A DNA stretch of 64,000 nt from positions 372,001 through 436,000 of the forward strand of contig NZ_NJFZ01000005.1 in NCBI RefSeq assembly GCF_002270355.1. Direction: 5' to 3'. This document shows, in pieces, positions 1 to 64,000 of the stretch (positions are counted from its first letter, which is position 1; each line of letters starts with the position of its first letter). Origin of the DNA: Flectobacillus sp. BAB-3569. Lineage in GTDB: Bacteria > Bacteroidota > Bacteroidia > Cytophagales > Spirosomataceae. The notes under the pieces were generated by a model. It searched no databases. It saw only the letters and a program-made list of their open reading frames with translations, and was not told the DNA's origin. The position numbers were made by a program, and so were the translations under genes.

Positions 1-807
1 GCTACTTTGGCTTGCACTTTGGTCGCTATCAAATTACATATTCCTGTGGCGCATGTGGAGGCTGGTCTTCGTAGTGGTGACCGCAAAATGCCAGAAGAAC
101 TTAACCGTATTTTGACAGATAGCGTATCCGACTATTTATTTATTACTGAACAATCAGGTATCAACAACCTCAAAAATGAGGGTGTTCCTGACGAAAAAGT
201 GTTTTTTGTAGGAAATGTCATGATTGATTCCTTGGTGCACTATCTGGAAAAAGCACAGCAAACGCCTGTACTTGACGAATTAGGCTTGAGCAAAGATGAA
301 TTTGTCGTAATGACCATGCACCGTCCTGCTAATGTAGACACGGCTGAAGGTCTTTCTTCGATTTTGACAATTATCGAAAATACCGTTCCATTCAAAAAAG
401 TAGTATTCCCAATTCATCCACGCACGGCTAACAACCTCAAAAACTTAGGACTTTGGGATAGACTTCAAGCGATTGAAGGCCTAGTTTTGACAGAACCTCA
501 AGGCTATTTAGAGTTTTTGCAATTGATGCAAAATGCTAGTTTGATTATCACTGATTCAGGAGGTATTCAGGAAGAAACTACCTTTTTGAAAGTACCTTGC
601 TTAACTTTTAGAGATACCACCGAGCGTCCTGTCACTGTAGAACTTGGCACAAATCAGTTATTGGCTGATTTGAATCCTATTACAGTGCATGAAAAATTTG
701 TAGAAATTTTAGAAGGAAAAGCTAAGCAAGGAACAATCCCTCCACTTTGGGATGGGCATACCTCTGAAAGAATTGCAGCTATTTTAGTAGAAAAACTTGG
801 TAAATAA
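1..807 (+). CDS. wecB: UDP-N-acetylglucosamine 2-epimerase (non-hydrolysing), 3' part
   Basis: The gene enters from the left edge, so its start and N-terminal part are outside the window; about 268 codons are visible. The enzyme converts UDP-GlcNAc to UDP-ManNAc in the cytoplasm, a precursor for surface polysaccharides. Seen here are the family signatures HVEAGLRSGDRKMPEELNR near the visible start, MTMHRPANVD (nucleotide-binding region) and ITDSGGIQEE (UDP-binding C-terminal Rossmann half). The frame is intact to a TAA stop and is followed 29 bases later by a strong terminator, so this is the last gene of its transcription unit. The upstream neighbours cannot be seen, so the polysaccharide pathway served is unknown. 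Confidence 0.93.
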   Translation, partial: ATLACTLVAIKLHIPVAHVEAGLRSGDRKMPEELNRILTDSVSDYLFITEQSGINNLKNEGVPDEKVFFVGNVMIDSLVHYLEKAQQTPVLDELGLSKDEFVVMTMHRPANVDTAEGLSSILTIIENTVPFKKVVFPIHPRTANNLKNLGLWDRLQAIEGLVLTEPQGYLEFLQLMQNASLIITDSGGIQEETTFLKVPCLTFRDTTERPVTVELGTNQLLADLNPITVHEKFVEILEGKAKQGTIPPLWDGHTSERIAAILVEKLGK

Positions 808-835
808 ATCGTGACTTCATAGAGACTCCAAAGTC

Positions 836-869
836 AAAACCCTCGAATATCGGCATATTCGAGGGTTTT
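836..869 (+). terminator. Intrinsic terminator after wecB
   Basis: A perfect 15-bp stem (836-850 with 855-869) closes a 4-base loop CGGC and is GC-rich in the middle. The stem ends in TTTT and is followed by CTGTTTT. It lies directly downstream of the wecB stop. Confidence 0.85.
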
Positions 870-998
870 CTGTTTTAGGTATTGGATTTAGACGTATAAT
901 CTTGTACATCATTGTTAAACCTTATCTTTTAAGAATAATCCAAGAACCGAAATTCTCATTTTTAGTTGTCCAACAATCTAATTTGAACACTTTTAGTC

Positions 999-1208
999 AT
1001 GAAAAAATTATTGATGATTGCCGCTATTTTTAGCTTTACTTTAGGTACTACATTGGCTCAAGATGTTCCTACTAAAAAAGGAAAAAGAGAATGGAAAGCC
1101 GATTCAACAGGTCGTCAAAGAGGTCCTCGTGGCGACGGACAAGGACGTCCAAAGCGTGATTCTTTGATTCGTAAAGAAGGAAAAAGAACTCCAAGACCGA
1201 ACAACTAA
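999..1208 (+). CDS. Small exported, strongly basic protein of unknown function
   Basis: This 69-residue protein starts with a clear signal peptide (MKKLLMIAAIFSFTLGTTLA, cleavage expected just before QDVPTKK). The mature part, about 48 residues, is very rich in Lys, Arg, Gly and Pro with repeated RxxGPRG/GRPKRD-like pieces and looks intrinsically disordered. No enzymatic motif is visible. The gene stands alone between the wecB terminator and a repeat element. An extracytoplasmic polycation could bind nucleic acid or polysaccharide, but that is inference. Codon use looks like its neighbours and the signal peptide is convincing, so I take it as a real gene although no family is recognised. Confidence 0.7.
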   Translation: MKKLLMIAAIFSFTLGTTLAQDVPTKKGKREWKADSTGRQRGPRGDGQGRPKRDSLIRKEGKRTPRPNN

Positions 1209-1214
1209 ATTAAC

Positions 1215-1426
1215 ATGAGTCATCCCTAGTTTAGGGAATGAGTGATTGAGCGAATGAGTGATTATGTTAAAATTTTTATTCTAGCCGTAGAGACGCAATG
1301 ATTGCATCTTAAGTCATTCATATCTAGCATGTTAGTGTCAAAAAAGGGGGCGGAAAATATTTTCCGACCCCTTTTTTAATGAAAATTTGGAGAATAACCC
1401 CAATCTTAAAATTCGGGATGACTCAT
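1215..1426. repeat. Composite MITE-like repeat, copy G1 (convergent intergenic)
   Basis: A 212-bp element bounded by perfect 12-bp inverted repeats (ATGAGTCATCCC at 1215-1226, GGGATGACTCAT at 1415-1426). Inside, in order: a GAGTGATTGAG-type tail, a small hairpin AGACGCAAT-G-ATTGCaTCT (1291-1309), TATCTAGCATG, and a terminator-like hairpin (1341-1376). The same modules in the same or inverted order occur at 6066-6313, 13818-13994 and 45423-45575. It fills the gap between two convergent genes. No coding capacity is seen. Confidence 0.75.
1341..1376. terminator. Bidirectional terminator-like hairpin inside repeat G1
   Basis: A-run, then GGGG, a G/A mismatch, CGGAAAAT, and the complementary arm with CCCC and a T-run. 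It can end transcription from the small exported-protein gene on the left and from the TPR gene on the right. Confidence 0.7.
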
Positions 1427-1454
1427 TTTGAGTATTAACATTAAGTATTATTTC

Positions 1455-3572
1455 CTATTTTAATGGAATACCTCGTACAGTCAGGAAGCTAATAGCATTA
1501 GAATCGCCACGCGCTACAGCTCTTTGCATTGCTTTTACTCCATTCGGAATATCGCCATGCTGACCGTATTCTAAGCCTATGTTGTAGTAAAAACTTCCAT
1601 CTTTGGCATCCATTTGGGCGCCTTGTTCCCAAATCTTGATAGCATCTTGCCATTTGCCTTGGGTTTTATAGGCTACACCCAAATTTTTGTAAGCAGTCAT
1701 GGCTTTTTTATCCACTTTTAAAGCTTTTTGTAGCACTTCAATTTCCTTTTCATGGTTGCCCTGATGGTTGTATATCGTAGAGATATTGACATAAGGGTCG
1801 GCAAATTTTGGATCTAGCGACAAGGCTTTTTCATAATATTTTCGTCCTTCTACTTCATCACCTTTTTTGCACAAAGCCAAACCCATGATATTGTTGGCAA
1901 ACTGGTTTTTGTTGTCAGATTTATCCAAAGCAATTTGGCTTTCGGCAATTGCCTTGTCGTATTCTCCTGTATAGAAATAAGCTCCTCCAAGCATCCAATG
2001 AAGGTTTTTCATTTCCTCAGGCTTTAATTTCAAGGCAGCTTCAAAGTTTTCTACCGTAAGCTTATATTTCTTTTCATCAAAGTAAATTTGTCCCAAAGCA
2101 GTATGTACATCCGCCGTTTTGAAATTAGTCTTATGCGTTTCTTCAAAATAGAATTTTGCTTTTTCATTATCTTTTTTCAAAAACCAATACCAACCCAAGT
2201 TACTTGTAACCATCGGGTCGTTAGGATATTTCTCAAAAACAGGTGTAAATAGCGTAAGCGTATCTTTCCACTTGGTAGACTGGCGGAAAGACAAAAAGGT
2301 AAATGCCAATAACACAATGGTGGCTATACTCGGAAACGCTTTGTTGGTGGAGGCTTTTTGATAGAGGTAATTGGCAAACAAACCTATCAACATCAATGGA
2401 CCAATAGATGACACATAAAAATAACGGTCGGCCATCAACGCACTACCTACAGGCAATACTTGCGAAACAGGAAATATTACGATTAAAAAATATAATCCTC
2501 CCCACCAGACCAGTTTGTTGCGACGACCCAAAAAATACACCAAAAGAGCGATAACAATAATACCTGCAAACGAAGAATAATAAGAACTAGGAATCACGCC
2601 TGTTGGCTTTTGTGGATATGGATAAAACGCCAACATATTGGCAGGAATAAGCATTTTGAGCCAGTAAGTGAGCATTCCATAATTTATCATAAAAAAGCGC
2701 TCTCCAAGCGAATATGACGAACTAATGACCTTTGTGGCATTGGCACCAGCTTCACTTTGTGCTTTGATGGAAATCAAACCAAAAATGAGTGATATTAGAA
2801 AAAACGGCGCTTTTTCAATACCTATTTGAATCAGATTACGACGATTTAATAAGAAGTAATCAGTCAATAAAAATACAACTGGTAAAATTACAGCCATACC
2901 TTTCGAGAAACACGAAAGAACAAACAAGATTAAAGCAAACCAAAGATGCTTGTTATTCCATTGGGTTTTTCCTGATTCTTCAAGGGCATCGCTATATTTG
3001 AGATACTGTCTAAAAGAAAGCAATAGGAATAAGGTATAAAGGACGTCTTTTCGCTCTGCTGCCCACACTACCGATTCCACGTGTAATGGGTGAATCGCAA
3101 AAAGAACCGCCGTAACTGCCCCTACTAAAAAGTTTTTGCTCAGTTTTTCTATAACCTTAAATACCAAAATGCTATTTAGTACGTGGATAATGGTATTGTT
3201 GAGGTGATATACCCAAGCTGTATCTTTCACGAGAGTATACTCCAAATAATAGGTAAGCATAGTCAATGGATGCCAGTTACCTAAATAAAAATCACTAATA
3301 AGCTTATAAAAATTATCAAACGAAACCTTGCGAAGGTCTTCGTCATTGACAATATAAAACATATCATCCCATACAAATCCATTCTGAAAGCCTGGTAGAT
3401 AGGCGACAAAAGTGGCTCCTATGATGATACCCAAAAGCATTTTGAAATTACGAGGTGTATTTTCGATTGGCGGCGCGATAAAGTTGACGGTTGAGGCGGA
3501 TTTTGTTGACTGAGTTTCCACAGATTTGGCGCTCTGAGGTTTTACAGTACTCGAAGGTTTACTCTTTGCCAT
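1455..3572 (-). CDS. TMTC-like membrane glycosyltransferase with C-terminal TPR repeats
   Basis: A 705-residue protein. Residues 1-40 are Ser/Lys/Gln-rich and cytoplasmic; about 45-450 form many membrane helices; about 450-700 carry at least six tetratricopeptide units (for example LGWYWFLKKDNEKAKFYFEE and LGVAYKTQGKWQDAIKIWEQ). The membrane half has the loop motifs typical of the PMT/DUF1736 fold: WDDMFYIVND, GNWHPLTMLTYYLEY and HPLHVESVVWAAERKDVLY. Members of this architecture resemble eukaryotic O-mannosyltransferase TMTC proteins and are predicted to move lipid-linked sugars onto periplasmic acceptors; the bacterial substrate is not known. The gene is monocistronic in appearance. Start ATG at 3572 gives the full N-terminus. 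Confidence 0.85.
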   Translation of the reverse strand: MAKSKPSSTVKPQSAKSVETQSTKSASTVNFIAPPIENTPRNFKMLLGIIIGATFVAYLPGFQNGFVWDDMFYIVNDEDLRKVSFDNFYKLISDFYLGNWHPLTMLTYYLEYTLVKDTAWVYHLNNTIIHVLNSILVFKVIEKLSKNFLVGAVTAVLFAIHPLHVESVVWAAERKDVLYTLFLLLSFRQYLKYSDALEESGKTQWNNKHLWFALILFVLSCFSKGMAVILPVVFLLTDYFLLNRRNLIQIGIEKAPFFLISLIFGLISIKAQSEAGANATKVISSSYSLGERFFMINYGMLTYWLKMLIPANMLAFYPYPQKPTGVIPSSYYSSFAGIIVIALLVYFLGRRNKLVWWGGLYFLIVIFPVSQVLPVGSALMADRYFYVSSIGPLMLIGLFANYLYQKASTNKAFPSIATIVLLAFTFLSFRQSTKWKDTLTLFTPVFEKYPNDPMVTSNLGWYWFLKKDNEKAKFYFEETHKTNFKTADVHTALGQIYFDEKKYKLTVENFEAALKLKPEEMKNLHWMLGGAYFYTGEYDKAIAESQIALDKSDNKNQFANNIMGLALCKKGDEVEGRKYYEKALSLDPKFADPYVNISTIYNHQGNHEKEIEVLQKALKVDKKAMTAYKNLGVAYKTQGKWQDAIKIWEQGAQMDAKDGSFYYNIGLEYGQHGDIPNGVKAMQRAVARGDSNAISFLTVRGIPLK

Positions 3573-3988
3573 GAATAATTGATTAATTGAATTGCTACTA
3601 GCTAATTGCGTATTAGTAAAATTAATTACTCATCAAAAATTGTGCGAGAAATTGCCATTATTTATTTCAAGAATAGTAAATGACATTGAATACTACCTCA
3701 TTTTGACCATTAAAAAAGCACTGGTATATAAAACCAGTGCTTTTAAGTACTTCGCTCGAAATAATTCCAATCATTAATACTTTTGGGAGTGTGCCTCTCT
3801 AAAGTGATATATCTAATTATTGTTTTGTAAATGAATAACTACTTGAAAAGGTTAAAAGGGATAGACCACAAAGTATTGTTCCATTCCATACCGCTATTAT
3901 TTACTGTAAATCAACTACTTAATTGCCATATATACGAAGAAGTAATTCTTATAGATTGCTTAGTATTGATACTTTTAGAAAGTATCTT
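3573..3988. other. Gene-free stretch between two minus-strand genes
   Basis: It holds a minus-strand terminator (3714-3744) and a short hairpin GATACTTT-TAG-AAAGTATC (3968-3986) immediately after the crotonase stop. The promoter of the TPR gene should lie in 3573-3713, but no consensus TAnnTTTG was found. The remainder is plain AT-rich sequence. Confidence 0.6.
3714..3744 (-). terminator. Intrinsic terminator downstream of crotonase gene
   Basis: A perfect 12-bp stem AAAAGCACTGGT / ACCAGTGCTTTT with a 7-base loop. On the minus strand the 3' arm runs into a T-rich tail, so it can stop transcripts from the enoyl-CoA hydratase gene before the TPR gene. Confidence 0.75.
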
Positions 3989-4750
3989 TTAAACCTTGCG
4001 CAAGGCCTGTTTGGTAAACTCGCTTAAAACCAATTTTCCACTTATTTCTGCTCTTTCATACAGTAAGGTATCCCAGTGAGCTGTATCCTGCCACAAGATT
4101 TTTTTTAGTTCTTGTAAGCCTTCTGGATTATAAGTAGCTAACTGCTCGGTCATTCGTGCTATAGCTTCATCCATTTCGGCTATGGTTTCGTGTACTTCAT
4201 AAAACAGTCCTTGCTCAAAAGCCCATTGTGCCGAATAAAATTCGGTAGGTTTTAAGGACATTTTGGAAAATGAGGAAAGTCCAATTTTACGGCTCACGGC
4301 GGGTTCAATAACAGCAGGAATAATTCCGATATGGAGTTCGCTTAGTTTGATACTTGCCGCCTGAGTTGCAAAGCAATAATCGGTAGCAGCAGCCAAACCA
4401 ACGCCTCCGCCAACAGCCTTGCCTTGCACGCGACCGATGATAATTTTCGAAGATTTTCGACAAGCATTAATCACTTTGGCAAAACCACTAAAAAATATTT
4501 TACCATCTTCCAAATTATCAATGGCGAGTAACTGATTAAAATCTGCTCCCGAACAAAAAGTTCTCTCTCCGCCACTTTGCAAAATAATGATTTGCACTTT
4601 AGAATCTTCTGCCAATTTTTCTATGGCATTTGCTAAATCTTCCAAAAGTACAATTGGCATTGCATTGGTTGGCGGATGTGAAAAAGTGAGCGTTACAACA
4701 CCCGAAGAGGCAATAGAAATATCAAGGTTTGTTGATGAAGAATTTTGCAT
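3989..4750 (-). CDS. Enoyl-CoA hydratase/isomerase family protein (methylglutaconyl-CoA hydratase-like)
   Basis: A 253-residue crotonase-fold protein, normal length for the family. The oxyanion-hole/CoA region reads GGERTFCSGADF and the second signature is GKAVGGGVGLAAATDYCFAT followed by LSELHIGIIPAVIEP. The GGGVGL...LSE..LGIIPA pattern resembles LiuC-type methylglutaconyl-CoA hydratases of leucine breakdown. As there, the first of the two classic catalytic Glu positions is Gly, while the second (in LSEL) is kept. It is divergent from an acyl-CoA dehydrogenase, which fits branched-chain or fatty acyl-CoA oxidation. The exact substrate is inference; generic crotonase is secure. Confidence 0.85.
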   Translation of the reverse strand: MQNSSSTNLDISIASSGVVTLTFSHPPTNAMPIVLLEDLANAIEKLAEDSKVQIIILQSGGERTFCSGADFNQLLAIDNLEDGKIFFSGFAKVINACRKSSKIIIGRVQGKAVGGGVGLAAATDYCFATQAASIKLSELHIGIIPAVIEPAVSRKIGLSSFSKMSLKPTEFYSAQWAFEQGLFYEVHETIAEMDEAIARMTEQLATYNPEGLQELKKILWQDTAHWDTLLYERAEISGKLVLSEFTKQALRKV

Positions 4751-4922
4751 AATTAAAATATTTTTAGAAATTTCAGGACTTTTTCATCAAAATATCGTCT
4801 TTAGTTCGTTATCTTGTTAATATAAAGATGATAAAAAATCGATAAACCTAATAGTCTTTGAATACTTTTTATAGACTATTTAATTGAAAATTATACTTCA
4901 TCAACAAACCTTTAACTATAAA

Positions 4923-6065
4923 ATGTACAATTCAAAAAATGATTTAGTCCGCCTTGCGGCCAAAGAATTTGCCGAGCGCCATATCCTTCCACACGTGATG
5001 GAATGGGACGAAGCACAACACTTCCCTATCGACCTAATGCACCAATTAGGGCAACAAGGTTTTCTGGGAGTTCTAGTACCTGAACAATACGGAGGCTCAG
5101 GTTTGGGCTATCAAGAGTATGTGAGCATCATTGAAGAAATCGCCCAAGTGTGTGGCTCAATTGGTCTCTCGGTGGCAGCGCACAACTCACTTTGTACCAA
5201 TCATATTCTACAGTTTGGGAGCGAAGAACAAAAACAAACTTATCTTCCCAAATTAGCTTCTGGCGAATGGATTGGTGCTTGGGGCTTAACCGAACCTAAT
5301 ACAGGTTCAGATTCTGCACGTATGACCTGCGTGGCACGTCGGGACGGTGATGAATATGTGCTCAATGGCTCCAAATGTTGGATTACGCATGGAAAATCAG
5401 GAAATGTTGTGGTAATTATGGCACGTACTGGCGAGCTAGGTGCCAAAAATAATGCGACAGCCTTTATTGTAGAAAGAGGAAACCCTGGTTTAAAATTTGG
5501 GAAAAAAGAAAATAAACTCGGTATGCGTGCCTCCGAAACTGCCGAAGTAATTTTAGAAGACTGTCGAATTCCTGTATCTGCTCGTTTGGGCGAAGAAGGC
5601 GATGGGTTCAAACAAGCCATGAAAATTTTGGACGGGGGACGTATCTCCATTGCAGCTTTGTCACTAGGGATTGCCAAAGGTGCTTTGGCCGCAGCCGCAA
5701 AATATGCACAAGAACGTCAACAATTTGGACAGGCGATTGTACAGTTTCAAGGAATCAGTTTCAAATTGGCTGATATGGCTACCAAAGTTCATGCTGCCGA
5801 GCTGATGACTCGCCATGCAGCCGAACTCAAAATGGAAGGAACAAGCATGACCAAAGAAGCCGCTATGGCTAAATATTATGCCTCTGAAATTGCGGTAGAA
5901 GTATCTACTGATGCAGTCCAAATCTTCGGAGGATATGGCTATACCAAAGATTTTCCAGTAGAAAAATTCTATCGTGATGCCAAACTTTGTACCATCGGAG
6001 AAGGTACTTCTGAAATCCAAAAAATCGTTATCACACGAGAGTTTTTGAAGGACTATCCTTTGTGA
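4923..6065 (+). CDS. Acyl-CoA dehydrogenase
   Basis: An FAD-dependent dehydrogenase that puts the alpha-beta double bond into acyl-CoA thioesters and passes electrons to ETF. I chose ATG at 4923 (MYNSKNDLV) because it gives 380 residues, the standard family length; an upstream in-frame TTG adds 13 unlikely residues. Signatures: GAWGLTEPNTGSDSARM (FAD/substrate contact), GLKFGKKENKLGMRAS, ARQQFGQ-like AQERQQFGQAI, and FGGYGYTKDFPVEKFYRDAK followed by IGEGTSEIQ, whose Glu is the usual catalytic base position. It is divergent from a LiuC-like crotonase 172 bases away, suggesting shared control and a role in short or branched acyl-CoA breakdown. Confidence 0.92.
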   Translation: MYNSKNDLVRLAAKEFAERHILPHVMEWDEAQHFPIDLMHQLGQQGFLGVLVPEQYGGSGLGYQEYVSIIEEIAQVCGSIGLSVAAHNSLCTNHILQFGSEEQKQTYLPKLASGEWIGAWGLTEPNTGSDSARMTCVARRDGDEYVLNGSKCWITHGKSGNVVVIMARTGELGAKNNATAFIVERGNPGLKFGKKENKLGMRASETAEVILEDCRIPVSARLGEEGDGFKQAMKILDGGRISIAALSLGIAKGALAAAAKYAQERQQFGQAIVQFQGISFKLADMATKVHAAELMTRHAAELKMEGTSMTKEAAMAKYYASEIAVEVSTDAVQIFGGYGYTKDFPVEKFYRDAKLCTIGEGTSEIQKIVITREFLKDYPL

Positions 6066-6313
6066 TTGAGTGATTGGGTGGGTTGTGATTTAGTGATTAT
6101 TTTTAATAGGTATTTTACTAGTAGAGACGCAATACTTTGCGTCTAAAGAGGTATTCCTCTAAAATATAACATCAAAATGGCGGTCGAAATTAGTTTTTCG
6201 ACCGCCATTTTTGATTAGTAGTCAATAAATGACTAATATTTGAGTGCTTTTTTCCAAATAGGGTACGACTTAAGTCGCAACCTATTTGGAAAATCACTCA
6301 TTCACAATTCACT
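6066..6313. repeat. Composite repeat, copy G2 (convergent intergenic)
   Basis: Modules match G1: GTGATTGAGTGATTG tail at the left end, hairpin AGACGCAA-TACT-TTGCGTCT (6124-6143), then a long hairpin with ATCAAAATGGCGGTCGAA (6171-6188) facing its complement (6197-6215). A second hairpin follows, TTTTCCAAATAGG (6250-6262) with CCTATTTGGAAAA (6281-6293), holding the palindrome CGACTTAAGTCG. An inverted CACTCATTCAC tail ends the element just before the kinase stop. The two flanking genes converge on it. Confidence 0.72.
6171..6215. terminator. Bidirectional terminator-like hairpin in repeat G2
   Basis: An 18-bp stem with one bulged T, GC-rich core GGCGGTCG / CGACCGCC, A-run on the left and T-run on the right. 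It serves the acyl-CoA dehydrogenase transcript and, read the other way, the kinase transcript. Confidence 0.72.
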
Positions 6314-6319
6314 CAATTA

Positions 6320-7606
6320 CTAAATATTCTTTACCTGCGGAAAAAACAAGCAAAACTCGCTGCCTTCGCCTAGTTTACTTTTGAGTTCAACTTTTCCTTT
6401 ATGTCCTTCTACCATTTCTTTGACATAATACAATCCTAAGCCAAAGCCTTTCACATTGTGGACATCGCCTGTGTGTACCCTAAAAAATTTATTGAAGATG
6501 TATTTTTGATCACGCTCCGAAATACCAATTCCGTTATCGCGAATACTGATTACTACATCATTCCCTTGGTTATAAGTACTAATTTTTACTCTTGGAATAA
6601 TCTCACAATACTTTAGCCCATTATCAATCAAATTGTGGATAACATTGCTGATATGGAGCTTATCAGCTTTAATAATCGCTGAACTTGCTTGTAAATCAAG
6701 CAATAATTCACCTTTTCTTTCTTTAAAAATTGGCTCGCAGTTGATACTCAAATCTTCTAATAGTTCATGAACATCTATTTCTTCCAGATTCAACTTATCT
6801 ATTTTTTGGTCGATATTGGCTGTTTGAAGAACTGTATCTACATTCTTTTTGAGTCGTGAGGCTTCTTTTCTAATAATAGACGCATAGCTTAGTAATCGCT
6901 CTGGCGTATTGATAATTTCAGGTTTCATCAACACTTCGGACGAAATAGAAATAGTAGAAATAGGCGTTTTGAACTCATGGGTCATATTGTTGATAAAATC
7001 ATTCTGAATTTCAGAAAGACGCTTTTGTTTAAAAATCACCATGAGCGCATACACGAAGAAAGCCATTACCACCAAAAGGATGGTCGATGAAATAAACCAG
7101 TTATCCAAATCGCCCAATAGAAAGAATTTTTTATCAGGAAAATACACCCCAAAATAGTAATTATGGATATTGAGATCTGGAAAACGATAATGTGCCGTGG
7201 AATCGCTTCTATCGCAGTTTTCAGAGTGACAAACAAAAGATTTGTAATTGATTCTGTCGCTTAAACAATCATAAATCCCGTATTCAAAATTGAGACGAAT
7301 ATCACTTCTGGCAAACTCCTGCTTTAGGAATTCTTCCAATACTTTTGCGTTGATAGTATCATTGGTCTGTACGGTGTAATAGTTCGAGGTTACACGCTCG
7401 ACGGGCTGCAAAAGCTTATTATTGGGGTTGTGGTTAAAATCAAGGATACGACGACTTACCACTCTTAGAGCGGAAGTCACACGCTGGTCAAAATCTCGGT
7501 CTTGGATATTATAAGCCTGCTTAAACCAAAAATATTGGATTACAATAACGCCAGCCATTAGCAAGATTGACAGCGCAACAAATATGCGTAAGGTCTTTGA
7601 ATTCAT
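6320..7606 (-). CDS. Membrane sensor histidine kinase, orphan
   Basis: A 428-residue two-component kinase. Transmembrane segments lie at about 7-27 and 172-194, flanking a roughly 145-residue extracytoplasmic sensor with several Cys residues (YDCLSD, VCHSENCD). The dimerisation/phosphoacceptor box NNMTHEFKTPIS places His at 210. The ATP-binding domain shows an N box (IHNLIDNGLKY), G1 (DNGIGIS), F box (KYIFNKFFRV) and G2 (KGFGLGLYYVK). No response regulator gene is adjacent; the next gene upstream is separated by repeat A1 and belongs to another unit, so the partner is unknown. Related Bacteroidota kinases usually sit beside an OmpR-type regulator, which makes the isolation notable. Confidence 0.9.
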   Translation of the reverse strand: MNSKTLRIFVALSILLMAGVIVIQYFWFKQAYNIQDRDFDQRVTSALRVVSRRILDFNHNPNNKLLQPVERVTSNYYTVQTNDTINAKVLEEFLKQEFARSDIRLNFEYGIYDCLSDRINYKSFVCHSENCDRSDSTAHYRFPDLNIHNYYFGVYFPDKKFFLLGDLDNWFISSTILLVVMAFFVYALMVIFKQKRLSEIQNDFINNMTHEFKTPISTISISSEVLMKPEIINTPERLLSYASIIRKEASRLKKNVDTVLQTANIDQKIDKLNLEEIDVHELLEDLSINCEPIFKERKGELLLDLQASSAIIKADKLHISNVIHNLIDNGLKYCEIIPRVKISTYNQGNDVVISIRDNGIGISERDQKYIFNKFFRVHTGDVHNVKGFGLGLYYVKEMVEGHKGKVELKSKLGEGSEFCLFFPQVKNI

Positions 7607-7710
7607 AGTTCAAAATTAACGTTTATCGCCTACAAGTTCGTATCCTTTAACATTTCATTAACAGCGGTGAGCTTTTGCTAAAGGCTGAACAATACCAAAA
7701 TAATATTTTT

Positions 7711-7816
7711 AGGCACAAGGCAACAGGCACAAGGCAAAGAGTGTTAAAATGTTTTTAACGACCACGGACAAGCATTTTTCCCATAGCCCACCGCCGAAAG
7801 CCGATACCTGAAAGCT
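7711..7816 (-). repeat. Dispersed repeat family A, copy A1 (reverse orientation)
   Basis: The reverse complement contains CAGGTATCGGCTTTCGGCGG, then TTAAAAACATTTTAACACTC and GCCTTGTGCCTG-type words, nearly identical to 12871-12977 and similar to 26824-26917. On its right lies TTTATTTTGCGTACTAAC (7835-7852), a flank also found beside the other copies. It fills the gap between the kinase start and the HD-Pnk stop and has no coding potential. Confidence 0.75.
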
Positions 7817-7860
7817 TAAAGCACAATCTTAAACTTTATTTTGCGTACTAACTTAATGAT

Positions 7861-8964
7861 CTATTTACAAACATATTTTACTTCGTGTGCTTCCCAAAGG
7901 TTAGGCACTTCCCACTTTTCAATCATACGGTTTATAGCTTTTTCGGGAACGACTGCTTGACGTTTTGAATTCTGTTGTAATAAGGTTTTGTAAGGTACTT
8001 CCAGATACACTATTTCTACAAAAGCACGATAGCTAACAAACAGTGATATCAGCTGTTCGCGCATTTGCATGGTAATGTTTGTAGCATTCCAAACAAAACT
8101 CTGCTGGTTTCTAAGATATTCCTTCGCTTGTTCTTTTGCTAATTGAATTACCTTTCCATTTCCCTTGGTATCTATTGGAGAAATTTTCAGCTTTCTTCGC
8201 AAATCATCCAAGCTTATTACAGGTATGTCGCCACAGTTTTTTTGAATCCAGTAATCTTTACCTGTGCCCGCTATGCCTGACAGAAGAATCACTTTTACCT
8301 TTGATTCATCAAACAACAAGGTATCAGGATAGAGAGATTCTTGACGAAAAAACTCAAATCTGCTATAATTTGATGGAAATACTCGCTTAGTTCCCCAACA
8401 TTCTTGTTCTTGGCAAAGGAGTTCAAAGAGCGCTACTTTTTCTAAAAATTGTTTTTGATCCTCACAAATACGACCCAATACATCTGCCTTTGCCAGCATC
8501 GCCAGCAGTTTAGTATCTACTTCCAAACTAACCTTGATGAGCGTTTGCTCTGGTGAAGTTTTTTCAAAAATCCATAAAGGTAAACCGTGATAGCGTACCA
8601 GTTTGGCTATTTGTTCTCGGTACTCAAATGGCATCGCAAAGTTTTGATAAAGAATTTGTCTCACCGTTCGTTCGCCTTTCTTAGCATGCCCAGGCGACGA
8701 TATTCTCCCATGCTCATCTACTACAGTAGTCGAACGTTTTTCGATATCATGCATCAATGCAGCATACCATAAAATACTTTGTTCAGTTTGTGTCAATTCT
8801 TTGTATTCTGGCAATGAGGTTAATGCCTCTAATACCATTTGAGTATGTACTGCCACATTGCCCTCTGCATGATGAATCGCATCTTGTGGCACATTGTCCA
8901 TTTGGCGTACCCAATCGTATCGAGCACTCCAATATTCCCATGTTTGATTATCTATAGTTAACAT
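7861..8964 (-). CDS. HD-Pnk: HD-domain phosphoesterase fused to 5'-OH polynucleotide kinase (RNA end healing)
   Basis: From ATG 8964 the protein has 367 residues; an ATG at 8997 would add 11 and overlap the upstream ligase by 50 bases, against 17 with the chosen start. Residues 30-165 form an HD domain: HHAEGN, ALMHDIEKRS (His72-Asp73) and RYHGLPL. Residues 225-365 form a P-loop kinase: GIAGTGKD at 230-237, SLDDLRRKL with the likely general-base Asp, and VWNATNIT, all typical of polynucleotide kinases. This is the architecture characterised in Runella slithyformis HD-Pnk, where the HD part removes 2',3'-cyclic or 3' phosphates and the kinase phosphorylates 5'-OH ends. The overlap with an RNA ligase gene makes a heal-and-seal operon. 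The RNA target is unknown. Confidence 0.85.
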   Translation of the reverse strand: MLTIDNQTWEYWSARYDWVRQMDNVPQDAIHHAEGNVAVHTQMVLEALTSLPEYKELTQTEQSILWYAALMHDIEKRSTTVVDEHGRISSPGHAKKGERTVRQILYQNFAMPFEYREQIAKLVRYHGLPLWIFEKTSPEQTLIKVSLEVDTKLLAMLAKADVLGRICEDQKQFLEKVALFELLCQEQECWGTKRVFPSNYSRFEFFRQESLYPDTLLFDESKVKVILLSGIAGTGKDYWIQKNCGDIPVISLDDLRRKLKISPIDTKGNGKVIQLAKEQAKEYLRNQQSFVWNATNITMQMREQLISLFVSYRAFVEIVYLEVPYKTLLQQNSKRQAVVPEKAINRMIEKWEVPNLWEAHEVKYVCK

Positions 8965-9637
8965 TTGCTTTTTTCCAATTTTTAGTCCAGTGTTCATCCG
9001 TTTTTACATGACCTTTACGCACATATTTGAACACATGATGTTGAAAGTCATCCACTTCAAAAGCCTCTATATTTCGAGTGACAATACCCTCACAGGTGCA
9101 TAAAAGCTGCGTTTGGGCATCTACAGAGCCAAACTGGCTTGGTTGGGCAGTCAAGGTCAATATCTCTTGCTCATAAAGCTGTTGTGTGTAATTACTGAGT
9201 GATACCCTTGCTAGTACAGGAACTGTAGGTAAGTCCAAAACTCCTGCATAGAAGCATACTTCTTCCCAAGAAAGCCAATGGTTGTTTTCACGGATAGCAA
9301 ACACAAAAAATGTATCTTCCAAACGCTTATACTCGATTGAATGGATAGCGTAAAGATTTTCTCCAAAAATCTCTAAATCTCCTAAATCATGTTTTAAGGA
9401 TGACCATCGGAGACGCAATTGAGCTGTCCAAGGCGATTGAGTTGGAGTAGCATGAGATCGTGCAAATACGCCATGACGAGAAATACAGTTGTTCTCACCA
9501 TCGAGTTTTTCGGTATGGATAACTTGAGTAATTTGTGATAAATCATCCCAGTAGTTCTTATTAATTCGGTCATCAGAACTAGTACCAGGAGAAAAGGGAT
9601 AATGATAAGTACGGTTGTACTTTCGTGAGATAGTCAT
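8948..9637 (-). CDS. ATP-dependent RNA ligase (Rnl family)
   Basis: A 229-residue covalent nucleotidyltransferase. Motif I is TEKLDGENN with the adenylation Lys at residue 44; later come a motif III-like DTFFVFAI, motif IV EGIVTRN and motif V VFKYVRKGH. The size matches compact bacterial RNA ligases lacking a large C-terminal domain. It is the first gene of a two-gene operon; its last codons overlap the start of HD-Pnk by 17 bases, implying translational coupling. The pair can process 2',3'-cyclic-P/5'-OH breaks such as those left by endoribonucleases and reseal them. A TACTTTTG element (minus strand, 9784-9791) upstream may be the -7 box, though no matching -33 is seen. Confidence 0.85.
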   Translation of the reverse strand: MTISRKYNRTYHYPFSPGTSSDDRINKNYWDDLSQITQVIHTEKLDGENNCISRHGVFARSHATPTQSPWTAQLRLRWSSLKHDLGDLEIFGENLYAIHSIEYKRLEDTFFVFAIRENNHWLSWEEVCFYAGVLDLPTVPVLARVSLSNYTQQLYEQEILTLTAQPSQFGSVDAQTQLLCTCEGIVTRNIEAFEVDDFQHHVFKYVRKGHVKTDEHWTKNWKKANVNYR

Positions 9638-9783
9638 GATATAAAAACTTTACATAAAACATAATACCAATAGTCCCTGCTCAATAAAGCAGAGAAAGCA
9701 TTGAATGTGTTTTATAAAAGCATTACATGACCGTAGGAGTTATAGAAGTGAATAATTTGTAAATCAGCTTTTTAACGCTGGTG

Positions 9784-9791
9784 CAAAAGTA
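9784..9791 (-). promoter_or_regulatory. Possible -7 element for the RNA repair operon
   Basis: On the minus strand the octamer TACTTTTG fits TAnnTTTG and is followed by CA. There is no TTG at the usual 19-20 base spacing, so this is a weak call. It would give a leader of about 140 bases. Confidence 0.35.
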
Positions 9792-9837
9792 ATATTTATT
9801 TTTAAAGTTTCTAAATCCCTTTTGCTAGTAATAATAA

Positions 9838-9892
9838 ACGCCGTAGGAACAACAGAATTTATGGGTTTTCTGTCGCGCCTACGGCGTTGATA
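9838..9892. repeat. Two-part palindrome between convergent-facing units
   Basis: AACGCCGTAGG pairs with CCTACGGCGTT, and inside it ACAGAA pairs with TTCTGT; the two stems are separated by unequal bulges. It lies just beyond the stop of the alkaline phosphatase fusion. No T-tract follows on the minus strand, so it looks more like a repeat or mRNA-end stem than a canonical terminator. Confidence 0.55.
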
Positions 9893-9923
9893 AAAATTGC
9901 TTGGTTATTTCTGGTCAAGAAGG

Positions 9924-11735
9924 TTATTTCCCTTTACCAAAGCACTGTAAGATTTTATTGAAAATGGTATTGTTTTCGTAAAAACCTTGGAATAACGTAG
10001 AGTTTGGACCGTACGAAAATACCATTACTGGAATACCTGTATGGTCTGGTGTAGCAAAACTTCCTTCGAGCTTTCCTGTCGTAAAATTACCATCGTGAAG
10101 TGTCAAGCCTCCTGTCTCGTGGTCGGCAGTTACGATAATTGTTGTTTCTCCATTTTTATCAGCAAAAGCCATAGCTTTGCCAATTACTTTATCAAAATCA
10201 ATCATTTCGTCTACTACAAACGGCAATTGGTTTGCATGACCACCGTGGTCGATTTGAGAGCCTTCTACCATTAAGAAAAAGCCGTCTTTCGAAGTCGAAA
10301 GTTGTGCAATAGCTTTATCAAAAGCTTGTGACAAATACTCTCCACGTCCTTTTTGCTTAGGTTTTACCAATGAATCCTGAACCAACACAATGGCTTTGCT
10401 AGGATTTGCTGGATTCAACTGTGATAAATCATTTAAGAACAAGGTACTAGGATTTGCCTTTTTCTGCGCTTCGCTAATGAGAGTATTTCCACCTCCAATA
10501 GCCAATTTGATAGGGCTTTTCAACAAATCTTTGATGATTTCACTGCTCCAACTACGCTCTGGCTGATGCGCATAAAATCCTGCTGGAGTTGCTCCCGTAA
10601 TTTCTTCCGCAACGACTACGCCCGATGGAATCTTATAACGATTAAGTACCTCTGGCAATGTTGCAATACTATCGCCTTTAGCATCCACCGACAAATAGCG
10701 GTTGTTGGTCTTTTGTCCTGTGGCCATGGCTGTTGCACCAGCAGCAGAATCAGTATTGTAATTATCAGCAGAACTAGTTTTTGACAAACCTATTTGTTTC
10801 ATTCTGAATACATTCAAATCGCCTTTATTTCCAGTGAAACCCGCATAAATCTGTGCAATACCCATTCCATCGCCAATCAATAGAATCACATTTTTTGATT
10901 TTTTCTGAATACCATCAGACTTGAAGGTAGGATAGTAAGCCTCATGAGTTGGTTTTACCAGAGAAAGATTATTAGGAAGTTTTTGAAGATACTCACTCAA
11001 TTGTTCTAAATGATCAGTACCAATCCAATCCATTCCTAATTTGATGAAACTGATATAGGCTGTGCGATTGTCGGGTGCTCCCCAGAAACGTACTGTTTTC
11101 TGTGCAGCATGCCATTTGCTCACAAATGCTTCTAAGCGCTTATATTCATTGGCAGGCAAGCGCCCTAGTCCATTCCATTTAGAAAAGTCTCTAAATGAGG
11201 CACTAATCATCGGAACACGCCACTGCAAATCGGTAGGATAGGTTTCATTATCTCTTCCATCAAAGTAAAAAATCTCATCAAATTGTGCCCATGTACTAGG
11301 AGCAGGACGCTCGCCACTTACCACGATTTGAATCGCATTGGGGTTGTTTTTTCTATCAAAATATTGACGATAAGGCTGCAACTGTTTTTGCAAAGCGGTC
11401 AAAGTAGATACCCCTTCCGTTTTTAAATCTATCAATAGCTGAAAGGGTCTGACACCATTAGGATTGATGAATGCTTCTCTTAAAATAGGTTCTAAATAAA
11501 GCTTACGGAACGTACGAGAAGGATGAATATCTTTTACTTCATGTGAAACAAAAATTTCGTCTTTTTGTAAATAGACATCAGCCTCAATCGAGCCAAACCC
11601 TAAGCCAAATGCCTGATAGAAAGGCTGTTGGTGTTCGTAATCATTATGCGAATGAGCATTTTTGAGCGTATAGTTTTGGGCAAAAATAACATTGCCCAAA
11701 CAACATAAAATGCTAAAAAGAAGGACTTTTTTCAT
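9924..11735 (-). CDS. Exported fusion of a PLC-like phosphodiesterase domain with alkaline phosphatase
   Basis: A 603-residue protein with an N-terminal signal peptide (about 1-19, ending VIFAQ). Residues 22-260 resemble a PI-PLC/GDPD-like TIM barrel (NAHSHNDYEHQQPF, SIEADVYLQKDEIFVSHE). Residues 275-600 are an alkaline phosphatase: LLIGDGMGIAQ (metal-binding Asp), NTDSAAGATAMATG (nucleophilic Ser), VEGSQIDHGGHANQ and TADHETGGLT (metal-binding His/Asp). The enzyme should act in the periplasm or at the cell surface, releasing phosphate from phosphodiesters and then monoesters. It lies 22 bases downstream of a GDPD gene, so the operon looks built for phosphate scavenging from phospholipid headgroups. 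The fusion is intact. Confidence 0.87.
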   Translation of the reverse strand: MKKVLLFSILCCLGNVIFAQNYTLKNAHSHNDYEHQQPFYQAFGLGFGSIEADVYLQKDEIFVSHEVKDIHPSRTFRKLYLEPILREAFINPNGVRPFQLLIDLKTEGVSTLTALQKQLQPYRQYFDRKNNPNAIQIVVSGERPAPSTWAQFDEIFYFDGRDNETYPTDLQWRVPMISASFRDFSKWNGLGRLPANEYKRLEAFVSKWHAAQKTVRFWGAPDNRTAYISFIKLGMDWIGTDHLEQLSEYLQKLPNNLSLVKPTHEAYYPTFKSDGIQKKSKNVILLIGDGMGIAQIYAGFTGNKGDLNVFRMKQIGLSKTSSADNYNTDSAAGATAMATGQKTNNRYLSVDAKGDSIATLPEVLNRYKIPSGVVVAEEITGATPAGFYAHQPERSWSSEIIKDLLKSPIKLAIGGGNTLISEAQKKANPSTLFLNDLSQLNPANPSKAIVLVQDSLVKPKQKGRGEYLSQAFDKAIAQLSTSKDGFFLMVEGSQIDHGGHANQLPFVVDEMIDFDKVIGKAMAFADKNGETTIIVTADHETGGLTLHDGNFTTGKLEGSFATPDHTGIPVMVFSYGPNSTLFQGFYENNTIFNKILQCFGKGK

Positions 11736-11757
11736 TGATTTTTATGAGAAATTGGGG

Positions 11758-12654
11758 TTATTGAATACTTTTCACTCGGTTAGGATAATCCGTAATGAGT
11801 CCGTCGGTACCGAGTTCTTTCATCTTTTTCATATCCGAAATTTCATTGACTGTCCACGGCATTAATTTTACATTTTTGTCATGGCAGGCCTTTACTCTTT
11901 CTGGTGTAACTAATTTAAAATAAGGACTGTAATAAACTGGCAAAAAACCTAAAGCATCGAATGTTGCCTCTGGACCTAGTTCACCCGTAAGAGCTGATAA
12001 TTGCACTGGCATATATTTGCCAGCATCAATTTGTTTTTTCCAGTGTTTTAAAACAGCAAAGTCAAAACTTTGAAGAATAATACGGTCGGCAGGAAGAAGC
12101 TTTTTCAAGTCTTTATGAACCAAATCAGAAAACTCCTCAACAGTAGCAGGTTGGTAAATGCCGTATTCCTTTTCGCCTGATTTGATTTCTACATTATACT
12201 TGACAGGCGGTAAACCATTCTTTTTGATATATGCTTCACAGGCCTTAATCATTTCGCTCAAAAGCGGCTTATAGGTTGATACCTTTTGTTGCTCAGGAAA
12301 GCCCGCATTACCACGAATCCCAGAATCATATTGCTTGATTTCTTTGTAAGTCATTTGATACAAATTCAGTGATTTTTCCTCTTGCTTACTCACAGGAGTC
12401 CCATCGGGTTTTGACATATATTGAGCCAGCATATAAGGCTCATGCGAAACCACTACTTTGTTATCTTTGGTGATACAAACATCCAGTTCGAGTGTATTGA
12501 CACCCAAATCGATTGCTTTCTTAAATGCTTCTATGGTATTTTCTGGCATCAATCCTCTTGAACCTCTATGTCCTTCTATCTCAAATGTTTGTGCCAACAA
12601 GGGCGTATTAAGAGAGGCAAAGGCCAGTAATGCTGATAAAATGAGTTTTTTCAT
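11758..12654 (-). CDS. Glycerophosphodiester phosphodiesterase, exported
   Basis: The start is taken at ATG 12654 because it opens a proper signal peptide (MKKLILSALLAFASLNTPLL, cleavage after LAQ); an upstream ATG adds 14 unrelated residues. The protein has 298 residues. GDPD hallmarks: EGHRGSRGLMPENT (catalytic HRG and E-N), NTLELDVCITKDNKVVVSHE (metal-binding E/D and catalytic His), VEIKSGEKEY, and the C-terminal MPWTVNE. It hydrolyses glycerophosphodiesters to sn-glycerol-3-phosphate and alcohol in the periplasm. It is first in the operon with the alkaline phosphatase fusion (22-base gap), which could then strip the phosphate. Confidence 0.92.
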   Translation of the reverse strand: MKKLILSALLAFASLNTPLLAQTFEIEGHRGSRGLMPENTIEAFKKAIDLGVNTLELDVCITKDNKVVVSHEPYMLAQYMSKPDGTPVSKQEEKSLNLYQMTYKEIKQYDSGIRGNAGFPEQQKVSTYKPLLSEMIKACEAYIKKNGLPPVKYNVEIKSGEKEYGIYQPATVEEFSDLVHKDLKKLLPADRIILQSFDFAVLKHWKKQIDAGKYMPVQLSALTGELGPEATFDALGFLPVYYSPYFKLVTPERVKACHDKNVKLMPWTVNEISDMKKMKELGTDGLITDYPNRVKSIQ

Positions 12655-12870
12655 AAAATTGGATGTTTTGTTTTTGGACAAATCGCTGAATATCAAACCG
12701 CTCAGAGTTGTTCAAAAGATACAAGCTTTTTTGACAATTCATATCCCTAACTCATGGCTTTTCGCATACTAGAATCGTTAGTTATCAATAAAAGAACCAC
12801 AAAAGTAGGTTCTACTTTTTGCTTGAGTATTAAACCTATTTTATGGTTATGTTAAAGTAATTTGTAGGGC

Positions 12871-12977
12871 ATTAGGCTTTCAGGTATCGGCTTTCGGCGG
12901 TGGGCTTTAGAAAATAGCATGTCTTTGGTTATTAAAAACATTTTAACACTCTTTGCCTTGTGCCTGCTGCCTAAAGC
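12871..12977 (+). repeat. Dispersed repeat family A, copy A2
   Basis: It contains CAGGTATCGGCTTTCGGCGG, an A/T-rich middle with TTAAAAACATTTTAACACTC, and GCCTTGTGCCTGCTGCC. It is followed by ACTTAAATTTTATTTTGC, matching the flank of copy A3. It is nearly identical to A1 in reverse orientation. Confidence 0.75.
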
Positions 12978-13171
12978 TCACAACTTAAATTTTATTTTGC
13001 ATTCATACTTATTCTGGCATTTTTTCTAGACTTTTTTTATCGAAAATATAGAGCACCATATCTTAAGATTTTACCATTGAAATACTATGGAAAATAGTTT
13101 GAACTTGTACTTTTCCTATTAAGGCTCTTTTGAGTTGATTACTAGGTGGTTAAGCACTTGTACTTTTCCGA

Positions 13172-13201
13172 TTGTAAATGAAACCTTCTTATGTAAATTT
13201 G
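13172..13201 (+). promoter_or_regulatory. Promoter of the HPP gene
   Basis: TTG at 13172-13174, a 19-base spacer, and TAAATTTG at 13194-13201 match the Bacteroidota primary sigma consensus (TTTG-N19-TAnnTTTG). It lies about 50 bases before the HPP start codon. Confidence 0.6.
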
Positions 13202-13252
13202 CCTTAATATTCTAAGACTTAACCTTTAGGGCTAAGCATCTGAAACAAAACC

Positions 13253-13762
13253 ATGAAAAATTATTTATCGAAGTTTAAGACAAACGAGCGTAGTCCCGCT
13301 CGTCCTAAATGGACGCATGCCTTTAGTTCGGCCTTGGGTGGGCTCATTGGTATCGCAAGCATTGGGTTGATAGCCGAATGGACTAAAACTCCCATGCTAA
13401 TTGCTCCTTTTGGTGCTACTTGCATCTTAGCATTTGGCGTTCCTGATAGTCCTTTGGCACAACCGAGAAATATTATTGGAGGGCATTTAATTGCTGGAAT
13501 TGTGGGCTTATGTTGTCTGTATTGGGTAGGTGATAGCATTTTTTCGATGTCTTTGGGCGTAGGAATTTCACTCGCTTTGATGCAGCTCACTAAAACAGTA
13601 CACCCGCCAGCAGGCGCCGATGTGATGGTAATTATTCTAAGCCATGCCTCATGGGGGTTTTTATTTACTCCACTCTTGTCTGGGGCTCTTGTCTTAGTCT
13701 TGGTGGCATTGATTTTTAACAATGCTCACAAAACACGAAAGTACCCAAAGTACTGGCGATAG
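13253..13762 (+). CDS. HPP family membrane protein
   Basis: A 169-residue integral membrane protein with about four helices. The family signature HPPAGADVMVI is present, preceded by FGATCILAFGVPDSPLAQPR and GGHLIAG, both conserved in HPP proteins. Some HPP proteins act in nitrite uptake by chloroplasts and cyanobacteria, but the substrate in Bacteroidota is unestablished. There is no CBS-domain extension, so this is the short form. It is a single-gene unit with a consensus promoter upstream and repeat modules downstream. Confidence 0.85.
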   Translation: MKNYLSKFKTNERSPARPKWTHAFSSALGGLIGIASIGLIAEWTKTPMLIAPFGATCILAFGVPDSPLAQPRNIIGGHLIAGIVGLCCLYWVGDSIFSMSLGVGISLALMQLTKTVHPPAGADVMVIILSHASWGFLFTPLLSGALVLVLVALIFNNAHKTRKYPKYWR

Positions 13763-13770
13763 GATTCAAA

Positions 13771-13804
13771 TTTGAAAATCGGAGAATTTGAAGATTTGAA
13801 AATG
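13771..13804 (+). repeat. Half copy of repeat family F
   Basis: TTTGAAAATC...GAATTTGAAGATTTGAAAATG matches one arm of the perfect hairpin at 27803-27874. The second arm is missing here. Confidence 0.55.
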
Positions 13805-13817
13805 AAGCTATAAATAG

Positions 13818-13994
13818 GAGTCATCCCTAAATTAGGGTTGGGATTTTTCTCCAAGTTTTATCAAAAAGCGGTCGGAAATATATTTCGACCGCTTTTTGAT
13901 AAAATCATGCTAGATATGAACGGCTTAAGACGCAATCATTGCGTCTCTACTAATAAAATATCTTTTTAAAATAATCACTCAATCTCAACTCACT
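13818..13994. repeat. Composite repeat, copy G3 (inverted relative to G1)
   Basis: It opens with GAGTCATCCC (13818-13827) and carries TTCTCCAAGTTTTA, a strong hairpin (13860-13900), CATGCTAGATATGAACGG, the hairpin AGACGCAAT-C-ATTGCGTCT (13928-13946) and a CACTCAATCTCAACTCACT tail. Read in reverse this is the order of G1. It lies between the convergent HPP and CobW genes. Confidence 0.75.
13860..13900. terminator. Bidirectional terminator hairpin in repeat G3
   Basis: ATCAAAAAGCGGTCG (13860-13874) pairs perfectly with 13886-13900; inside, AAATA pairs with TATTT beside a bulged G. A-run and T-run ends allow termination in both directions. Confidence 0.75.
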
Positions 13995-14010
13995 AAATTT
14001 AGAATGTTTA

Positions 14011-15090
14011 TCATTTTAGATTAAAAGGCATTTTAAAACTTGGAATATCGACTTGATTTGGGTCACTTTTACGGCAATCCAACAACTGTTTTTCTATTAA
14101 TGACCAAGTAACTGGTTTTAAGGAAATTATCTCAACTCTGCTGTCTTTTCGATAAGCTATCGAGCATTCATTCGCTGGCTCATCGGTAGTTTTATTGATA
14201 AAAATCCAATTTTTTTCTCCTATTCTAAATACACCTTTTATTCTTTCGAAGCCTTTTAATGAGTCAATCCAAGCCAATAATTGATTTTTTGAGAAAATTT
14301 CGTCTGGATGAAAGACCCAACCACAGCCAAAAGTACCCAAAGCTCGTCCTTCACGTTTGATAGGCTTATTAGGTAATGGCTGTAAACTTTCTTTCTGATT
14401 TTCAACAATTTGCACATTTTCTAGCTGATTTGAATGAGCATTCATATAGACAGCTTTGCGATGTGGATAGGGTTCTATATCAAGCCAATCGAGGTCTATT
14501 TCTCCTTTTTCGACTGCTGCAATCATGACCTTAGGAGGAAAAAGCGCTTGTGCCCATTTAGCAAACTTTTGAAGCAATTCATCGCCAGCTAAATCTGCTT
14601 TATTGGCTACCAAAACGTCTGCCAAGGTAATTTGATCTTGATATACCTCATCGTCGAAGTACTTATCATTCATTAATTGAATAGGATTGACCAAACAGAT
14701 AGTCGCTCGTAAGTCAATTACTTTTGACAAAAACTCTCCTTGCAATAAGTCTATGATTGCTTCGGGATGCGCTATTCCTGTGGGTTCTATCAAAATTCGA
14801 TGCGGTTTTACCTGACGGATACTTTGTGTAAGCGTAGTCTGTAAAGGTAAATTAGCGGTACAACAAATACACCCACCAGCGACATAACGAACCGCCATTT
14901 CTTGGCCTTGGCTTTGTCCTTCCATAGGGATATGGTCTATAGAGACATCCCCAAATTCGTTGACAATTACGAGCCATCGCTCATCGGCAGGTTTGTGTTT
15001 GAGAATATGTAAAATGGTGGTGGTTTTGCCAACACCTAAAAAACCTGTAATGATATTGGTAGGTATTTTATTGAGAATCTTTTTTTCCAT
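14011..15090 (-). CDS. CobW/COG0523-type GTP-binding metallochaperone
   Basis: A 359-residue P-loop GTPase of the G3E family. G1 is GFLGVGKTT near residue 20, the metal-binding CxCC motif is GGCICCTANLPL near 75, and the guanine-specificity motif is VANKADL near 160. The C-terminal CobW_C region (about 245-355) is present. Such proteins hand zinc or other metals to client enzymes in the cytosol, commonly under metal limitation. The neighbours do not identify a client, and no Zur-like site is recognisable. ATG at 15090 starts a standard N-terminus. Confidence 0.88.
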   Translation of the reverse strand: MEKKILNKIPTNIITGFLGVGKTTTILHILKHKPADERWLVIVNEFGDVSIDHIPMEGQSQGQEMAVRYVAGGCICCTANLPLQTTLTQSIRQVKPHRILIEPTGIAHPEAIIDLLQGEFLSKVIDLRATICLVNPIQLMNDKYFDDEVYQDQITLADVLVANKADLAGDELLQKFAKWAQALFPPKVMIAAVEKGEIDLDWLDIEPYPHRKAVYMNAHSNQLENVQIVENQKESLQPLPNKPIKREGRALGTFGCGWVFHPDEIFSKNQLLAWIDSLKGFERIKGVFRIGEKNWIFINKTTDEPANECSIAYRKDSRVEIISLKPVTWSLIEKQLLDCRKSDPNQVDIPSFKMPFNLK

Positions 15091-15193
15091 GAGATAAAGA
15101 AGAATTAGGCAAGAAACACCGAAGGGATTGCGATTTTTTGATTACGGGTTCATTATAATAACTGATATACTGCTAACTTATAACTACCTAGAG

Positions 15194-15433
15194 TTAGCGT
15201 TGCTCATTTTTACGAGGTACAGGATCATGCCCACTGCCTCCCCAAGGATGACAAGAGGCAATACGTTTGAGTCCCAGACGAGTTCCTTTCCAGATTCCCC
15301 ATTCTTGAATAGCCTCAATCATGTACTGCGAACATGTAGGATTATAGCGACAAGCATTAGGGAAATATGGAGAAATAATAGCCTGATATACACGTACCGA
15401 GGCAATTAAAAAATGAGCAAACAATTTATACAT
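15194..15433 (-). CDS. yidD: Membrane protein insertion efficiency factor YidD
   Basis: The start at ATG 15433 ([17 protein letters not shown]) is preferred to an upstream TTG; the protein then has 79 residues, normal for YidD. The invariant core [22 protein letters not shown] is represented by [14 protein letters not shown] and [13 protein letters not shown]. YidD is a small membrane-associated helper of YidC-dependent insertion. In many bacteria it lies between rnpA and yidC; here rnpA is about 16 kb away, so the ancestral rpmH-rnpA-yidD cluster is split. Confidence 0.93.
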
Positions 15434-15494
15434 GAGCTTTCCTGCTGTGAGCAGATGCAATTTGAGTAATAATAAATAGGAATGTGTTAAAAGC

Positions 15495-15830
15495 TTACCT
15501 ATACTTCAATTTCTCTTCCTCTAAGTCCAAACGGTATAAGTGGCGACGAACGATATTTTCGTCTACTTCATGGTCTTTGTTCCACTCACGAAGCCACTCT
15601 CGTTGGTGATTGATCATATCTACATACACCAGTTTACATTCTTGGTCGAGGCGAATATTGTCAAATTCTTTGCCTTCTTCTTCCCATTTTTCTACAATCT
15701 TTTTCAAAATGGGCTGTCTTGTAATTTGTTCTTCGTAATTGGAGTGTAAATATTCCAGACTTTGGTTTGTCAGCTTGCGATACATCTCCTGATAATGCGA
15801 TTCACCTGGGAGTACCTCGTTATCTCGCAA
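15495..15830 (-). pseudogene. C-terminal cytoplasmic tail of the Na+/H+ antiporter, split off by a frameshift
   Basis: This 111-codon frame starts only with TTG and encodes a charged, helical segment ([32 protein letters not shown]) with no membrane helix. It lies in the -1 frame immediately after the antiporter stop. Joining the two at the A7 run gives a protein of about 520 residues, the usual length of bacterial NhaP-type antiporters, which end in such a soluble tail. I therefore treat it as part of that gene, interrupted by a one-base deletion or read through by slippage, not as an independent protein. Confidence 0.7.
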
Positions 15831-15835
15831 AAGAT

Positions 15836-17065
15836 TTATTTTTTTATCAAAATAGGTAAAGTCAATCCTTGAATTAATAGTGTTAGCAAAATCACAATGA
15901 AAGTGATAAACAAAATTAAATTACGCTGTGGAAAAGGCACGCCATTTTCGAGCGTTTCAGGAATTGAAAGTGCCGCAGCCAATGATACAACGCCACGCAT
16001 CCCTGCCCAGCCAATGACCAACGGTGCTTTATAACCTGGGTTTCGTTTTTCGGCTACTGTAATAAAATTTCTAGCTATCAAGGTGGTAACTACGGCCCCA
16101 TACGCCGATAAAATTCTACTTACCATCAACACTACGGTAATTAATACGCCATAACCAATGGCTTCATTTACACTTACGTTTCCTAGCCCCTTCGTGATAG
16201 TAGGAAGTGCTAGACCAATAATCATAAATACCAGTCCATTGAGCACAAAACAAAGACTTTCCCATACCGAAAACCCTTTGATACGCCCGCTACTATTTAA
16301 GAAAAGGTGTTTGCGTTGTGCCAAAAATAGCCCTCCACTTACTACCGCCATAACTCCTGAGCTATGTACCGTTTCAGCTGCGATATACATCATATAAGGA
16401 GCTACAAGTGTCAAGACAATATCCATATTGACATCGGTTGGCAATAAACGATGTGCTTTAAAGAAGCCATAAGCTACCGCCAAACCAATACCGATCCCTC
16501 CAAATACCATCCAACCGAAACTCAAAATGGCATCCTGCCAAATGAATTGACCCGTACCTACAGCAATTAAGGCAAAGCGAAATACAATCAAACTTGAGGC
16601 GTCGTTTAATAAACTTTCGCCTTCAATAATCGATTGGTAACGACTTGGAACATGTACAAACTTCATGATAGCACCCGCGCTTACGGCATCAGGAGGCGAT
16701 ACGATTCCACCCAGCAAGAAGCCTAATGCCAAAGAAAAACCTGGAATATAGCTATTGGCCACAAGCGCCACGACAAAGGCTGTTAGAAATACAATCAGAA
16801 AGGCAAAACTGGTAATAATCCGCCTCCATTTCCAAAGTTCTTTCCACGAAATAGACCATGCTGCTTCGGATAATAGCGGTGGTAAAAAGATAATAAAGAT
16901 TAACTCAGGGTCAATTTCAATGTCAGGAACACTTGGAATAAAACTTAAACCAAGTCCGCCCAATACCAGCAAAATAGGATACGCCACTCTGATTCGGTCG
17001 GCGACAATAATCAGAATAATAATGAGTAAAATTAAGGATAAATAAAACGGAAAATGATGTAACAT
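15836..17065 (-). CDS. Na+/H+ antiporter, CPA1 (NhaP) family, membrane domain; frameshifted at its 3' end
   Basis: A 409-residue polytopic membrane protein of the CPA1 family that exchanges cytoplasmic Na+ for H+. Seen: PPLLSEAAWSISW, GGIVSPPDAVSAGAIMK (ion-site region), EGESLLNDASSLIVFRFAL (the ND pair of the ion-binding site) and AGMRGVVSLAAALSIP, all hallmarks. The frame ends LTLPILIKK-stop. The last codons are ATA AAA AAA TAA, so an A7 run (15839-15845 on the plus strand) abuts the stop. The -1 frame continues with a 111-residue tail. One additional A would fuse them. The sequence A_AAA_AAA is also a textbook -1 slippery heptamer. The membrane domain alone appears complete. Confidence 0.88.
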   Translation of the reverse strand: MLHHFPFYLSLILLIIILIIVADRIRVAYPILLVLGGLGLSFIPSVPDIEIDPELIFIIFLPPLLSEAAWSISWKELWKWRRIITSFAFLIVFLTAFVVALVANSYIPGFSLALGFLLGGIVSPPDAVSAGAIMKFVHVPSRYQSIIEGESLLNDASSLIVFRFALIAVGTGQFIWQDAILSFGWMVFGGIGIGLAVAYGFFKAHRLLPTDVNMDIVLTLVAPYMMYIAAETVHSSGVMAVVSGGLFLAQRKHLFLNSSGRIKGFSVWESLCFVLNGLVFMIIGLALPTITKGLGNVSVNEAIGYGVLITVVLMVSRILSAYGAVVTTLIARNFITVAEKRNPGYKAPLVIGWAGMRGVVSLAAALSIPETLENGVPFPQRNLILFITFIVILLTLLIQGLTLPILIKK

Positions 17066-17184
17066 GCTTGTAGGGCTTGATTTACTTTTAGGTTTGGAAT
17101 TAGGTTATTCAGGCAAATATCAAAGTATTGATATGTAAATCTTTTTCCAATCTACAAAAAACTCATGAGAATGCTTACTGAGAC

Positions 17185-17229
17185 AACAATAAAGGCGTAG
17201 GGAAATGTTCTCCTTACGCCTTTATTGTT
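17185..17229 (-). terminator. Hairpin overlapping the end of the LytTR regulator gene
   Basis: A 15-bp perfect stem (17185-17199 with 17215-17229). One arm is made by the last five codons and stop of the regulator (VTIKA-stop). The minus-strand continuation is only moderately T-rich, so termination is likely but not certain. Confidence 0.6.
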
Positions 17230-17996
17230 ACTTGATTCGCCAACCATTTCTTAAACCATGTTACTTTTTCTTTACTAATAACGATGTCTGAAGGTGCTTT
17301 AGGATGGGTTTGGATATTCACACGACTATGTGGATAACTCTCGATGGTAACAACACTGTCTCTACTCAGTATAAACTGCCTATTGGCTCTCACAAAATAG
17401 GCGGGGTCGAGTTGCTGCTCTAAGTCTTCTAATTTGAACTCTAAACTGTACTTTTTCCCGTCCAATAATTGACCATAAACGATACCTTGATCAATGTAGA
17501 AAAAGGCAAAATCTTCAGTTTTAATAGGAAGAAGCTTATCTCTAAATTTCACTAAAAAACTTTGTCGATAATTCTTAGCCATAAAAGCCTGTTGCGCAAG
17601 AAGCGATTGCAACTGAGAATAATGATAGAGTTGTTGGTTTTTGAACTTTTGAATGGCAGCTGTTAGCGCTTCTTGATCGATAGGTTTCAACAGATAGTCA
17701 ATGCTATTGAGCTTGAAAGCCCGAATAGCATATTCGTCGAAAGCTGTGGTAAAGATAATAGGTGTTTCCAATGTAATTTTTTCATAAATCTCAAAAGAAA
17801 CGCCATCTGATAACTGTATATCCGATAAAATTAAATCGGGCATTGTATTCTGCTGAAACCATGCTAAACCTTCTTCAACGCCCTCTATGATGTGGATAAC
17901 TTCTACAGGAGTTTCTAGTTGCCCCAACAAAAAATGCAATTGACTCGCGGCTGCGGGTTCGTCCTCTACAATAACTATTTTTAGTGGATGGTCCAT
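17214..17996 (-). CDS. LytTR-type response regulator
   Basis: A 260-residue two-component regulator. The receiver domain (about 5-125) has the acidic pair ED at 11-12, phosphoacceptor Asp59 in LILSDIQLS, and the Lys of LLKPID. The LytTR DNA-binding domain occupies about 150-250 (FLVKFRDKLLPI, YFVRANRQFILS). The start codon is 2 bases after the stop of the LytS-type kinase gene, so they are co-transcribed and translationally linked. Such AlgR/LytR pairs in Bacteroidota often govern cell-envelope or polysaccharide genes; the target here is unknown. Confidence 0.92.
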   Translation of the reverse strand: MDHPLKIVIVEDEPAAASQLHFLLGQLETPVEVIHIIEGVEEGLAWFQQNTMPDLILSDIQLSDGVSFEIYEKITLETPIIFTTAFDEYAIRAFKLNSIDYLLKPIDQEALTAAIQKFKNQQLYHYSQLQSLLAQQAFMAKNYRQSFLVKFRDKLLPIKTEDFAFFYIDQGIVYGQLLDGKKYSLEFKLEDLEQQLDPAYFVRANRQFILSRDSVVTIESYPHSRVNIQTHPKAPSDIVISKEKVTWFKKWLANQVTIKA

Positions 17997-17998
17997 TT

Positions 17999-18988
17999 TT
18001 ATGAATGCTTAATCAAGGGTAATCGAACGGTGAATAATGTGTCTTTTTGAATCGAAATACTTTTTCCTGTCATAAGTTTGTATCGATTGTCTAGGTTGGC
18101 CAATCCTATGCCTGTGCCTTCAGCGTGAAGTTTGGGTGAAATTTTATTCGAAACAATGATATTTTCTTCCTCAAATGAAATGTCAATTTGCAAAGGTTTA
18201 CTCGACGATACCACATTGTGTTTGATGGCATTTTCTATCAATAACTGAATCGACAGGGGTAAAATCTGATACGGAGTAGGCTCTATTGGACTAAGATTGA
18301 TTTGTAAATTAGTGCCAAAACGCATTTGTAACAAAAAAACATAGTTTTCAACCAAGACCAATTCATCTTTTAAGCTCACCAACTGCTGTTCTTGCATACT
18401 CAACGAATAGCGCAATACCTGGGAAAGTTTTTGTAAATATTCCTGACTCTTGGCGGTATCTTGGTTAATTAACCAACTAAGCGTATTGAGCGAATTGAAT
18501 AAGAAATGAGGATTCAGTTGATTTTTGAGGGCATTTAATTGAAAAAGTACGTTGTCATGTTTCAATTGTTGGTTTTCGAGTAATAGGGCATTTTTTCTTT
18601 CTGCCTCAATAAGATTTTTGCTCCATAGGTACATCATGACTATCACTACTGCTCCTCGCATGATAATCGATGAAATCATGCCCATCCGCACAGGAAGAAA
18701 AAGGCTGTTGAGCCCTGCCAGCATAAAGCAATAACCGATCAGTAAGCCAAAAATTACAAGAGCTTTATTGCGATTTATCCAAGTATAGGGCGTTTTCTCC
18801 ATCAAAACCCCTACCACACTTATCCCAAGCACAAAGCAGCAAAATACCTGTACTGTTACATCAATTAAGGCAATTTGCCAATTGTGTAAATGTTCTAAGT
18901 TGAGAATGATAATAGGTAAATTGACCAAAAGGGCTGCCAATAGCGCCATCCCTCCTATCACTCGCTTGTATATGAAGTTGTTGAACAT
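17999..18988 (-). CDS. LytS-type sensor histidine kinase (His_kinase family)
   Basis: The start at ATG 18988 (MFNNFIYKRV) is chosen over an upstream TTG; the protein has 329 residues. Residues 1-135 contain four or five membrane helices without a large periplasmic domain. The phosphoacceptor region LKNQLNPHFLFNSLNTL is diagnostic of the family, and QLLIENAIKHN plus TGIGLANLDNR form the ATP-binding part. It sits 2 bases upstream of its LytTR regulator. A TAGATTTG octamer on the minus strand (19011-19018) could be the -7 element, but no -33 is evident at the proper distance. Confidence 0.9.
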   Translation of the reverse strand: MFNNFIYKRVIGGMALLAALLVNLPIIILNLEHLHNWQIALIDVTVQVFCCFVLGISVVGVLMEKTPYTWINRNKALVIFGLLIGYCFMLAGLNSLFLPVRMGMISSIIMRGAVVIVMMYLWSKNLIEAERKNALLLENQQLKHDNVLFQLNALKNQLNPHFLFNSLNTLSWLINQDTAKSQEYLQKLSQVLRYSLSMQEQQLVSLKDELVLVENYVFLLQMRFGTNLQINLSPIEPTPYQILPLSIQLLIENAIKHNVVSSSKPLQIDISFEEENIIVSNKISPKLHAEGTGIGLANLDNRYKLMTGKSISIQKDTLFTVRLPLIKHS

Positions 18989-19083
18989 GAAATCTTGAGC
19001 GTAAACCAATCAAATCTACAAAAAAATAGGTAGTTAACTGAGCTTTATCGGTGAATAGGAAAAGCTTGTCGGTGAAAAGGTTC

Positions 19084-19485
19084 TTATCTTAAAAGGCTAT
19101 CTATTTCTGCTTGTAATGCTTTTGCTTTTGTGAGTGCTTCATCCATGGGTAAACCCTCTGGCATTTCTGGACGTGTGTGTTGGGTAGCGCGAAGCCAAGC
19201 ATTTTTGAGGATATTATGTCTTGTTTGGATTTTCTGAAAAAGTAACAACAAATTACTTACCGAGCGATTGGGGTATAATTCTGTCCAAACTTCTGCATTT
19301 TTGGCTTTTTTCAAACCAAAATAGGTCAACATATTTCTACAGATTATCCAGTGTCCCTGCGAGTTGGGATGCACACCATCAGAAGCGAATGTAGCATCTG
19401 GGTTTTTCTTTTTAGCTTCTTCCAAAGCCTTTTTCATTGGGAAATGGGTATCGATTATCTCCCATTTTTTTGTGCAATAAGCCAT
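19084..19485 (-). pseudogene. C-terminal part of SGNH/GDSL hydrolase, split by frameshift
   Basis: This frame carries the catalytic Asp-His block of the SGNH fold (FASDGVHPNSQGHW) and a helical C-terminus, but has no catalytic Ser of its own. It overlaps the upstream frame by 31 bases in the -1 register. The join falls on an A7 run (T7 at 19465-19471 on the plus strand): eight A would give a continuous ...LIAQKKWEIIDTHFP... sequence. The two pieces together make one hydrolase of about 305 residues. Confidence 0.8.
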
Positions 19486-20015
19486 TGAGCATAGCGATCC
19501 ATGACTTCGGCGTAATTGAAAGTTGCCTCTTTTTTCTTTTCTTCATAAACCGAGGGAGTTAAATGGATAATCTTCGCTCCCATAGCTTCTACTTGTTGAT
19601 GAAGCTTTTGGATACCTTCCTGAAATTTCAAAAAACGTTCTTCTGAAAAAGGCTGATAAATACCATCGTTGATGCCGTAAGTAGCAATAACAACATCTGG
19701 ATGAATCATTTTCAAAACCCTATCAAGACGCTCAAATAATACTGGGCGAGGGAATCGACCATTGGCGTGCCCTTCTTCCGAAAGCCCAGAAACTGTCTCG
19801 CTTGGAAGGCTACAATTATAAAACTCTACCTTACTCTCTGGATTTTGTAAACGATAAATCGTTTCGAATAGCTGTATATATTCGCCCGAATACGTAATAC
19901 TATTTCCGATAAATAATACTTTTTTGACTGAAGGATCAAAAAACTTTTGGCTAAAGCTATGTTGACACAGCAACATAAACGCAATCCAAAGAAAGCGAAG
20001 AGAGATGTTTTTCAT
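19455..20015 (-). pseudogene. N-terminal part of exported SGNH/GDSL hydrolase, split by frameshift
   Basis: From ATG 20015 the frame opens with a signal peptide (MKNISLRFLWIAFMLLC, then HSFSQ). Block I is LFIGNSITYSG (catalytic Ser in GNS), block II has the conserved Gly in GHANGRF, and block III is YGINDG (Asn). It ends at AQKNGR-stop just after an A7 run, before the Asp/His block, which continues in the -1 frame. SGNH hydrolases of this sort are esterases of carbohydrates or polysaccharide acetyl groups in the periplasm. Without a repair the product would lack the Asp-His half of the triad. Confidence 0.85.
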
Positions 20016-20126
20016 AGTTGTGAGAGGCAAATAAATGTACTAAAAGCGGTTTTTACTTTATTGCATTGAAGAGATTAGTGTTAAGGTTAACATTACGTTT
20101 CGTCACAGACCATCAATTCTACCTAG

Positions 20127-20146
20127 CGGGTGAAATGATTCACCCG
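20127..20146. terminator. Short GC-rich hairpin after the Nudix gene
   Basis: CGGGTGAA-ATGA-TTCACCCG, an 8-bp perfect stem 8 bases beyond the Nudix stop on the minus strand. No T-tract follows, so a stabilising 3' stem is as likely as a terminator. Confidence 0.45.
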
Positions 20147-20153
20147 TGGTTAA

Positions 20154-20675
20154 TTAGCCTTTTGTAAAATCAAACATTTCATTGAAAATACCTCTTTTAG
20201 CTTGCCAATCTTGTACAGCTCGTCCAGTGCCTGCTGGCCAAGGCTTAATTTCTTCAGGCTTTAGACGTTTGTAATCTACTAGTTCTTCAGAAAGTTCGAT
20301 TGTTCCCGTAGCTTTGACATGGTAAGTAATAATCAATTGGTTCATTCGGTGAAATTCATATAGGCCTACCAATTCTACGATTTCGCCGTCAAGATTTAGT
20401 TCTTCTTTGACCTCTCGAATAATTCCCTCTTCTGGCGTCTCTCCAGACTCTAAAAATCCCGTAATGAGGGCATACCAAGTCGCTGGCCAAGCAGCATTGC
20501 GTGCCAAAATAACTTCTCCTTCGTGCTCCACTATGGCAGCTACCACAGGAATGGGATTGTTCCAGTAAACATATCCACATTCGCTTTCGTCGGGACAAAA
20601 ATGTCTATCTCTACCATCTTTGATTTTATACACGAGTTCTTTTCCACATTGTGGACAAAATTTCATTTTTGTCAT
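20154..20675 (-). CDS. Nudix hydrolase with N-terminal zinc ribbon (NudC-like)
   Basis: A 173-residue protein. The N-terminus has a zinc ribbon (FCPQCGKEL...RHFCPDESECGY). The Nudix box is GFLESGETPEEGIIREVKEE followed by LNLDG, with all Gly, Glu and REUXEEXGU positions present. Such proteins hydrolyse nucleoside diphosphate derivatives, NADH/NAD-capped RNA being the NudC substrates. The ATG overlaps the upstream stop in TAATG, so translation is coupled to the DMT transporter gene. Substrate not determinable from sequence. Confidence 0.88.
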   Translation of the reverse strand: MTKMKFCPQCGKELVYKIKDGRDRHFCPDESECGYVYWNNPIPVVAAIVEHEGEVILARNAAWPATWYALITGFLESGETPEEGIIREVKEELNLDGEIVELVGLYEFHRMNQLIITYHVKATGTIELSEELVDYKRLKPEEIKPWPAGTGRAVQDWQAKRGIFNEMFDFTKG

Positions 20676-21121
20676 TAGAATTTACGAATAAGTACAACAC
20701 CTGCTAATAATAAAAGTGCCCCCAAGAGGCGCCCTGCCGATATTTCACGTACAGGAAGATTAAATAAACCAAAATGATCCATCAGTATCGAAATAGTCAT
20801 TTGCCCAGCTATCACCAAACCAAAAGTTAGTGCTGCTCCTAATCGTGGCATCAATACCACAATCGTGCTTACATAAAAAGCACCTAAGATTCCAGCCAGC
20901 CAAACATACCAAGGCGCAGTACGAAACGCCGTAAATTGTTGCATGGGTATCTGGGCAACAATGGCATAAACTATCAAGGCAATGAGCCCCGTAATGAATG
21001 ACAGAATAGCCGCTAAAATCGGATGACCTACAATTGAGGCCATTTTACCATTAAATGCAGCCTGCGTAGGAAATACTGCCCCACAAAGAAAAGCTAAGAA
21101 AATAAAAATGAATTGTTGCAT
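20675..21121 (-). CDS. DMT superfamily transporter, DUF606/YdcZ type
   Basis: A 148-residue protein with five predicted membrane helices, the half-size drug/metabolite transporter form that works as a dimer. Typical family features: the N-terminal FPTQAAFNGKMA segment, WYVWLAGILGAFYVSTIVV and LTFGLVIAGQMTISILMDHFG. It is the first gene of an operon with a Nudix hydrolase (TAATG overlap). Substrate unknown. Confidence 0.85.
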   Translation of the reverse strand: MQQFIFIFLAFLCGAVFPTQAAFNGKMASIVGHPILAAILSFITGLIALIVYAIVAQIPMQQFTAFRTAPWYVWLAGILGAFYVSTIVVLMPRLGAALTFGLVIAGQMTISILMDHFGLFNLPVREISAGRLLGALLLLAGVVLIRKF

Positions 21122-21218
21122 TTTATAGGTACAAGAGAGATTGTAATTGCTCGATAAATAGTAAATTGGTTGAAAGGCGTTTGCCTTTTGTAAACTTTCA
21201 ACAATTTCATCAAAAACT

Positions 21219-22145
21219 ATGAGAAAAACATTTTACCTCAAGATTCTGTTCATTTTATTTTCTTCTCAACTCTTTGCTCAAGCTCCCACTAATTCTTTCA
21301 AAACGGATAAAGCACTGGAAAAAAAGCTTCAAATGCTCGTAAAAGACTTTCAGGGTGTGGCAGGTATTTATGTGAAACATTTGAAAAAGAATACGGGAGT
21401 AGCTATTCAAGCAGATACCATTTTTCCAACGGCAAGTATGATTAAGGTACCTATAACCATTGGTTTGTTCAACAAAATCGAGAAAGGCGAATTGGATTAT
21501 CACGCGATTCTTACTTACAAAGACTCCCTTTTGTATGCTGGAGAAGATATTTTAGGCTCGTTTAAGGATGGTGAAAAAATCGCTTTGAGTAAGGTCGCTA
21601 TGTTGATGATTACTACCTCTGACAATACCGCCAGTCTTTGGTGTCAGGCTATGGCTACTGGTACTGCCATCAATGAATGGCTAGCTGCTAATGGTTTTGA
21701 AAATACTAGGGTTAATTCGCGTACTGCTGGTCGTGAGTCCTATCGTAAAATTTATGGCTGGGGACAAACTACCCCTAGAGAAATGGCTGAATTATTAGTA
21801 AAAATTAGAAAAGGAGAAGTAATTAGCCCTGCTGCCAGTGAGCGTATTTATCGTAATATGGTGAGGATTTATTGGGATGGCGAAGCACTAAGTCAAATTC
21901 CTCCAACGATTCAGGTGGCCTCTAAACAAGGTGCCGTGAATCAGTCAAGATCTGAGGTCTTTTTAGTAAATGCGCCTTCTGGTGATTATGTAGTTTGTGT
22001 TACGACTAAAAATCAAAAGGACGAATCATGGACAAGAAATAACGAAGGGTATCAATTATTGAGAAATGTTTCAAAAATAGTTTGGGAACATTACGAGCCT
22101 AAATTCCAATGGACAGCACCAGCAGGGATAGAAAAATGGTACTGA
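21219..22145 (+). CDS. Exported serine hydrolase, class A beta-lactamase-like fold
   Basis: A 308-residue protein with a signal peptide (MRKTFYLKILFILFSSQLFA). Active-site motifs of the class A beta-lactamase/PBP fold are SMIK (SxxK) near residue 78, SDN near 137, and ASKQGAV where KTG is normal, so the third box is KQG. A region TAGRESYRKIYGWGQTTPREM corresponds roughly to the omega loop, with TTPREMA as in class A enzymes, but a clear E166-x-x-x-N is not obvious. It may be a beta-lactamase, a D-alanyl carboxypeptidase or another serine hydrolase acting in the periplasm. It is divergent from the DMT gene and followed by a strong terminator. Confidence 0.8.
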   Translation: MRKTFYLKILFILFSSQLFAQAPTNSFKTDKALEKKLQMLVKDFQGVAGIYVKHLKKNTGVAIQADTIFPTASMIKVPITIGLFNKIEKGELDYHAILTYKDSLLYAGEDILGSFKDGEKIALSKVAMLMITTSDNTASLWCQAMATGTAINEWLAANGFENTRVNSRTAGRESYRKIYGWGQTTPREMAELLVKIRKGEVISPAASERIYRNMVRIYWDGEALSQIPPTIQVASKQGAVNQSRSEVFLVNAPSGDYVVCVTTKNQKDESWTRNNEGYQLLRNVSKIVWEHYEPKFQWTAPAGIEKWY

Positions 22146-22159
22146 TTGGGGTAAAATAA

Positions 22160-22187
22160 AAAAGGTTATCTTTTCAGATAACCTTTT
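22160..22187 (+). terminator. Terminator shared by the serine hydrolase gene and tRNA-His
   Basis: AAAAGGTTATCT (22160-22171) pairs perfectly with AGATAACCTTTT (22176-22187) around a TTTC loop, 14 bases after the hydrolase stop. The last base coincides with the encoded CCA of the convergent tRNA-His, so it can also end that transcript. Confidence 0.8.
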
Positions 22188-22264
22188 GGGGAGAATGATG
22201 GGGCTCGAACCCACGACCCTCGGTACCACAAACCGATGCTCTAACCAACTGAGCTACACTCTCC
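22187..22264 (-). tRNA. tRNA-His (anticodon GTG)
   Basis: The minus strand folds as a complete 78-base tRNA. The acceptor is extended by G-1, pairing with C73, the histidine identity element; the 7-bp acceptor has one G-T pair. D arm GCTC/GAGC, anticodon stem TCGGT/ACCGA with loop TTGTGGT (anticodon GTG at 22227-22229), T arm GTGGG/CCCAT with TTCGAGC. CCA is encoded. Confidence 0.96.
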
Positions 22265-22279
22265 GTTTTTTTGGTGATG

Positions 22280-22310
22280 CAAAATTAGGTATTTTATCAG
22301 TATTAGGCAA
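22280..22310 (-). promoter_or_regulatory. Promoter of tRNA-His
   Basis: On the minus strand TTG (22308-22310), a 20-base spacer, and TAATTTTG (22280-22287) form a Bacteroidota-type promoter. The -7 box ends 15 bases before the mature tRNA 5' end. Confidence 0.65.
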
Positions 22311-22367
22311 TACTTTGAAGCTTTTTTTTACAAAAAAAATCAAAGTATTGCCTAAGTTTTTGATTAT

Positions 22368-22979
22368 CTAGGCTTTAGCTGATTGGTATCTAGCTTCAGC
22401 AATATTCCAGTCAATTACATTCCAGAATGCGTCGATATAATCTGGGCGTTTGTTTTGGAACTTCAAGTAGTAAGCGTGTTCCCAAACGTCTAATCCGATT
22501 ACAGGAAAACCTTTAACATCAGCTACGTCCATCAATGGGTTGTCTTGGTTTGGCGTAGAAGAGATAGCAACAGAACCATCTTTTTGAGCTACTAACCAAG
22601 CCCAGCCTGAACCAAAACGACTGATTGCTGCTTTTTTGAATTCAGCTTTGAACTCATCGAAAGAACCAAATTTAGCATTGATAGCTTCAGCCAATGCACC
22701 TACTGGAGCACCACCACCGTTTGGAGAAAGAATATTCCAGAACAAGTTGTGGTTGAAGTGACCACCGCCGTTGTTACGAACCGCTGGTGAAAGCGTGCTG
22801 ATAGAAGCCAAAAGTTCTTCCAAAGACTTACCTTCTAATTCTGTACCTGCTACAGCAGCGTTCAAGTTTGTTACGTAAGCATTGTGGTGACGGTCATGGT
22901 GGATTTCCATTGTCAATGCATCAAAATGCGGCTCCAACGCGTCGTTAGCGTATGGAAGTGGGTCTAATACGAATGCCAT
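22368..22979 (-). CDS. Superoxide dismutase (Fe/Mn family)
   Basis: A 203-residue enzyme dismutating superoxide to O2 and H2O2 in the cytoplasm. Metal ligands sit in [25 protein letters not shown] and [15 protein letters not shown] (the Asp and His of DxWEHAYY). Length and both domains are complete. Whether Fe or Mn is used cannot be settled from these motifs. It is preceded by about 230 bases of AT-rich sequence in which I could not find a consensus promoter. Confidence 0.95.
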
Positions 22980-23210
22980 TTTTTAAGTTAATTAAGTTAA
23001 TTGAGTTTAAAATATATCTGTCAAGTACTTTAGAAATAGACTGTCCAATGAATCATGTAGATTGATAAAAACAACCTATAACCAAGTCGTCGTTGTTGGT
23101 GACTAAGAGTCTTTGTCTAAAAAACTGCCTTCAGAGGCTATAAGTTCCTGTAAAGTTTGTTTATTAAGGAAAATCTAAGAACTGAATGAGCCAATGGTAC
23201 GACTAATAAG

Positions 23211-23663
23211 CTAACGTAGTTTTTTGAAAAAGCTTTTCAGCATAGCTTCACAAGTCTCTTCCAATACGCCAGTGATAATTTGTGTTTTGGGGTGATAAAT
23301 TTTTGGACTCACTTTCGAACACCCCCTTTTATCGTCCATGGTACCAATGACGATTTTCCCTATTTGAGACCAATACAAAGCCCCACCACACATAATACAA
23401 GGCTCAAGAGTTACATACAATGTACAATCTCGAAGGTATTTTGCTCCGAGCGTGTTAGCTGCAGCCGTTAGTGCCAACATTTCGGCATGAGCGGTCACAT
23501 CCTGCAATAGTTCGGTCTGATTATGTGCTTTGGCAATAATGGTATTTTGACAAACGACCACTGCTCCCACTGGAATTTCCCCTTTTTCCATGGCCATCTC
23601 TGCTTGGTAAAGTGCCAATTGCATAAAGTACTCATCTGAAAAAAGGGAATTATTCTTTTGCAT
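23211..23663 (-). CDS. tadA: tRNA-specific adenosine deaminase TadA
   Basis: A 150-residue zinc deaminase. Catalytic motif TAHAEMLAL supplies the His ligand and proton-shuttling Glu; LEPCIMCGGAL supplies the two Cys ligands. TadA converts A34 to inosine in tRNA-Arg(ACG). Its ATG overlaps the aroC stop (TAATG), so the two genes are translated together, aroC first. The closest alternative is another nucleoside deaminase of the same fold; the ALYWSQIGKIVIG and GCSKVSP segments fit TadA-like proteins. Confidence 0.9.
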   Translation of the reverse strand: MQKNNSLFSDEYFMQLALYQAEMAMEKGEIPVGAVVVCQNTIIAKAHNQTELLQDVTAHAEMLALTAAANTLGAKYLRDCTLYVTLEPCIMCGGALYWSQIGKIVIGTMDDKRGCSKVSPKIYHPKTQIITGVLEETCEAMLKSFFKKLR

Positions 23664-24772
23664 TAAAACTCTAATTTTTCTTCTTGTTCATAAGCCAACC
23701 CTTGTGTGGCACGGTTGCGAAGGTAAAAATCTACTAAAACCAAGGCTGCCATTGCTTCTACGATAGGTACAGCACGTGGTACTACACATGGATCGTGGCG
23801 GCCTTTACCTGATACCGTAACAATATTACCTTCTTGATCCACACTCGCTTGGTCCTGCATAATGGTTGCTACTGGCTTGAAGGCTGTTCTGAAGTAAATA
23901 TCTGCCCCATTTGAAATACCACCTTGGATACCTCCTGAATGATTAGATTTGGTTTTTACTTGTTCGTCTTCGATAAAAAACTCGTCGTTGTGCTCAGAGC
24001 CGTACATTTCTACGCCAGCAAAACCACTGCCATATTCAAAACCTTTTACGGCATTGATACTTAACATAGCTTTACCAAGTTCGGCATGAAGTTTATCAAA
24101 AACAGGTTCGCCTAAGCCTACAGGTGTACCTGTTACCACGCAGTCTACGATTCCACCAATTGAATCTCCCTTTTTACGAGTTTCATCAATATAGTCGAAC
24201 ATTTCTTGTGCTAAGGCTGGGTCTGGACAACGAACGGCATTTTCTTCTGCCAATGCCAAGTTGAGCTCCTGATATGATTTTTCTAATTTTAACTTACCTA
24301 CTTGCGAAACGTAAGCTTTGATATCTATACCAATATTTTTTAATACCAACTTTGCCAAAGCACCTGCTGCAACACGAGCCACCGTTTCACGAGCCGAACT
24401 ACGACCACCACCACGATAATCACGGACACCGTATTTAGCTTGATAGGTAAAGTCAGCGTGCGAAGGTCTAAATTGTTGAGCAATATGTGAATAGTCTTTC
24501 GAACGTTGGTCGCCATTCCAAACCAACATAGCGATAGGCGTACCAGTGGTTTTTCCTTCAAATACACCCGAAACAACCTGAAACTCATCGGCCTCGCGAC
24601 GTTGTGTTGTAATACGTGACTGCCCTGGCTTACGGCGGTCTAACTCACTTTGAATAAATTCAGCATCAAAAGGAATTCCAGCTGGACATCCATCTACCAC
24701 TACCCCAACTGCTTGTCCGTGCGATTCACCAAAAGTGCTAATTTTAAATAATTTACCGTATGTACTGCTCAT
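23663..24772 (-). CDS. aroC: Chorismate synthase
   Basis: A 369-residue enzyme of normal length. It makes chorismate from EPSP using reduced FMN, the last common step to aromatic amino acids. Family signatures: [57 protein letters not shown], and [17 protein letters not shown] near the C-terminus. ATG at 24772 gives the canonical [12 protein letters not shown] start. The stop overlaps the tadA start. Confidence 0.97.
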
Positions 24773-24828
24773 TTTTTGAATGATTTGACTCGTGGCAAGG
24801 GGTACTTCAAATTGCCCATGAGTCGATG

Positions 24829-26277
24829 TTATTGTCTGGTTCTCTTGCCTGGTAAAAACAGATAAATCAATCCTGCCAGCATAATGATAATGATGATATT
24901 TGCTTCGTTCTTGAGAAGTCTCACCAAGTTGCTTGTTCCTTCGGGTGTCGAGATATTCTCTAGTCCATCATAAATCGTCGAATTTTCAGCATTAGGAGTA
25001 TCTACCGTGCTAATAGTTCGACCCTTGGTATGGATTATCACTTTGGGCTTTAGCGTATCATATTGAGCTGTAGTTGGATTGAAAAATACCCAATTGAAAT
25101 ACTTTGACATTGCAAAGTTACCAGCCTGTTTGGGAATAATATGAAAAGTAAAAGATTTTGTGCCAATAATTTTACTGCCTTGAGGCGATACAATCGAGTT
25201 AATATCAGGTTGAAAAAAGTCAAAAGTACTATCATTTTTGACTTCGGGTAAACGAATTACAGAGATATTCCCATCACCAATAATTTGAATTTGATAGTCG
25301 ATAGATTGCCCTGTTTGAGCTTTACTATTACTCACATTCTCTTTAAGCGAAAAATTGCCCACCGATACTTGTTGCTTCAGAGGGTGCGGTGGTAAGTCTC
25401 TCGGCTGTATGGTAAAAGCTTTACTCGAAAAAGTAACATAATTACGTTTTTTAGATTCTTTTTCATCAAAGTCTTTTAACAAACGAAGATTTGCAGAAGG
25501 GATACTAATTTTCTTGTTATTAAGTGGATAAAAAGTTGCCTGATAAAACTTGTATTGCGTATAGGTTCTACCATTCAATTTTACCGTCGAAGTTTGCGTT
25601 TCGGTAAGTCCAAAGCTTTCTTCCCAGCAACTTTCAGGTTTTATCTTTTTGATAATTTCAGGAATCTGTATTTCGTTATGATCAAATTCTAAAGCGGCTG
25701 TATTGTTTTCGGCAACATAAAACGCTAGCGTCAAGGTAAAGTTTTCTCCCACATAAGGCGCTAATTTGTTGGTGCTGATGGCCAAAAATGCATTTTCTTT
25801 TACATTTACTAAGTCTTTTTGATTGCCTTCAGCTACTGATACCAATGATTCCTCATTCTCCGTTTCAGGATTAGGGCTTGCTACTGCTTTATTGACAATC
25901 ACAACTACTCCCTCATTTTTGATTTCGGTGCCATTAACCAGTACTTTAAATGGTTTGATTTTTAACGTACCTTCTTTTTTAGGCTGGTAGTTTTGGGTAA
26001 TATTATAGGTAACCGTAGGCTGTCCATTAACAACCGAACGAGCAATAGACTTTGAATATCCTCGTTTATTAAATTCTATTAATTCTGGAAATTTACATTC
26101 AGGAAATGGCTGGTCAGGATTTGTTTTTACCACAGTTGTTATGGTAAAAAATCCATCCATTGTGATGGTCTTTTCACCCAAAACAAGTGTAGGTGTGTTT
26201 TCCTGAGCTATCAGCGAATAGCTAAATAAAAAACAAAATAATATTAGAATATTGATATATTTATTTGTAAATTTCAC
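24829..26277 (-). CDS. batD: BatD family protein
   Basis: A 482-residue exported protein: signal peptide at 1-24 (ending SLIAQ), several immunoglobulin-like beta domains, and one C-terminal membrane helix near 455-475 followed by the basic end GKRTRQ. Typical BatD pieces are the N-terminal [22 protein letters not shown] region, [22 protein letters not shown] and the second beta domain with [20 protein letters not shown]. BatD usually lies in a bat operon with MoxR and the vWA proteins BatA/BatB; none is next to it here. It is shorter than many BatD proteins because little follows the last helix. Confidence 0.85.
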
Positions 26278-26528
26278 CGTTTTTCGTCAATAGATACTAT
26301 TTTATGGGTTTTGAATGATTTACTGTTTTCAATTTCTAGATTTATTCGTTGGCGAATATGACACACTAAAATGAAAACTTTGAGTTTGGGATGAAGAAAT
26401 GCCTATGTGTCTGAAGTGCTAATTGTTGAGCAATTTACGACTTTTACCTCAAGAAGACACTATTCAAACTTAAATTACCGTTTAACCTAATAACTTAAAA
26501 ACCAAGATTATCAAATCTAATTTAAACT

Positions 26529-26747
26529 ATGACAGCTTTAGACTATGTCAAAATGATACTTGAGAAAGTAAGTTTTGATGCAAAGTTATTTGAAAAAGAG
26601 CTAAGAAAGGCAATTAAAAACTTAGCCATCGATGAAATTAAGTTCTTGCATGAATGGTGTTTTGAAAGATATGGCAAGATGTATGAAAAGTTAATCACTA
26701 AATGCTTTAATCGTTTGAAAAGGAGGATACCTCTGAGGCTAACGTAG
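26529..26747 (+). CDS. Small conserved-looking helical protein, possible 3' frameshift
   Basis: A 72-residue, mostly alpha-helical protein rich in Lys and Glu (SFDAKLFEKELRKAIKNLA), with a Trp-Cys pair (HEWCFERYG) in the middle. I do not recognise the family. The last eight residues (RRIPLRLT) look out of character. In the -1 frame from the A4 run at 26718-26721 an acidic tail of about 36 codons stays open (KKEDTSEANVVSIQ...), so the true C-terminus may be longer. The terminator hairpin at 26773-26818 would then overlap the tail. The gene is likely real. Confidence 0.6.
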   Translation: MTALDYVKMILEKVSFDAKLFEKELRKAIKNLAIDEIKFLHEWCFERYGKMYEKLITKCFNRLKRRIPLRLT

Positions 26748-26772
26748 TTTCTATACAATCTTATGACATAAT

Positions 26773-26818
26773 AAAAAGGTCTGTATCCAAGAATGATATC
26801 TTCGGTACAGACCTTTTT
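26773..26818 (+). terminator. Intrinsic terminator
   Basis: AAAAAGGTCTGTA (26773-26785) pairs perfectly with TACAGACCTTTTT (26806-26818) around a 20-base loop. It lies 25 bases after the 72-residue protein gene. Confidence 0.78.
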
Positions 26819-26823
26819 ATTTG

Positions 26824-26917
26824 AAGCTATGGACTTTCGGTGGTGGACTTTGGAAAAAGCATGGCTGTGGGTATTAAATAACATTTTAACACTCTTTGCC
26901 TTGTGCCTAGTGCCTAA
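26824..26917 (+). repeat. Dispersed repeat family A, copy A3
   Basis: A diverged copy with GGACTTTCGGTGGTGGACTT, AACATTTTAACACTCTTTGC and CTTGTGCCTAGTGCC. It is followed by the TTTTATTTTGC-type flank seen at A1 and A2. Confidence 0.72.
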
Positions 26918-27278
26918 ATACATAACTTAATTTTTATTTTGCCCACTAACCTACTTGTATTACCTATATAATCAATTCATTAGCAAATAATTACGGTAAA
27001 ACTATTTTTTGAATATACGAGTTGTATTATTGAGATTTATCATTAATTTGCGAGTAGGTGGAAAACTCAATGGTTTCATAAAACTACCATTTTTGAATAG
27101 CTATTACCATTTTGTTTCCATCGTTCTGTTAGCCTTGTGCAATTGAATTTTACTAAAATAAGCATGTTTCATAACAACCATATATTCCAACATCTCAAGC
27201 GTAGAGGTCATTAGTAGAGGTAACTGACAAAATACCTTCGGCTGATGACCATATTGTTCACTAAAAATTGAATTAGTC

Positions 27279-27794
27279 ATGGGTCGGAAAGTCTTAGTAT
27301 TGAATCAAGATTACACAGCATTAGCCGTTTGTTCTATTCCCAAAGCATTTTTGTTAGTGTACCTAAATAAGGCCGATTTGGTGGCCGAATCCGAAAACGA
27401 GCAATTACATAGTATTTCTCAGGCTTTTCCTATGCCTTCGGTTATTCGCCTTCACAAGTATATCTATATGCCTTATAAGGGTGTCATATTGTCTCGTCAA
27501 AATATCTTCCGTCGTGACCACAACGTATGTCAATATTGTGGCTCCAAAGATGACCTTACCCTCGACCACGTCATGCCAAAATCACGTGGTGGACGTACTA
27601 CATGGGATAACCTCACGACAGCCTGTCGAAGATGTAATTCAAAAAAAGGAGATTTAACACCAGAGGAGGCAAATATGCCACTCAGAAGCAAGCCTTTCAA
27701 ACCTTCGTTTATTATGTTTCTGCGTGACTTAGGTGGTAGTCTAGAATCAAGTTGGATTCCGTTTTTGGGAAAAAGAGAAAAAGCGATATTTTAA
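27279..27794 (+). CDS. HNH endonuclease family protein
   Basis: A 171-residue protein. The HNH core lies at about 85-130: CQYCGSKDDLTLDHVMPKS, then GGRTTWDNLTTACRRCN, with two CxxC zinc pairs and the catalytic His in LDH. The N-terminal part (LVLNQDYTALAVCSIPKAF) is shared with a widespread housekeeping-like HNH family in Bacteroidota. Such standalone proteins are common on chromosomes; their biological role is unsettled and they are not necessarily restriction enzymes. No methylase or phage gene is adjacent. Confidence 0.88.
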   Translation: MGRKVLVLNQDYTALAVCSIPKAFLLVYLNKADLVAESENEQLHSISQAFPMPSVIRLHKYIYMPYKGVILSRQNIFRRDHNVCQYCGSKDDLTLDHVMPKSRGGRTTWDNLTTACRRCNSKKGDLTPEEANMPLRSKPFKPSFIMFLRDLGGSLESSWIPFLGKREKAIF

Positions 27795-27802
27795 TTTCGG
27801 AA

Positions 27803-27874
27803 TTTGAAAATGTGATGATTTGAAGATTTGGAAATGGTTGTATTTTCAAATCTTCAAATCATCACATTTTCAAA
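27803..27874. repeat. Large perfect hairpin, repeat family F
   Basis: Two 33-base arms (27803-27835 and 27842-27874) pair with a single mismatch around a 6-base loop. The unit is built from repeated TTTGAA/GATTTG words. It lies between the convergent HNH and DUF2480 genes and could act as a bidirectional transcript end. Half or degraded copies occur at 13771-13804 and 61899-61990. Confidence 0.8.
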
Positions 27875-27880
27875 TCACAT

Positions 27881-28399
27881 TTATTTTTTCTTGTAAAGAG
27901 GCACTGTACTACATGGCTCGCCAAACATTAAGCTCTTGGCGTGAGGCATGAGTTTTTGAGTGATTTCTACATACGCTGACGTAGGAACAGGTACTTTTGA
28001 GCAGCCTTTTACCACTACTCTAGCATCTGCATAATCCAATGGATTGATTTTAGCAATAGCGTCAAAATACAACTTATCTTCTAATTGTTCCAAATTTCCA
28101 TATACTACCGCATTGGCAAACGGACTTAATTTAAGTGCCAAAAGCATATATGCCCATGTCGGAATAATCGCGTCTTCTGAACAAATAACAGCTACATTTT
28201 TGCCTTCATAAATAGACCAATCATGATTTTTGAGAAACTCACGGAAATCTTTTTCTTTCAAAATCATTCCCATGAATAGGTTATCTTTCAGATCATAAAT
28301 GACTCTTTCGCCTTGGTGATAATAATCTTCAAGGTCGAGCGTAACCAATCCACTGCTGGCTACTTTATTGATAATTGGGTCGTCTAGTTCCATAATCAT
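27881..28399 (-). CDS. DUF2480 family protein
   Basis: A 172-residue soluble protein of the Bacteroidota-specific DUF2480 family. Its start region reads INKVASSGLVTLDLEDYY, followed by MILKEKDFREFLKNHDW and the Cys-containing VVKGCSKVPVPTSAYVEIT. The function is unknown. Two in-frame ATG codons (28399 and 28393) are possible. It is 28 bases downstream of tsaB on the same strand, so probably co-transcribed, and its stop abuts the large family F hairpin. Confidence 0.85.
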   Translation of the reverse strand: MIMELDDPIINKVASSGLVTLDLEDYYHQGERVIYDLKDNLFMGMILKEKDFREFLKNHDWSIYEGKNVAVICSEDAIIPTWAYMLLALKLSPFANAVVYGNLEQLEDKLYFDAIAKINPLDYADARVVVKGCSKVPVPTSAYVEITQKLMPHAKSLMFGEPCSTVPLYKKK

Positions 28400-28427
28400 T
28401 AAACTTAAGATTGATGCTCAACAAACG

Positions 28428-29123
28428 TTAGGCTTTGTTTTGGGCAGCTTTGGGAGTTGTTCCAACAAAATCTTTTAAATAGAAAGGCTCAAAGCTTACT
28501 ACATTTTCAAATGCCTGTTCTTGAAAAGCCTTGTGAGCTAATACACCTACTGTGCGAGCTGACGGATATAACTCTGTATTTGGGAAATGGGCATTAGGAT
28601 GAGCAATTTGGCTTTTGCACTTGGCAGCACCATCTCCAAAAAATACAATAGGCTGTTTTTCTAACAATGTGATAAAAGCTGTTTCGTCAATAATTTTGGC
28701 TTCAATTTCACTGATATTTTCCATAGCAGCATTCCAAACACCACAGTAAACCTCCATACGACGTGCATCAATCATCGGGCAAAGTAGCGTGTCGGCACTG
28801 TACATATCTTTGAGTTGTGCTGCCATGGCTTCGAGGGTATTTACGGATAATAAAGGCTTGTCCAAAGCAAATGAAAGCCCTTTTGCCGTAGATACGCCAA
28901 TGCGCAAGCCTGTATAAGAACCTGGTCCTTTGGCAACAGCAATGGCATCGAGTTGTGGAAGCTCATAGCCAGCTTGTTTAACTACATTTTCAACCAATGT
29001 AGTCAACATACCTGAATGCGATTTTTCAGTAAATAATTCAGAAAGACCTAATAGTTTGCCTTCTTTGTGTAATGCTACAGAACAAACTTTGGTCGAAGTA
29101 TCGATACTAACTATCAGAGACAT
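28428..29123 (-). CDS. tsaB: tRNA threonylcarbamoyladenosine biosynthesis protein TsaB
   Basis: A 231-residue ASKHA-fold protein that partners TsaD in making t6A37 of ANN-decoding tRNAs. Signatures: IVSIDTSTKVCSVALHKEG at the N-terminus, LFTEKSHSGMLTTLVENV, and AVAKGPGSYTGLRIGVSTAK, diagnostic of TsaB. It has normal length and is the first gene before DUF2480. A minus-strand TAAATTTG occurs upstream near 29235-29242, overlapping the ctpA terminator, but without a clear -33. Confidence 0.94.
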   Translation of the reverse strand: MSLIVSIDTSTKVCSVALHKEGKLLGLSELFTEKSHSGMLTTLVENVVKQAGYELPQLDAIAVAKGPGSYTGLRIGVSTAKGLSFALDKPLLSVNTLEAMAAQLKDMYSADTLLCPMIDARRMEVYCGVWNAAMENISEIEAKIIDETAFITLLEKQPIVFFGDGAAKCKSQIAHPNAHFPNTELYPSARTVGVLAHKAFQEQAFENVVSFEPFYLKDFVGTTPKAAQNKA

Positions 29124-29204
29124 AATGATTTGAGATTTCGCTTTGCGAATGTTTTTATTGGTGAGTGGGTTAAAATCAATATCTCACTCTATCTAAACAA
29201 AAAT

Positions 29205-29241
29205 GTGCTTGAGAATTGCTCCCCAAGCACACAAATTTACG
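29205..29241 (-). terminator. Terminator of ctpA
   Basis: On the minus strand TGTGCTTG ... CAAGCACA closes a GC-containing loop and is followed by TTTTTGTTT. It starts 21 bases after the ctpA stop and separates it from tsaB. Confidence 0.78.
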
Positions 29242-29261
29242 AAATATTTATAGCCAGAATA

Positions 29262-30926
29262 CTATTTCTTTCCTTTCAAGATATTGTTATAGCGGTTCAT
29301 ATCGCCAAATAACTTGAGTGCAGCTTGTATTTCTGGGTCTTTGGCAAATGATTGCTCACGAGTACCTTTTTGTAAATAATAATGTACCACAATTTCTTGC
29401 TCCAAAGCTGTTTTGATTTCGTCCTTAAACTTCATCATATCAGCTTCTTTGTTGTGTGAAAGTTTTGTGCGCAAAGCTTTCAATTGCTCTGCTACAGCGT
29501 CGTAATATCTTTCCTTTTTAGCAGAAGCTTCAAGTTCATTCAAGTCTTTTTCAGCCTGAGTGGTATAGTCAAAAGTTTGCGTGGCTGCCCATTTAACAAA
29601 GTCTTGATATTCGGCATCACTCAAAGAAAACTCCTTGGCAGGCTTAATGCTCGGATGCTCGAAATGGTATTTGATGGCATAATCAAACAAAATCAAACGA
29701 CCCGATAAAGATTGAGTTACTACCGCAGGAATTGGCTTTTCAACTTCAATATCAGGTAAAATTCCTCCACCATCATAAACGGTACGACCACTACGGACAG
29801 TTTTGAAAGCTGTCATAAGCGAATCTGGTACTTTTCCTACACTACCATCTGGGTTGCGGTGGCTATAGTCAATCGCCTGAATACAACGACCACTTGGGAT
29901 ATAGTATTTGGCAGTAGTTACTTTGAGTTTGGTATTGTAAGGTAAATCACGTGTGATTTGAACCAAGCCTTTTCCATAACTTCTTTGTCCAACCAAAACT
30001 CCACGGTCGTAGTCCTGAATTACACCAGCGACAATTTCAGCAGCCGAAGCACTTCGCGAGTTAGTCAATACCGAAATCGGCATATCTACATCTACAGCCG
30101 CTTTTACCCCCGAATAGGTTTTATTCCATTCTTCAACTTTTCCTTTGGTTGAAACAATTTCAGAATCTTTTGGTAAGAAAATATTACAAATATCTACCGC
30201 CATATTCAAGAGACCACCAGGGTTTTCTCTCAGGTCAAGGATAAGTTTTTTCATGCCTTTTTCCTTCAATTCAGCAAATGCCTGACGAACTTCTTTGGCT
30301 GCGGTGGTATTAAAGTCCTTCAGGTCGATATAGCCCACTTCGTCGTTGATCATGCCGTAGTAAGTGACATTTTTCATTTTCACGACATCACGCGTTACGC
30401 TAATATCTTCAAGTTTATTGCTACCATAACGTTTTACGGTAAGTTTTACTACAGTACCTGTTTGACCTTTGATAAGTTTGCCGGGGTCGATACCTTTTTT
30501 ACTAAGTTCGATGCCGTCTACTTTTACAATTTCGTCACCAATACGCAAGCCAGATTTTTCAGCTGGTGTTCCTTCGTCGATAGCCATTATAGTAATACGC
30601 CCCGAACGATTGCCCGTTACAATACCAATGCCGTTGTACTTACCAGTGGTCATGGTCATGTAATCCTCAATATCGTCTTCGGCATAGAACACGGTATATG
30701 GGTCAAATGACTTCAACATAGCGTCGATAGACATTTTGATAGTACGATTTGGATTTATTTCGTCGACGTAATAGCGATTGAGCTCCTTGAAAAGCGTAGC
30801 ATAAATATCAAGGTTTTTGGCAATTTCAAAAAAACGCTCTCCTTGGTCGGTAAATGAAGCGAGAGATAAACTTCCAACAAGAGCAGAAGTCGCCAAAAGG
30901 GCTCGGTAAGGTCGTTTTAATTTCAT
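29262..30926 (-). CDS. S41 family C-terminal processing peptidase
   Basis: A 554-residue exported serine protease. An N-terminal hydrophobic signal or anchor (about 7-25) is followed by a PDZ domain (about 85-175, with GIGIVTG and AEKSGLRIGDEIVKVDG) and the catalytic domain with LDLRENPGGLL, the nucleophile Ser294 in SRSASAAEI and Lys319 in RSYGKGLVQ. The C-terminal 150 residues are helical and charged. CtpA/Prc proteases trim or degrade periplasmic proteins using C-terminal tags. It appears to be its own transcription unit. Confidence 0.94.
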   Translation of the reverse strand: MKLKRPYRALLATSALVGSLSLASFTDQGERFFEIAKNLDIYATLFKELNRYYVDEINPNRTIKMSIDAMLKSFDPYTVFYAEDDIEDYMTMTTGKYNGIGIVTGNRSGRITIMAIDEGTPAEKSGLRIGDEIVKVDGIELSKKGIDPGKLIKGQTGTVVKLTVKRYGSNKLEDISVTRDVVKMKNVTYYGMINDEVGYIDLKDFNTTAAKEVRQAFAELKEKGMKKLILDLRENPGGLLNMAVDICNIFLPKDSEIVSTKGKVEEWNKTYSGVKAAVDVDMPISVLTNSRSASAAEIVAGVIQDYDRGVLVGQRSYGKGLVQITRDLPYNTKLKVTTAKYYIPSGRCIQAIDYSHRNPDGSVGKVPDSLMTAFKTVRSGRTVYDGGGILPDIEVEKPIPAVVTQSLSGRLILFDYAIKYHFEHPSIKPAKEFSLSDAEYQDFVKWAATQTFDYTTQAEKDLNELEASAKKERYYDAVAEQLKALRTKLSHNKEADMMKFKDEIKTALEQEIVVHYYLQKGTREQSFAKDPEIQAALKLFGDMNRYNNILKGKK

Positions 30927-31036
30927 AATAGGATTAATTCAGCTTTCTACACCAATAAGAATATAACGAAGCTAAAGCGATTGTGTTATTTTGTATAACA
31001 AAAAACTTAAGTAACTCGGCAAAACTGGATAATTAT

Positions 31037-31117
31037 GCGCTAGGCTGTAAGCTTAGGCATTAGGTAAGTACAGCTTTTAGCTTACGACATATTGCTTAAA
31101 GCATATTGCGGGTAAAA
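31037..31117 (-). repeat. Dispersed repeat family E, copy E3 (reverse)
   Basis: In reverse complement it begins TTTTACCCGCAATA and carries GTCGTAAGCTAAAAG and CTAATGCCTAAGCTTACAG, like 45135-45239 and 52831-52940. The element starts right at the restored rnpA stop. Confidence 0.68.
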
Positions 31118-31140
31118 TTACATTTTATGCAAAATACTCT

Positions 31141-31503
31141 TCATCGACTTTTCGATTTTAGCGAAGTCTTCGATTTTTTTACCAATATACACAAAAGCGA
31201 TGGATGCTGGTAGAGGGCTGTCTTTTTTTGAAGCAGGATAGATTTGTTGAGACGATATGCCTCTCTGGTGCGACGTTTGACTAAGTTACGGTCAACAGCA
31301 TGTTTAAAGTAGCGCTTAGATACAGAGATAAGCATCTGAGGATGTGTAGGTTCTGTATTTTCGTTAGATAATTCTTGTAGAAAATAAGAAACACGAAAAG
31401 GGTAGAGAAAAACCGATTTGGTGTTTTCACTACCCTTATCAAAGAGGGAACCAATTACCTTCTTACTGGAAAGTCGTTCAGATTTCTTTAAAGTTGCTTT
31501 CAT
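31141..31503 (-). CDS. rnpA: Ribonuclease P protein component, C-terminus frameshifted
   Basis: The start is ATG 31503 (MKATLKKSERLSSKKVIGSL). RnpA assists the RNase P RNA in removing tRNA 5' leaders. The RNR-like motif region is VDRNLVKRRTREAYRLNKSI. After LLQKK the frame departs into TALYQHPSLLC and ends early. The -1 frame from the same A7 run (T7 at 31223-31229, plus strand) reads KKDSPLPASIAFVYIGKK and on to a stop at 31118-31120, exactly the expected RnpA ending. One extra A restores a normal protein spanning 31118-31503. As rnpA is normally essential, sequencing error or slippage is more likely than true loss. It lies 84 bases downstream of rpmH. Confidence 0.9.
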   Translation of the reverse strand: MKATLKKSERLSSKKVIGSLFDKGSENTKSVFLYPFRVSYFLQELSNENTEPTHPQMLISVSKRYFKHAVDRNLVKRRTREAYRLNKSILLQKKTALYQHPSLLCILVKKSKTSLKSKSR

Positions 31504-31587
31504 GCAAAGTCTCATGTAAGTGTCTCTGGAATCGCGTTGAGCAACTGTTCACACGATACTTGAAACACGAAACGCAGAAACTTTGTA

Positions 31588-31743
31588 TTATTTACCTCTC
31601 TTCTCGTCTGAAACTGTCAATTTGTGTCTTCCTCTTGCACGGCGAGCTGCCAATACACGGCGACCATTTGCAGTTGACATTCTTTCACGGAATCCGTGCT
31701 TGTTTTTTCTCTTTCTTACCGATGGTTGAAACGTTCTTTTCAT
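31588..31743 (-). CDS. rpmH: 50S ribosomal protein L34
   Basis: A 51-codon gene starting at ATG 31743 and ending TAA at 31588. The translation begins [20 protein letters not shown] and continues [19 protein letters not shown], the universal L34 signature, followed by a short [12 protein letters not shown] end. It is followed by rnpA in the conserved rpmH-rnpA order. A textbook promoter lies at 31883-31913, giving a leader of roughly 130 bases. Confidence 0.97.
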
Positions 31744-31882
31744 TGCTATTGAAAATTGAAATGCCTTTTACAATATGAACTGACTGATTTTCAGAGATAT
31801 TTTGAAAAATTATCAAAGGATGTCTGAAGTATCAGTGAAAATTTTCAAAATACAAAAATCTTTTGCCCCGAAATTAGGACTG

Positions 31883-31913
31883 CAAAGGTACTCAATTATT
31901 TTTTAATTGCAAA
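31883..31913 (-). promoter_or_regulatory. Promoter of rpmH-rnpA
   Basis: On the minus strand TTTG (31910-31913), a 19-base spacer and TACCTTTG (31883-31890) match the Bacteroidota consensus at every defined position. Confidence 0.75.
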
Positions 31914-31961
31914 CTACTTTTACAAAAGATTCTAAATGCTTGGAGGTTGATTATGAGTTAC

Positions 31962-31992
31962 TTTGGATTCTTTGTGAATAATAGTACCTTGC
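31962..31992 (+). promoter_or_regulatory. Probable promoter of the M61 peptidase gene
   Basis: TTTG (31962-31965), a 19-base spacer, then TACCTTGC (31985-31992), one step from TAnnTTTG. It is 24 bases before the start codon. Confidence 0.45.
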
Positions 31993-32015
31993 GGCTTTAG
32001 CTATATCAATAAAAT

Positions 32016-33467
32016 ATGAGATACAAAATTTATGCAGAAAATCCACAAAATCATTTCTTAACTGTAGAATTGGAGGTGGAGAATATTACATCTGACCGTA
32101 TAAAAATTCAATTACCTGCTTGGCGTCCGGGACGTTATGAGCTACAGAATTTTGCTAAAAATATTCAAACGTTCGAAATTTTTGACGAACAGCAAAACCC
32201 CGTGGAGTTTCATAAAGTAAACAAAGACCGCTGGAAAGTCTATACCAAAAATATCTCAAAATTAACTATTAGACTTCGTTATTACGCTTACATTCAACAT
32301 CCTAAAGGCGTTTTTGCTAATGCGGGTAGCTCGTATGTAGACGAAAATACTATGTATGTCAACTTCGTAAACTGTCTGCCTTATGTAAGTGGGCGCATGC
32401 ATGAGCCTTGTACGGTTGAACTTGGAGTAGCTGATGAGTATAAAATCGCTTGTGGGATGCCAATAGAAGGAAAGACTTTAGTGGCACAAGATTATTATCA
32501 GTTGGTAGATTCGCCAGTATTGGCTAGTCCATATTTACAGTGCCAAACGTATAAGGCTGCGGGTATTCAATTTTATGTTTGGTTTTTGGGAAATTATCAA
32601 CCAAACTGGGAGAAAATCCTTTCAGACTTTGCCAGTTTTTCTGAAAAACAAATTGACATAATGGGAGATTTCCCTGAAAAAGACTACCATTTTATCAACT
32701 GGATATTACCTGTGGCTTTCTATCATGGTGTTGAGCATCGTAACTCAACCATGATTGTATTAGGTCCAGATACAGAGGGTGATGGTCTTTACACCGATTT
32801 ATTGGGCGTAAGTTCTCATGAACTGTACCACGCTTGGAATATTTGTAAGATTCGTCCAGTGGAAATGATGCCTTATGATTTTACTAAAGAAAATTATTTT
32901 CCAACTGGCTTTGTGGCAGAAGGTGTTACGACGTATTTAGGGGATGTTTTCTTAAAACAGTCAGGTGTATTTAGTCTTGATGCCTATCTAAAGGAATTTA
33001 CAACTACTATTCGCCGCCATTTTGAAGAAGATGGACTATCACCTATGTCGTTAGTAGAGGCTTCTTTTGACTTGTGGCTTGATGGTTATGTGCCTTCTAT
33101 TCCTAATCGTCGTGTATCAATTTATAACAAAGGAGCTGTTGTTGCCTTTTTATTGGATGGATTGATTCGTGAAGCAACGCAACATGAAAAATCTATACAT
33201 GATGTCATGCGATTGATGTGGGAAAATTTCGGAGAGTCAGGTTTGGGTTATTCATTGAATGATTATAAAAAACTAGCAGAGGAAGTATTTGGAGGTAGTT
33301 TGGAAACCTATTTTGTCGAATGCATTTCAGGAAGTATTCCTTTACAAGAACAAGTAAAAGCACGCTTGGCGTGGTACGGAATTGAAGCTAGTTTTGACGA
33401 AAACCTTCGCTTAACTATCGGTCAAGTAGATCATGAGAATGAGAATTTACGTAATTGGTTGGGCTAA
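32016..33467 (+). CDS. M61 family glycyl aminopeptidase-like metallopeptidase, short form
   Basis: A 483-residue protein. The N-terminal beta domain (about 1-170) has WRPGRYELQNFAKNIQ, typical of M61. The catalytic helix reads SSHELYHAWNICKIRP near residue 267 (HExxH zinc site), with the third-ligand region VAEGVTTYLGD about 35 residues later. No signal peptide is present, so it should be cytoplasmic. The usual C-terminal PDZ domain of M61 proteins is absent: the frame stops soon after the helical domain and no PDZ-like frame follows. It may be a natural short variant. It precedes an M20 hydrolase by about 75 bases. Confidence 0.87.
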   Translation: MRYKIYAENPQNHFLTVELEVENITSDRIKIQLPAWRPGRYELQNFAKNIQTFEIFDEQQNPVEFHKVNKDRWKVYTKNISKLTIRLRYYAYIQHPKGVFANAGSSYVDENTMYVNFVNCLPYVSGRMHEPCTVELGVADEYKIACGMPIEGKTLVAQDYYQLVDSPVLASPYLQCQTYKAAGIQFYVWFLGNYQPNWEKILSDFASFSEKQIDIMGDFPEKDYHFINWILPVAFYHGVEHRNSTMIVLGPDTEGDGLYTDLLGVSSHELYHAWNICKIRPVEMMPYDFTKENYFPTGFVAEGVTTYLGDVFLKQSGVFSLDAYLKEFTTTIRRHFEEDGLSPMSLVEASFDLWLDGYVPSIPNRRVSIYNKGAVVAFLLDGLIREATQHEKSIHDVMRLMWENFGESGLGYSLNDYKKLAEEVFGGSLETYFVECISGSIPLQEQVKARLAWYGIEASFDENLRLTIGQVDHENENLRNWLG

Positions 33468-33542
33468 AGACTAGTTGTGATGTAACTTTGTCGTCCAAAT
33501 TGGTCTATAAGTGACCTATTGCTACTCGAAATATTTAGAAAA

Positions 33543-34727
33543 ATGAAAGATAAAATTAAACAATTAGCTGCATCCATGGCGGGTGAGTTTGTGGCCAATC
33601 GTCGTTATTTGCACACAAACCCTGAGCTTTCGTTCCAAGAATTTAATACACAAAAATACGTTGCCGAGCAACTCAAATCGATGGGGATTACTCCTACCGA
33701 AATTGCTAACACGGGCTTGGTGGCAACTATCGAAGGGCGCAATCCTAGTACAAAAGTAGTGGCTTTGCGTGCGGATATGGATGCTTTACCGATTGTTGAA
33801 GCCAATGACGTACCTTATAAATCACAAAACCCTGGTGTAATGCACGCGTGTGGGCATGATGTGCACACAGCGTCGTTGTTGGGAACTTCACGAATTTTGA
33901 GTCAACTCAAAAATGATTTTGAAGGAACCGTAAAATTGGTATTCCAACCTGCCGAAGAAAAAGCCCCAGGTGGTGCCAGCATTATGATTGAGCAAGGTGC
34001 ATTACAAAATCCTGCGCCTCACAAAATGTTGGGACAGCACGTTGCACCTAATATTCCTGTAGGGAAAATCGGTTTTCGTGAAGGAATGTACATGGCTTCG
34101 GCAGATGAGTTATACTTAACTGTAAAAGGAAAAGGTGGACATGGTGCTATGCCCGAAAACTGTATCGACCCTGTTTTGATTGCTTCTCATATCATTGTGT
34201 CGATGCAACAAATCATTTCTCGTAACCGTAATCCTCGCTATCCTTCGGTTTTGACTTTTGGAAAGGTAATTGCCAATGGAGCAACCAACGTTATTCCAAA
34301 TGAGGTATATATCGAAGGTACTTTCAGAGCGATGGACGAGCAATGGCGTGCCGAAGGTTTGGAAAAAATCAGAAAAATTGCCGAGCTAACTGCCGAAGCT
34401 ATGGGTGGAACATGTGAGGTATTTATCCAAAAAGGGTATCCTTTCTTGCAAAATGAACCAGAATTAACGCGTCGTATGAAAGGTGCCGCGATTGATTATA
34501 TGGGTCAGGAAAATGTGATTGATTTGGATATTTGGTTGGCTGCTGAAGATTTTGCTTTCTATACACATCATGTAGATGCTTGTTTTTATCGTTTAGGAAC
34601 TCGCAATGAGGAAAGAGGCATTATTTCGGGAGTACATACTCCAACCTTTGATATTGATGAAAATGCTTTAGAAATTGGAGCAGGTTTGATGAGTTGGCTG
34701 ACCATTCAAGAGTTACAGACTTTGTAA
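33543..34727 (+). CDS. M20 family amidohydrolase/peptidase
   Basis: The start is placed at ATG 33543 (MKDKIKQLAAS); an upstream TTG would add eight residues. The 394-residue protein is a di-metal M20D enzyme of the N-acyl amino-acid amidohydrolase group: ALRADMDALPI, VMHACGHDVHTASLLG, VFQPAEEKAPGGASIMI and WLAAEDFAFY supply the metal and base residues. Likely substrates are N-acyl amino acids, hippurate-like compounds or small peptides in the cytoplasm. It follows the M61 peptidase on the same strand and ends before a terminator. Confidence 0.92.
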   Translation: MKDKIKQLAASMAGEFVANRRYLHTNPELSFQEFNTQKYVAEQLKSMGITPTEIANTGLVATIEGRNPSTKVVALRADMDALPIVEANDVPYKSQNPGVMHACGHDVHTASLLGTSRILSQLKNDFEGTVKLVFQPAEEKAPGGASIMIEQGALQNPAPHKMLGQHVAPNIPVGKIGFREGMYMASADELYLTVKGKGGHGAMPENCIDPVLIASHIIVSMQQIISRNRNPRYPSVLTFGKVIANGATNVIPNEVYIEGTFRAMDEQWRAEGLEKIRKIAELTAEAMGGTCEVFIQKGYPFLQNEPELTRRMKGAAIDYMGQENVIDLDIWLAAEDFAFYTHHVDACFYRLGTRNEERGIISGVHTPTFDIDENALEIGAGLMSWLTIQELQTL

Positions 34728-34757
34728 GCTTTAATTTTCTGAAACAGAACTATATGA

Positions 34758-34796
34758 ATATCGGGTAGAGTGCATAACTTTACCCGATATTTTTTT
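34758..34796 (+). terminator. Terminator after the M20 gene
   Basis: ATATCGGGTA (34758-34767) pairs with TACCCGATAT (34781-34790) and is followed by six T. Confidence 0.82.
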
Positions 34797-34824
34797 AGAT
34801 ACCCGATACCTAAACATGGATTCT

Positions 34825-35226
34825 ATGAAAAAACTCATACTCTTTAGCTTCATTTTTGGCGTATTTGCCTGCAAAAGTATTCCCAAAGAACAAGAAATCA
34901 TCGTTGGTTCGGGTGGTGGATTTGCTAATTTATGGCAATCATATACACTTAAGTCTTCAGGAGAAATTCTTTATCGAACCAATAAAAGCGACTCGGTAAA
35001 GCTTATTCAGAAGCTGACAAAAGCTCAAACCAAAAAAATATTCAAGGCTGTACAAGGGCTTCATCTGGATAGTTTGTCACAGAATGAGGCGGGTAATATG
35101 AATCATTATCTTGTTTTTTCGGAGGGTAAAAAATTTTCTTACAAAACCCAATGGACTAACCCTAAGAGTGTCAATGATTCTATCAAAATGGTTTATCAGT
35201 CTATTTTAGAGAAAATCAAAAAATAG
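34825..35226 (+). CDS. Putative lipoprotein of unknown function
   Basis: From ATG 34825 the product has 133 residues and opens with a lipoprotein signal (MKKLILFSFIFGVFAC; lipobox FGVFAC, acylated Cys then KSIPKEQ). An ATG three codons upstream (34816) is possible. The mature part begins with IIVGSGGGFANLWQSYTL and ends in a basic helix; it looks like a small beta-rich domain. I do not recognise a named family. It probably sits on the periplasmic face of the inner or outer membrane. Confidence 0.75.
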   Translation: MKKLILFSFIFGVFACKSIPKEQEIIVGSGGGFANLWQSYTLKSSGEILYRTNKSDSVKLIQKLTKAQTKKIFKAVQGLHLDSLSQNEAGNMNHYLVFSEGKKFSYKTQWTNPKSVNDSIKMVYQSILEKIKK

Positions 35227-35281
35227 AAATCAAGCTTGAAAATAGATATATCCGTTTCACAATCTCAATTGCTTTTTGTTT

Positions 35282-36034
35282 ATGCTTCCTAAAGACAGAT
35301 TCTCGACGCAAGCCAATTTATATGCCCAGTTTCGCCCGACTTATCCACAGGAACTTTATGATTTTATCTTTCAATATGTGGATAAGTTTGGAAATGCTTG
35401 GGATTGTGCCACAGGTAATGGTCAAGTAGCAAGAGTTTTAGCCCAAAAGTTTCAACAAGTCGAAGCTACAGATATTAGTCAAAAGCAGTTAGATAATGCT
35501 TTTCAGGCTAGCAATATTCATTATCAAATTTCACAGGCAGAAAAAACACCTTTTGCAGATGCTATATTTGATTTAATCACGGTAGGACAAGCTATTCACT
35601 GGTTTAATTTTGATGCCTTTTACCAAGAAATCAAACGAATTGCAAAGCCGAATGCCCTATTAGCTTTTTGGGGATATGGCACCTTGTTGATAGAAGAATA
35701 TCCAAGTTTGAATCAAGATTTTCAACACTTTTATCAAGAACAAATTGGCTCATACTGGGATGGTGAACGTGGTCATATCGACCAAAAATACACAACAATT
35801 CCTTTTCCATTTGATTCTATTCCAACGCCTGAGTTTTCGATGCAATATTTTTGGAATTTTAACCAGTTGGAAGGGTATCTAAATACATGGTCGAGCGTCC
35901 AAAAATATATTCAGCAAAATGGAAATAATCCTGTTACGGAATTTGTACAGCAATGCAGAGAGAAATACGCTGAAGATTTGACGTTCCAAGTGAGCTTTCC
36001 AATATTTTTGAAAGCAGGCAAAATTGAGCGATAA
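35282..36034 (+). CDS. SAM-dependent class I methyltransferase
   Basis: The start at ATG 35282 (MLPKDRFSTQANLYAQFRP) gives 250 residues. The N-terminal YAQFRPTYP, motif I WDCATGNGQVARVLA (SAM binding), the acidic ATDISQKQLDNA and motif post-II FDLITVGQAIHWFNFDAFY place it in the methyltransferase type 11 group near trans-aconitate or generic small-molecule methylases. The substrate cannot be deduced. It is on the same strand as the lipoprotein and the M4 protease genes; 73 bases separate it from the latter. Confidence 0.88.
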   Translation: MLPKDRFSTQANLYAQFRPTYPQELYDFIFQYVDKFGNAWDCATGNGQVARVLAQKFQQVEATDISQKQLDNAFQASNIHYQISQAEKTPFADAIFDLITVGQAIHWFNFDAFYQEIKRIAKPNALLAFWGYGTLLIEEYPSLNQDFQHFYQEQIGSYWDGERGHIDQKYTTIPFPFDSIPTPEFSMQYFWNFNQLEGYLNTWSSVQKYIQQNGNNPVTEFVQQCREKYAEDLTFQVSFPIFLKAGKIER

Positions 36035-36107
36035 AAAGTAATAGCGTTTATATGTTTGTCTGTGTTTCAACAAATACCGCCTGTTAGTCTGTTAATTCTT
36101 TTGTCTC

Positions 36108-39100
36108 ATGAAAAAACATTACTCTTCATTGCCTTGCTCGGATGTGTGTCTGTGGCACAAGCGCAAAAAACTTTCAAGCAAAAATCTAAATCTGGGCAAG
36201 GTACTAGTCCTAATTTGCCCATGGTTGATTTTTCGAAAAGTGCAGAACCTTCTTCTTTTTCTCGCTATAATTTTCAGTATTCGAATAGTATTTTTCGAGA
36301 AAATTTGATGGCGAAAAAAGACGGTCTAAGTATTTCGAGAGATGAAAATGGTATGCCATCGTTTATCGTGGGTAAACCTAAAAATCTTTCTTCTAATACG
36401 ACAACCAAAGCAGGACGATCTTCTGAAGCCTCGGCAGCTTATAACTATTTATCAGCTGTTCAAAAATATTTACATCTCAAGAATGTAGAAGAGGAATTTG
36501 ATGTAAATCAGATTGAGAATGACAATCTTAATCAAACTCATATCCGTGTGCAACAGATGTATAGGGGCGTTCCTGTGTATGGTGCTCAAATCATGTTGCA
36601 TACCAAAGACGATGCCGTGGAGGTAATGAATGGTAAGCTTTATCCGACACCTAGTTTGGCTTCGACCGAACCTAGTATGGGGACAGAGCAAATTGCTTCT
36701 GTAGCTCTTCAGGATGTTCAGCAACAAACTAAATTGCGTACCTTGAGTTTTGCCGAAAAAGCCATGCTTAAATACGAAAAGCCTCAGTCAAAGCTTTTTG
36801 TTTATCATAAAAATGAATCAGTAAACGACCAGCATTTGGCATACGAAGTAGTGGTTCGTCCTAACTTTTTGGAAAGATGGATTTATATGATAGATGCCAA
36901 TTCGGGCGAAATTTTAGATAGATATAGCTATACCTGTACGCTCGATGGGCCACAAAAAGCCAATGCCATAGATTTGAATGGTAAAACGCGTGCTATTAAT
37001 ACCTATTTGGTTGGCTCAAATTATTACATGATTGATGCCTCAAAAAGTATGTATAAAGGCGGAACGATCAATGTCGAAAACCCACAAGGCGTTATTTGGA
37101 CGCTCAATGCAGCAGGTTCGTCAGTAAATGATGTAACTGTACGTCAGGTATCTTCTACTAATAATACTTGGGGTAATACTGAATCTGTTTCGGCACATTA
37201 TAATGCTAGTTTGGCGTATGATTATTACGAAAAAACATTTGGTAGAAAATCCTTAAATGGTAAAGGAGGTAGTATTATTTCCCTAATCAACCTGACCGAT
37301 GAAGATGGCAGAGCCATGGACAATGCTTTTTGGAATGGTGAATTTATGGGATATGGCAGAGGAGCAACGATGTTTAAACCTTTAGCAGGCGGACTTGACG
37401 TAGCTGGGCATGAAATGACTCACGGAGTAGTAGAAAATACAGCCAACTTAGTATATCGTGGACAATCTGGTGCGATTAATGAATCGATGGCAGATATTTT
37501 CGGAGCGATGATTGACAGAGATGATTGGTTTATGGGCGAAGATGTAGTCAAAGGCTCAAAGCCATTAAGAGATTTATCCAACCCTAATCAGGGAGGTGCG
37601 AGCTTGCGAGATGATGGTTTTCAGCCTGCCAGCATGAACCAATATTATACAGGTTCAGAAGATAATTATGGGGTGCATATCAACTCTGGAATTGTCAATT
37701 ATGCTTATTATCGCTTTGCAACATCTATCAATTCTAAGGAAAAAGCAGAAGCCGTATATTACCGTACCTTGACGAAATACTTAACTAGTAGTTCAAAATT
37801 CCTTGATTTGCGTCGTGCAGTGATTCAGTCTGCCACAGATTTATATGGAACAAATAGTACAGAGGTAAATGCAGCTAAAAGTGCTTTTGATGCCGTAGGT
37901 ATTACCGACTCAAACCCACCAAATACAACACCAAACACAGGAACGACAACGCCTGTTCCAGCGCCATCCAATGATGTTCCGACTAAAAAAGGTTCTTCAT
38001 TTATCTTAAGTTATGACCCTAAAGACAAGTCATTGTATGTGTTAGATACAGTTGTAAATACGAGTACCTATGTTTTGATTGCGAAAAATATTGTCCTGAA
38101 AAACAAACCAAGCGTTACTGATGATGGCAAATATGCCTATTTTGTAAAACAAGATAATGGTATCTATCGAATAGACTTGAGTACCGTAAAAACATTTTCG
38201 CCTAATGACCAAAGCTCAACCATCAAACAAGAACTTATTTCGGCTGCGGGTTGGGACAATGTGGCAGTTTCGAAAGATGGTAAGCGCTTGGCGGCTATCA
38301 CAACCAAAGTCGACACCAGTATTTATGTTTATGACCTTAGTGCTTCGGGAAGCTCTATTCCTGGGCGTAAGTTTAGATTGTATAATCCAACCTATTCGGG
38401 TGTAAAAACAGGACAAGTACTTTATGCCGATTCGTTTGAATGGGACTATGATGGCGAAAACTTAGTTTATGATGCCTTTAACCAGTACAAAACTGCAACT
38501 AATACCAAAATTGAATATTGGGATGTAGGTTTTATTAATGTTTGGAGTAATCAAAAGAATACCTTCGGGACTGGCGTTGTCAATAAACTTATCAACGATT
38601 TAGTAGAAGGAGAAAATGTTGGTAGTCCTGCTTTTTCTAAAAACTCTACCAATATGTTGGCTTTTGATTATTTCTATTCGGATAGTCAAGGTGATGATTA
38701 CGCCGTTTTGGGAGTCAACTTATCTCGTCCTTCCGATTTACAGATTACTGCTATCAATAATACCATTGGTTATCCAGAGTTTTCAAGAAGTGATGACTAT
38801 GTAATTTTTAATGCCCTAGATGCTAAAACTGGACAAGAGAATACGGATATTATTCAACTAGACAAAAACGACAAACGTGTAGGTATTGCATCTACGCAAA
38901 AGACGTTAACACAAGAATCCTCTTTTGCCGTTTGGTACACAAACGTAGCCCGTACTTTGCCTCAAAAGAAATCTCAGGCTTTAACTATTACTAAAGTTTC
39001 AGATAAAACGGTGGGCGACGCTGCCTTTACTATTACAGCAAGTTCTAATTCGGGATTAAGCGTAATCACGTCTGTTTTGGGAGGGCCTGCTTCTATTTCT

Positions 39101-39715
39101 AGTAATAGAATTACGTTAAACGGAACCGCAGGACGTGTGCGCTATGGCGCATATCAGGATGGGAATACACAATATTATGCTGTTTCTCAAATAGACTCAT
39201 TCTGTGTGAATCCTGTAAAACCTACCATTTCGGTTGTGAAAAAGACCGATGCTAATGGCGATTATTGGGAATATACCTCAAGTGCTACCACAGGAAATGT
39301 ATGGTACAGAAATGGTACAGTTTTGAGCGATCAAATAGGCTTGCGTTCTATTGCTGTAACCTCAGGTGCTAGTTTTACAGTTCAGGTCGTAACGACGGAT
39401 GGTTGTAAAAGTATTATGTCGGATGCTCGTCAGGACGCTCCAATTGGCAAAGTTTTAGGTTTTGAACCACTGGATAGCAAAGGCGTTATAGTTTCTCCGA
39501 ATCCAATACAGGATATGACAAAAGTACAAGTTGGTACTCAAAACAGAATTGAGTCTATCCATGTCATTAATACCGAAGGAAATGTTTTGCAAACCATAGA
39601 AGGTAGCCGTCAAAACGAGCAATTGATTAATCTTCAGTCGCTTCCAGCAGGTAATTATATTTTAGATGTAAAAACGAAGGAAGGAGACGGAAGACAAAAA
39701 GTGGTCAAATTGTAA
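36108..39715 (+). CDS. T9SS-exported M4 (thermolysin-like) metalloprotease, frameshifted in its signal peptide
   Basis: The mature reading frame runs to 39715. ATG 36108 is out of frame by one base: the A6 run at 36111-36116 would have to be A7 to give MKKTLLFIALLGCVSVAQAQ, a perfect signal peptide. Otherwise only a poor upstream TTG in frame is available. Domains: FTP/PepSY propeptide, M4 catalytic domain with HEMTHGV (bases 37409-37429, HExxH) and NESMADIFG (zinc-ligand Glu), a Pro/Thr linker, a long beta-propeller/TolB-like region, an Ig-like region, and a C-terminal type IX sorting domain (IVSPNPIQDMTKVQV...LPAGNYILDVKTK). About 1,200 residues in all; predicted secreted or surface-attached. 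Confidence 0.87.
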
Positions 39716-39753
39716 GCACAAAAAACTTTATTTTGCTCAATAGACTTACCATA

Positions 39754-39796
39754 CAAAGGCGTTAGGATACATTCATCCTAACGCCTTTTGTTTTTT
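39754..39796 (+). terminator. Terminator of the M4 protease gene
   Basis: AAAGGCGTTAGGAT (39755-39768) pairs with ATCCTAACGCCTTT (39775-39788) around a 6-base loop, and TTGTTTTTT follows. Confidence 0.85.
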
Positions 39797-39828
39797 AGCA
39801 AGACTAGGTTAGTTTTACAAAAAAGGGA

Positions 39829-39902
39829 ACAGGCATCAGGCACAGAGGCACAAAGTTTTTTAATAATTCACTTGCCACTTTGTGCCTGTTCACTCTGTGC
39901 CT
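39829..39902. repeat. Palindromic repeat related to family A
   Basis: AGGCACAGAGGCACAAAG faces CTTTGTGCCTGTTCACTCTG; the core GGCACAAAGT/ACTTTGTGCC pairs perfectly at 39847-39856 and 39877-39886. It shares the GCCTTGTGCC vocabulary of family A. It lies between two same-strand protease genes. Confidence 0.6.
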
Positions 39903-39946
39903 TCATGCTAAACTCATTTCATCATCTTATTTGCAAACCTGAAATT

Positions 39947-42900
39947 ATGTTAAAAACTACTTTATTCTCGCTTGCGGCGGGATTAGTATCTCAGGCGATT
40001 GTGGCGCAAAATACTGAAACCTATTTTGCTTCTTTCCCTTCAATCAGCCCTGATGCGCAAACCCTTGTGTATTGTTTTGAAGGAGATATTTGGAAAACAG
40101 ACCTCAATACCAAAGTCTCAACTCGCCTCACAGCTATGCGAGGTACAGAAAGTCGTCCAAAAATCTCTCCTGATGGAAAATGGTTGGCTTTTACTGGCTC
40201 GCAATACGGCAATCCAGATGTCTATGTGATGCCTCTCGAAGGCGGCGCCATTCGTCAATTAACATTCCATGATACCCAAGATTATGTAGAATCTTGGTCA
40301 TGGGATTCGAAAAGTATTTACTTGAGTTCGGGGGCACAAAATGACGGAACTGCCTATAAACTTGCTATCAATGGAGGAACGCCCGTACGTTTATTTTCTC
40401 ACTTTTTCAATCGTATCCACAACGTAGCCGAACACCCAACTACGGGCGAGATTTTCTTCAATGATACTTGGGAAAGCGATAACCAAAGCACTCGTAAAGG
40501 CTATAAAGGGGCGTTTAATCCAGATATTCAATCTTATAACCCTAAAACTAAAGCCTACAAGCGCTATACCAATTACATCGGTAAAGACCTTTGGGCAAGC
40601 ATCGACCGCAGTGGTAATGTCTATTTCGCCTCAGACGAAGCCAATGGGCAATACAATTTATACACTTTCCAGAATGGACAAAAGGTCGCTTTGACGCAAT
40701 TCCCCGAGGCAATCAAACGTCCGCAAGTGAGCGCCAACGGGCAAAAGGTTGTTTTTGAAAAAGAATACCAATTGTATGTGTATGATGTTGCAAGTAAGAC
40801 TTCTCAGAAAATTAACCCTAATCCACTGCGAAATTACGTTTTGCCACACGAGCAAGACTTTAAAGTAAGTGGAAATATCGCTGGGTTTGATGTGTCGACA
40901 GATGGTAAAAAATTGGCATATTCATCACGTGGGGCATTATTTGTTTCAGATGTTGAAGGGAAATACATTGCTCAAATTCCAACAGACGCTCATGGACGTG
41001 TGGTAGAAGTTAAATGGCTTTCTGACAATAAGACTTTACTTTTTACACAAACTACTGAAAAAGGTTACTACAACCTTTTTACTATTTCGGCAGATGGTAA
41101 AGGTAAGGCCAAACAACTTACTTCGGACGAGCAAAGTAACCGCAATATCACCTTCAATAAGGAGAAAACTCAGGCGGTATATATCAGCGGCAAAAATGAA
41201 ATTCGTGTATTAGATCTCAAAACGCTTGTCTCGAATACAGTCGTAAAAGAAGAGCTTTGGGCACTTTACAATCCTAAACCTTATTTTTCACCTAATGGTG
41301 AATATGTCATGTTTTCGGCATATCGCAATTTTGAACAAGATATTTTCTTGTATCATTTGGCCGATAAAAAGCTCATTAATTTAACCAATACAGGTATTAC
41401 CGAAACCAATCCGTATTGGTCGCCAGACAGCAAGTATATTTATTTCGAATCTGACCGTACCAAAGCAAGCTATCCATTTGGTTTGACTAATGGACGTATC
41501 TACCGAATTGCCTTGAGTAAAATAGATACCCCTTTCAAATCTGATAAGTTTAATGACTTATTTAAAGAAGAAAAGAAAGAAGAGAAAAAGGACGAGAAAA
41601 AAGAAGAGCCTAAAGACACAAAGGCTAAAGGCAAAAAAGAACCAGAGAAAAAACCAGAACCTGCCCCAGCACCTAAAATAGTGCCAATTGTCATCAATAT
41701 GGAAGGATTGATGCAGCGATTTGAGCAAATTAGCCCTGATTTCGGTTCTGCCGAAAGCCCTGTTGTGTTCCAGAAAGACGATAAAACATCGGTACTTTTT
41801 GTTTCAAATCATGAAGGAGGAAATGGCGCATTATACAAAACAACTATAGCTCCTTTTGCTAAAAATAAAACAGAAAAAGTAGAAGGTGCTAGTGTGTACG
41901 ATTATGAAGTTGCCATGGCTGATGGCAAATACTTTGCATTGGTTGGAGGAAATATTTATAAACTCAATCTCGATGGCAATAAGCTTGAAAAAATTGACTT
42001 GAATTTTACTTTCCGTAAAAATTTAGCCAATGAATTCCAACAAATGTTCTATGAAGCTTGGGCGGGTGTACAAGAGAATTTTTATGATGAAAAATTCAAT
42101 GGTTTAGATTGGGTAAAAACACGAGAAAAATATGCAAAGTTTTTACCTGCTATCAACAATAGAGCAGACTTACGTACTTTATTGATGGATATGCTAGGCG
42201 AACTGAACGCTTCGCACTTAGGTTTCTCAACAGATGGTGACGAAGATGCCACTTTCTATAAAGCTGTTTCTCAAAACGTAGGAATTGTATTTGAAAACGA
42301 AAATCCTTTTGTCGTAAAATACGTAATCAAAAACTCCATTTCGGATAAAGCAGATAAAGATATTCGCCCAGGAGATAAATTAGTGAAGGTAAATGCAGAT
42401 AGCGTTGACACCAATATCAACCGTGATTTCTATTTCTCAAAACCATCGTTGGACGACGAAATTAGTTTGACATTTGAGCGTAGTGGCAAAACATTTACGA
42501 CCAAAGTACATCCACAGCGTAGTTATGCTCAGATTCGTAGCCTATATGACGAATGGATTGACCAAAACCAAGAGTATGTAGATACCAAGTCTAATAAGCG
42601 TATCGCTTATGTACACATGAGCGATATGGGACGTAGCGAGTTTGAGAAGTTTATGATTGACGTTACCTCAGAGGCCTATAACCGTGAAGGTTTGATTTTT
42701 GATATTCGTAACAACAGAGGAGGAAATGTCCATGATTTGGTCTTGAATTTCTTATCTCAGCGTGCGTATTTGAAATGGAAATATCGTGAAGGACAGTTTA
42801 CCATTCAGCCCAACTTCAATCCAGCTGACAAACCAATTGTGTTATTAATCAACGAACAATCCTTGAGTGATGCCGAAATGACAGCGCAAGGTTTCAAGCA

Positions 42901-43150
42901 ATTGAAGCTTGGTAAAATCATCGGTACAGAAACCTATCGTTGGATTATCTTTACTTCGGGCAAAGGTTTGGTAGATGGCTCGTTTTATCGTTTACCATCT
43001 TGGGGATGTTATACTTTAGATGGCAAAGATTTGGAAAAAGAAGGCGTAAGTCCAGATATTTCGATTCCTCAAACCTTCACTGATCGTCTTGAAAACAAAG
43101 ATCCACAATTAGATAAAGCGATTGAAGAGATTCTGAAATCTTTGAAATAA
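39947..43150 (+). CDS. Tricorn-type S41 family protease, exported
   Basis: The start at ATG 39947 (MLKTTLFSLAAGLVSQAIVA) gives a signal peptide; an upstream ATG-less extension lies inside the repeat. About 1,067 residues: beta-propeller repeats (SPDGKWLAFTGS, SPDSKYIYFESD) over the first 530; a Lys/Glu/Pro-rich disordered linker at about 540-580; a tricorn C1-like helical domain (NFYDEKFNGLDW); a PDZ domain (DIRPGDKLVKVNADSV); and the S41 core with IFDIRNNRGGNV, the nucleophile Ser in INEQSLSDAEMTA and the C-terminal VDGSFYRLPSWG. It should degrade peptides in the periplasm, with the propeller gating access. It follows the M4 protease but has its own unit. Confidence 0.92.
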   Translation: MLKTTLFSLAAGLVSQAIVAQNTETYFASFPSISPDAQTLVYCFEGDIWKTDLNTKVSTRLTAMRGTESRPKISPDGKWLAFTGSQYGNPDVYVMPLEGGAIRQLTFHDTQDYVESWSWDSKSIYLSSGAQNDGTAYKLAINGGTPVRLFSHFFNRIHNVAEHPTTGEIFFNDTWESDNQSTRKGYKGAFNPDIQSYNPKTKAYKRYTNYIGKDLWASIDRSGNVYFASDEANGQYNLYTFQNGQKVALTQFPEAIKRPQVSANGQKVVFEKEYQLYVYDVASKTSQKINPNPLRNYVLPHEQDFKVSGNIAGFDVSTDGKKLAYSSRGALFVSDVEGKYIAQIPTDAHGRVVEVKWLSDNKTLLFTQTTEKGYYNLFTISADGKGKAKQLTSDEQSNRNITFNKEKTQAVYISGKNEIRVLDLKTLVSNTVVKEELWALYNPKPYFSPNGEYVMFSAYRNFEQDIFLYHLADKKLINLTNTGITETNPYWSPDSKYIYFESDRTKASYPFGLTNGRIYRIALSKIDTPFKSDKFNDLFKEEKKEEKKDEKKEEPKDTKAKGKKEPEKKPEPAPAPKIVPIVINMEGLMQRFEQISPDFGSAESPVVFQKDDKTSVLFVSNHEGGNGALYKTTIAPFAKNKTEKVEGASVYDYEVAMADGKYFALVGGNIYKLNLDGNKLEKIDLNFTFRKNLANEFQQMFYEAWAGVQENFYDEKFNGLDWVKTREKYAKFLPAINNRADLRTLLMDMLGELNASHLGFSTDGDEDATFYKAVSQNVGIVFENENPFVVKYVIKNSISDKADKDIRPGDKLVKVNADSVDTNINRDFYFSKPSLDDEISLTFERSGKTFTTKVHPQRSYAQIRSLYDEWIDQNQEYVDTKSNKRIAYVHMSDMGRSEFEKFMIDVTSEAYNREGLIFDIRNNRGGNVHDLVLNFLSQRAYLKWKYREGQFTIQPNFNPADKPIVLLINEQSLSDAEMTAQGFKQLKLGKIIGTETYRWIIFTSGKGLVDGSFYRLPSWGCYTLDGKDLEKEGVSPDISIPQTFTDRLENKDPQLDKAIEEILKSLK

Positions 43151-43184
43151 AGAGAGATTAGAGGTATTAAGATTTTACAGAAAT

Positions 43185-43225
43185 AAAAAGGGAATGATAG
43201 CTTTTGTATATCATTCCCTTTTTAT
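43185..43225 (+). terminator. Terminator of the tricorn protease gene
   Basis: A 15-bp perfect stem AAAAAGGGAATGATA / TATCATTCCCTTTTT with a 9-base loop, followed by ATTTTTC. Confidence 0.85.
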
Positions 43226-43318
43226 TTTTCCCATTGTTATTTTCATGGCTTAACTTGCATTCTGATTACAATACAAACAATTTCAAAGAATCCTGATTAA
43301 AAGAGTTTATTTTTCAAT

Positions 43319-45112
43319 ATGTCATCCAATTCACAAATTGACTTTTTTCAAAAAAGACAGCAATATTTCGAGTCACTTCAAACACAAACACAAGCTCAAT
43401 ATAATCAATGGGCTGTAGCCCGTGCTATCTACTTTATCGCTTGGGGAAGCCTGTCTTATTGGGCATTCGAAGCATTATCTCCTTGGATTTTTTTAGGAAT
43501 TTTGGTTGTTGGTTTCGGGGTATTTCTTTGGATGATCAACAAGCATTTGGCTATTAAGGCACAAAAACTACGTTATCAACTCTTAACCAATCTTAATGAG
43601 GACGAAGCGCTCCGTTTGAAAGGTCAATTTGTAAGAACAGAAACAGGAGAGGGTTATGCACAAGCACAGCATTTTTATGCTTCAGATTTAGATATCTTTG
43701 GAAAGCATTCCATTTTCAAATTACTCAATCGCACTCGTACCTACACAGGTGCGGAGATATTGGCCACTTGGCTACAAAACCCAGCTAATCAGGCAACTAT
43801 TTCAACACGTCAAGAAAGCTCATCCGAGTTGAAAGACATGATTGATTGGCGACAGAATTTGGAAGTAGATGCTTGGCAAATCGAAGATGTACATCAGCCT
43901 ATTACTCCTATCTTAGAGTGGCTTCAACTAGCTCCGTTTGAGGTTTTAAAGCAAAAATCTTTACGATATTTGCTCTACTTACCCTATCTCAGTATTCCTG
44001 TGGTATTGGTCTGTATTTTAGATATTTTGCCATTACAATGGATTTTGGCGGTGTTTATTATTCATGGTTTTATTCTTAGAAAAGTCAGTGGATTGCTAGG
44101 GCTATATCTCGATAAAACCTCTTCGGTGGCTAATGTCCTAAAAGCCTATGCGAATTTGTGTAAAAGTATTGCAGTACCCGAATTTAAACATCCTCATTTA
44201 CAGAAACTACAAGCAGAAGTTAATCAAGCAACGGCTCATATTCAAGAATTGAGTGTTTTATTAGAAAGAATTGGCAATCGTCAAAATCCCATTTTTGCCC
44301 TCTCTGTCGGTATGTTGACACTATGGGATTTACGTTATTTTATTCATTTGGAAAATTGGCGAGCCAAACATCAAAATCATTTGGCACACTGGATTGCTAT
44401 TGTGAGCGAATTTGAAGCACTGAATAGTTTGGCTGGACATAGTTTTGCAAATCTTTCCCATATTATTCCCCAAATTTCTGATAAAGATTTTATCATCCAT
44501 GCTACACAATTGGGACACCCTTTAATTAAGGCCGAGAAACGTGTTTGTAATGATATTCAGATAGAAGGGCTAGGACAATGCGTGATTATCACTGGCTCGA
44601 ATATGTCTGGAAAAAGTACTTTTCAGCGTACAGTAGCCCTCAATACCATTTTGGCATTGGCTGGAAGTGTGGTATGTGCCCAACAATTTGAGTGTTCAGT
44701 GATGCAAGTATTTACTAGTATGCGTACTCAAGATTCTTTGGAAGAAGATACATCTTCATTCTATGCAGAACTCAAACGCTTAAAACAACTCATCGATTGG
44801 GTTAACGAAAAGCAAAGCTTACCGACTTTCTATTTCCTAGACGAAATCTTAAAAGGTACTAACTCCAAAGACCGTCATGATGGAGCAAAGGCCTTGATGC
44901 TTCAAATGCATCAAGCTCAAGCCTCAGGCTTTATTTCGACCCATGATGTTGATTTGGGGGATGAGTTTAGTGAAAAAGGATTTGTCAAGAACTTCAGTTT
45001 TTCGTCAGAAGTAAGAGAAGGGAAATTAGTTTTTGATTACACCCTCAAACAAGGAATTTGTAGAAGTTTCAACGCAAGTCAGCTGATGGCTCAGATTGGA
45101 ATAAAGATGTAA
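43319..45112 (+). CDS. Membrane-anchored MutS domain V-like ATPase
   Basis: A 597-residue protein with the ABC-type ATPase of MutS at the C-terminus: Walker A ITGSNMSGKSTFQRT near residue 425, signature-like MRTQDSLEEDTSSFYAE, Walker B FYFLDEILKGTNSKDRH and the STHD switch. The mismatch-recognition domains are absent. Instead, hydrophobic segments occur near 40-75 and 215-255. This family (a small MutS-related group common in Bacteroidota) is annotated as a DNA mismatch repair protein by similarity only; mismatch repair is not established, and the membrane helices argue against a classical role. It stands alone. Confidence 0.85.
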   Translation: MSSNSQIDFFQKRQQYFESLQTQTQAQYNQWAVARAIYFIAWGSLSYWAFEALSPWIFLGILVVGFGVFLWMINKHLAIKAQKLRYQLLTNLNEDEALRLKGQFVRTETGEGYAQAQHFYASDLDIFGKHSIFKLLNRTRTYTGAEILATWLQNPANQATISTRQESSSELKDMIDWRQNLEVDAWQIEDVHQPITPILEWLQLAPFEVLKQKSLRYLLYLPYLSIPVVLVCILDILPLQWILAVFIIHGFILRKVSGLLGLYLDKTSSVANVLKAYANLCKSIAVPEFKHPHLQKLQAEVNQATAHIQELSVLLERIGNRQNPIFALSVGMLTLWDLRYFIHLENWRAKHQNHLAHWIAIVSEFEALNSLAGHSFANLSHIIPQISDKDFIIHATQLGHPLIKAEKRVCNDIQIEGLGQCVIITGSNMSGKSTFQRTVALNTILALAGSVVCAQQFECSVMQVFTSMRTQDSLEEDTSSFYAELKRLKQLIDWVNEKQSLPTFYFLDEILKGTNSKDRHDGAKALMLQMHQAQASGFISTHDVDLGDEFSEKGFVKNFSFSSEVREGKLVFDYTLKQGICRSFNASQLMAQIGIKM

Positions 45113-45134
45113 GGAAAGGGTAAAATTAAATTGA

Positions 45135-45239
45135 TTTTACCCGCAATAGGTATTAAGCTATACGCCGTAAGCTAAAAGTTAAATAGTTTTTTTGATAGAA
45201 TTTAAGCATTTTTTGCCTAATGCCTTACAGCATAAAGGG
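45135..45239 (+). repeat. Dispersed repeat family E, copy E1
   Basis: It starts TTTTACCCGCAATAGG and contains TACGCCGTAAGCTAAAAG, then TTTTTTGCCTAATGCCTTAC and AGCATAAAGGG. The outer parts are inverted repeats of each other (palindromic). It matches 52831-52940 closely and 31037-31117 in reverse. Confidence 0.72.
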
Positions 45240-45272
45240 TATCTTTTTAGGGAAATGAGGAATAAAACTACT

Positions 45273-45310
45273 TTTATCAATCATAAATACGGCATTTTAT
45301 GATTGATAAA
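45273..45310. repeat. Perfect 15-bp hairpin in the same intergenic region
   Basis: TTTATCAATCATAAA (45273-45287) and its exact complement (45296-45310) flank an 8-base loop. AT-only stem without a GC core, so not a standard terminator. Confidence 0.6.
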
Positions 45311-45422
45311 TTCAGATTATATCAATCATCGGTGGATTATGGATAGACTAAATCTCATAAAAAGTCTTTGCTTTTCTATAGTTTGAGAAGTACAATTCCT
45401 TTCGAATTATCTTATTTCTATT

Positions 45423-45468
45423 CATCAAAAAAGGGGTCGGAAAATATTTCCCAACCCCTTTTTTGATG
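45423..45468. terminator. Bidirectional terminator hairpin in repeat G4
   Basis: CATCAAAAAAGGGGT (45423-45437) pairs perfectly with ACCCCTTTTTTGATG (45454-45468); an inner GG-AAAAT part pairs imperfectly. Confidence 0.75.
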
Positions 45469-45575
45469 CTATTATGATTGATTTTAACTCTGCATAAGAC
45501 GCAATCACTGCTTCTCTACAGGTACATTGAGATTGAAGAAATAATCACTCATTCTCTCAATCTCAATGCACTCAA
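45423..45575. repeat. Composite repeat, copy G4 (inverted relative to G1)
   Basis: The order is hairpin (45423-45468), AGACGCAAT-CACTGCTTCT segment (about 45497-45515), then an AATAATCACTCATTCTCTC tail reaching to the RND gene stop. It lies between convergent MutS-like and RND genes, as do all other copies. Confidence 0.75.
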
Positions 45576-45577
45576 TT

Positions 45578-48500
45578 TTACTCTACTGCTGGTTTCTTAC
45601 GGAAGTACTTGATACGAACTCGTTCGTTGATGTAGTACATACAAGGTACGATTACAAGTGTAAGTACTGTAGAGAAACTTAAACCGAAGATAATCGTCCA
45701 TGCCAAAATACCCCAGAATACCGCACTGTCGCCACCAAAAGCAATATGTGGATTGAATTCGGTAAACATCGTTACAAAGTCAATACTCAAACCTACAGCC
45801 AATGGTACTAGACCCAAGATAGCGGCAGAGGCTGTCAACAATACTGGAGTCAAACGTACGCTACCAGCTTCGATAATGGCTTCTTTCAATTCATATCCAC
45901 GACCTCGTAGTTCGTCGGTAAACTCTATGAGGAGGATACCGTTTTTCACTACAATACCCGCCAAGGCAATAATACCTACACCTGACATGATTACAGAGAA
46001 TGTCATTCCGAATATCATAAAGCCTAATAATACACCAATCAATGATAACAAGATAGTACCGAAAATGATGATTGGTTTTGAGATAGAGTTAAACTGAATT
46101 GTCAAAATCAAGAAGATTAGCAAAATAGCACCACCAAATGCAGTTCCTAGGAAGCTTGCAGTTTCGGCTTGCTCTTCTTGTTCACCACCCATTTTCACAG
46201 TATAACCACTCGGAATTTCTATATCCTTAATCAAATCATTGATTTGAGCAACAATTTGGTTGGCATTATAACCTGCTACTACATCCGAACCAAGTGTTAC
46301 AACACGTTGCTGATTCTTACGGTTGATTTGACTAAAGGTAGTCGAATAACTAATCGTTGCAATAGAGTTTAATGGAACTTGGCGCAAAACACCTCCCATA
46401 GTCATATCACGATAGGTGATGTTCAAGCTCAAAAGTTTCTCGATTTGATTACGGTCACTTTGTTTGATGCGCAATTGGATTGGATACTCGTCTTTATCAT
46501 CACGGAATTTTGAAATCTCTGAACCAAATAATGCTGTACGAATCGCCAAGGCTACTTGTGAAGAAGAAATCCCTTCTCTTTGAGCTTTTTGCTTATCAAC
46601 ATCAACGATGATTTCAGGCTTGTTGGTAATCAAATCACTTTTTAGTTCATCAATACCTTTGATCCCTGACTTTTCAATTCTTTCTTTAACGTCTTTTTCA
46701 AGTTTTTGTAAAACCGTAAAGTCATCCCCTGCAATTTCAATAGCAATAGGCTTACCCGTTGGAGGTCCATTACGTTCTCTTTCTACAGAAATTTCACTGC
46801 CAGGGATAGGAGATTTCTTAAGTTCCTCACGAATTTCCTGTAAGATACTTTCAGAAGAAATCTCTCCACGTTCTGTCTTTTTCACAAATGCTACCGTCAC
46901 TTTTGATTTTTGTGGAGTAGCCGAACGGTCTGGGTTTGTTGGGTCACCTGCGTTTTTACCGACGTTCGAGATTACCGAGTTAACAGCAATCTCGGCTTTG
47001 TTTTTCTTGATAATATTAAATACTCTTTTCTCAATAATTTTCGTGATAGAGTCAGTTTTACGAGCATCTGTACCTACAGGCATCACGTTGTAGATATACA
47101 CATAATCAGGGTCGCCACTCGGGAAGAAAATCACCTTAGGTTGTACAATACCCATCATGATGAATGTAAATACTAGTAGACCAAATGTTGCAATTACTAC
47201 ACCAATCGGACGTTTGCCATGAATCACCCAAGCTACTACTGCACGATAGCGATTTTTGAACGCAGGAAGTGCTGTTTCTTGGAAAGGCACGATGATTTTT
47301 GGCGATAAAATAAAGTGGTTGAAAAGGTATAACGCAAGGATAAACACAAACAAGTTACCAAGTCCGAAGTTGATGAAATAACCTACTACCGCCAACAATC
47401 CCATAACAATTAGAGGCTTTTGCAAAGACTTGATACCTTCTACGTGGTGTGTTTCTTCGTCGTGACGTTTCATGAATGATACCGCAAAAACAGGGTTCAT
47501 TACATAAGCAACCAACAAGGAAGCAAACAACGTGTAAATCAAAGTAATAGGTAAGAATTTCATAAACTCACCTACAATACCTGGCCAAAACAACAACGGT
47601 ACAAACGGAGCAATCGTAGTAAGCGTACCTGACAATACTGGTAAGAATACCTCTGATGCCGCTAATTTTACGGCTTCAACAATGCTCAACTTGCGGAACT
47701 GATTAAAGATACGGTGAGAGTTTTCGATTACCACAATGGCATCGTCTACCACAATACCCAAACCTAGTAAGAAAGCAAATAATACAATCGTATTGAGCGT
47801 AAAGCCTGAGAAGTACAAAGGAATAAAGGCGATCAATGCTGATAATGGTACCGACAAGCCCACAAAGATGGCATCGCGCACACCCATGAAGAACATTAAT
47901 ACAAATACTACAAATAAAAAGCCTAGAATTACGGTATTTACCAAGTCATCAATATCAGATTTAGTACGTTCTGAGGTATCGGCAGTGATTTGTACTTTTA
48001 CGCCTTGAGGCAAACGAGTTTCTTCGTATTTGTCCAAAATCTTTTCAATCTGCTCAGAAGCCGAAATCAGGTTGGCTCCACTACGCTTAATTACGTTGAG
48101 TGTAATAACCGAACGGTTGTCTAAGCGTGCAAAATCTTGACGCTCTTCATGACTATCTATAACCTCTGCTACATCACCCAAACGAATCATCGCACCCGAA
48201 GACGAACGCAACATAATGTTGGCGATTTGGTCAACTGATTTGAACTCACCTTTTACACGAAGCGTACGACGTACTCCATCGACATTGAGGTCACCACCCG
48301 AAATGTTAATGTTTTCCCCCTGAACGGCCATTTGAATATCTGTAAAAGATAATCCTGAAGCCTGAGCTTTGTATAAGTCTAGGTTGATTTGGATTTCACG
48401 GTTCAAAGCCCCAACGATATCAACACGGGTAATTTCTGGTAAACCTTCAATCAAGTCTTGTAACTCTTCAGCGTATTCTTTGAGTTTTCCTAAAGGATAA

Positions 48501-48994
48501 TTACCCGCCAAGTTGATGTTCATAATCGGGAATTCCGAGAAGTTTACATCTTGTGCTGTTGGTCCTGAATCTAGCTTTTGAGGTAAATCTTTTTTGGATT
48601 TATCTACTGCATCACGCACACGCTGTAAGGCATCTTCAACCTTTACATTCGGATTAAATTCAATCAAAATAACCGAAACATCTTGCAAGGCATTTGATTT
48701 GATACGTTTTACCCCTTGAATCGTCTTTAGTTGCTTTTCAATAGGCTTGTTGATTACGTTTTCAATATCCGCAGGCGTTGTACCAAAATAGACCGTTTGC
48801 ACATAAATCTGAGGTACTTTAATGTCTGGAAATTGTTCTTTGGGAAGGCTTCCGTAGATACCTAAACCCGCCAAAAACACCATAAAGGTGAAAAGGTAAA
48901 CGGTGGTTTGATTGGAGGCAAGCCATCCAATCATATTATAGATTCCACCACTACCATGAGGTAATTCTTGTATATCTTTTTCTTGATTTTCCAT
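45578..48994 (-). CDS. RND efflux transporter permease
   Basis: The start at ATG 48994 (MENQEKDIQELPHG) gives 1,138 residues; an upstream start would add 18 unlikely residues. The resistance-nodulation-division fold is evident: a first helix near 30-50, large periplasmic loop (VQTVYFGTTPADIENVINKP), a block of helices with GLGIVVDDAIVVIENSHRIF (proton-relay Asp pair), the second loop, and the last block with GIIALAGIVVKNGILLIEF. It pumps drugs or other small molecules out across the envelope together with the adaptor and TolC-like genes. It is last in the tetR-tolC-adaptor-permease operon; its stop abuts repeat G4. Confidence 0.94.
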   Translation of the reverse strand: MENQEKDIQELPHGSGGIYNMIGWLASNQTTVYLFTFMVFLAGLGIYGSLPKEQFPDIKVPQIYVQTVYFGTTPADIENVINKPIEKQLKTIQGVKRIKSNALQDVSVILIEFNPNVKVEDALQRVRDAVDKSKKDLPQKLDSGPTAQDVNFSEFPIMNINLAGNYPLGKLKEYAEELQDLIEGLPEITRVDIVGALNREIQINLDLYKAQASGLSFTDIQMAVQGENINISGGDLNVDGVRRTLRVKGEFKSVDQIANIMLRSSSGAMIRLGDVAEVIDSHEERQDFARLDNRSVITLNVIKRSGANLISASEQIEKILDKYEETRLPQGVKVQITADTSERTKSDIDDLVNTVILGFLFVVFVLMFFMGVRDAIFVGLSVPLSALIAFIPLYFSGFTLNTIVLFAFLLGLGIVVDDAIVVIENSHRIFNQFRKLSIVEAVKLAASEVFLPVLSGTLTTIAPFVPLLFWPGIVGEFMKFLPITLIYTLFASLLVAYVMNPVFAVSFMKRHDEETHHVEGIKSLQKPLIVMGLLAVVGYFINFGLGNLFVFILALYLFNHFILSPKIIVPFQETALPAFKNRYRAVVAWVIHGKRPIGVVIATFGLLVFTFIMMGIVQPKVIFFPSGDPDYVYIYNVMPVGTDARKTDSITKIIEKRVFNIIKKNKAEIAVNSVISNVGKNAGDPTNPDRSATPQKSKVTVAFVKKTERGEISSESILQEIREELKKSPIPGSEISVERERNGPPTGKPIAIEIAGDDFTVLQKLEKDVKERIEKSGIKGIDELKSDLITNKPEIIVDVDKQKAQREGISSSQVALAIRTALFGSEISKFRDDKDEYPIQLRIKQSDRNQIEKLLSLNITYRDMTMGGVLRQVPLNSIATISYSTTFSQINRKNQQRVVTLGSDVVAGYNANQIVAQINDLIKDIEIPSGYTVKMGGEQEEQAETASFLGTAFGGAILLIFLILTIQFNSISKPIIIFGTILLSLIGVLLGFMIFGMTFSVIMSGVGIIALAGIVVKNGILLIEFTDELRGRGYELKEAIIEAGSVRLTPVLLTASAAILGLVPLAVGLSIDFVTMFTEFNPHIAFGGDSAVFWGILAWTIIFGLSFSTVLTLVIVPCMYYINERVRIKYFRKKPAVE

Positions 48995-49142
48995 TTTAAT
49001 AGAGATAGTTATACAGCCATTGGCTTTAATGCTATGGTCTGTTGGCAAGTGTTTCTTGCCTATTTATCCTTAGAAATGATGCGATTGAAATTGGATTGTG
49101 GAAAAACAATAAGTTATCCACAATCCAAATACTTCATGTGGA

Positions 49143-50258
49143 TTAGTAACTCAAAGGAGTTCCATCTACTAAGTCTTGGTATCCTTGCGTAATCAAAAGT
49201 TCACCAGCCGAAAGTCCTTCAAGGATTTCGATATTACCATTATAACTCAAACCCGTTTTTACTTTACGACCACGTGCTACTTTTTTACCATTTTCGGTAA
49301 CAGCTACATAAACGATATCGCCTAATTCGGTATTCTGAATTAAGTTTTGAAGAATTACAATAGAATTAGCTTTTGACAAGTCATTGATAGTCAGGATAGC
49401 TACTTGGTTTGGCTTTAATTGACCACCCAAGTTTGGTACTTTAGCTTCTACGCCAAAAGTTCTTGAAACTGGATCAACTAGGGCGTCAACCACACCTACT
49501 TTTGTATTCAATTCCTTGTTAATATCTGGGAATTTCACATTTAGGGCATCACCACGTTTTACAGAGCCCAAATAAGTATCTGCTACTTTACCTACAACTT
49601 TCAAATTACCTACATTTACTAATTGGAAAATAGGTTGTCCTGGCATACCCATTTCACCTACCTTTTGGCGAACCACTTCAACCGTTCCAGCGATTGGCGC
49701 ATATACTTTGGTCATTGCCAATTGGGCTTCCATTGTTACAATACGTTTTTCAAGTGCTTCTTTATTTGCTTTTGCTTGTAGGTATTGTACCTCTGTACCT
49801 ATTTGTTGATCCCAAAGTGCTTTTTGTTTGTTGAAAAGCGTAACGGCTAAGTCTAGTTGTTGCTTGATTTCAGCCATTGACTGTTTCAAAACGGTATTGT
49901 CGACAGTAGCCACCAATTGACCTTTTTTCACAGCTTGTCCAACAGTTACTAAAACGCTTGTGAGTTGTCCACTCATTTGTGGAGTAACTTGCACGATATT
50001 TTCAGAGCTTACCAAACCTTGAACTTCAACAAAGTGCTTGAAGCTCTGTGCTTGAATTGGGCTTACAGATACTGCTACGATTTTTTGTTCTTCTTTTTTC
50101 TCTGTTTTACCTAATTCTTTTTCTAAGCCTTTGATTTTGGTTTCAATTTCTTGTTTTTGAGCTTTTAGGGCTTCTAGCTCGGCTTTTTTATCAGTTGATT
50201 TATTGCAGGCTGCCAATAAAAATAAGGCAGAGGCTATTGCTAAGTATTGCTTTTTCAT
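49143..50258 (-). CDS. RND efflux periplasmic adaptor lipoprotein
   Basis: A 371-residue membrane fusion protein. The signal peptide ends in the lipobox LLAAC (MKKQYLAIASALFLLAACNK), so it is lipid-anchored. A coiled coil near 25-55 (KAELEALKAQKQEIETKIKG) precedes a split lipoyl domain (LTSVLVTVGQAVKKGQLVAT and VYAPIAGTVEVVRQKVGEMG), a helical hairpin between the halves, and beta-barrel/membrane-proximal domains. It joins the RND pump to the outer-membrane channel. It lies 32 bases downstream of the TolC-like gene. Confidence 0.93.
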   Translation of the reverse strand: MKKQYLAIASALFLLAACNKSTDKKAELEALKAQKQEIETKIKGLEKELGKTEKKEEQKIVAVSVSPIQAQSFKHFVEVQGLVSSENIVQVTPQMSGQLTSVLVTVGQAVKKGQLVATVDNTVLKQSMAEIKQQLDLAVTLFNKQKALWDQQIGTEVQYLQAKANKEALEKRIVTMEAQLAMTKVYAPIAGTVEVVRQKVGEMGMPGQPIFQLVNVGNLKVVGKVADTYLGSVKRGDALNVKFPDINKELNTKVGVVDALVDPVSRTFGVEAKVPNLGGQLKPNQVAILTINDLSKANSIVILQNLIQNTELGDIVYVAVTENGKKVARGRKVKTGLSYNGNIEILEGLSAGELLITQGYQDLVDGTPLSY

Positions 50259-50290
50259 TATTTCTTTTTTGCGATTTTTAGTATTAGGGA

Positions 50291-51454
50291 TTATTCTACA
50301 AATAACTTGCCTTTAGCTTTGTCAAGATCAACTTTAGCAATTAGGACGTTATATAAAGTAGCAAAATAATTGTTTTGAGCTTCTTTGTATGATGATTCAG
50401 CATTGACTAATTCTAAGTTAGTACCAACACCTTGTTCATATTTGATTTTAGTCACACGAACAACTTCTTTGGCCAAATCCATATTATGCTTTTGTTCCTG
50501 AAGGGTTTCGTAGGCATTTTTCAAGGTAATTTGACCTTGTTTTACCTGTAAGTCAATACTGTTTTGCAAGAAGTTAAAGTTTTCTTTGATCTTCTGTACA
50601 CTATTAGCAGCTTGAATAATTTTGTATTTTTTTGCGAAACCATCAAAGATTGGCACTTGGATAGAGAAGCCAACTGTAGCGGCGTTAAACCAAGGTTTTG
50701 TAAGTAAATCGCCAAATTGTGGACGACCCGTCGAATAGCCATACGTACTTGTAAGGAATACTTTTGGCAAATAGCCTGCTTTTTGGTTTTTCAAATCTAG
50801 CTGAGCCAAACGATCTTGTGTTTGCAACATCGAATATTCTATACGGTCGCCATATTGAAAAGGAGTTTCGTTTTCTGGTAAAAACTCATTTAGGTTGACA
50901 CTGCTCAATTTTTCGGTAACTACCACGGGTTCAGTTAGGGGTAATCCCATCTGAAATTTGAGCAAGTTGTAACTCAATTCTTGCAAACGTTCTACATTTT
51001 TGTACTCTATTGAAAGATTATTCTTTTGTACCTCTAAACGTTGTACGTCAAGTCTTTCAACGAATCCTTGAAGATTTAATGCTTTGGTTTGATTGAAAAG
51101 AGAATCAAGGCGACCCATATTGAGCTTAAGAATTTCTAAACGCTCTTCATTGACAAGAATGCCATAATAGGCCTTCGTAACATTTTCAGCAATTTGCTGT
51201 TTGGTTTGCGTAAGTGACTTGGCCGACAATTCCTTATAAACATCTGCAGCTTTTAAGCCTAAGGTATACGAGCCGTCAAATAGTAACTGGCTCAAGCTTG
51301 CAACGGCATTACCACTGTTACGAACACCAAACTCTGCTGCTACAACATCGCCGTCTTTAGCATTTGGGTCAAATGTTTTGGCTGGAATAAAAACCCTTTG
51401 GATGATAAAGTTGTTGGTGTAACCAATGTTTGCGTTTACTTGTGGCAATCCCAT
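50291..51454 (-). CDS. TolC family outer-membrane efflux channel, main part (5' frameshifted)
   Basis: The long helical barrel/hairpin repeats of TolC (ENVTKAYYGILVNEERLEIL, NAYETLQEQKHNMDLAKEVV, KIKYEQGVGTNLELVNAESS) fill this frame. Its apparent start (MGLPQVNANIGYTNNF) is internal: the signal peptide and first helix are encoded just upstream (51511-51639) in another frame. Inserting one A in the A5 run (T5 at 51525-51529, plus strand) fuses them as ...AVKNHSNVKTAQLDVLNA.... The complete protein would have about 449 residues, standard for the family. It provides the exit duct for the adjacent RND pump. Confidence 0.9.
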   Translation of the reverse strand: MGLPQVNANIGYTNNFIIQRVFIPAKTFDPNAKDGDVVAAEFGVRNSGNAVASLSQLLFDGSYTLGLKAADVYKELSAKSLTQTKQQIAENVTKAYYGILVNEERLEILKLNMGRLDSLFNQTKALNLQGFVERLDVQRLEVQKNNLSIEYKNVERLQELSYNLLKFQMGLPLTEPVVVTEKLSSVNLNEFLPENETPFQYGDRIEYSMLQTQDRLAQLDLKNQKAGYLPKVFLTSTYGYSTGRPQFGDLLTKPWFNAATVGFSIQVPIFDGFAKKYKIIQAANSVQKIKENFNFLQNSIDLQVKQGQITLKNAYETLQEQKHNMDLAKEVVRVTKIKYEQGVGTNLELVNAESSYKEAQNNYFATLYNVLIAKVDLDKAKGKLFVE

Positions 51455-51510
51455 TGCTTTGATTTCATTTACCTTAGCACTGGCATTTAATACATCAAGT
51501 TGTGCGGTTT

Positions 51511-51639
51511 TTACATTCGAATGGTTTTTACTGCATAATCTATCGCTTCCTTGAGTGTGTAGCTTTGTTGGGCACGAGCTACCACCGAAGTAAGCAATAT
51601 ACTGAAAGTCAGTAAGCTACTTTTAAGTTTAGTTTTCAT
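51511..51639 (-). pseudogene. N-terminal signal peptide fragment of the TolC-like gene
   Basis: From ATG 51639: a signal peptide (MKTKLKSSLLTFSILLTSVV, cleavage after ARAQ) then SYTLKEAIDYAVK, the typical first helix of TolC proteins, ending TIRM-stop. The next frame carries the rest of the channel. A single missing A at 51525-51529 explains the break. Confidence 0.82.
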
Positions 51640-51742
51640 TTTTGACTAGATAATTAGTAAAATTTTAAAGAACATATATGCTACGGGTATCTGTTAAAGA
51701 AAGATTGCCAATGTGCCTGAGGTAAAGGATAGCAATCTCTCA

Positions 51743-52345
51743 TTAACTCAATAGATTGAGATAGTTATTATACATTTTGAGACCTTCGTCTGACAAAACA
51801 CCTCTAATAAAATGGTCAATCAAGGCGATTTGAACTTCAATAAACGAAAATCTATCAGGTGGAAAAACTTGCATATCAAATGCAATAAAAATTGATTCTA
51901 AGTGTATTTTGGCTATAATTTCTACTTTGATTTCTGGTCTAAACAACCCGTCAGAGATACCTTTTTCAAGGTCTCTAATCATTTGAGTCAGAATAAAATT
52001 CTGCTTATGCTCCATAAACAAATTCCAAGCACGAGGGTGATATTTCTTGATGTCATAAAGCATCGTCGGATTGATTTCACAAAACGATTTCTTCAGCATT
52101 TCAATCGTTTTAACCATTTTTTCGACCACATTCTTCGAAGCGTCATTCATGCTTTGGAACTCACACTTATCTTCTTCTAATTGATGTACTGCAACCTGAA
52201 AAACTATCTCGTCTTTATCTGAAAAATGTTGATAAATGGTTTTTTTAGAAATCCCCAACTCTTTGGCAATGTCGTCCATCGTTATAGACTTTACCCCATA
52301 ACGCATAAACAAACGACCGCTAGTTTCAATAATTCTTTCCTTCAT
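51743..52345 (-). CDS. TetR/AcrR family repressor of the efflux operon
   Basis: A 200-residue regulator. The N-terminal helix-turn-helix is typical (RIIETSGRLFMRYGVKSITM, DDIAKELGISKKTIYQHFSD), and the C-terminal helical domain (60-200) would bind a ligand. It is first in the operon with the TolC-like channel, adaptor and RND pump, which strongly suggests it controls pump expression. Upstream lie two inverted repeats with the same 8-10-8 layout overlapping a consensus promoter, so autorepression is predicted, relieved by a pump substrate. Confidence 0.92.
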   Translation of the reverse strand: MKERIIETSGRLFMRYGVKSITMDDIAKELGISKKTIYQHFSDKDEIVFQVAVHQLEEDKCEFQSMNDASKNVVEKMVKTIEMLKKSFCEINPTMLYDIKKYHPRAWNLFMEHKQNFILTQMIRDLEKGISDGLFRPEIKVEIIAKIHLESIFIAFDMQVFPPDRFSFIEVQIALIDHFIRGVLSDEGLKMYNNYLNLLS

Positions 52346-52410
52346 TTCTAATATGTAAAATTGCTAATGACCTGATTATATGGTAGGTTTTGCAAGTTTA
52401 TCAGAGGTTG

Positions 52411-52436
52411 GAAACTTTCACGTTCTGCAAAGTTTC
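52411..52436. promoter_or_regulatory. Operator 1 for the TetR regulator
   Basis: GAAACTTT-N10-AAAGTTTC, a perfect 8-10-8 inverted repeat just downstream of the -7 element, covering the predicted transcription start of the tetR operon. Confidence 0.65.
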
Positions 52437-52442
52437 TGAAGG

Positions 52443-52473
52443 CAAAACTATGGAAACTTTAAAAAGGTTCAAA
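52443..52473 (-). promoter_or_regulatory. Promoter of the tetR-tolC-adaptor-RND operon
   Basis: On the minus strand TTTG (52470-52473), a 19-base spacer, and TAGTTTTG (52443-52450) match the Bacteroidota consensus exactly. It lies about 100 bases before the tetR start. Confidence 0.75.
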
Positions 52474-52478
52474 GTTTT
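52453..52478. promoter_or_regulatory. Operator 2 for the TetR regulator
   Basis: GAAACTTT-N10-AAAGTTTT, the same layout as operator 1 with one arm base changed. It overlaps the -33 box and the spacer. Its start is 42 bases from that of operator 1, four helical turns, so both face the same side of the DNA. Confidence 0.65.
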
Positions 52479-52686
52479 CTGTGATTTTTTGTAGAAAAGT
52501 TCTACCAGTGTGATGAGTGGAAATGGGTATGGATAAATGGTAAAGTGTTGATAAAGAAGATTTTGTGGAATATAATTATATTATGAAATTTTATAACAAA
52601 TTGTATTTTATTTATGCTTGCTTGAAGAAGGGAAAAGTGGTATGCGGCGATAAAGAAGATCAATAGGGGGTAACTTTAATAAGAAA

Positions 52687-52795
52687 GACTGTAAGTTTTC
52701 AAAAAATAGGAATTTAATCAGAAGGTACTCAAAATCAAAGGGATGAAGTCTTATGTACGCTTGAGATAAACAATTTTTTCTGAAAACTTACAGTC
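52687..52795. mobile_element. MITE-like element with 15-bp terminal inverted repeats
   Basis: GACTGTAAGTTTTCA (52687-52701) and its exact complement (52781-52795) bound a 109-bp segment; four more base pairs of the stem continue inward after one mismatch. The interior codes for nothing. The structure fits a non-autonomous transposable element or remnant of insertion-sequence ends; no clear target duplication is visible. Confidence 0.55.
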
Positions 52796-52830
52796 AATCA
52801 ATGATGAAACTAGAATTAAGTTAGTGGGCA

Positions 52831-52940
52831 AATACCCGCAATAGGCATTAAGCTTTATGCCGTAGGCTAAATGTTGAAAATAGTTTCTCTTAAAATAATG
52901 AAAGCTTTTTGCCTAATGCCTACGGCTTACTGCATAAAGC
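52831..52940 (+). repeat. Dispersed repeat family E, copy E2
   Basis: TACCCGCAATAGGCATTAAG, TTATGCCGTAGGCTAAATG, then TTTTTGCCTAATGCCTACGG and TGCATAAAGC; the ends are inverted repeats of one another. It is preceded by TTAAGTTAGTGGGCAAA (52816-52832), the reverse complement of the flank of repeat A3. Confidence 0.72.
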
Positions 52941-52953
52941 GTTACATTCACTC

Positions 52954-53475
52954 TTATCTACCGAAGTCGTCTTGTAAACGAACGATATCTTCTTCGTCAG
53001 ATGGTGTTTCAGGGTCAGTATGTTGCCAAATCTCAGCGACTACCCCCCATGACTCCAAACCGATTAATCTATGGCGTTCGCCTTTATCCATTTGAATAAA
53101 GCTTCCTGATTCTAATCTTTTTACATCCTCGCCTTCTTCGTCAGTTGGGCTGATTTTTACGCCTACAGTTGTTCCTGCAATAACTTTCCAAATCTCAGCA
53201 CGACGGAAATGATATTGCCAAGAAAGGCGTTTTTCTGGGGCAACAACCAAAATTTTAGGGCTTAATTTATTAGTAATCTGAATGTCAGACATTTCCAAGT
53301 GAGGAAAATACGTACTTGCAAAAGCTGGAGCTTGAGTTTCGTCAATCACAAAAAAACCACCCCAAGGACGGGTTTGATCTTGTTTAACTACATTAAAACC
53401 AAGCGTATTTAATTCCGCAGCGATTTGTTCAAAAATTTCTTCTTTGCTTGAGTTGGGAGAGATGTTTAGGTTCAT
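52954..53475 (-). CDS. Cupin-domain protein, possibly type II mannose-6-phosphate isomerase-like
   Basis: A 173-residue single-cupin protein. The beta-barrel core includes RLSWQYHFRRAEIWKVIAGT (metal-site His and Glu positions) and FIQMDKGERHRLIGL (second cupin motif with PxGxxH-like KGERH). The sequence before it (GFNVVKQDQTRPWGGFFVID) resembles the C-terminal domain of mannose-1-phosphate guanylyltransferase/mannose-6-phosphate isomerase proteins, here without a nucleotidyltransferase domain. It may isomerise a phosphosugar, but the exact activity is unproven. It is isolated between repeat E2 and a gene-free region. Confidence 0.72.
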   Translation of the reverse strand: MNLNISPNSSKEEIFEQIAAELNTLGFNVVKQDQTRPWGGFFVIDETQAPAFASTYFPHLEMSDIQITNKLSPKILVVAPEKRLSWQYHFRRAEIWKVIAGTTVGVKISPTDEEGEDVKRLESGSFIQMDKGERHRLIGLESWGVVAEIWQHTDPETPSDEEDIVRLQDDFGR

Positions 53476-53781
53476 AAGATAATAGTTGATTGAATGGACA
53501 TGTATTCATTACAAAGAGATTACTTCGTAAAACACATACCCTATTGAGCCGTCATGCTATACAACATAGGATGATTAAACACACAAAGTTACAATCCTTT
53601 ACTTACAGATTAAGTACCTTAAAATAATTTCACTTTTCCTTAAAAAATATCTCCATTTTGTCCAATTTGACTTTTGAGCCGTTTGTTAAAATACTGAATG
53701 CTAAGTATTTGATGCCAGAGCCTCTAATTTGATATTTGTATAACCTTGTATGTTAAAAATTAATAGCTCAACATCCCCCTT
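53476..53781. other. Divergent intergenic region of about 300 bases
   Basis: It separates the cupin gene from the lone LytTR gene. It is AT-rich with several TTTG words (53655-53690), but I could not align a full TTTG-N19-TAnnTTTG promoter and see no repeat or RNA. Confidence 0.5.
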
Positions 53782-54081
53782 ATGAACAACAATTGCCCGT
53801 CCCACTTGAGTATTGGGAGAAAATATTTCTATTTTTCCCAAGATATTATGTATTTCGAAGGCTCTATCAATTATACCTTCGTGCATTTACAAACAGGTAG
53901 AAAAGACATTATGGCTCAGACCATAGGACGAGTTGCTACCAAAACTGATGAAGGCTTTGTGCGAATTAGCCGCAAACACCTCGTCAATCGCCAGTACATT
54001 CGTGTTGTACACCGCGACTATGTTGAATTGCTCGATAAGAGTATTTTACCGATTGCCCGTCGTAGACGAGGTAATCTCTAG
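53782..54081 (+). CDS. Stand-alone LytTR DNA-binding domain protein
   Basis: A 99-residue protein consisting of a single LytTR domain: IMYFEGSINYTFVHLQTGRK, then FVRISRKHLVNRQYI and the C-terminal LPIARRRRGNL, the usual end of the fold. There is no receiver domain and no membrane segment, so control by phosphorylation is not expected; it could act as a constitutive or partner-dependent regulator. ATG 53782 starts the protein and a terminator follows the stop. The target genes are unknown. Confidence 0.85.
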   Translation: MNNNCPSHLSIGRKYFYFSQDIMYFEGSINYTFVHLQTGRKDIMAQTIGRVATKTDEGFVRISRKHLVNRQYIRVVHRDYVELLDKSILPIARRRRGNL

Positions 54082-54138
54082 AAACTGATTGGAAATAACG
54101 AGATACTAATGTGAAAATTTATACGATTTACTTAACAC

Positions 54139-54172
54139 AAAAGGAGTGATTCATAAGAGTCACTCCTTTTTT
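54139..54172 (+). terminator. Terminator of the lone LytTR gene
   Basis: AAAAGGAGTGA (54139-54149) pairs perfectly with TCACTCCTTTT (54160-54170), followed by two more T. It lies about 58 bases after the stop. Confidence 0.8.
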
Positions 54173-54221
54173 ATGAGGTAAAATACTGAAATTAGAATTT
54201 TATGAAAATCTTAAATCATGC

Positions 54222-55697
54222 TTACATACTCCAACCTTGACGATATTCTCTTTTCACAAATTGATTTGCTTCTTCAAAATTGGTAATACGCATATTTTCA
54301 CCATCCCACAACAACTTTTTGCGTCCCGGATATTCATAGTCTTGTAACCACTGCTTATCCTTTTTCGGAGTACGATAGAAATAACTGCGAATGGCCAAAT
54401 TACCCATCAATACGGTTTCGGACATAGGACCTGCATAGTCAAACGATGAACTTAATGGTTGATGTTTGCCAAATCCATCACGGCAAGCCTGTAGCCATTG
54501 TTGGTAATGCCCCTCGTTGTCGGCACCCACAACTCTTGGAATAGAAATAGGAAGTTTATCGCCCTTTTCCTTGAGTTTGGCTTCTGGCCAAAGCGATGGG
54601 TTAGCGCCATAGACACCACACATCATTACACCTTTTGTACCCATTAATAGCACACCGCCACTCCAGTCTCCAAGTTTTACATCCGCAGGGATTTCTTCAG
54701 GACGTTCGGGCATTAAGCCGCCATCGTACCAAGTCATTTTCACAGGCTCTTTTCCTTTTCTTGGAAATTTGAGGTGAATCATCGAAGACGCTGGAAAACT
54801 TTCAGGGAAATAACCTTGTTTGAAAGGCCCTGTCCATACGTCACTAATGCTACATTCTACTTCTGAGGGATATCCTAGTCCTAACACTCGATAAGGAGGA
54901 TCCATCATGTGACAAGCCATATCCCCTAGTGAACCTGTACCGAAGTTAACCCAACCACGCCAGTTGAATGGGTGGTATCCAGGGTTGTACTCTTCGTACG
55001 CTGCTGGTCCCAACCACAAGTCCCAATCCAATTCGCTTGGTACATCAAATTTACCTTGAGGTTTGGCTAAACCTTGTGGCCACACAGGACGGTTTGTCCA
55101 AGCATGTACACGATTTACTTCTCCAATTAAGCCAGCTTTGTACCATTCCATCATACGACGAACTCCATCGCCCGATGAGCCTTGGTTTCCCATTTGTGTT
55201 ACCACTTTATTTTCACGAGCGGCAATGGTCATCTTACGAACCTCAGCAATGTTGTGAGCCAATGGTTTTTGAACGTAAACATGTTTTCCCATTTGCATAG
55301 CAGCCATGGCAATTACATAGTGCGTATGGTCTGGTGTAGACACAGTTACGGCGTCAATGTTATTTTTTTCGGCTTCTAAAAGTTTTCTAAAATCCTTGTA
55401 ATACTTAGCATTAGGGAATTTTTTGATAGCATTAGCAGCCTGACGGTCGTCTACATCGCACAAGGTCGCAATATTGTTACGACCATTATCCCAAGCGCCA
55501 TTTAAGTCTGTCCAGCCTTTGCCACCACAACCAATAGCTGCGATGTTAAGCTTGTCAGAAGGTGCCGTGTAGCCCTTACCAAGAACATGACGAGGAACGA
55601 TGTAAAAACTTCCGAGTGTCAAAGAAGCGGCTTTAAGAAAGTCTCTTCTCGATGAACTGCCAGCATTACCCGATGGCAATTTTGTTGAGTCAGTCAT
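54222..55697 (-). CDS. Tat-exported Gfo/Idh/MocA family oxidoreductase
   Basis: A 491-residue protein. A twin-arginine signal (SSRRDFLKAASLTLGSF) at 15-32 predicts folded export to the periplasm. The Rossmann domain follows (KLNIAAIGCGGKGWTDLNGA), with the family motif VQKPLAHN containing the catalytic-region Lys of EKP-type motifs, and the C-terminal alpha/beta domain with GTGSLGDMACHMMDPPYRVL. These NAD(P)-dependent enzymes act on sugars or glycosides; in Bacteroidota many exported ones act on glycans. The substrate is not predictable from sequence. The gene is monocistronic. Confidence 0.9.
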   Translation of the reverse strand: MTDSTKLPSGNAGSSSRRDFLKAASLTLGSFYIVPRHVLGKGYTAPSDKLNIAAIGCGGKGWTDLNGAWDNGRNNIATLCDVDDRQAANAIKKFPNAKYYKDFRKLLEAEKNNIDAVTVSTPDHTHYVIAMAAMQMGKHVYVQKPLAHNIAEVRKMTIAARENKVVTQMGNQGSSGDGVRRMMEWYKAGLIGEVNRVHAWTNRPVWPQGLAKPQGKFDVPSELDWDLWLGPAAYEEYNPGYHPFNWRGWVNFGTGSLGDMACHMMDPPYRVLGLGYPSEVECSISDVWTGPFKQGYFPESFPASSMIHLKFPRKGKEPVKMTWYDGGLMPERPEEIPADVKLGDWSGGVLLMGTKGVMMCGVYGANPSLWPEAKLKEKGDKLPISIPRVVGADNEGHYQQWLQACRDGFGKHQPLSSSFDYAGPMSETVLMGNLAIRSYFYRTPKKDKQWLQDYEYPGRKKLLWDGENMRITNFEEANQFVKREYRQGWSM

Positions 55698-55932
55698 TTT
55701 AATAGAAAATTAGGTTAAATAAGAAGACGTAATAGGTCGTTTTGAAGGACTTATAAATATACTTAAAAAGTGCTTTACTCAAAGCTATTATGAAAGGAAT
55801 TACTTGTTGTCCTTTTATGTCGGCATCGGTAAATTGTTACAAAATCCAAAATACTAGACTAAATTTGTGTCAACTGAAATGCCATTTTGGGCACTTACTT
55901 CAGCACAAACTTTTAAACAAAAAACATTCCCG

Positions 55933-57051
55933 ATGAATTTTGAAACTTTAGCCATAAAAAGCACCCAAATGACCGACGCCAATGCTGGTGCGGTTGCTTC
56001 GCCTATATATCTTTCGACTACTTTCGAAAGAGAAACGGATGGATCGTACGCACATGGGTATATCTATGCGCGAAATGATAATCCAAACCGCCAATTGCTA
56101 GAAAAAAGCTTAGCTGTTCTTGAAGCAGGAACGGTTGGTTTGGCCTTTGCATCTGGAATGGCGGCTACAACTGCCTTGTTTCAGTCTTTCAAGTCTGGTG
56201 ATCATATTATCACGCCAGACGATGCTTATTTTGCTACAAATGTATTGATTGAAGAAATTTTTTCGCACTGGGGACTTACGCTTACCAAAGTGGATACTAC
56301 CGATTTGGAGGCAGTAAAAAATGCCATTCAGCCTAATACCAAACTGATCTGGCTCGAAACACCTTCTAACCCTCAGCTAAAAGTTTCGGATATTGCAGCT
56401 ATTGCAGATTTAGCACACCAACACGGAGCGTTGTGTGCTGTAGATAATACTTGGGCAACGCCTGTGCTACAACGCCCTTTGTTGTTAGGGGCTGATATTG
56501 TCATGCATTCAACTACAAAATATTTTGGTGGACATGGCGACGTATTGGGTGGAGCTTTAATTTTAAAAGAAGATGGAGAATTAGCAACTAAAATCAGAAC
56601 AATCCAAAAGTTGACTGGAGGAGTACCTTCTCCGTTCGAATGTTGGTTGGTAGCAAGAGGAATCAAAACCTTGTCGTTGCGTGTAAAAGCGCAAACGGCC
56701 AATGCTCAGCAATTAGCCGAATATCTAGCACAGCATCCTGCAGTAGAAGCGGTGCATTACCCTGGTTTACCATCACACCCGCAATATGCTATTGCGCAAA
56801 AACAAATGTCACAGGCTGGAGCCATGTTGTCAGTACAAGTAAAAGGGGATGCTATCAACGCGATGAATGTGACTGGGAAATTACAGTTGTTTACTACAGC
56901 AACGAGTTTGGGAGGAGTCGAAAGTTTAATCGAGCATCGAAAATCGGTTGAAGGTCCAACAAGTCCAACACCAGATAATTTGCTACGAGTTTCGGTAGGC
57001 TTGGAAAATATTGAAGATTTGATAGCTGATTGGGCACAGGCACTTCAGTAG
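55933..57051 (+). CDS. Cys/Met metabolism PLP-dependent enzyme (cystathionine gamma-synthase/lyase type)
   Basis: The start at ATG 55933 (MNFETLAIKSTQM) fits the family; an upstream GTG would add 22 residues. The 372-residue enzyme has YIYARNDNPNRQLLEKSLAV (phosphate-gripping region from the neighbouring subunit), LAFASGMAATTA, AVDNTWATPVLQRPL (Asp contacting the pyridine N) and HSTTKYFGGHGDVLGG (Schiff-base Lys near residue 195). It could be cystathionine gamma-synthase, beta/gamma-lyase or methionine gamma-lyase; motifs do not decide. A TAAATTTG octamer near 55859-55866 may be its -7 element, without a well-spaced -33. Confidence 0.9.
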   Translation: MNFETLAIKSTQMTDANAGAVASPIYLSTTFERETDGSYAHGYIYARNDNPNRQLLEKSLAVLEAGTVGLAFASGMAATTALFQSFKSGDHIITPDDAYFATNVLIEEIFSHWGLTLTKVDTTDLEAVKNAIQPNTKLIWLETPSNPQLKVSDIAAIADLAHQHGALCAVDNTWATPVLQRPLLLGADIVMHSTTKYFGGHGDVLGGALILKEDGELATKIRTIQKLTGGVPSPFECWLVARGIKTLSLRVKAQTANAQQLAEYLAQHPAVEAVHYPGLPSHPQYAIAQKQMSQAGAMLSVQVKGDAINAMNVTGKLQLFTTATSLGGVESLIEHRKSVEGPTSPTPDNLLRVSVGLENIEDLIADWAQALQ

Positions 57052-57059
57052 TCAATTAG

Positions 57060-57146
57060 AGCTTTGAGCTATCAGGTTTCGGCTTTCGGATAAAAACAAA
57101 AAAGGATATTTTATCGATTTTGCTCGATAGCTGATAGCTCAAAGCT
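57060..57146. repeat. Inverted repeat between convergent genes
   Basis: AGCTTTGAGCTATCAG (57060-57075) and its exact complement (57131-57146) bound a 55-base interior containing TTTCGGCTTTCGG, a word shared with repeat family A. TATTTTTG follows on the plus strand, so it may double as a terminator. Confidence 0.65.
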
Positions 57147-57164
57147 TATTTTTGAAATAGACTT

Positions 57165-58565
57165 TTAATTAAGCTCTATTTCTTGATGCATTTGAGGGAT
57201 TTCGATGTGTTGATATCCCTCTTTTTCTAATTTTTCTTTGAATATTTCTTGAGTATCTAGTTCACCATGAACCAAGAAAATAGTTTTGACTTCTTCTTTG
57301 TTTTGACATGATAAATAAGAAATAATTTCTTGATAATCAGCATGAGCTGAGAAAGAGTCCATCACCAACACCTCTGCACGAACATCATGGTTTTCTCCAA
57401 AAATATGTACTTGTTTTGCTCCCGATTTTAATTGTCCTCCCAAACTATCAGGAGAAGTATATCCTACCAAAAGGATACAACAACGTACATCGTTGATATG
57501 GTTGGCGATATGGTGCTTGATACGCCCTGCTTCTGCCATACCCGATGCCGAAATAATAATACAAGGCTCTGGGCTATCATTCAACTTTTTGGATTCTTCC
57601 ACTGAACTTATGTAGTGTAGATTTGGGAAGCCAAAGGCATCACCATCGCCTTTTTCGAGATAAGCTAATATTTCAGGATTAAAACATTCGGGGTGATTTT
57701 TCATGACCATTGTAGCGCTTACCGAAAGCGGCGAGTCTACATATACTTTAATTTTGGGTAAATGCCCTTCTGCTTCGAGTTGGTCCAGTGCATAAACTAG
57801 CTCTTGAGTACGGTCTATAGAAAAAGCTGGAATAATCAGTTTGCCTTTTTGTTCGACACAAACTCTTTTTACAATTTTGAGTAAGCTTGACTTTACATCG
57901 GCCTCGGGCTCATGCAAACGCGAACCATACGTAGACTCACAAATGATATAGTCAGCTTGTGGAAAAGGTTCTGGACTTTTGAGAATTTTGTCGTGCGGTC
58001 GACCAATATCTCCTGAGAAGAAAACATGAATGGATTTTTCCCCTTCTTTGACTGTTAAAGAAATGGCTGCCGAACCAAGAATATGCCCCGTATCGGTAAA
58101 AAAGGCTGATACTTCTTCGCAAATTTGAATTTCTTCACGAAAATTGACGGCTTGCATTTGCGCTATGGTTTGTGCCACATCGTCTTCCGTATATAAATTT
58201 TCGAGTAAAGTTTCTCCCCTTTTTTCACGACGCTTATTGATTCTTGCCAAGTCGTTTTCTTGAATCCTTGCTGAGTCTCCAAGCAATAAGGTAGCTAAAT
58301 CTTTGGTAGCAGAAGTACAAAAAATCGGTCCTTGAAATCCTTTGGCAACCAATCTAGGCAATAAGCCCGTATGGTCGATATGAGCATGCGATAAAATGAC
58401 ATAGTCTATCTCGGCTGGCTCAAAACCAAATTTTTGGTTCATGTCCTGTGTATTCAAACCCTGAAATAACCCACAATCTAGTAGAATTTTAGTGCCTTTT
58501 TCAGTAATTAGCAAGTGCTTTGAGCCAGTCACTCGTTGTGCGGCTCCGTGAAATTGAATTTTCAT
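57165..58565 (-). CDS. MBL-fold beta-CASP RNA-processing-type exonuclease
   Basis: A 466-residue protein of the Ysh1/CPSF-73-like group. Metallo-beta-lactamase motifs: SHAHIDHTGLLP (His60, His62, Asp64, His65), DTGHILGSAA, and FSGDIGRPHD. Beta-CASP motifs follow: PAFSIDRTQELVYAL, CIIISASGMAEAGRIKHH, and the C-terminal VMDSFSAHADYQEII with LVHGE. Such enzymes cleave or degrade RNA with two zinc ions in the cytoplasm. It is divergent from pbpC with about 80 bases between. A KH domain is absent. Substrate unproven. Confidence 0.9.
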   Translation of the reverse strand: MKIQFHGAAQRVTGSKHLLITEKGTKILLDCGLFQGLNTQDMNQKFGFEPAEIDYVILSHAHIDHTGLLPRLVAKGFQGPIFCTSATKDLATLLLGDSARIQENDLARINKRREKRGETLLENLYTEDDVAQTIAQMQAVNFREEIQICEEVSAFFTDTGHILGSAAISLTVKEGEKSIHVFFSGDIGRPHDKILKSPEPFPQADYIICESTYGSRLHEPEADVKSSLLKIVKRVCVEQKGKLIIPAFSIDRTQELVYALDQLEAEGHLPKIKVYVDSPLSVSATMVMKNHPECFNPEILAYLEKGDGDAFGFPNLHYISSVEESKKLNDSPEPCIIISASGMAEAGRIKHHIANHINDVRCCILLVGYTSPDSLGGQLKSGAKQVHIFGENHDVRAEVLVMDSFSAHADYQEIISYLSCQNKEEVKTIFLVHGELDTQEIFKEKLEKEGYQHIEIPQMHQEIELN

Positions 58566-58648
58566 ATTATCAAGTCTAGGAATTTTTAAGTTACTTAGCT
58601 GTTCATAAAACAGGCCTTATTTTTACAATTTATCAAAACATTTTTTCA

Positions 58649-60973
58649 ATGCCTCTATCAAAGCTAGAATATTGGGCAAAATGCCTCTATCAATCACGCA
58701 ATGGGCGAATAAGCATTGTGGTAATTTTGCTATTGGTGGTATTAGATATTGCTTTTCCTGTGAAAGTTAACCCTCAATATTCTACAGTAATTACTGATTC
58801 TGATGGCAAAATATTGCATGCCTTCTTAAATCCCCACGATAAATGGCGAATGCAAACTGAACTCAAGGAAATTACTCCGACTCTCGAAAAGGCTATAATC
58901 TTTAAAGAAGACCGTTGGTTCCGTTATCATTTTGGCATTAATCCTATAGCTGTGGGTCGTGCTTTTTTCAACAATATTATTAAGGGGAGACGTACCTCTG
59001 GCGCTAGTACAATTACCATGCAAGTAGTAAGGTTACTCTATCCTCAAGAGCGAACCTATTGGCATAAAATCACCGAAATGATTCGAGCCATACAACTTGA
59101 ATTGCATTATTCTAAAGATGAAATTCTCCAAATGTATTTGAGCCTTGTACCTTATGGCTCTAATATTGAAGGGCTTAAATCTGCTTCTGTTTTATATTTT
59201 CAAAAATCTCCTGATGTTTTAAGTTTGGCAGAAGCGACAGCCTTAACCATTATTCCTAATCGACCATCGAGCTTGCGATTGGGAAAAAACAATACCTATG
59301 TTTTACAGGAAAGGAATAAATGGTTACAGCGTTTTGCGGAAGCAGATTTGTTTGCGTCCCAAGATATAGACGATGCCTTGGCTGAGCCTTTGCAAGTACG
59401 ACGACACGAAGCGCCTAAATTAGCGCCACATCTAGCCTATCGACTCAAAACTACCTATCCTAATGAGCCAACGATACATTCTAGTTTACGGAGAAATTTG
59501 CAACTAACATTAGAAAAAATCGTTCAAAACTACGTTAACCGATTATATGGTATCAATATTCACAATGCAGCAGTGCTGTTAATCAATAACCAAACCAAAC
59601 AAGTAGAAGCCTACGTGGGGTCAGCGGATTTTAATAATCCTATTGATGGAGGACAAGTAGACGGTATCCGAGCCATTCGCTCGCCTGGGAGTACGCTCAA
59701 ACCTCTTTTATATGGAATTGCTTTGGACAAAGGAATTATTACGCCAAAATCAGCCATAAACGATGTGCCAAGCAATTTTGGAGGCTTTGAACCAGAAAAT
59801 TTTGACAAACAATTTCATGGGAAAGTTACAGCCGAATTTGCCTTGGCTAATTCTCTGAATATTCCTGCGGTAAAATTGTTGAAAGATATTTCTACTGCTA
59901 GTATGATTGAAAAACTAAAGAAAGCCGAATTTCAAACGATTAAGAAAAATGCGTCGAAGCTGGGTTTGTCGCTAGCACTGGGAGGTTGTGGTGTGACTTT
60001 GGAAGAATTGACCAATCTTTTCGCCAGTTTTGCCCATCAGGGAACATTTACTAAGGCTACATTACTGGCAGAAGAAAATCCCAATAAACCCACTGAAATC
60101 CTGTCTGAGGATGCTACGTTTTTAATAAATCAAATTCTTAGTCAAATCACCCGTCCTGATTTACCCAACAATTATGAATATACTTATCGAATGCCCAAAA
60201 TAGCTTGGAAAACAGGGACTTCTTTTGGTAAAAAAGATGCTTGGAGTGTTGGGTATAATGCCAAATATACATTAGGAATATGGATTGGGAATTTTTCGGG
60301 CGAGGGCGTTCCAGAGCTTTCTGGTGCCAACATTGCTACGCCACTTTTGCTCGATATTTTTAATACGATTGACTATAATTCTTCTGCCAAATGGTTTAGT
60401 CCAGGTGCCAACTTAGCTATGCGCAAAGTTTGTGCCGAAACAGGTTTTATTCCAAGTGAGCATTGCAATCATCAAATCACAGATTATTACATCATGGGGA
60501 TATCTAATACCCAGAGCTGTGCGCATACCAAAGCTGTTTGGATAAACCCCTCAGCTACCATAAGTTATTGTGCTGTTTGTATGCCAGATAGTGGAGCCAT
60601 TCAAAAGCAATATCCTGTTTTTGCCCCTGAGCTAATTGCATGGTATCAAACACGACATATTCAATACGAACAAATACCACCACATAATCCACAGTGTACA
60701 AGGGTTTTTAATAACAATGCACCTATCATTTCGTCGCCTAATGATGGTGCCGAATATTGGATAGAACCTAAAGAATCGGTCAAACTCCAACTGAGCTGTC
60801 AAGTGGGCAATGACGTAAAAATGATTTATTGGTACATCAATGATAAACTCTATCAAAAAAGTACACCTCAACAAGAAACGTTTTTTTATCCAGAGGCAGG
60901 AAAAATAAAAATCTCATGTACCGACGACAAGGGGCGTACCTCGCATATCTACATTCAAGTTAAAAGGAGCTAG
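58649..60973 (+). CDS. pbpC: Penicillin-binding protein 1C
   Basis: A 774-residue bifunctional peptidoglycan synthase. One membrane helix at about 20-36 is followed by the GT51 glycosyltransferase domain (EDRWFRYHFG with the catalytic Glu, GASTITMQVVRLLYPQ), the transpeptidase domain with SPGSTLKP (nucleophile Ser, SxxK), and AWKTGTSFGKKDAWS (KTG box), and a C-terminal BiPBP_C domain (about 690-770) characteristic of PbpC. It builds or repairs the cell wall in the periplasm. Its start lies 83 bases from the divergent beta-CASP gene. It ends upstream of the rplK leader. Confidence 0.95.
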   Translation: MPLSKLEYWAKCLYQSRNGRISIVVILLLVVLDIAFPVKVNPQYSTVITDSDGKILHAFLNPHDKWRMQTELKEITPTLEKAIIFKEDRWFRYHFGINPIAVGRAFFNNIIKGRRTSGASTITMQVVRLLYPQERTYWHKITEMIRAIQLELHYSKDEILQMYLSLVPYGSNIEGLKSASVLYFQKSPDVLSLAEATALTIIPNRPSSLRLGKNNTYVLQERNKWLQRFAEADLFASQDIDDALAEPLQVRRHEAPKLAPHLAYRLKTTYPNEPTIHSSLRRNLQLTLEKIVQNYVNRLYGINIHNAAVLLINNQTKQVEAYVGSADFNNPIDGGQVDGIRAIRSPGSTLKPLLYGIALDKGIITPKSAINDVPSNFGGFEPENFDKQFHGKVTAEFALANSLNIPAVKLLKDISTASMIEKLKKAEFQTIKKNASKLGLSLALGGCGVTLEELTNLFASFAHQGTFTKATLLAEENPNKPTEILSEDATFLINQILSQITRPDLPNNYEYTYRMPKIAWKTGTSFGKKDAWSVGYNAKYTLGIWIGNFSGEGVPELSGANIATPLLLDIFNTIDYNSSAKWFSPGANLAMRKVCAETGFIPSEHCNHQITDYYIMGISNTQSCAHTKAVWINPSATISYCAVCMPDSGAIQKQYPVFAPELIAWYQTRHIQYEQIPPHNPQCTRVFNNNAPIISSPNDGAEYWIEPKESVKLQLSCQVGNDVKMIYWYINDKLYQKSTPQQETFFYPEAGKIKISCTDDKGRTSHIYIQVKRS

Positions 60974-61194
60974 ATTGTCATGCCCAATCAGTATCAATGA
61001 TTCAAGACTAAATACTTCTTAAAAGTCGAGTCTGGTTTGAATATTCCCCAACACCCTTATTGATGACATTGCCTATATTAAAGCTCAACAACCCAATCTT
61101 AACACTTACTTACAATTTTAAATAGACATCATTTGAGTAAAAAAGGCGCAGAAATAAGAAAAAACGCTAAATCCTCTAATTTTTTTTATAACTA

Positions 61195-61225
61195 TTTGTA
61201 TATTAACAAGAAAGCCGTAATTTTG
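61195..61225 (+). promoter_or_regulatory. Promoter of the rplK-rplA-rplJ-rplL operon
   Basis: TTTG (61195-61198), a 19-base spacer, and TAATTTTG (61218-61225) match the Bacteroidota consensus at every position. Transcription would begin near 61232. Confidence 0.75.
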
Positions 61226-61231
61226 CAGTCC

Positions 61232-61451
61232 GTTTCGGTAGCAGCACAACGATTGCCTGTTGTGAGATAGAGCAAGATGCTGTAAATCAGAAAGTTCAGT
61301 TACAAATTTTCTTACCCAAACGCCCGACTTCAATCAGGTAGGGAAAGCTTCCACCCCAACTGGCAGAGAGGAGTCAATCTTGGCATTAAATTTCGCAATT
61401 ATGCGAAAAAGTTTAGCGTCACAATCCAACATTTAAAGACATTACAAAGAA
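61232..61451 (+). promoter_or_regulatory. Long leader of the L11 operon, candidate autoregulatory RNA
   Basis: About 220 bases with less AT-rich composition than the spacer before it, at least two stable hairpins and a purine/pyrimidine-rich middle (AAGCTTCCACCCCAACTGG). L1 is known to repress its own operon by binding a leader in other bacteria; whether this leader contains an L1 site is inference. No open reading frame of note. Confidence 0.45.
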
Positions 61452-61901
61452 ATGGCAAAAGAAATAGCTGGCTACGTTAAGTTGCAGTGCAAGGGTGGTG
61501 CAGCAAACCCTTCACCTCCAATCGGTCCTGCTTTGGGTTCTAAGGGTTTGAATATCATGGAGTTCTGTAAGCAGTTCAATGCCAGAACACAAGATAAACC
61601 AGGTGTTATCCTACCTGTATTAATTACTTACTACAAAGACAAATCATTTGATTTCGTAGTAAAAACTCCTCCTGCTCCAATCTTGATTTTGGAAGCTGCT
61701 AAGGTGAAAATTGGTTCAGCTCAGCCAAACTTGAAAAAAGTTGGTTCTGTAACTTGGGACCAAGTACGTACAATTGCTGAAACTAAAATGCCAGACTTGA
61801 ACTGCTTTACAGTAGAAGCAGCAATGAGCATGGTAGCAGGTACAGCTCGTTCTATGGGTATCACAGTTACAGGAGAAAACCTTTCTAATTTGAAGGTTTG
61901 A
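61452..61901 (+). CDS. rplK: 50S ribosomal protein L11
   Basis: A 149-residue protein with the full L11 sequence: [20 protein letters not shown] at the N-terminus, [14 protein letters not shown], and the rRNA-binding C-terminal domain ([30 protein letters not shown]). It binds the GTPase-associated centre of 23S rRNA with L10-L12. First gene of the operon here. A degraded family F repeat lies between it and rplA. Confidence 0.98.
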
Positions 61902-61990
61902 TGATTTGGAAATGAGAAGATTGAAAAATACGTCATTTCAAAATCTAAACTTTTTCAAATTAGCACATTTTCAAATTTTCAAATTGAAAA
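61899..61990. repeat. Degraded copy of repeat family F inside the ribosomal operon
   Basis: It starts within the rplK stop region with TTTGATGATTTGGAAATGAG and ends CACATTTTCAAATTTTC, both similar to arms of the hairpin at 27803-27874, with several changes between. It fills the rplK-rplA gap and is transcribed with the operon. Confidence 0.55.
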
Positions 61991-61996
61991 GAAATA

Positions 61997-62695
61997 ATGG
62001 CTAAGTTAACAAAGAAACAAAAAGAGGCTCTTTCGAAATACGACAAGACGCAAGCGTACTCACTTACGCAAGCGGCTCAGATTTTGAAAGAGATTTCATA
62101 TACGAAATTCGATAGTTCAGTAGACATCGACGTTCGTTTGGGGGTTGACCCTCGTAAAGCCGACCAAATGGTACGTGGCGTAGTAGCGTTGCCTCACGGT
62201 ACAGGTAAAGATGTACGTGTATTAGTACTTTGTACTCCTGACAAAGAAGAGGAAGCTAAAGCTGCTGGTGCTGATTTCGTTGGTTTGGATGAATATATCC
62301 AAAAAATCGAAAAAGGTTGGACAGACATTGATGTAATCATTACTATGCCAACTGTAATGGCTAAAATCGGTCGTTTAGGTCGTGTTTTAGGTCCACGTGG
62401 TTTGATGCCAAACCCTAAGTCAGGTACTGTGACTTTGGAAGTAGGTCAAGCTGTGAAAGAAGTGAAAGCTGGTAAAATCGACTTCAAAGTTGACAAAACT
62501 GGTATCATCCACACTTCAATTGGTAAGGTTTCATTCGAACCTTCTAAATTGGCTGAAAACGCTCAAGAATTGATCAACACTTTGTTGAAATTGAAGCCAT
62601 CTTCAGCTAAAGGTACATACGTTCAGTCAATCAACTTGTCTTCAACGATGTCTCCAGGTGTTCAAATTGACAAAGCAACAGTTAACGGTTTGTAA
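61997..62695 (+). CDS. rplA: 50S ribosomal protein L1
   Basis: A 232-residue protein of normal length. Typical segments: [20 protein letters not shown], the [12 protein letters not shown] region, [20 protein letters not shown] followed by MPNPKSGTV, and the C-terminal [16 protein letters not shown]. It forms the L1 stalk and often represses translation of its own operon. It is followed 2 bases later by rplJ. Confidence 0.98.
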
Positions 62696-62697
62696 TC

Positions 62698-63231
62698 ATG
62701 ACGAGAGAAGAAAAAGCAGTCATTATTGGTGAGTTGAGCGAAAAGTTCGCTGCTACTCCATACTTCTACATCACTGATACCGGCGGGTTGACCGTTGCAG
62801 AAGTAAACGCATTCAGAAGACTTTGTTTTCAACGTGGTTTAGAATACCGTGTTGTTAAAAATACTTTGATTGCTAAAGCACTTGAAACAACTGGTGTTGA
62901 TTACAGTGCTTTCAATGGAACAGTTTTGAAAGGTTTGTCAGGTGTTATTTTTTCACCAGAAAACCCTAAAACTCCAGCTAAATTAATCAAAGACTTCAAA
63001 AAAGAAGCTGGTAAAGATAAAATCCGTTTCAAAGGAGCATCTATCGAAGGTGGTTTGTTCATCGGAGAAGATCAATTAGTAGCTCTAGAAAATGTGAAGT
63101 CAAAACAAGAGATGATTGGCGACATCATTGGATTGTTGCAATCTCCTGCGAAAAACGTTGTTTCTGCTCTTCAAAGCAGTGGAGGCAAATTGGCAGGTAT
63201 CTTGAAAACTTTGTCAGAAAGAGAAGGATAA
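62698..63231 (+). CDS. rplJ: 50S ribosomal protein L10
   Basis: A 177-residue protein. The N-terminal rRNA-binding part reads MTREEKAVIIGELSEKF and GGLTVAEVNAFRRLCFQRGL, followed by YRVVKNTLIAKALE; the C-terminal helix that holds L12 dimers is present (NVVSALQSSGGKLAGILKTL). It starts 2 bases after rplA and is followed by a hairpin-containing gap before rplL. Confidence 0.97.
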   Translation: MTREEKAVIIGELSEKFAATPYFYITDTGGLTVAEVNAFRRLCFQRGLEYRVVKNTLIAKALETTGVDYSAFNGTVLKGLSGVIFSPENPKTPAKLIKDFKKEAGKDKIRFKGASIEGGLFIGEDQLVALENVKSKQEMIGDIIGLLQSPAKNVVSALQSSGGKLAGILKTLSEREG

Positions 63232-63254
63232 TAATAGACCATTGGTCATTCTTC

Positions 63255-63292
63255 CTTGAAGGCATACTCTTTGAAAGAGGCTTCCAAGCACA
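63255..63292 (+). promoter_or_regulatory. Stem-loop between rplJ and rplL
   Basis: An outer imperfect stem (CTTGAAGGC with GCTTCCAAG) encloses the perfect inner stem CTCTT-TGA-AAGAG. No T-tract follows, so processing, stabilisation or attenuation are more likely than full termination. It could help set the higher L12 yield. Confidence 0.5.
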
Positions 63293-63346
63293 ATATAACG
63301 CATATTAGTAAATCAAAATCGTAAACAATTAAAATCTATTAATAAA

Positions 63347-63727
63347 ATGGCAGATTTAAAAGCATTCGCTGAACAATTAGTAAACTTGACAGTTAAAGAA
63401 GTTAATGAATTAGCAGCTATCTTGAAAGATGAGTATGGTATCGAACCTGCTGCTGCTGCTGCAGTTGTTGTAGCTGGTGGTGGTGCTGGTGATGCTGCTG
63501 AAGCTCCTGCTGAGAAAACTTCTTTCGACGTAATCTTGAAAGCTGCTGGTGCTAACAAATTGGCAGTAGTTAAATTGGTTAAAGACTTAACTGGTCTTGG
63601 CTTGAAAGAAGCTAAAGAAGTAGTTGATGGCGCTCCTAAAGCTATCAAAGAAGGCGTTTCTAAAGAAGAAGCTGAAGGCTTGAAAAAATCTTTAGAAGAA
63701 GCTGGTGCTGAAGTTGAAGTTAAGTAA
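63347..63727 (+). CDS. rplL: 50S ribosomal protein L7/L12
   Basis: A 126-residue protein: N-terminal dimerisation helices ([20 protein letters not shown]), the Ala/Gly-rich hinge (about 37-55) and the globular C-terminal domain ([40 protein letters not shown]). It recruits translation factors to the ribosome. A terminator follows, so the downstream rpoBC expected in this locus may be expressed by read-through or from its own promoter. Confidence 0.98.
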
Positions 63728-63749
63728 TTAACACAATATACAGTATAAG

Positions 63750-63783
63750 AAAAGAGTCATAACCTTAGGTTATGGCTCTTTTT
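63750..63783 (+). terminator. Terminator or attenuator after rplL
   Basis: AAAAGAGTCATAACC (63750-63764) pairs with GGTTATGGCTCTTTT (63768-63782), one T-G wobble, loop TTA, with a T-tract at the end. Confidence 0.8.
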
Positions 63784-64000
63784 GCTTTATATCAACTTTT
63801 ACTAATGATTTTAATCTTTCATTTGTACAAGAATTAGTCCTGCATGAAGGTTTGCTATTATGTTGGATTAGTACTCTAAAACTGATTAATCTAAAATCAA
63901 ACATCCGATATCCCCAATATTCGGGTATCTCTCATGTTTGTGTTTATCTTTAATTCCTTTTGGGTGTATTCCTTTTGACAAACTCATCAAAAGAGAATCC
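63784..64000. other. Right-edge intergenic sequence
   Basis: No open frame begins here. A weak hairpin GATATCCC/GGGTATC lies near 63920-63945. It may be the upstream leader of rpoB, which is expected just beyond the window. Confidence 0.4.

Follow-up and report, generated by a model that had tools for sequence, protein, structure and literature searches.

Homopolymer indel errors in draft assemblies are typical of 454 and nanopore sequencing as well as of Ion Torrent sequencing. Programmed −1 ribosomal frameshifting of the dnaX type is a second setting in which a single-base register change is met. For Buchnera and Blochmannia, slippage of RNA polymerase has been proposed to rescue genes that are otherwise under constraint but carry a frameshift in an A/T run (PMC3017870); the setting described in that source is a reduced endosymbiont genome with tracts of up to 12 bp in a handful of genes, and dnaX-type −1 frameshifting is named there as well. 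Overall insertion rates per transcribed nucleotide are given in PMC5574713 as 1.35 × 10−6 for E. coli and 1.30 × 10−5 for Buchnera, with an exponential rise with run length. The errors of Ion Torrent sequencing are described in PMC12046094 as falling in runs of mean length 5.5 and maximum length 9, adenine being the most affected base.

The window, by which the whole stretch of DNA analysed here is meant (64,000 nucleotides; bases 372,001–436,000 of contig C99), was taken from a draft genome of 6.62 Mb in 183 contigs. A sequence-only reading of it had claimed that in each of five genes a homopolymer is missing exactly one A/T, and had explained this by under-calling in the assembly, with slippage of RNA polymerase as the alternative. 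The window was compared with two close relatives of the same genus, G001 and G003. The S41 protease of the window shared 98% identity with the Flectobacillus longus LYT7W protein and 99% with the protein in a record named 'Cellulophaga sp. BC115SP'; this record groups with Flectobacillus on this protein and its name looks wrong.

Frame breaks in the window

All five frame breaks were present at the positions claimed, and the run lengths and coordinates given for them were exact. The Na+/H+ antiporter gene (15495–17065, minus strand) encodes 523 residues in both G001 and G003, the G001 copy being assigned to family TIGR00831. In the window its frame shifts at a T7 run (15839–15845; the five runs of the window are given as read on the plus strand), leaving an ORF of 409 residues (15836–17065), and in the relatives the run is interrupted by a C on the plus strand. 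The gene for an SGNH/GDSL-like hydrolase (19084–20036, minus strand; Lipase_GDSL_2 on the G001 copy), with 317 residues in both relatives, is here divided into two ORFs (19455–20030 and 19084–19485); the T7 run at the break (19465–19471) is T8 in G001 and in G003.

The rnpA gene (31118–31515, minus strand) has 132 residues in both relatives and shifts frame near codon 98. The Pfam model Ribonuclease_P was matched over positions 1–81 of 109 here, compared with 1–108 in all four other genomes of the genus. Its break lies at a T7 run (31223–31229), and in the relatives one extra C precedes a T7 run of equal length on the plus strand. A short repeat was noted at 45138–45201 and 52833–52896 of the window (64 nt, 78% identity), and part of it is like the stretch directly downstream of rnpA.

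The gene for an M4 (thermolysin-type) protease with a T9SS sorting tail (36108–39715, plus strand; 1202 residues in both relatives) is shifted immediately 3′ of its ATG at an A6 run (36111–36116) which is A7 in G001 and G003. Reading from an upstream TTG keeps the remainder of the frame open (ORF 36056–39715). The fifth gene encodes a TolC-like outer membrane factor (50291–51639, minus strand; 449 residues in G001) and is shifted approximately 113 nt after its start at a T5 run (51525–51529), which leaves an ORF at 50291–51454. This site is covered by G001 alone, in which the gene is open and intact, and lies outside the coverage of G003.

Three-way alignments with G001 and G003 placed a one-base gap in the present genome, and in neither relative, at the antiporter, SGNH, rnpA and M4 sites. 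The comparison with orthologous genes of close relatives that the earlier reading had proposed thus found intact copies wherever a relative covers a site (both relatives at these four sites and one at the TolC-like site). The loss of exactly one A/T from a homopolymer was directly visible in two of the five genes, those for the SGNH hydrolase (eight to seven) and the M4 protease (seven to six). In the antiporter gene, rnpA and the gene for the TolC-like factor, a G/C pair stands within or next to the run in the relatives, and we infer that an A/T run was shortened at these three sites also.

Between positions 15,495 and 64,000 of the window, 47,480 of the 48,506 bases aligned to a relative, and the candidate −1 events were the five sites and two others. 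The latter two, both in one gene of 607 residues, were rejected: 43,324 reflects an ORF end, and 44,079 belongs to a compensated pair. In the first 15,494 bases of the window, 5,325 aligned to the stretches fetched from G001 and G003, and no break was listed within these aligned bases; several blocks of this part aligned to the more distant G002. This difference may mark a rearrangement near 13.8–15.5 kb. A repeat of about 120 bp, dispersed and largely intergenic, was observed at 26826–26942, 12885–13000 and 7718–7800 of the window. It was matched 23 times in 720 kb of the present genome, three times in the G001 stretch and four times in the G003 stretch; the one copy tested showed no notable fold, and short matches to a related-looking repeat numbered in the dozens in G001 and G003.

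Recurrence across the assembly

The comparison was extended to 720 kb of the present genome (all of C99 plus C75), set against stretches of 491 kb (G001) and 465 kb (G003). At least one relative aligned to 535,940 of these bases and both relatives to 298,847. The candidate list was restricted to −1 events and comprised 51 rows, of which 20 were kept, representing 19 sites (rplC accounts for two rows). Among the 31 dropped rows, 24 lay near ORF ends (no more than 80 nt from the start or no more than 60 nt from the end) and were removed because the true start is often further in; some of the near-end rows among them may also be real. The seven deep dropped rows consisted of three in one gene (78% identity), the compensated row at 44,079 of the window, a C-run in a small ORF and two ambiguous alignments (C99:67887 and C99:98163). 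Four near-start sites, in rplC, rpsN, the M4 protease gene and the gene for an M28 peptidase, were retained, their starts being clear.

Hand vetting thus left 19 coding −1 breaks in the 535,940 aligned bases, which extrapolates to approximately 235 per genome if they are uniformly distributed. They were found on both sampled contigs, C99 and C75, and were supported by both relatives in 13 cases, by G001 alone in three and by G003 alone in three. Just three +1 events in the present genome lay at least 80 nt from the start and at least 60 nt from the end of an ORF. These were judged to be alignment noise, all being in genes of 85% identity or less: one had approximately 83% identity and G001 coverage alone, one lay at the odd 5′ part of a G001 ORF and one was inside a cluster of compensating indels.

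A separate test was made on conserved genes, in which a break was counted only if it lay at least 40 nt from both gene ends. With G001 genes as the reference, 11 of 251 conserved genes were broken in the present genome and not in G003; among the 11 are a compensated cluster, a gene whose alignment is ambiguous and a gene in which the break lies just 49 nt after the ORF start. With G003 genes as the reference, ten of 253 were broken in the present genome. The mirror tests gave 0 of 252 for G003 and one of 253 for G001 (a complex indel cluster), and when the ORFs of the present genome served as the reference, two of 256 were broken in G001 and one of 257 in G003. The coding frame changes seen in G001 were adjacent compensating pairs, one four-base loss and noise near ORF ends. 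Breaks of the kind found in the five genes are therefore confined to the present assembly among the three compared, and exceed chance.

The genes broken among the vetted set include rplC (ribosomal protein L3, at about codon 7), rpsN (ribosomal protein S14, at codon 11), recF and the gene for an aspartokinase. Single matches were found in the present genome for rplC, rpsN and rnpA, and each of these single copies is broken. The breaks are indifferent to gene function and essentiality, affecting rplC, rpsN, rnpA, recF and the aspartokinase gene alike. That the assembly shows the same fault at other places, genes for ribosomal proteins among them, makes sequencing error rather than biology the most likely origin. 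The completeness rating of the genome, 99.81%, counts against an artefact.

Some of the breaks in the window might instead be real mutations that recently inactivated dispensable genes, with errors accounting for the breaks in other genes. The SGNH, M4, TolC-like and antiporter genes may, on general knowledge, be dispensable, and A/T runs do change length naturally, one-base losses in non-coding runs being present in all three genomes. Runs of similar length are nevertheless broken in the same way in rplC, rpsN and rnpA, such breaks are almost absent from the relatives and the broken genes show no decay downstream, so that this mixture is very unlikely. A bacterium of 6.6 Mb with truly short runs that tolerates a couple of hundred one-base frame breaks in short A/T runs, those in essential ribosomal proteins included, because its RNA polymerase or ribosome slips unusually often would be very unlikely indeed.

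Run lengths, sense strand and recoding

Run lengths were compared for coding runs of at least five bases whose flanks were kept in all three genomes. The present genome was one base short at eight runs and G001 at one, G003 was one base long at one, and 1,085 runs were equal. The coding loss rate in the present genome climbed with run length from six to nine (1/238, 3/55, 1/4 and 2/3, respectively), these being small numbers. Non-coding runs, which are weaker as evidence, showed no clear overall excess of one-base losses in the present genome (seven, compared with six in G001 and five in G003; for runs of at least six, six, two and two, respectively), and non-coding runs of nine were short in the present genome in none of four cases. 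Non-coding one-base gains numbered three in the present genome and two in G003. The 16S rRNA family was matched in one of the five genomes (G002, in two pieces) and was unusable as an untranslated control.

At those vetted sites whose run contains or adjoins a different base in a relative, exchanging that base for the run base was synonymous in seven of eight cases, compared with a background of 13–15% (binomial p = 1.2 × 10−5); the test covered vetted sites only and the TolC-like gene was left out. In the dropped rows the two kinds of exchange, synonymous and non-synonymous, were about equally frequent. The pattern would arise if a silent substitution lengthened the run and one unit was then lost from the called sequence; random deletion of the odd base would not produce it.

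In broken genes with no other indels, substitutions at the first, second and third codon positions numbered 97, 44 and 901 downstream of the breaks and 46, 17 and 356 upstream. The persistence of third-position substitutions downstream indicates that the broken genes are not decaying. This retained coding constraint would also be expected if the deletions were real and slippage of RNA polymerase at the A/T runs made part of the mRNA correct, the mechanism put forward for Buchnera and Blochmannia. The sites are indeed A/T runs, mostly with A on the sense strand (16 of 19, with one further A by the G003 alignment), and sequencing of mRNA made by E. coli RNA polymerase gave 0.39–0.82% insertions at A7, T6 and T7 (PMC6260861). 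A bias to sense A, which would favour recoding, was looked for and none was found among the 19 sites, the share being what availability predicts (about 70% expected, p = 0.22).

The run lengths weigh further against slippage. In E. coli reporters it was undetectable below seven Ts or eight As, as reported in PMC6260861, a limit that is that of E. coli and may not be that of this genus. Eighteen of the 19 runs are shorter than this, being A5–A7 or T5 (one of them placed by the G003 alignment), and the 19th is A8. The intact genes of the present genome hold 260 runs of at least seven (partly counted twice), many of them as long as or longer than the broken ones, and slippage of less than 1% could not plausibly supply L3 and S14. 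The overall insertion rates in PMC5574713 also count against it. The present breaks resemble the endosymbiont case (PMC3017870) in that the A/T runs hit by frameshifts lie in genes otherwise under constraint; the present genome differs in its size of 6.6 Mb, in its runs of 5–8 bases, in the extrapolated couple of hundred genes affected and in the fact that these genes are intact in close relatives. The alternative put forward in the sequence-only reading did not stand up to these comparisons, and rescue by RNA polymerase slippage is extremely unlikely.

Real deletions could also be compensated by programmed −1 ribosomal frameshifting at A-rich heptamers that restores the frame. In-frame slippery heptamers occur at eight of the 19 sites, and A AAA AAG stands in frame in rnpA and rpsN, as in the dnaX type. 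The other 11 sites have no in-frame heptamer of the form X XXY YYZ, and among runs in intact genes of the present genome such heptamers accompany 32% (runs of at least six) to 71% (runs of at least seven), so that the breaks show no heptamer enrichment over intact genes. G001 and G003, moreover, make the same proteins with no shift at all. The probability of this kind of recoding is accordingly minimal.

Probable homopolymer under-calling and its consequences

The five breaks are, with high probability, base-calling or consensus errors of the draft assembly that arose through under-calling of homopolymers. The explanation preferred in the sequence-only reading is supported by the restriction of the breaks to this assembly, their presence on both contigs, their blindness to gene function, the trend with run length in coding runs and the occurrence of sense-A and sense-T runs in proportion to their availability. 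A/T runs with a true length of approximately 6–9 would have been reported one base short from reads made by a method prone to homopolymer errors, and the living genome would carry intact genes. The breaks resemble the Ion Torrent errors described in PMC12046094 in that runs of about 5–9 are wrong in length by one base, adenine is the most affected base and frameshifts arise in arbitrary genes. They differ in that the vetted set contains losses only, and other methods that under-call homopolymers would fit equally well.

By extrapolation, the draft genome carries perhaps a couple of hundred false frameshifts, and claims of pseudogenes or gene loss drawn from this assembly would therefore be untrustworthy. 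Unless reads confirm the short runs, the breaks would carry no biological message.
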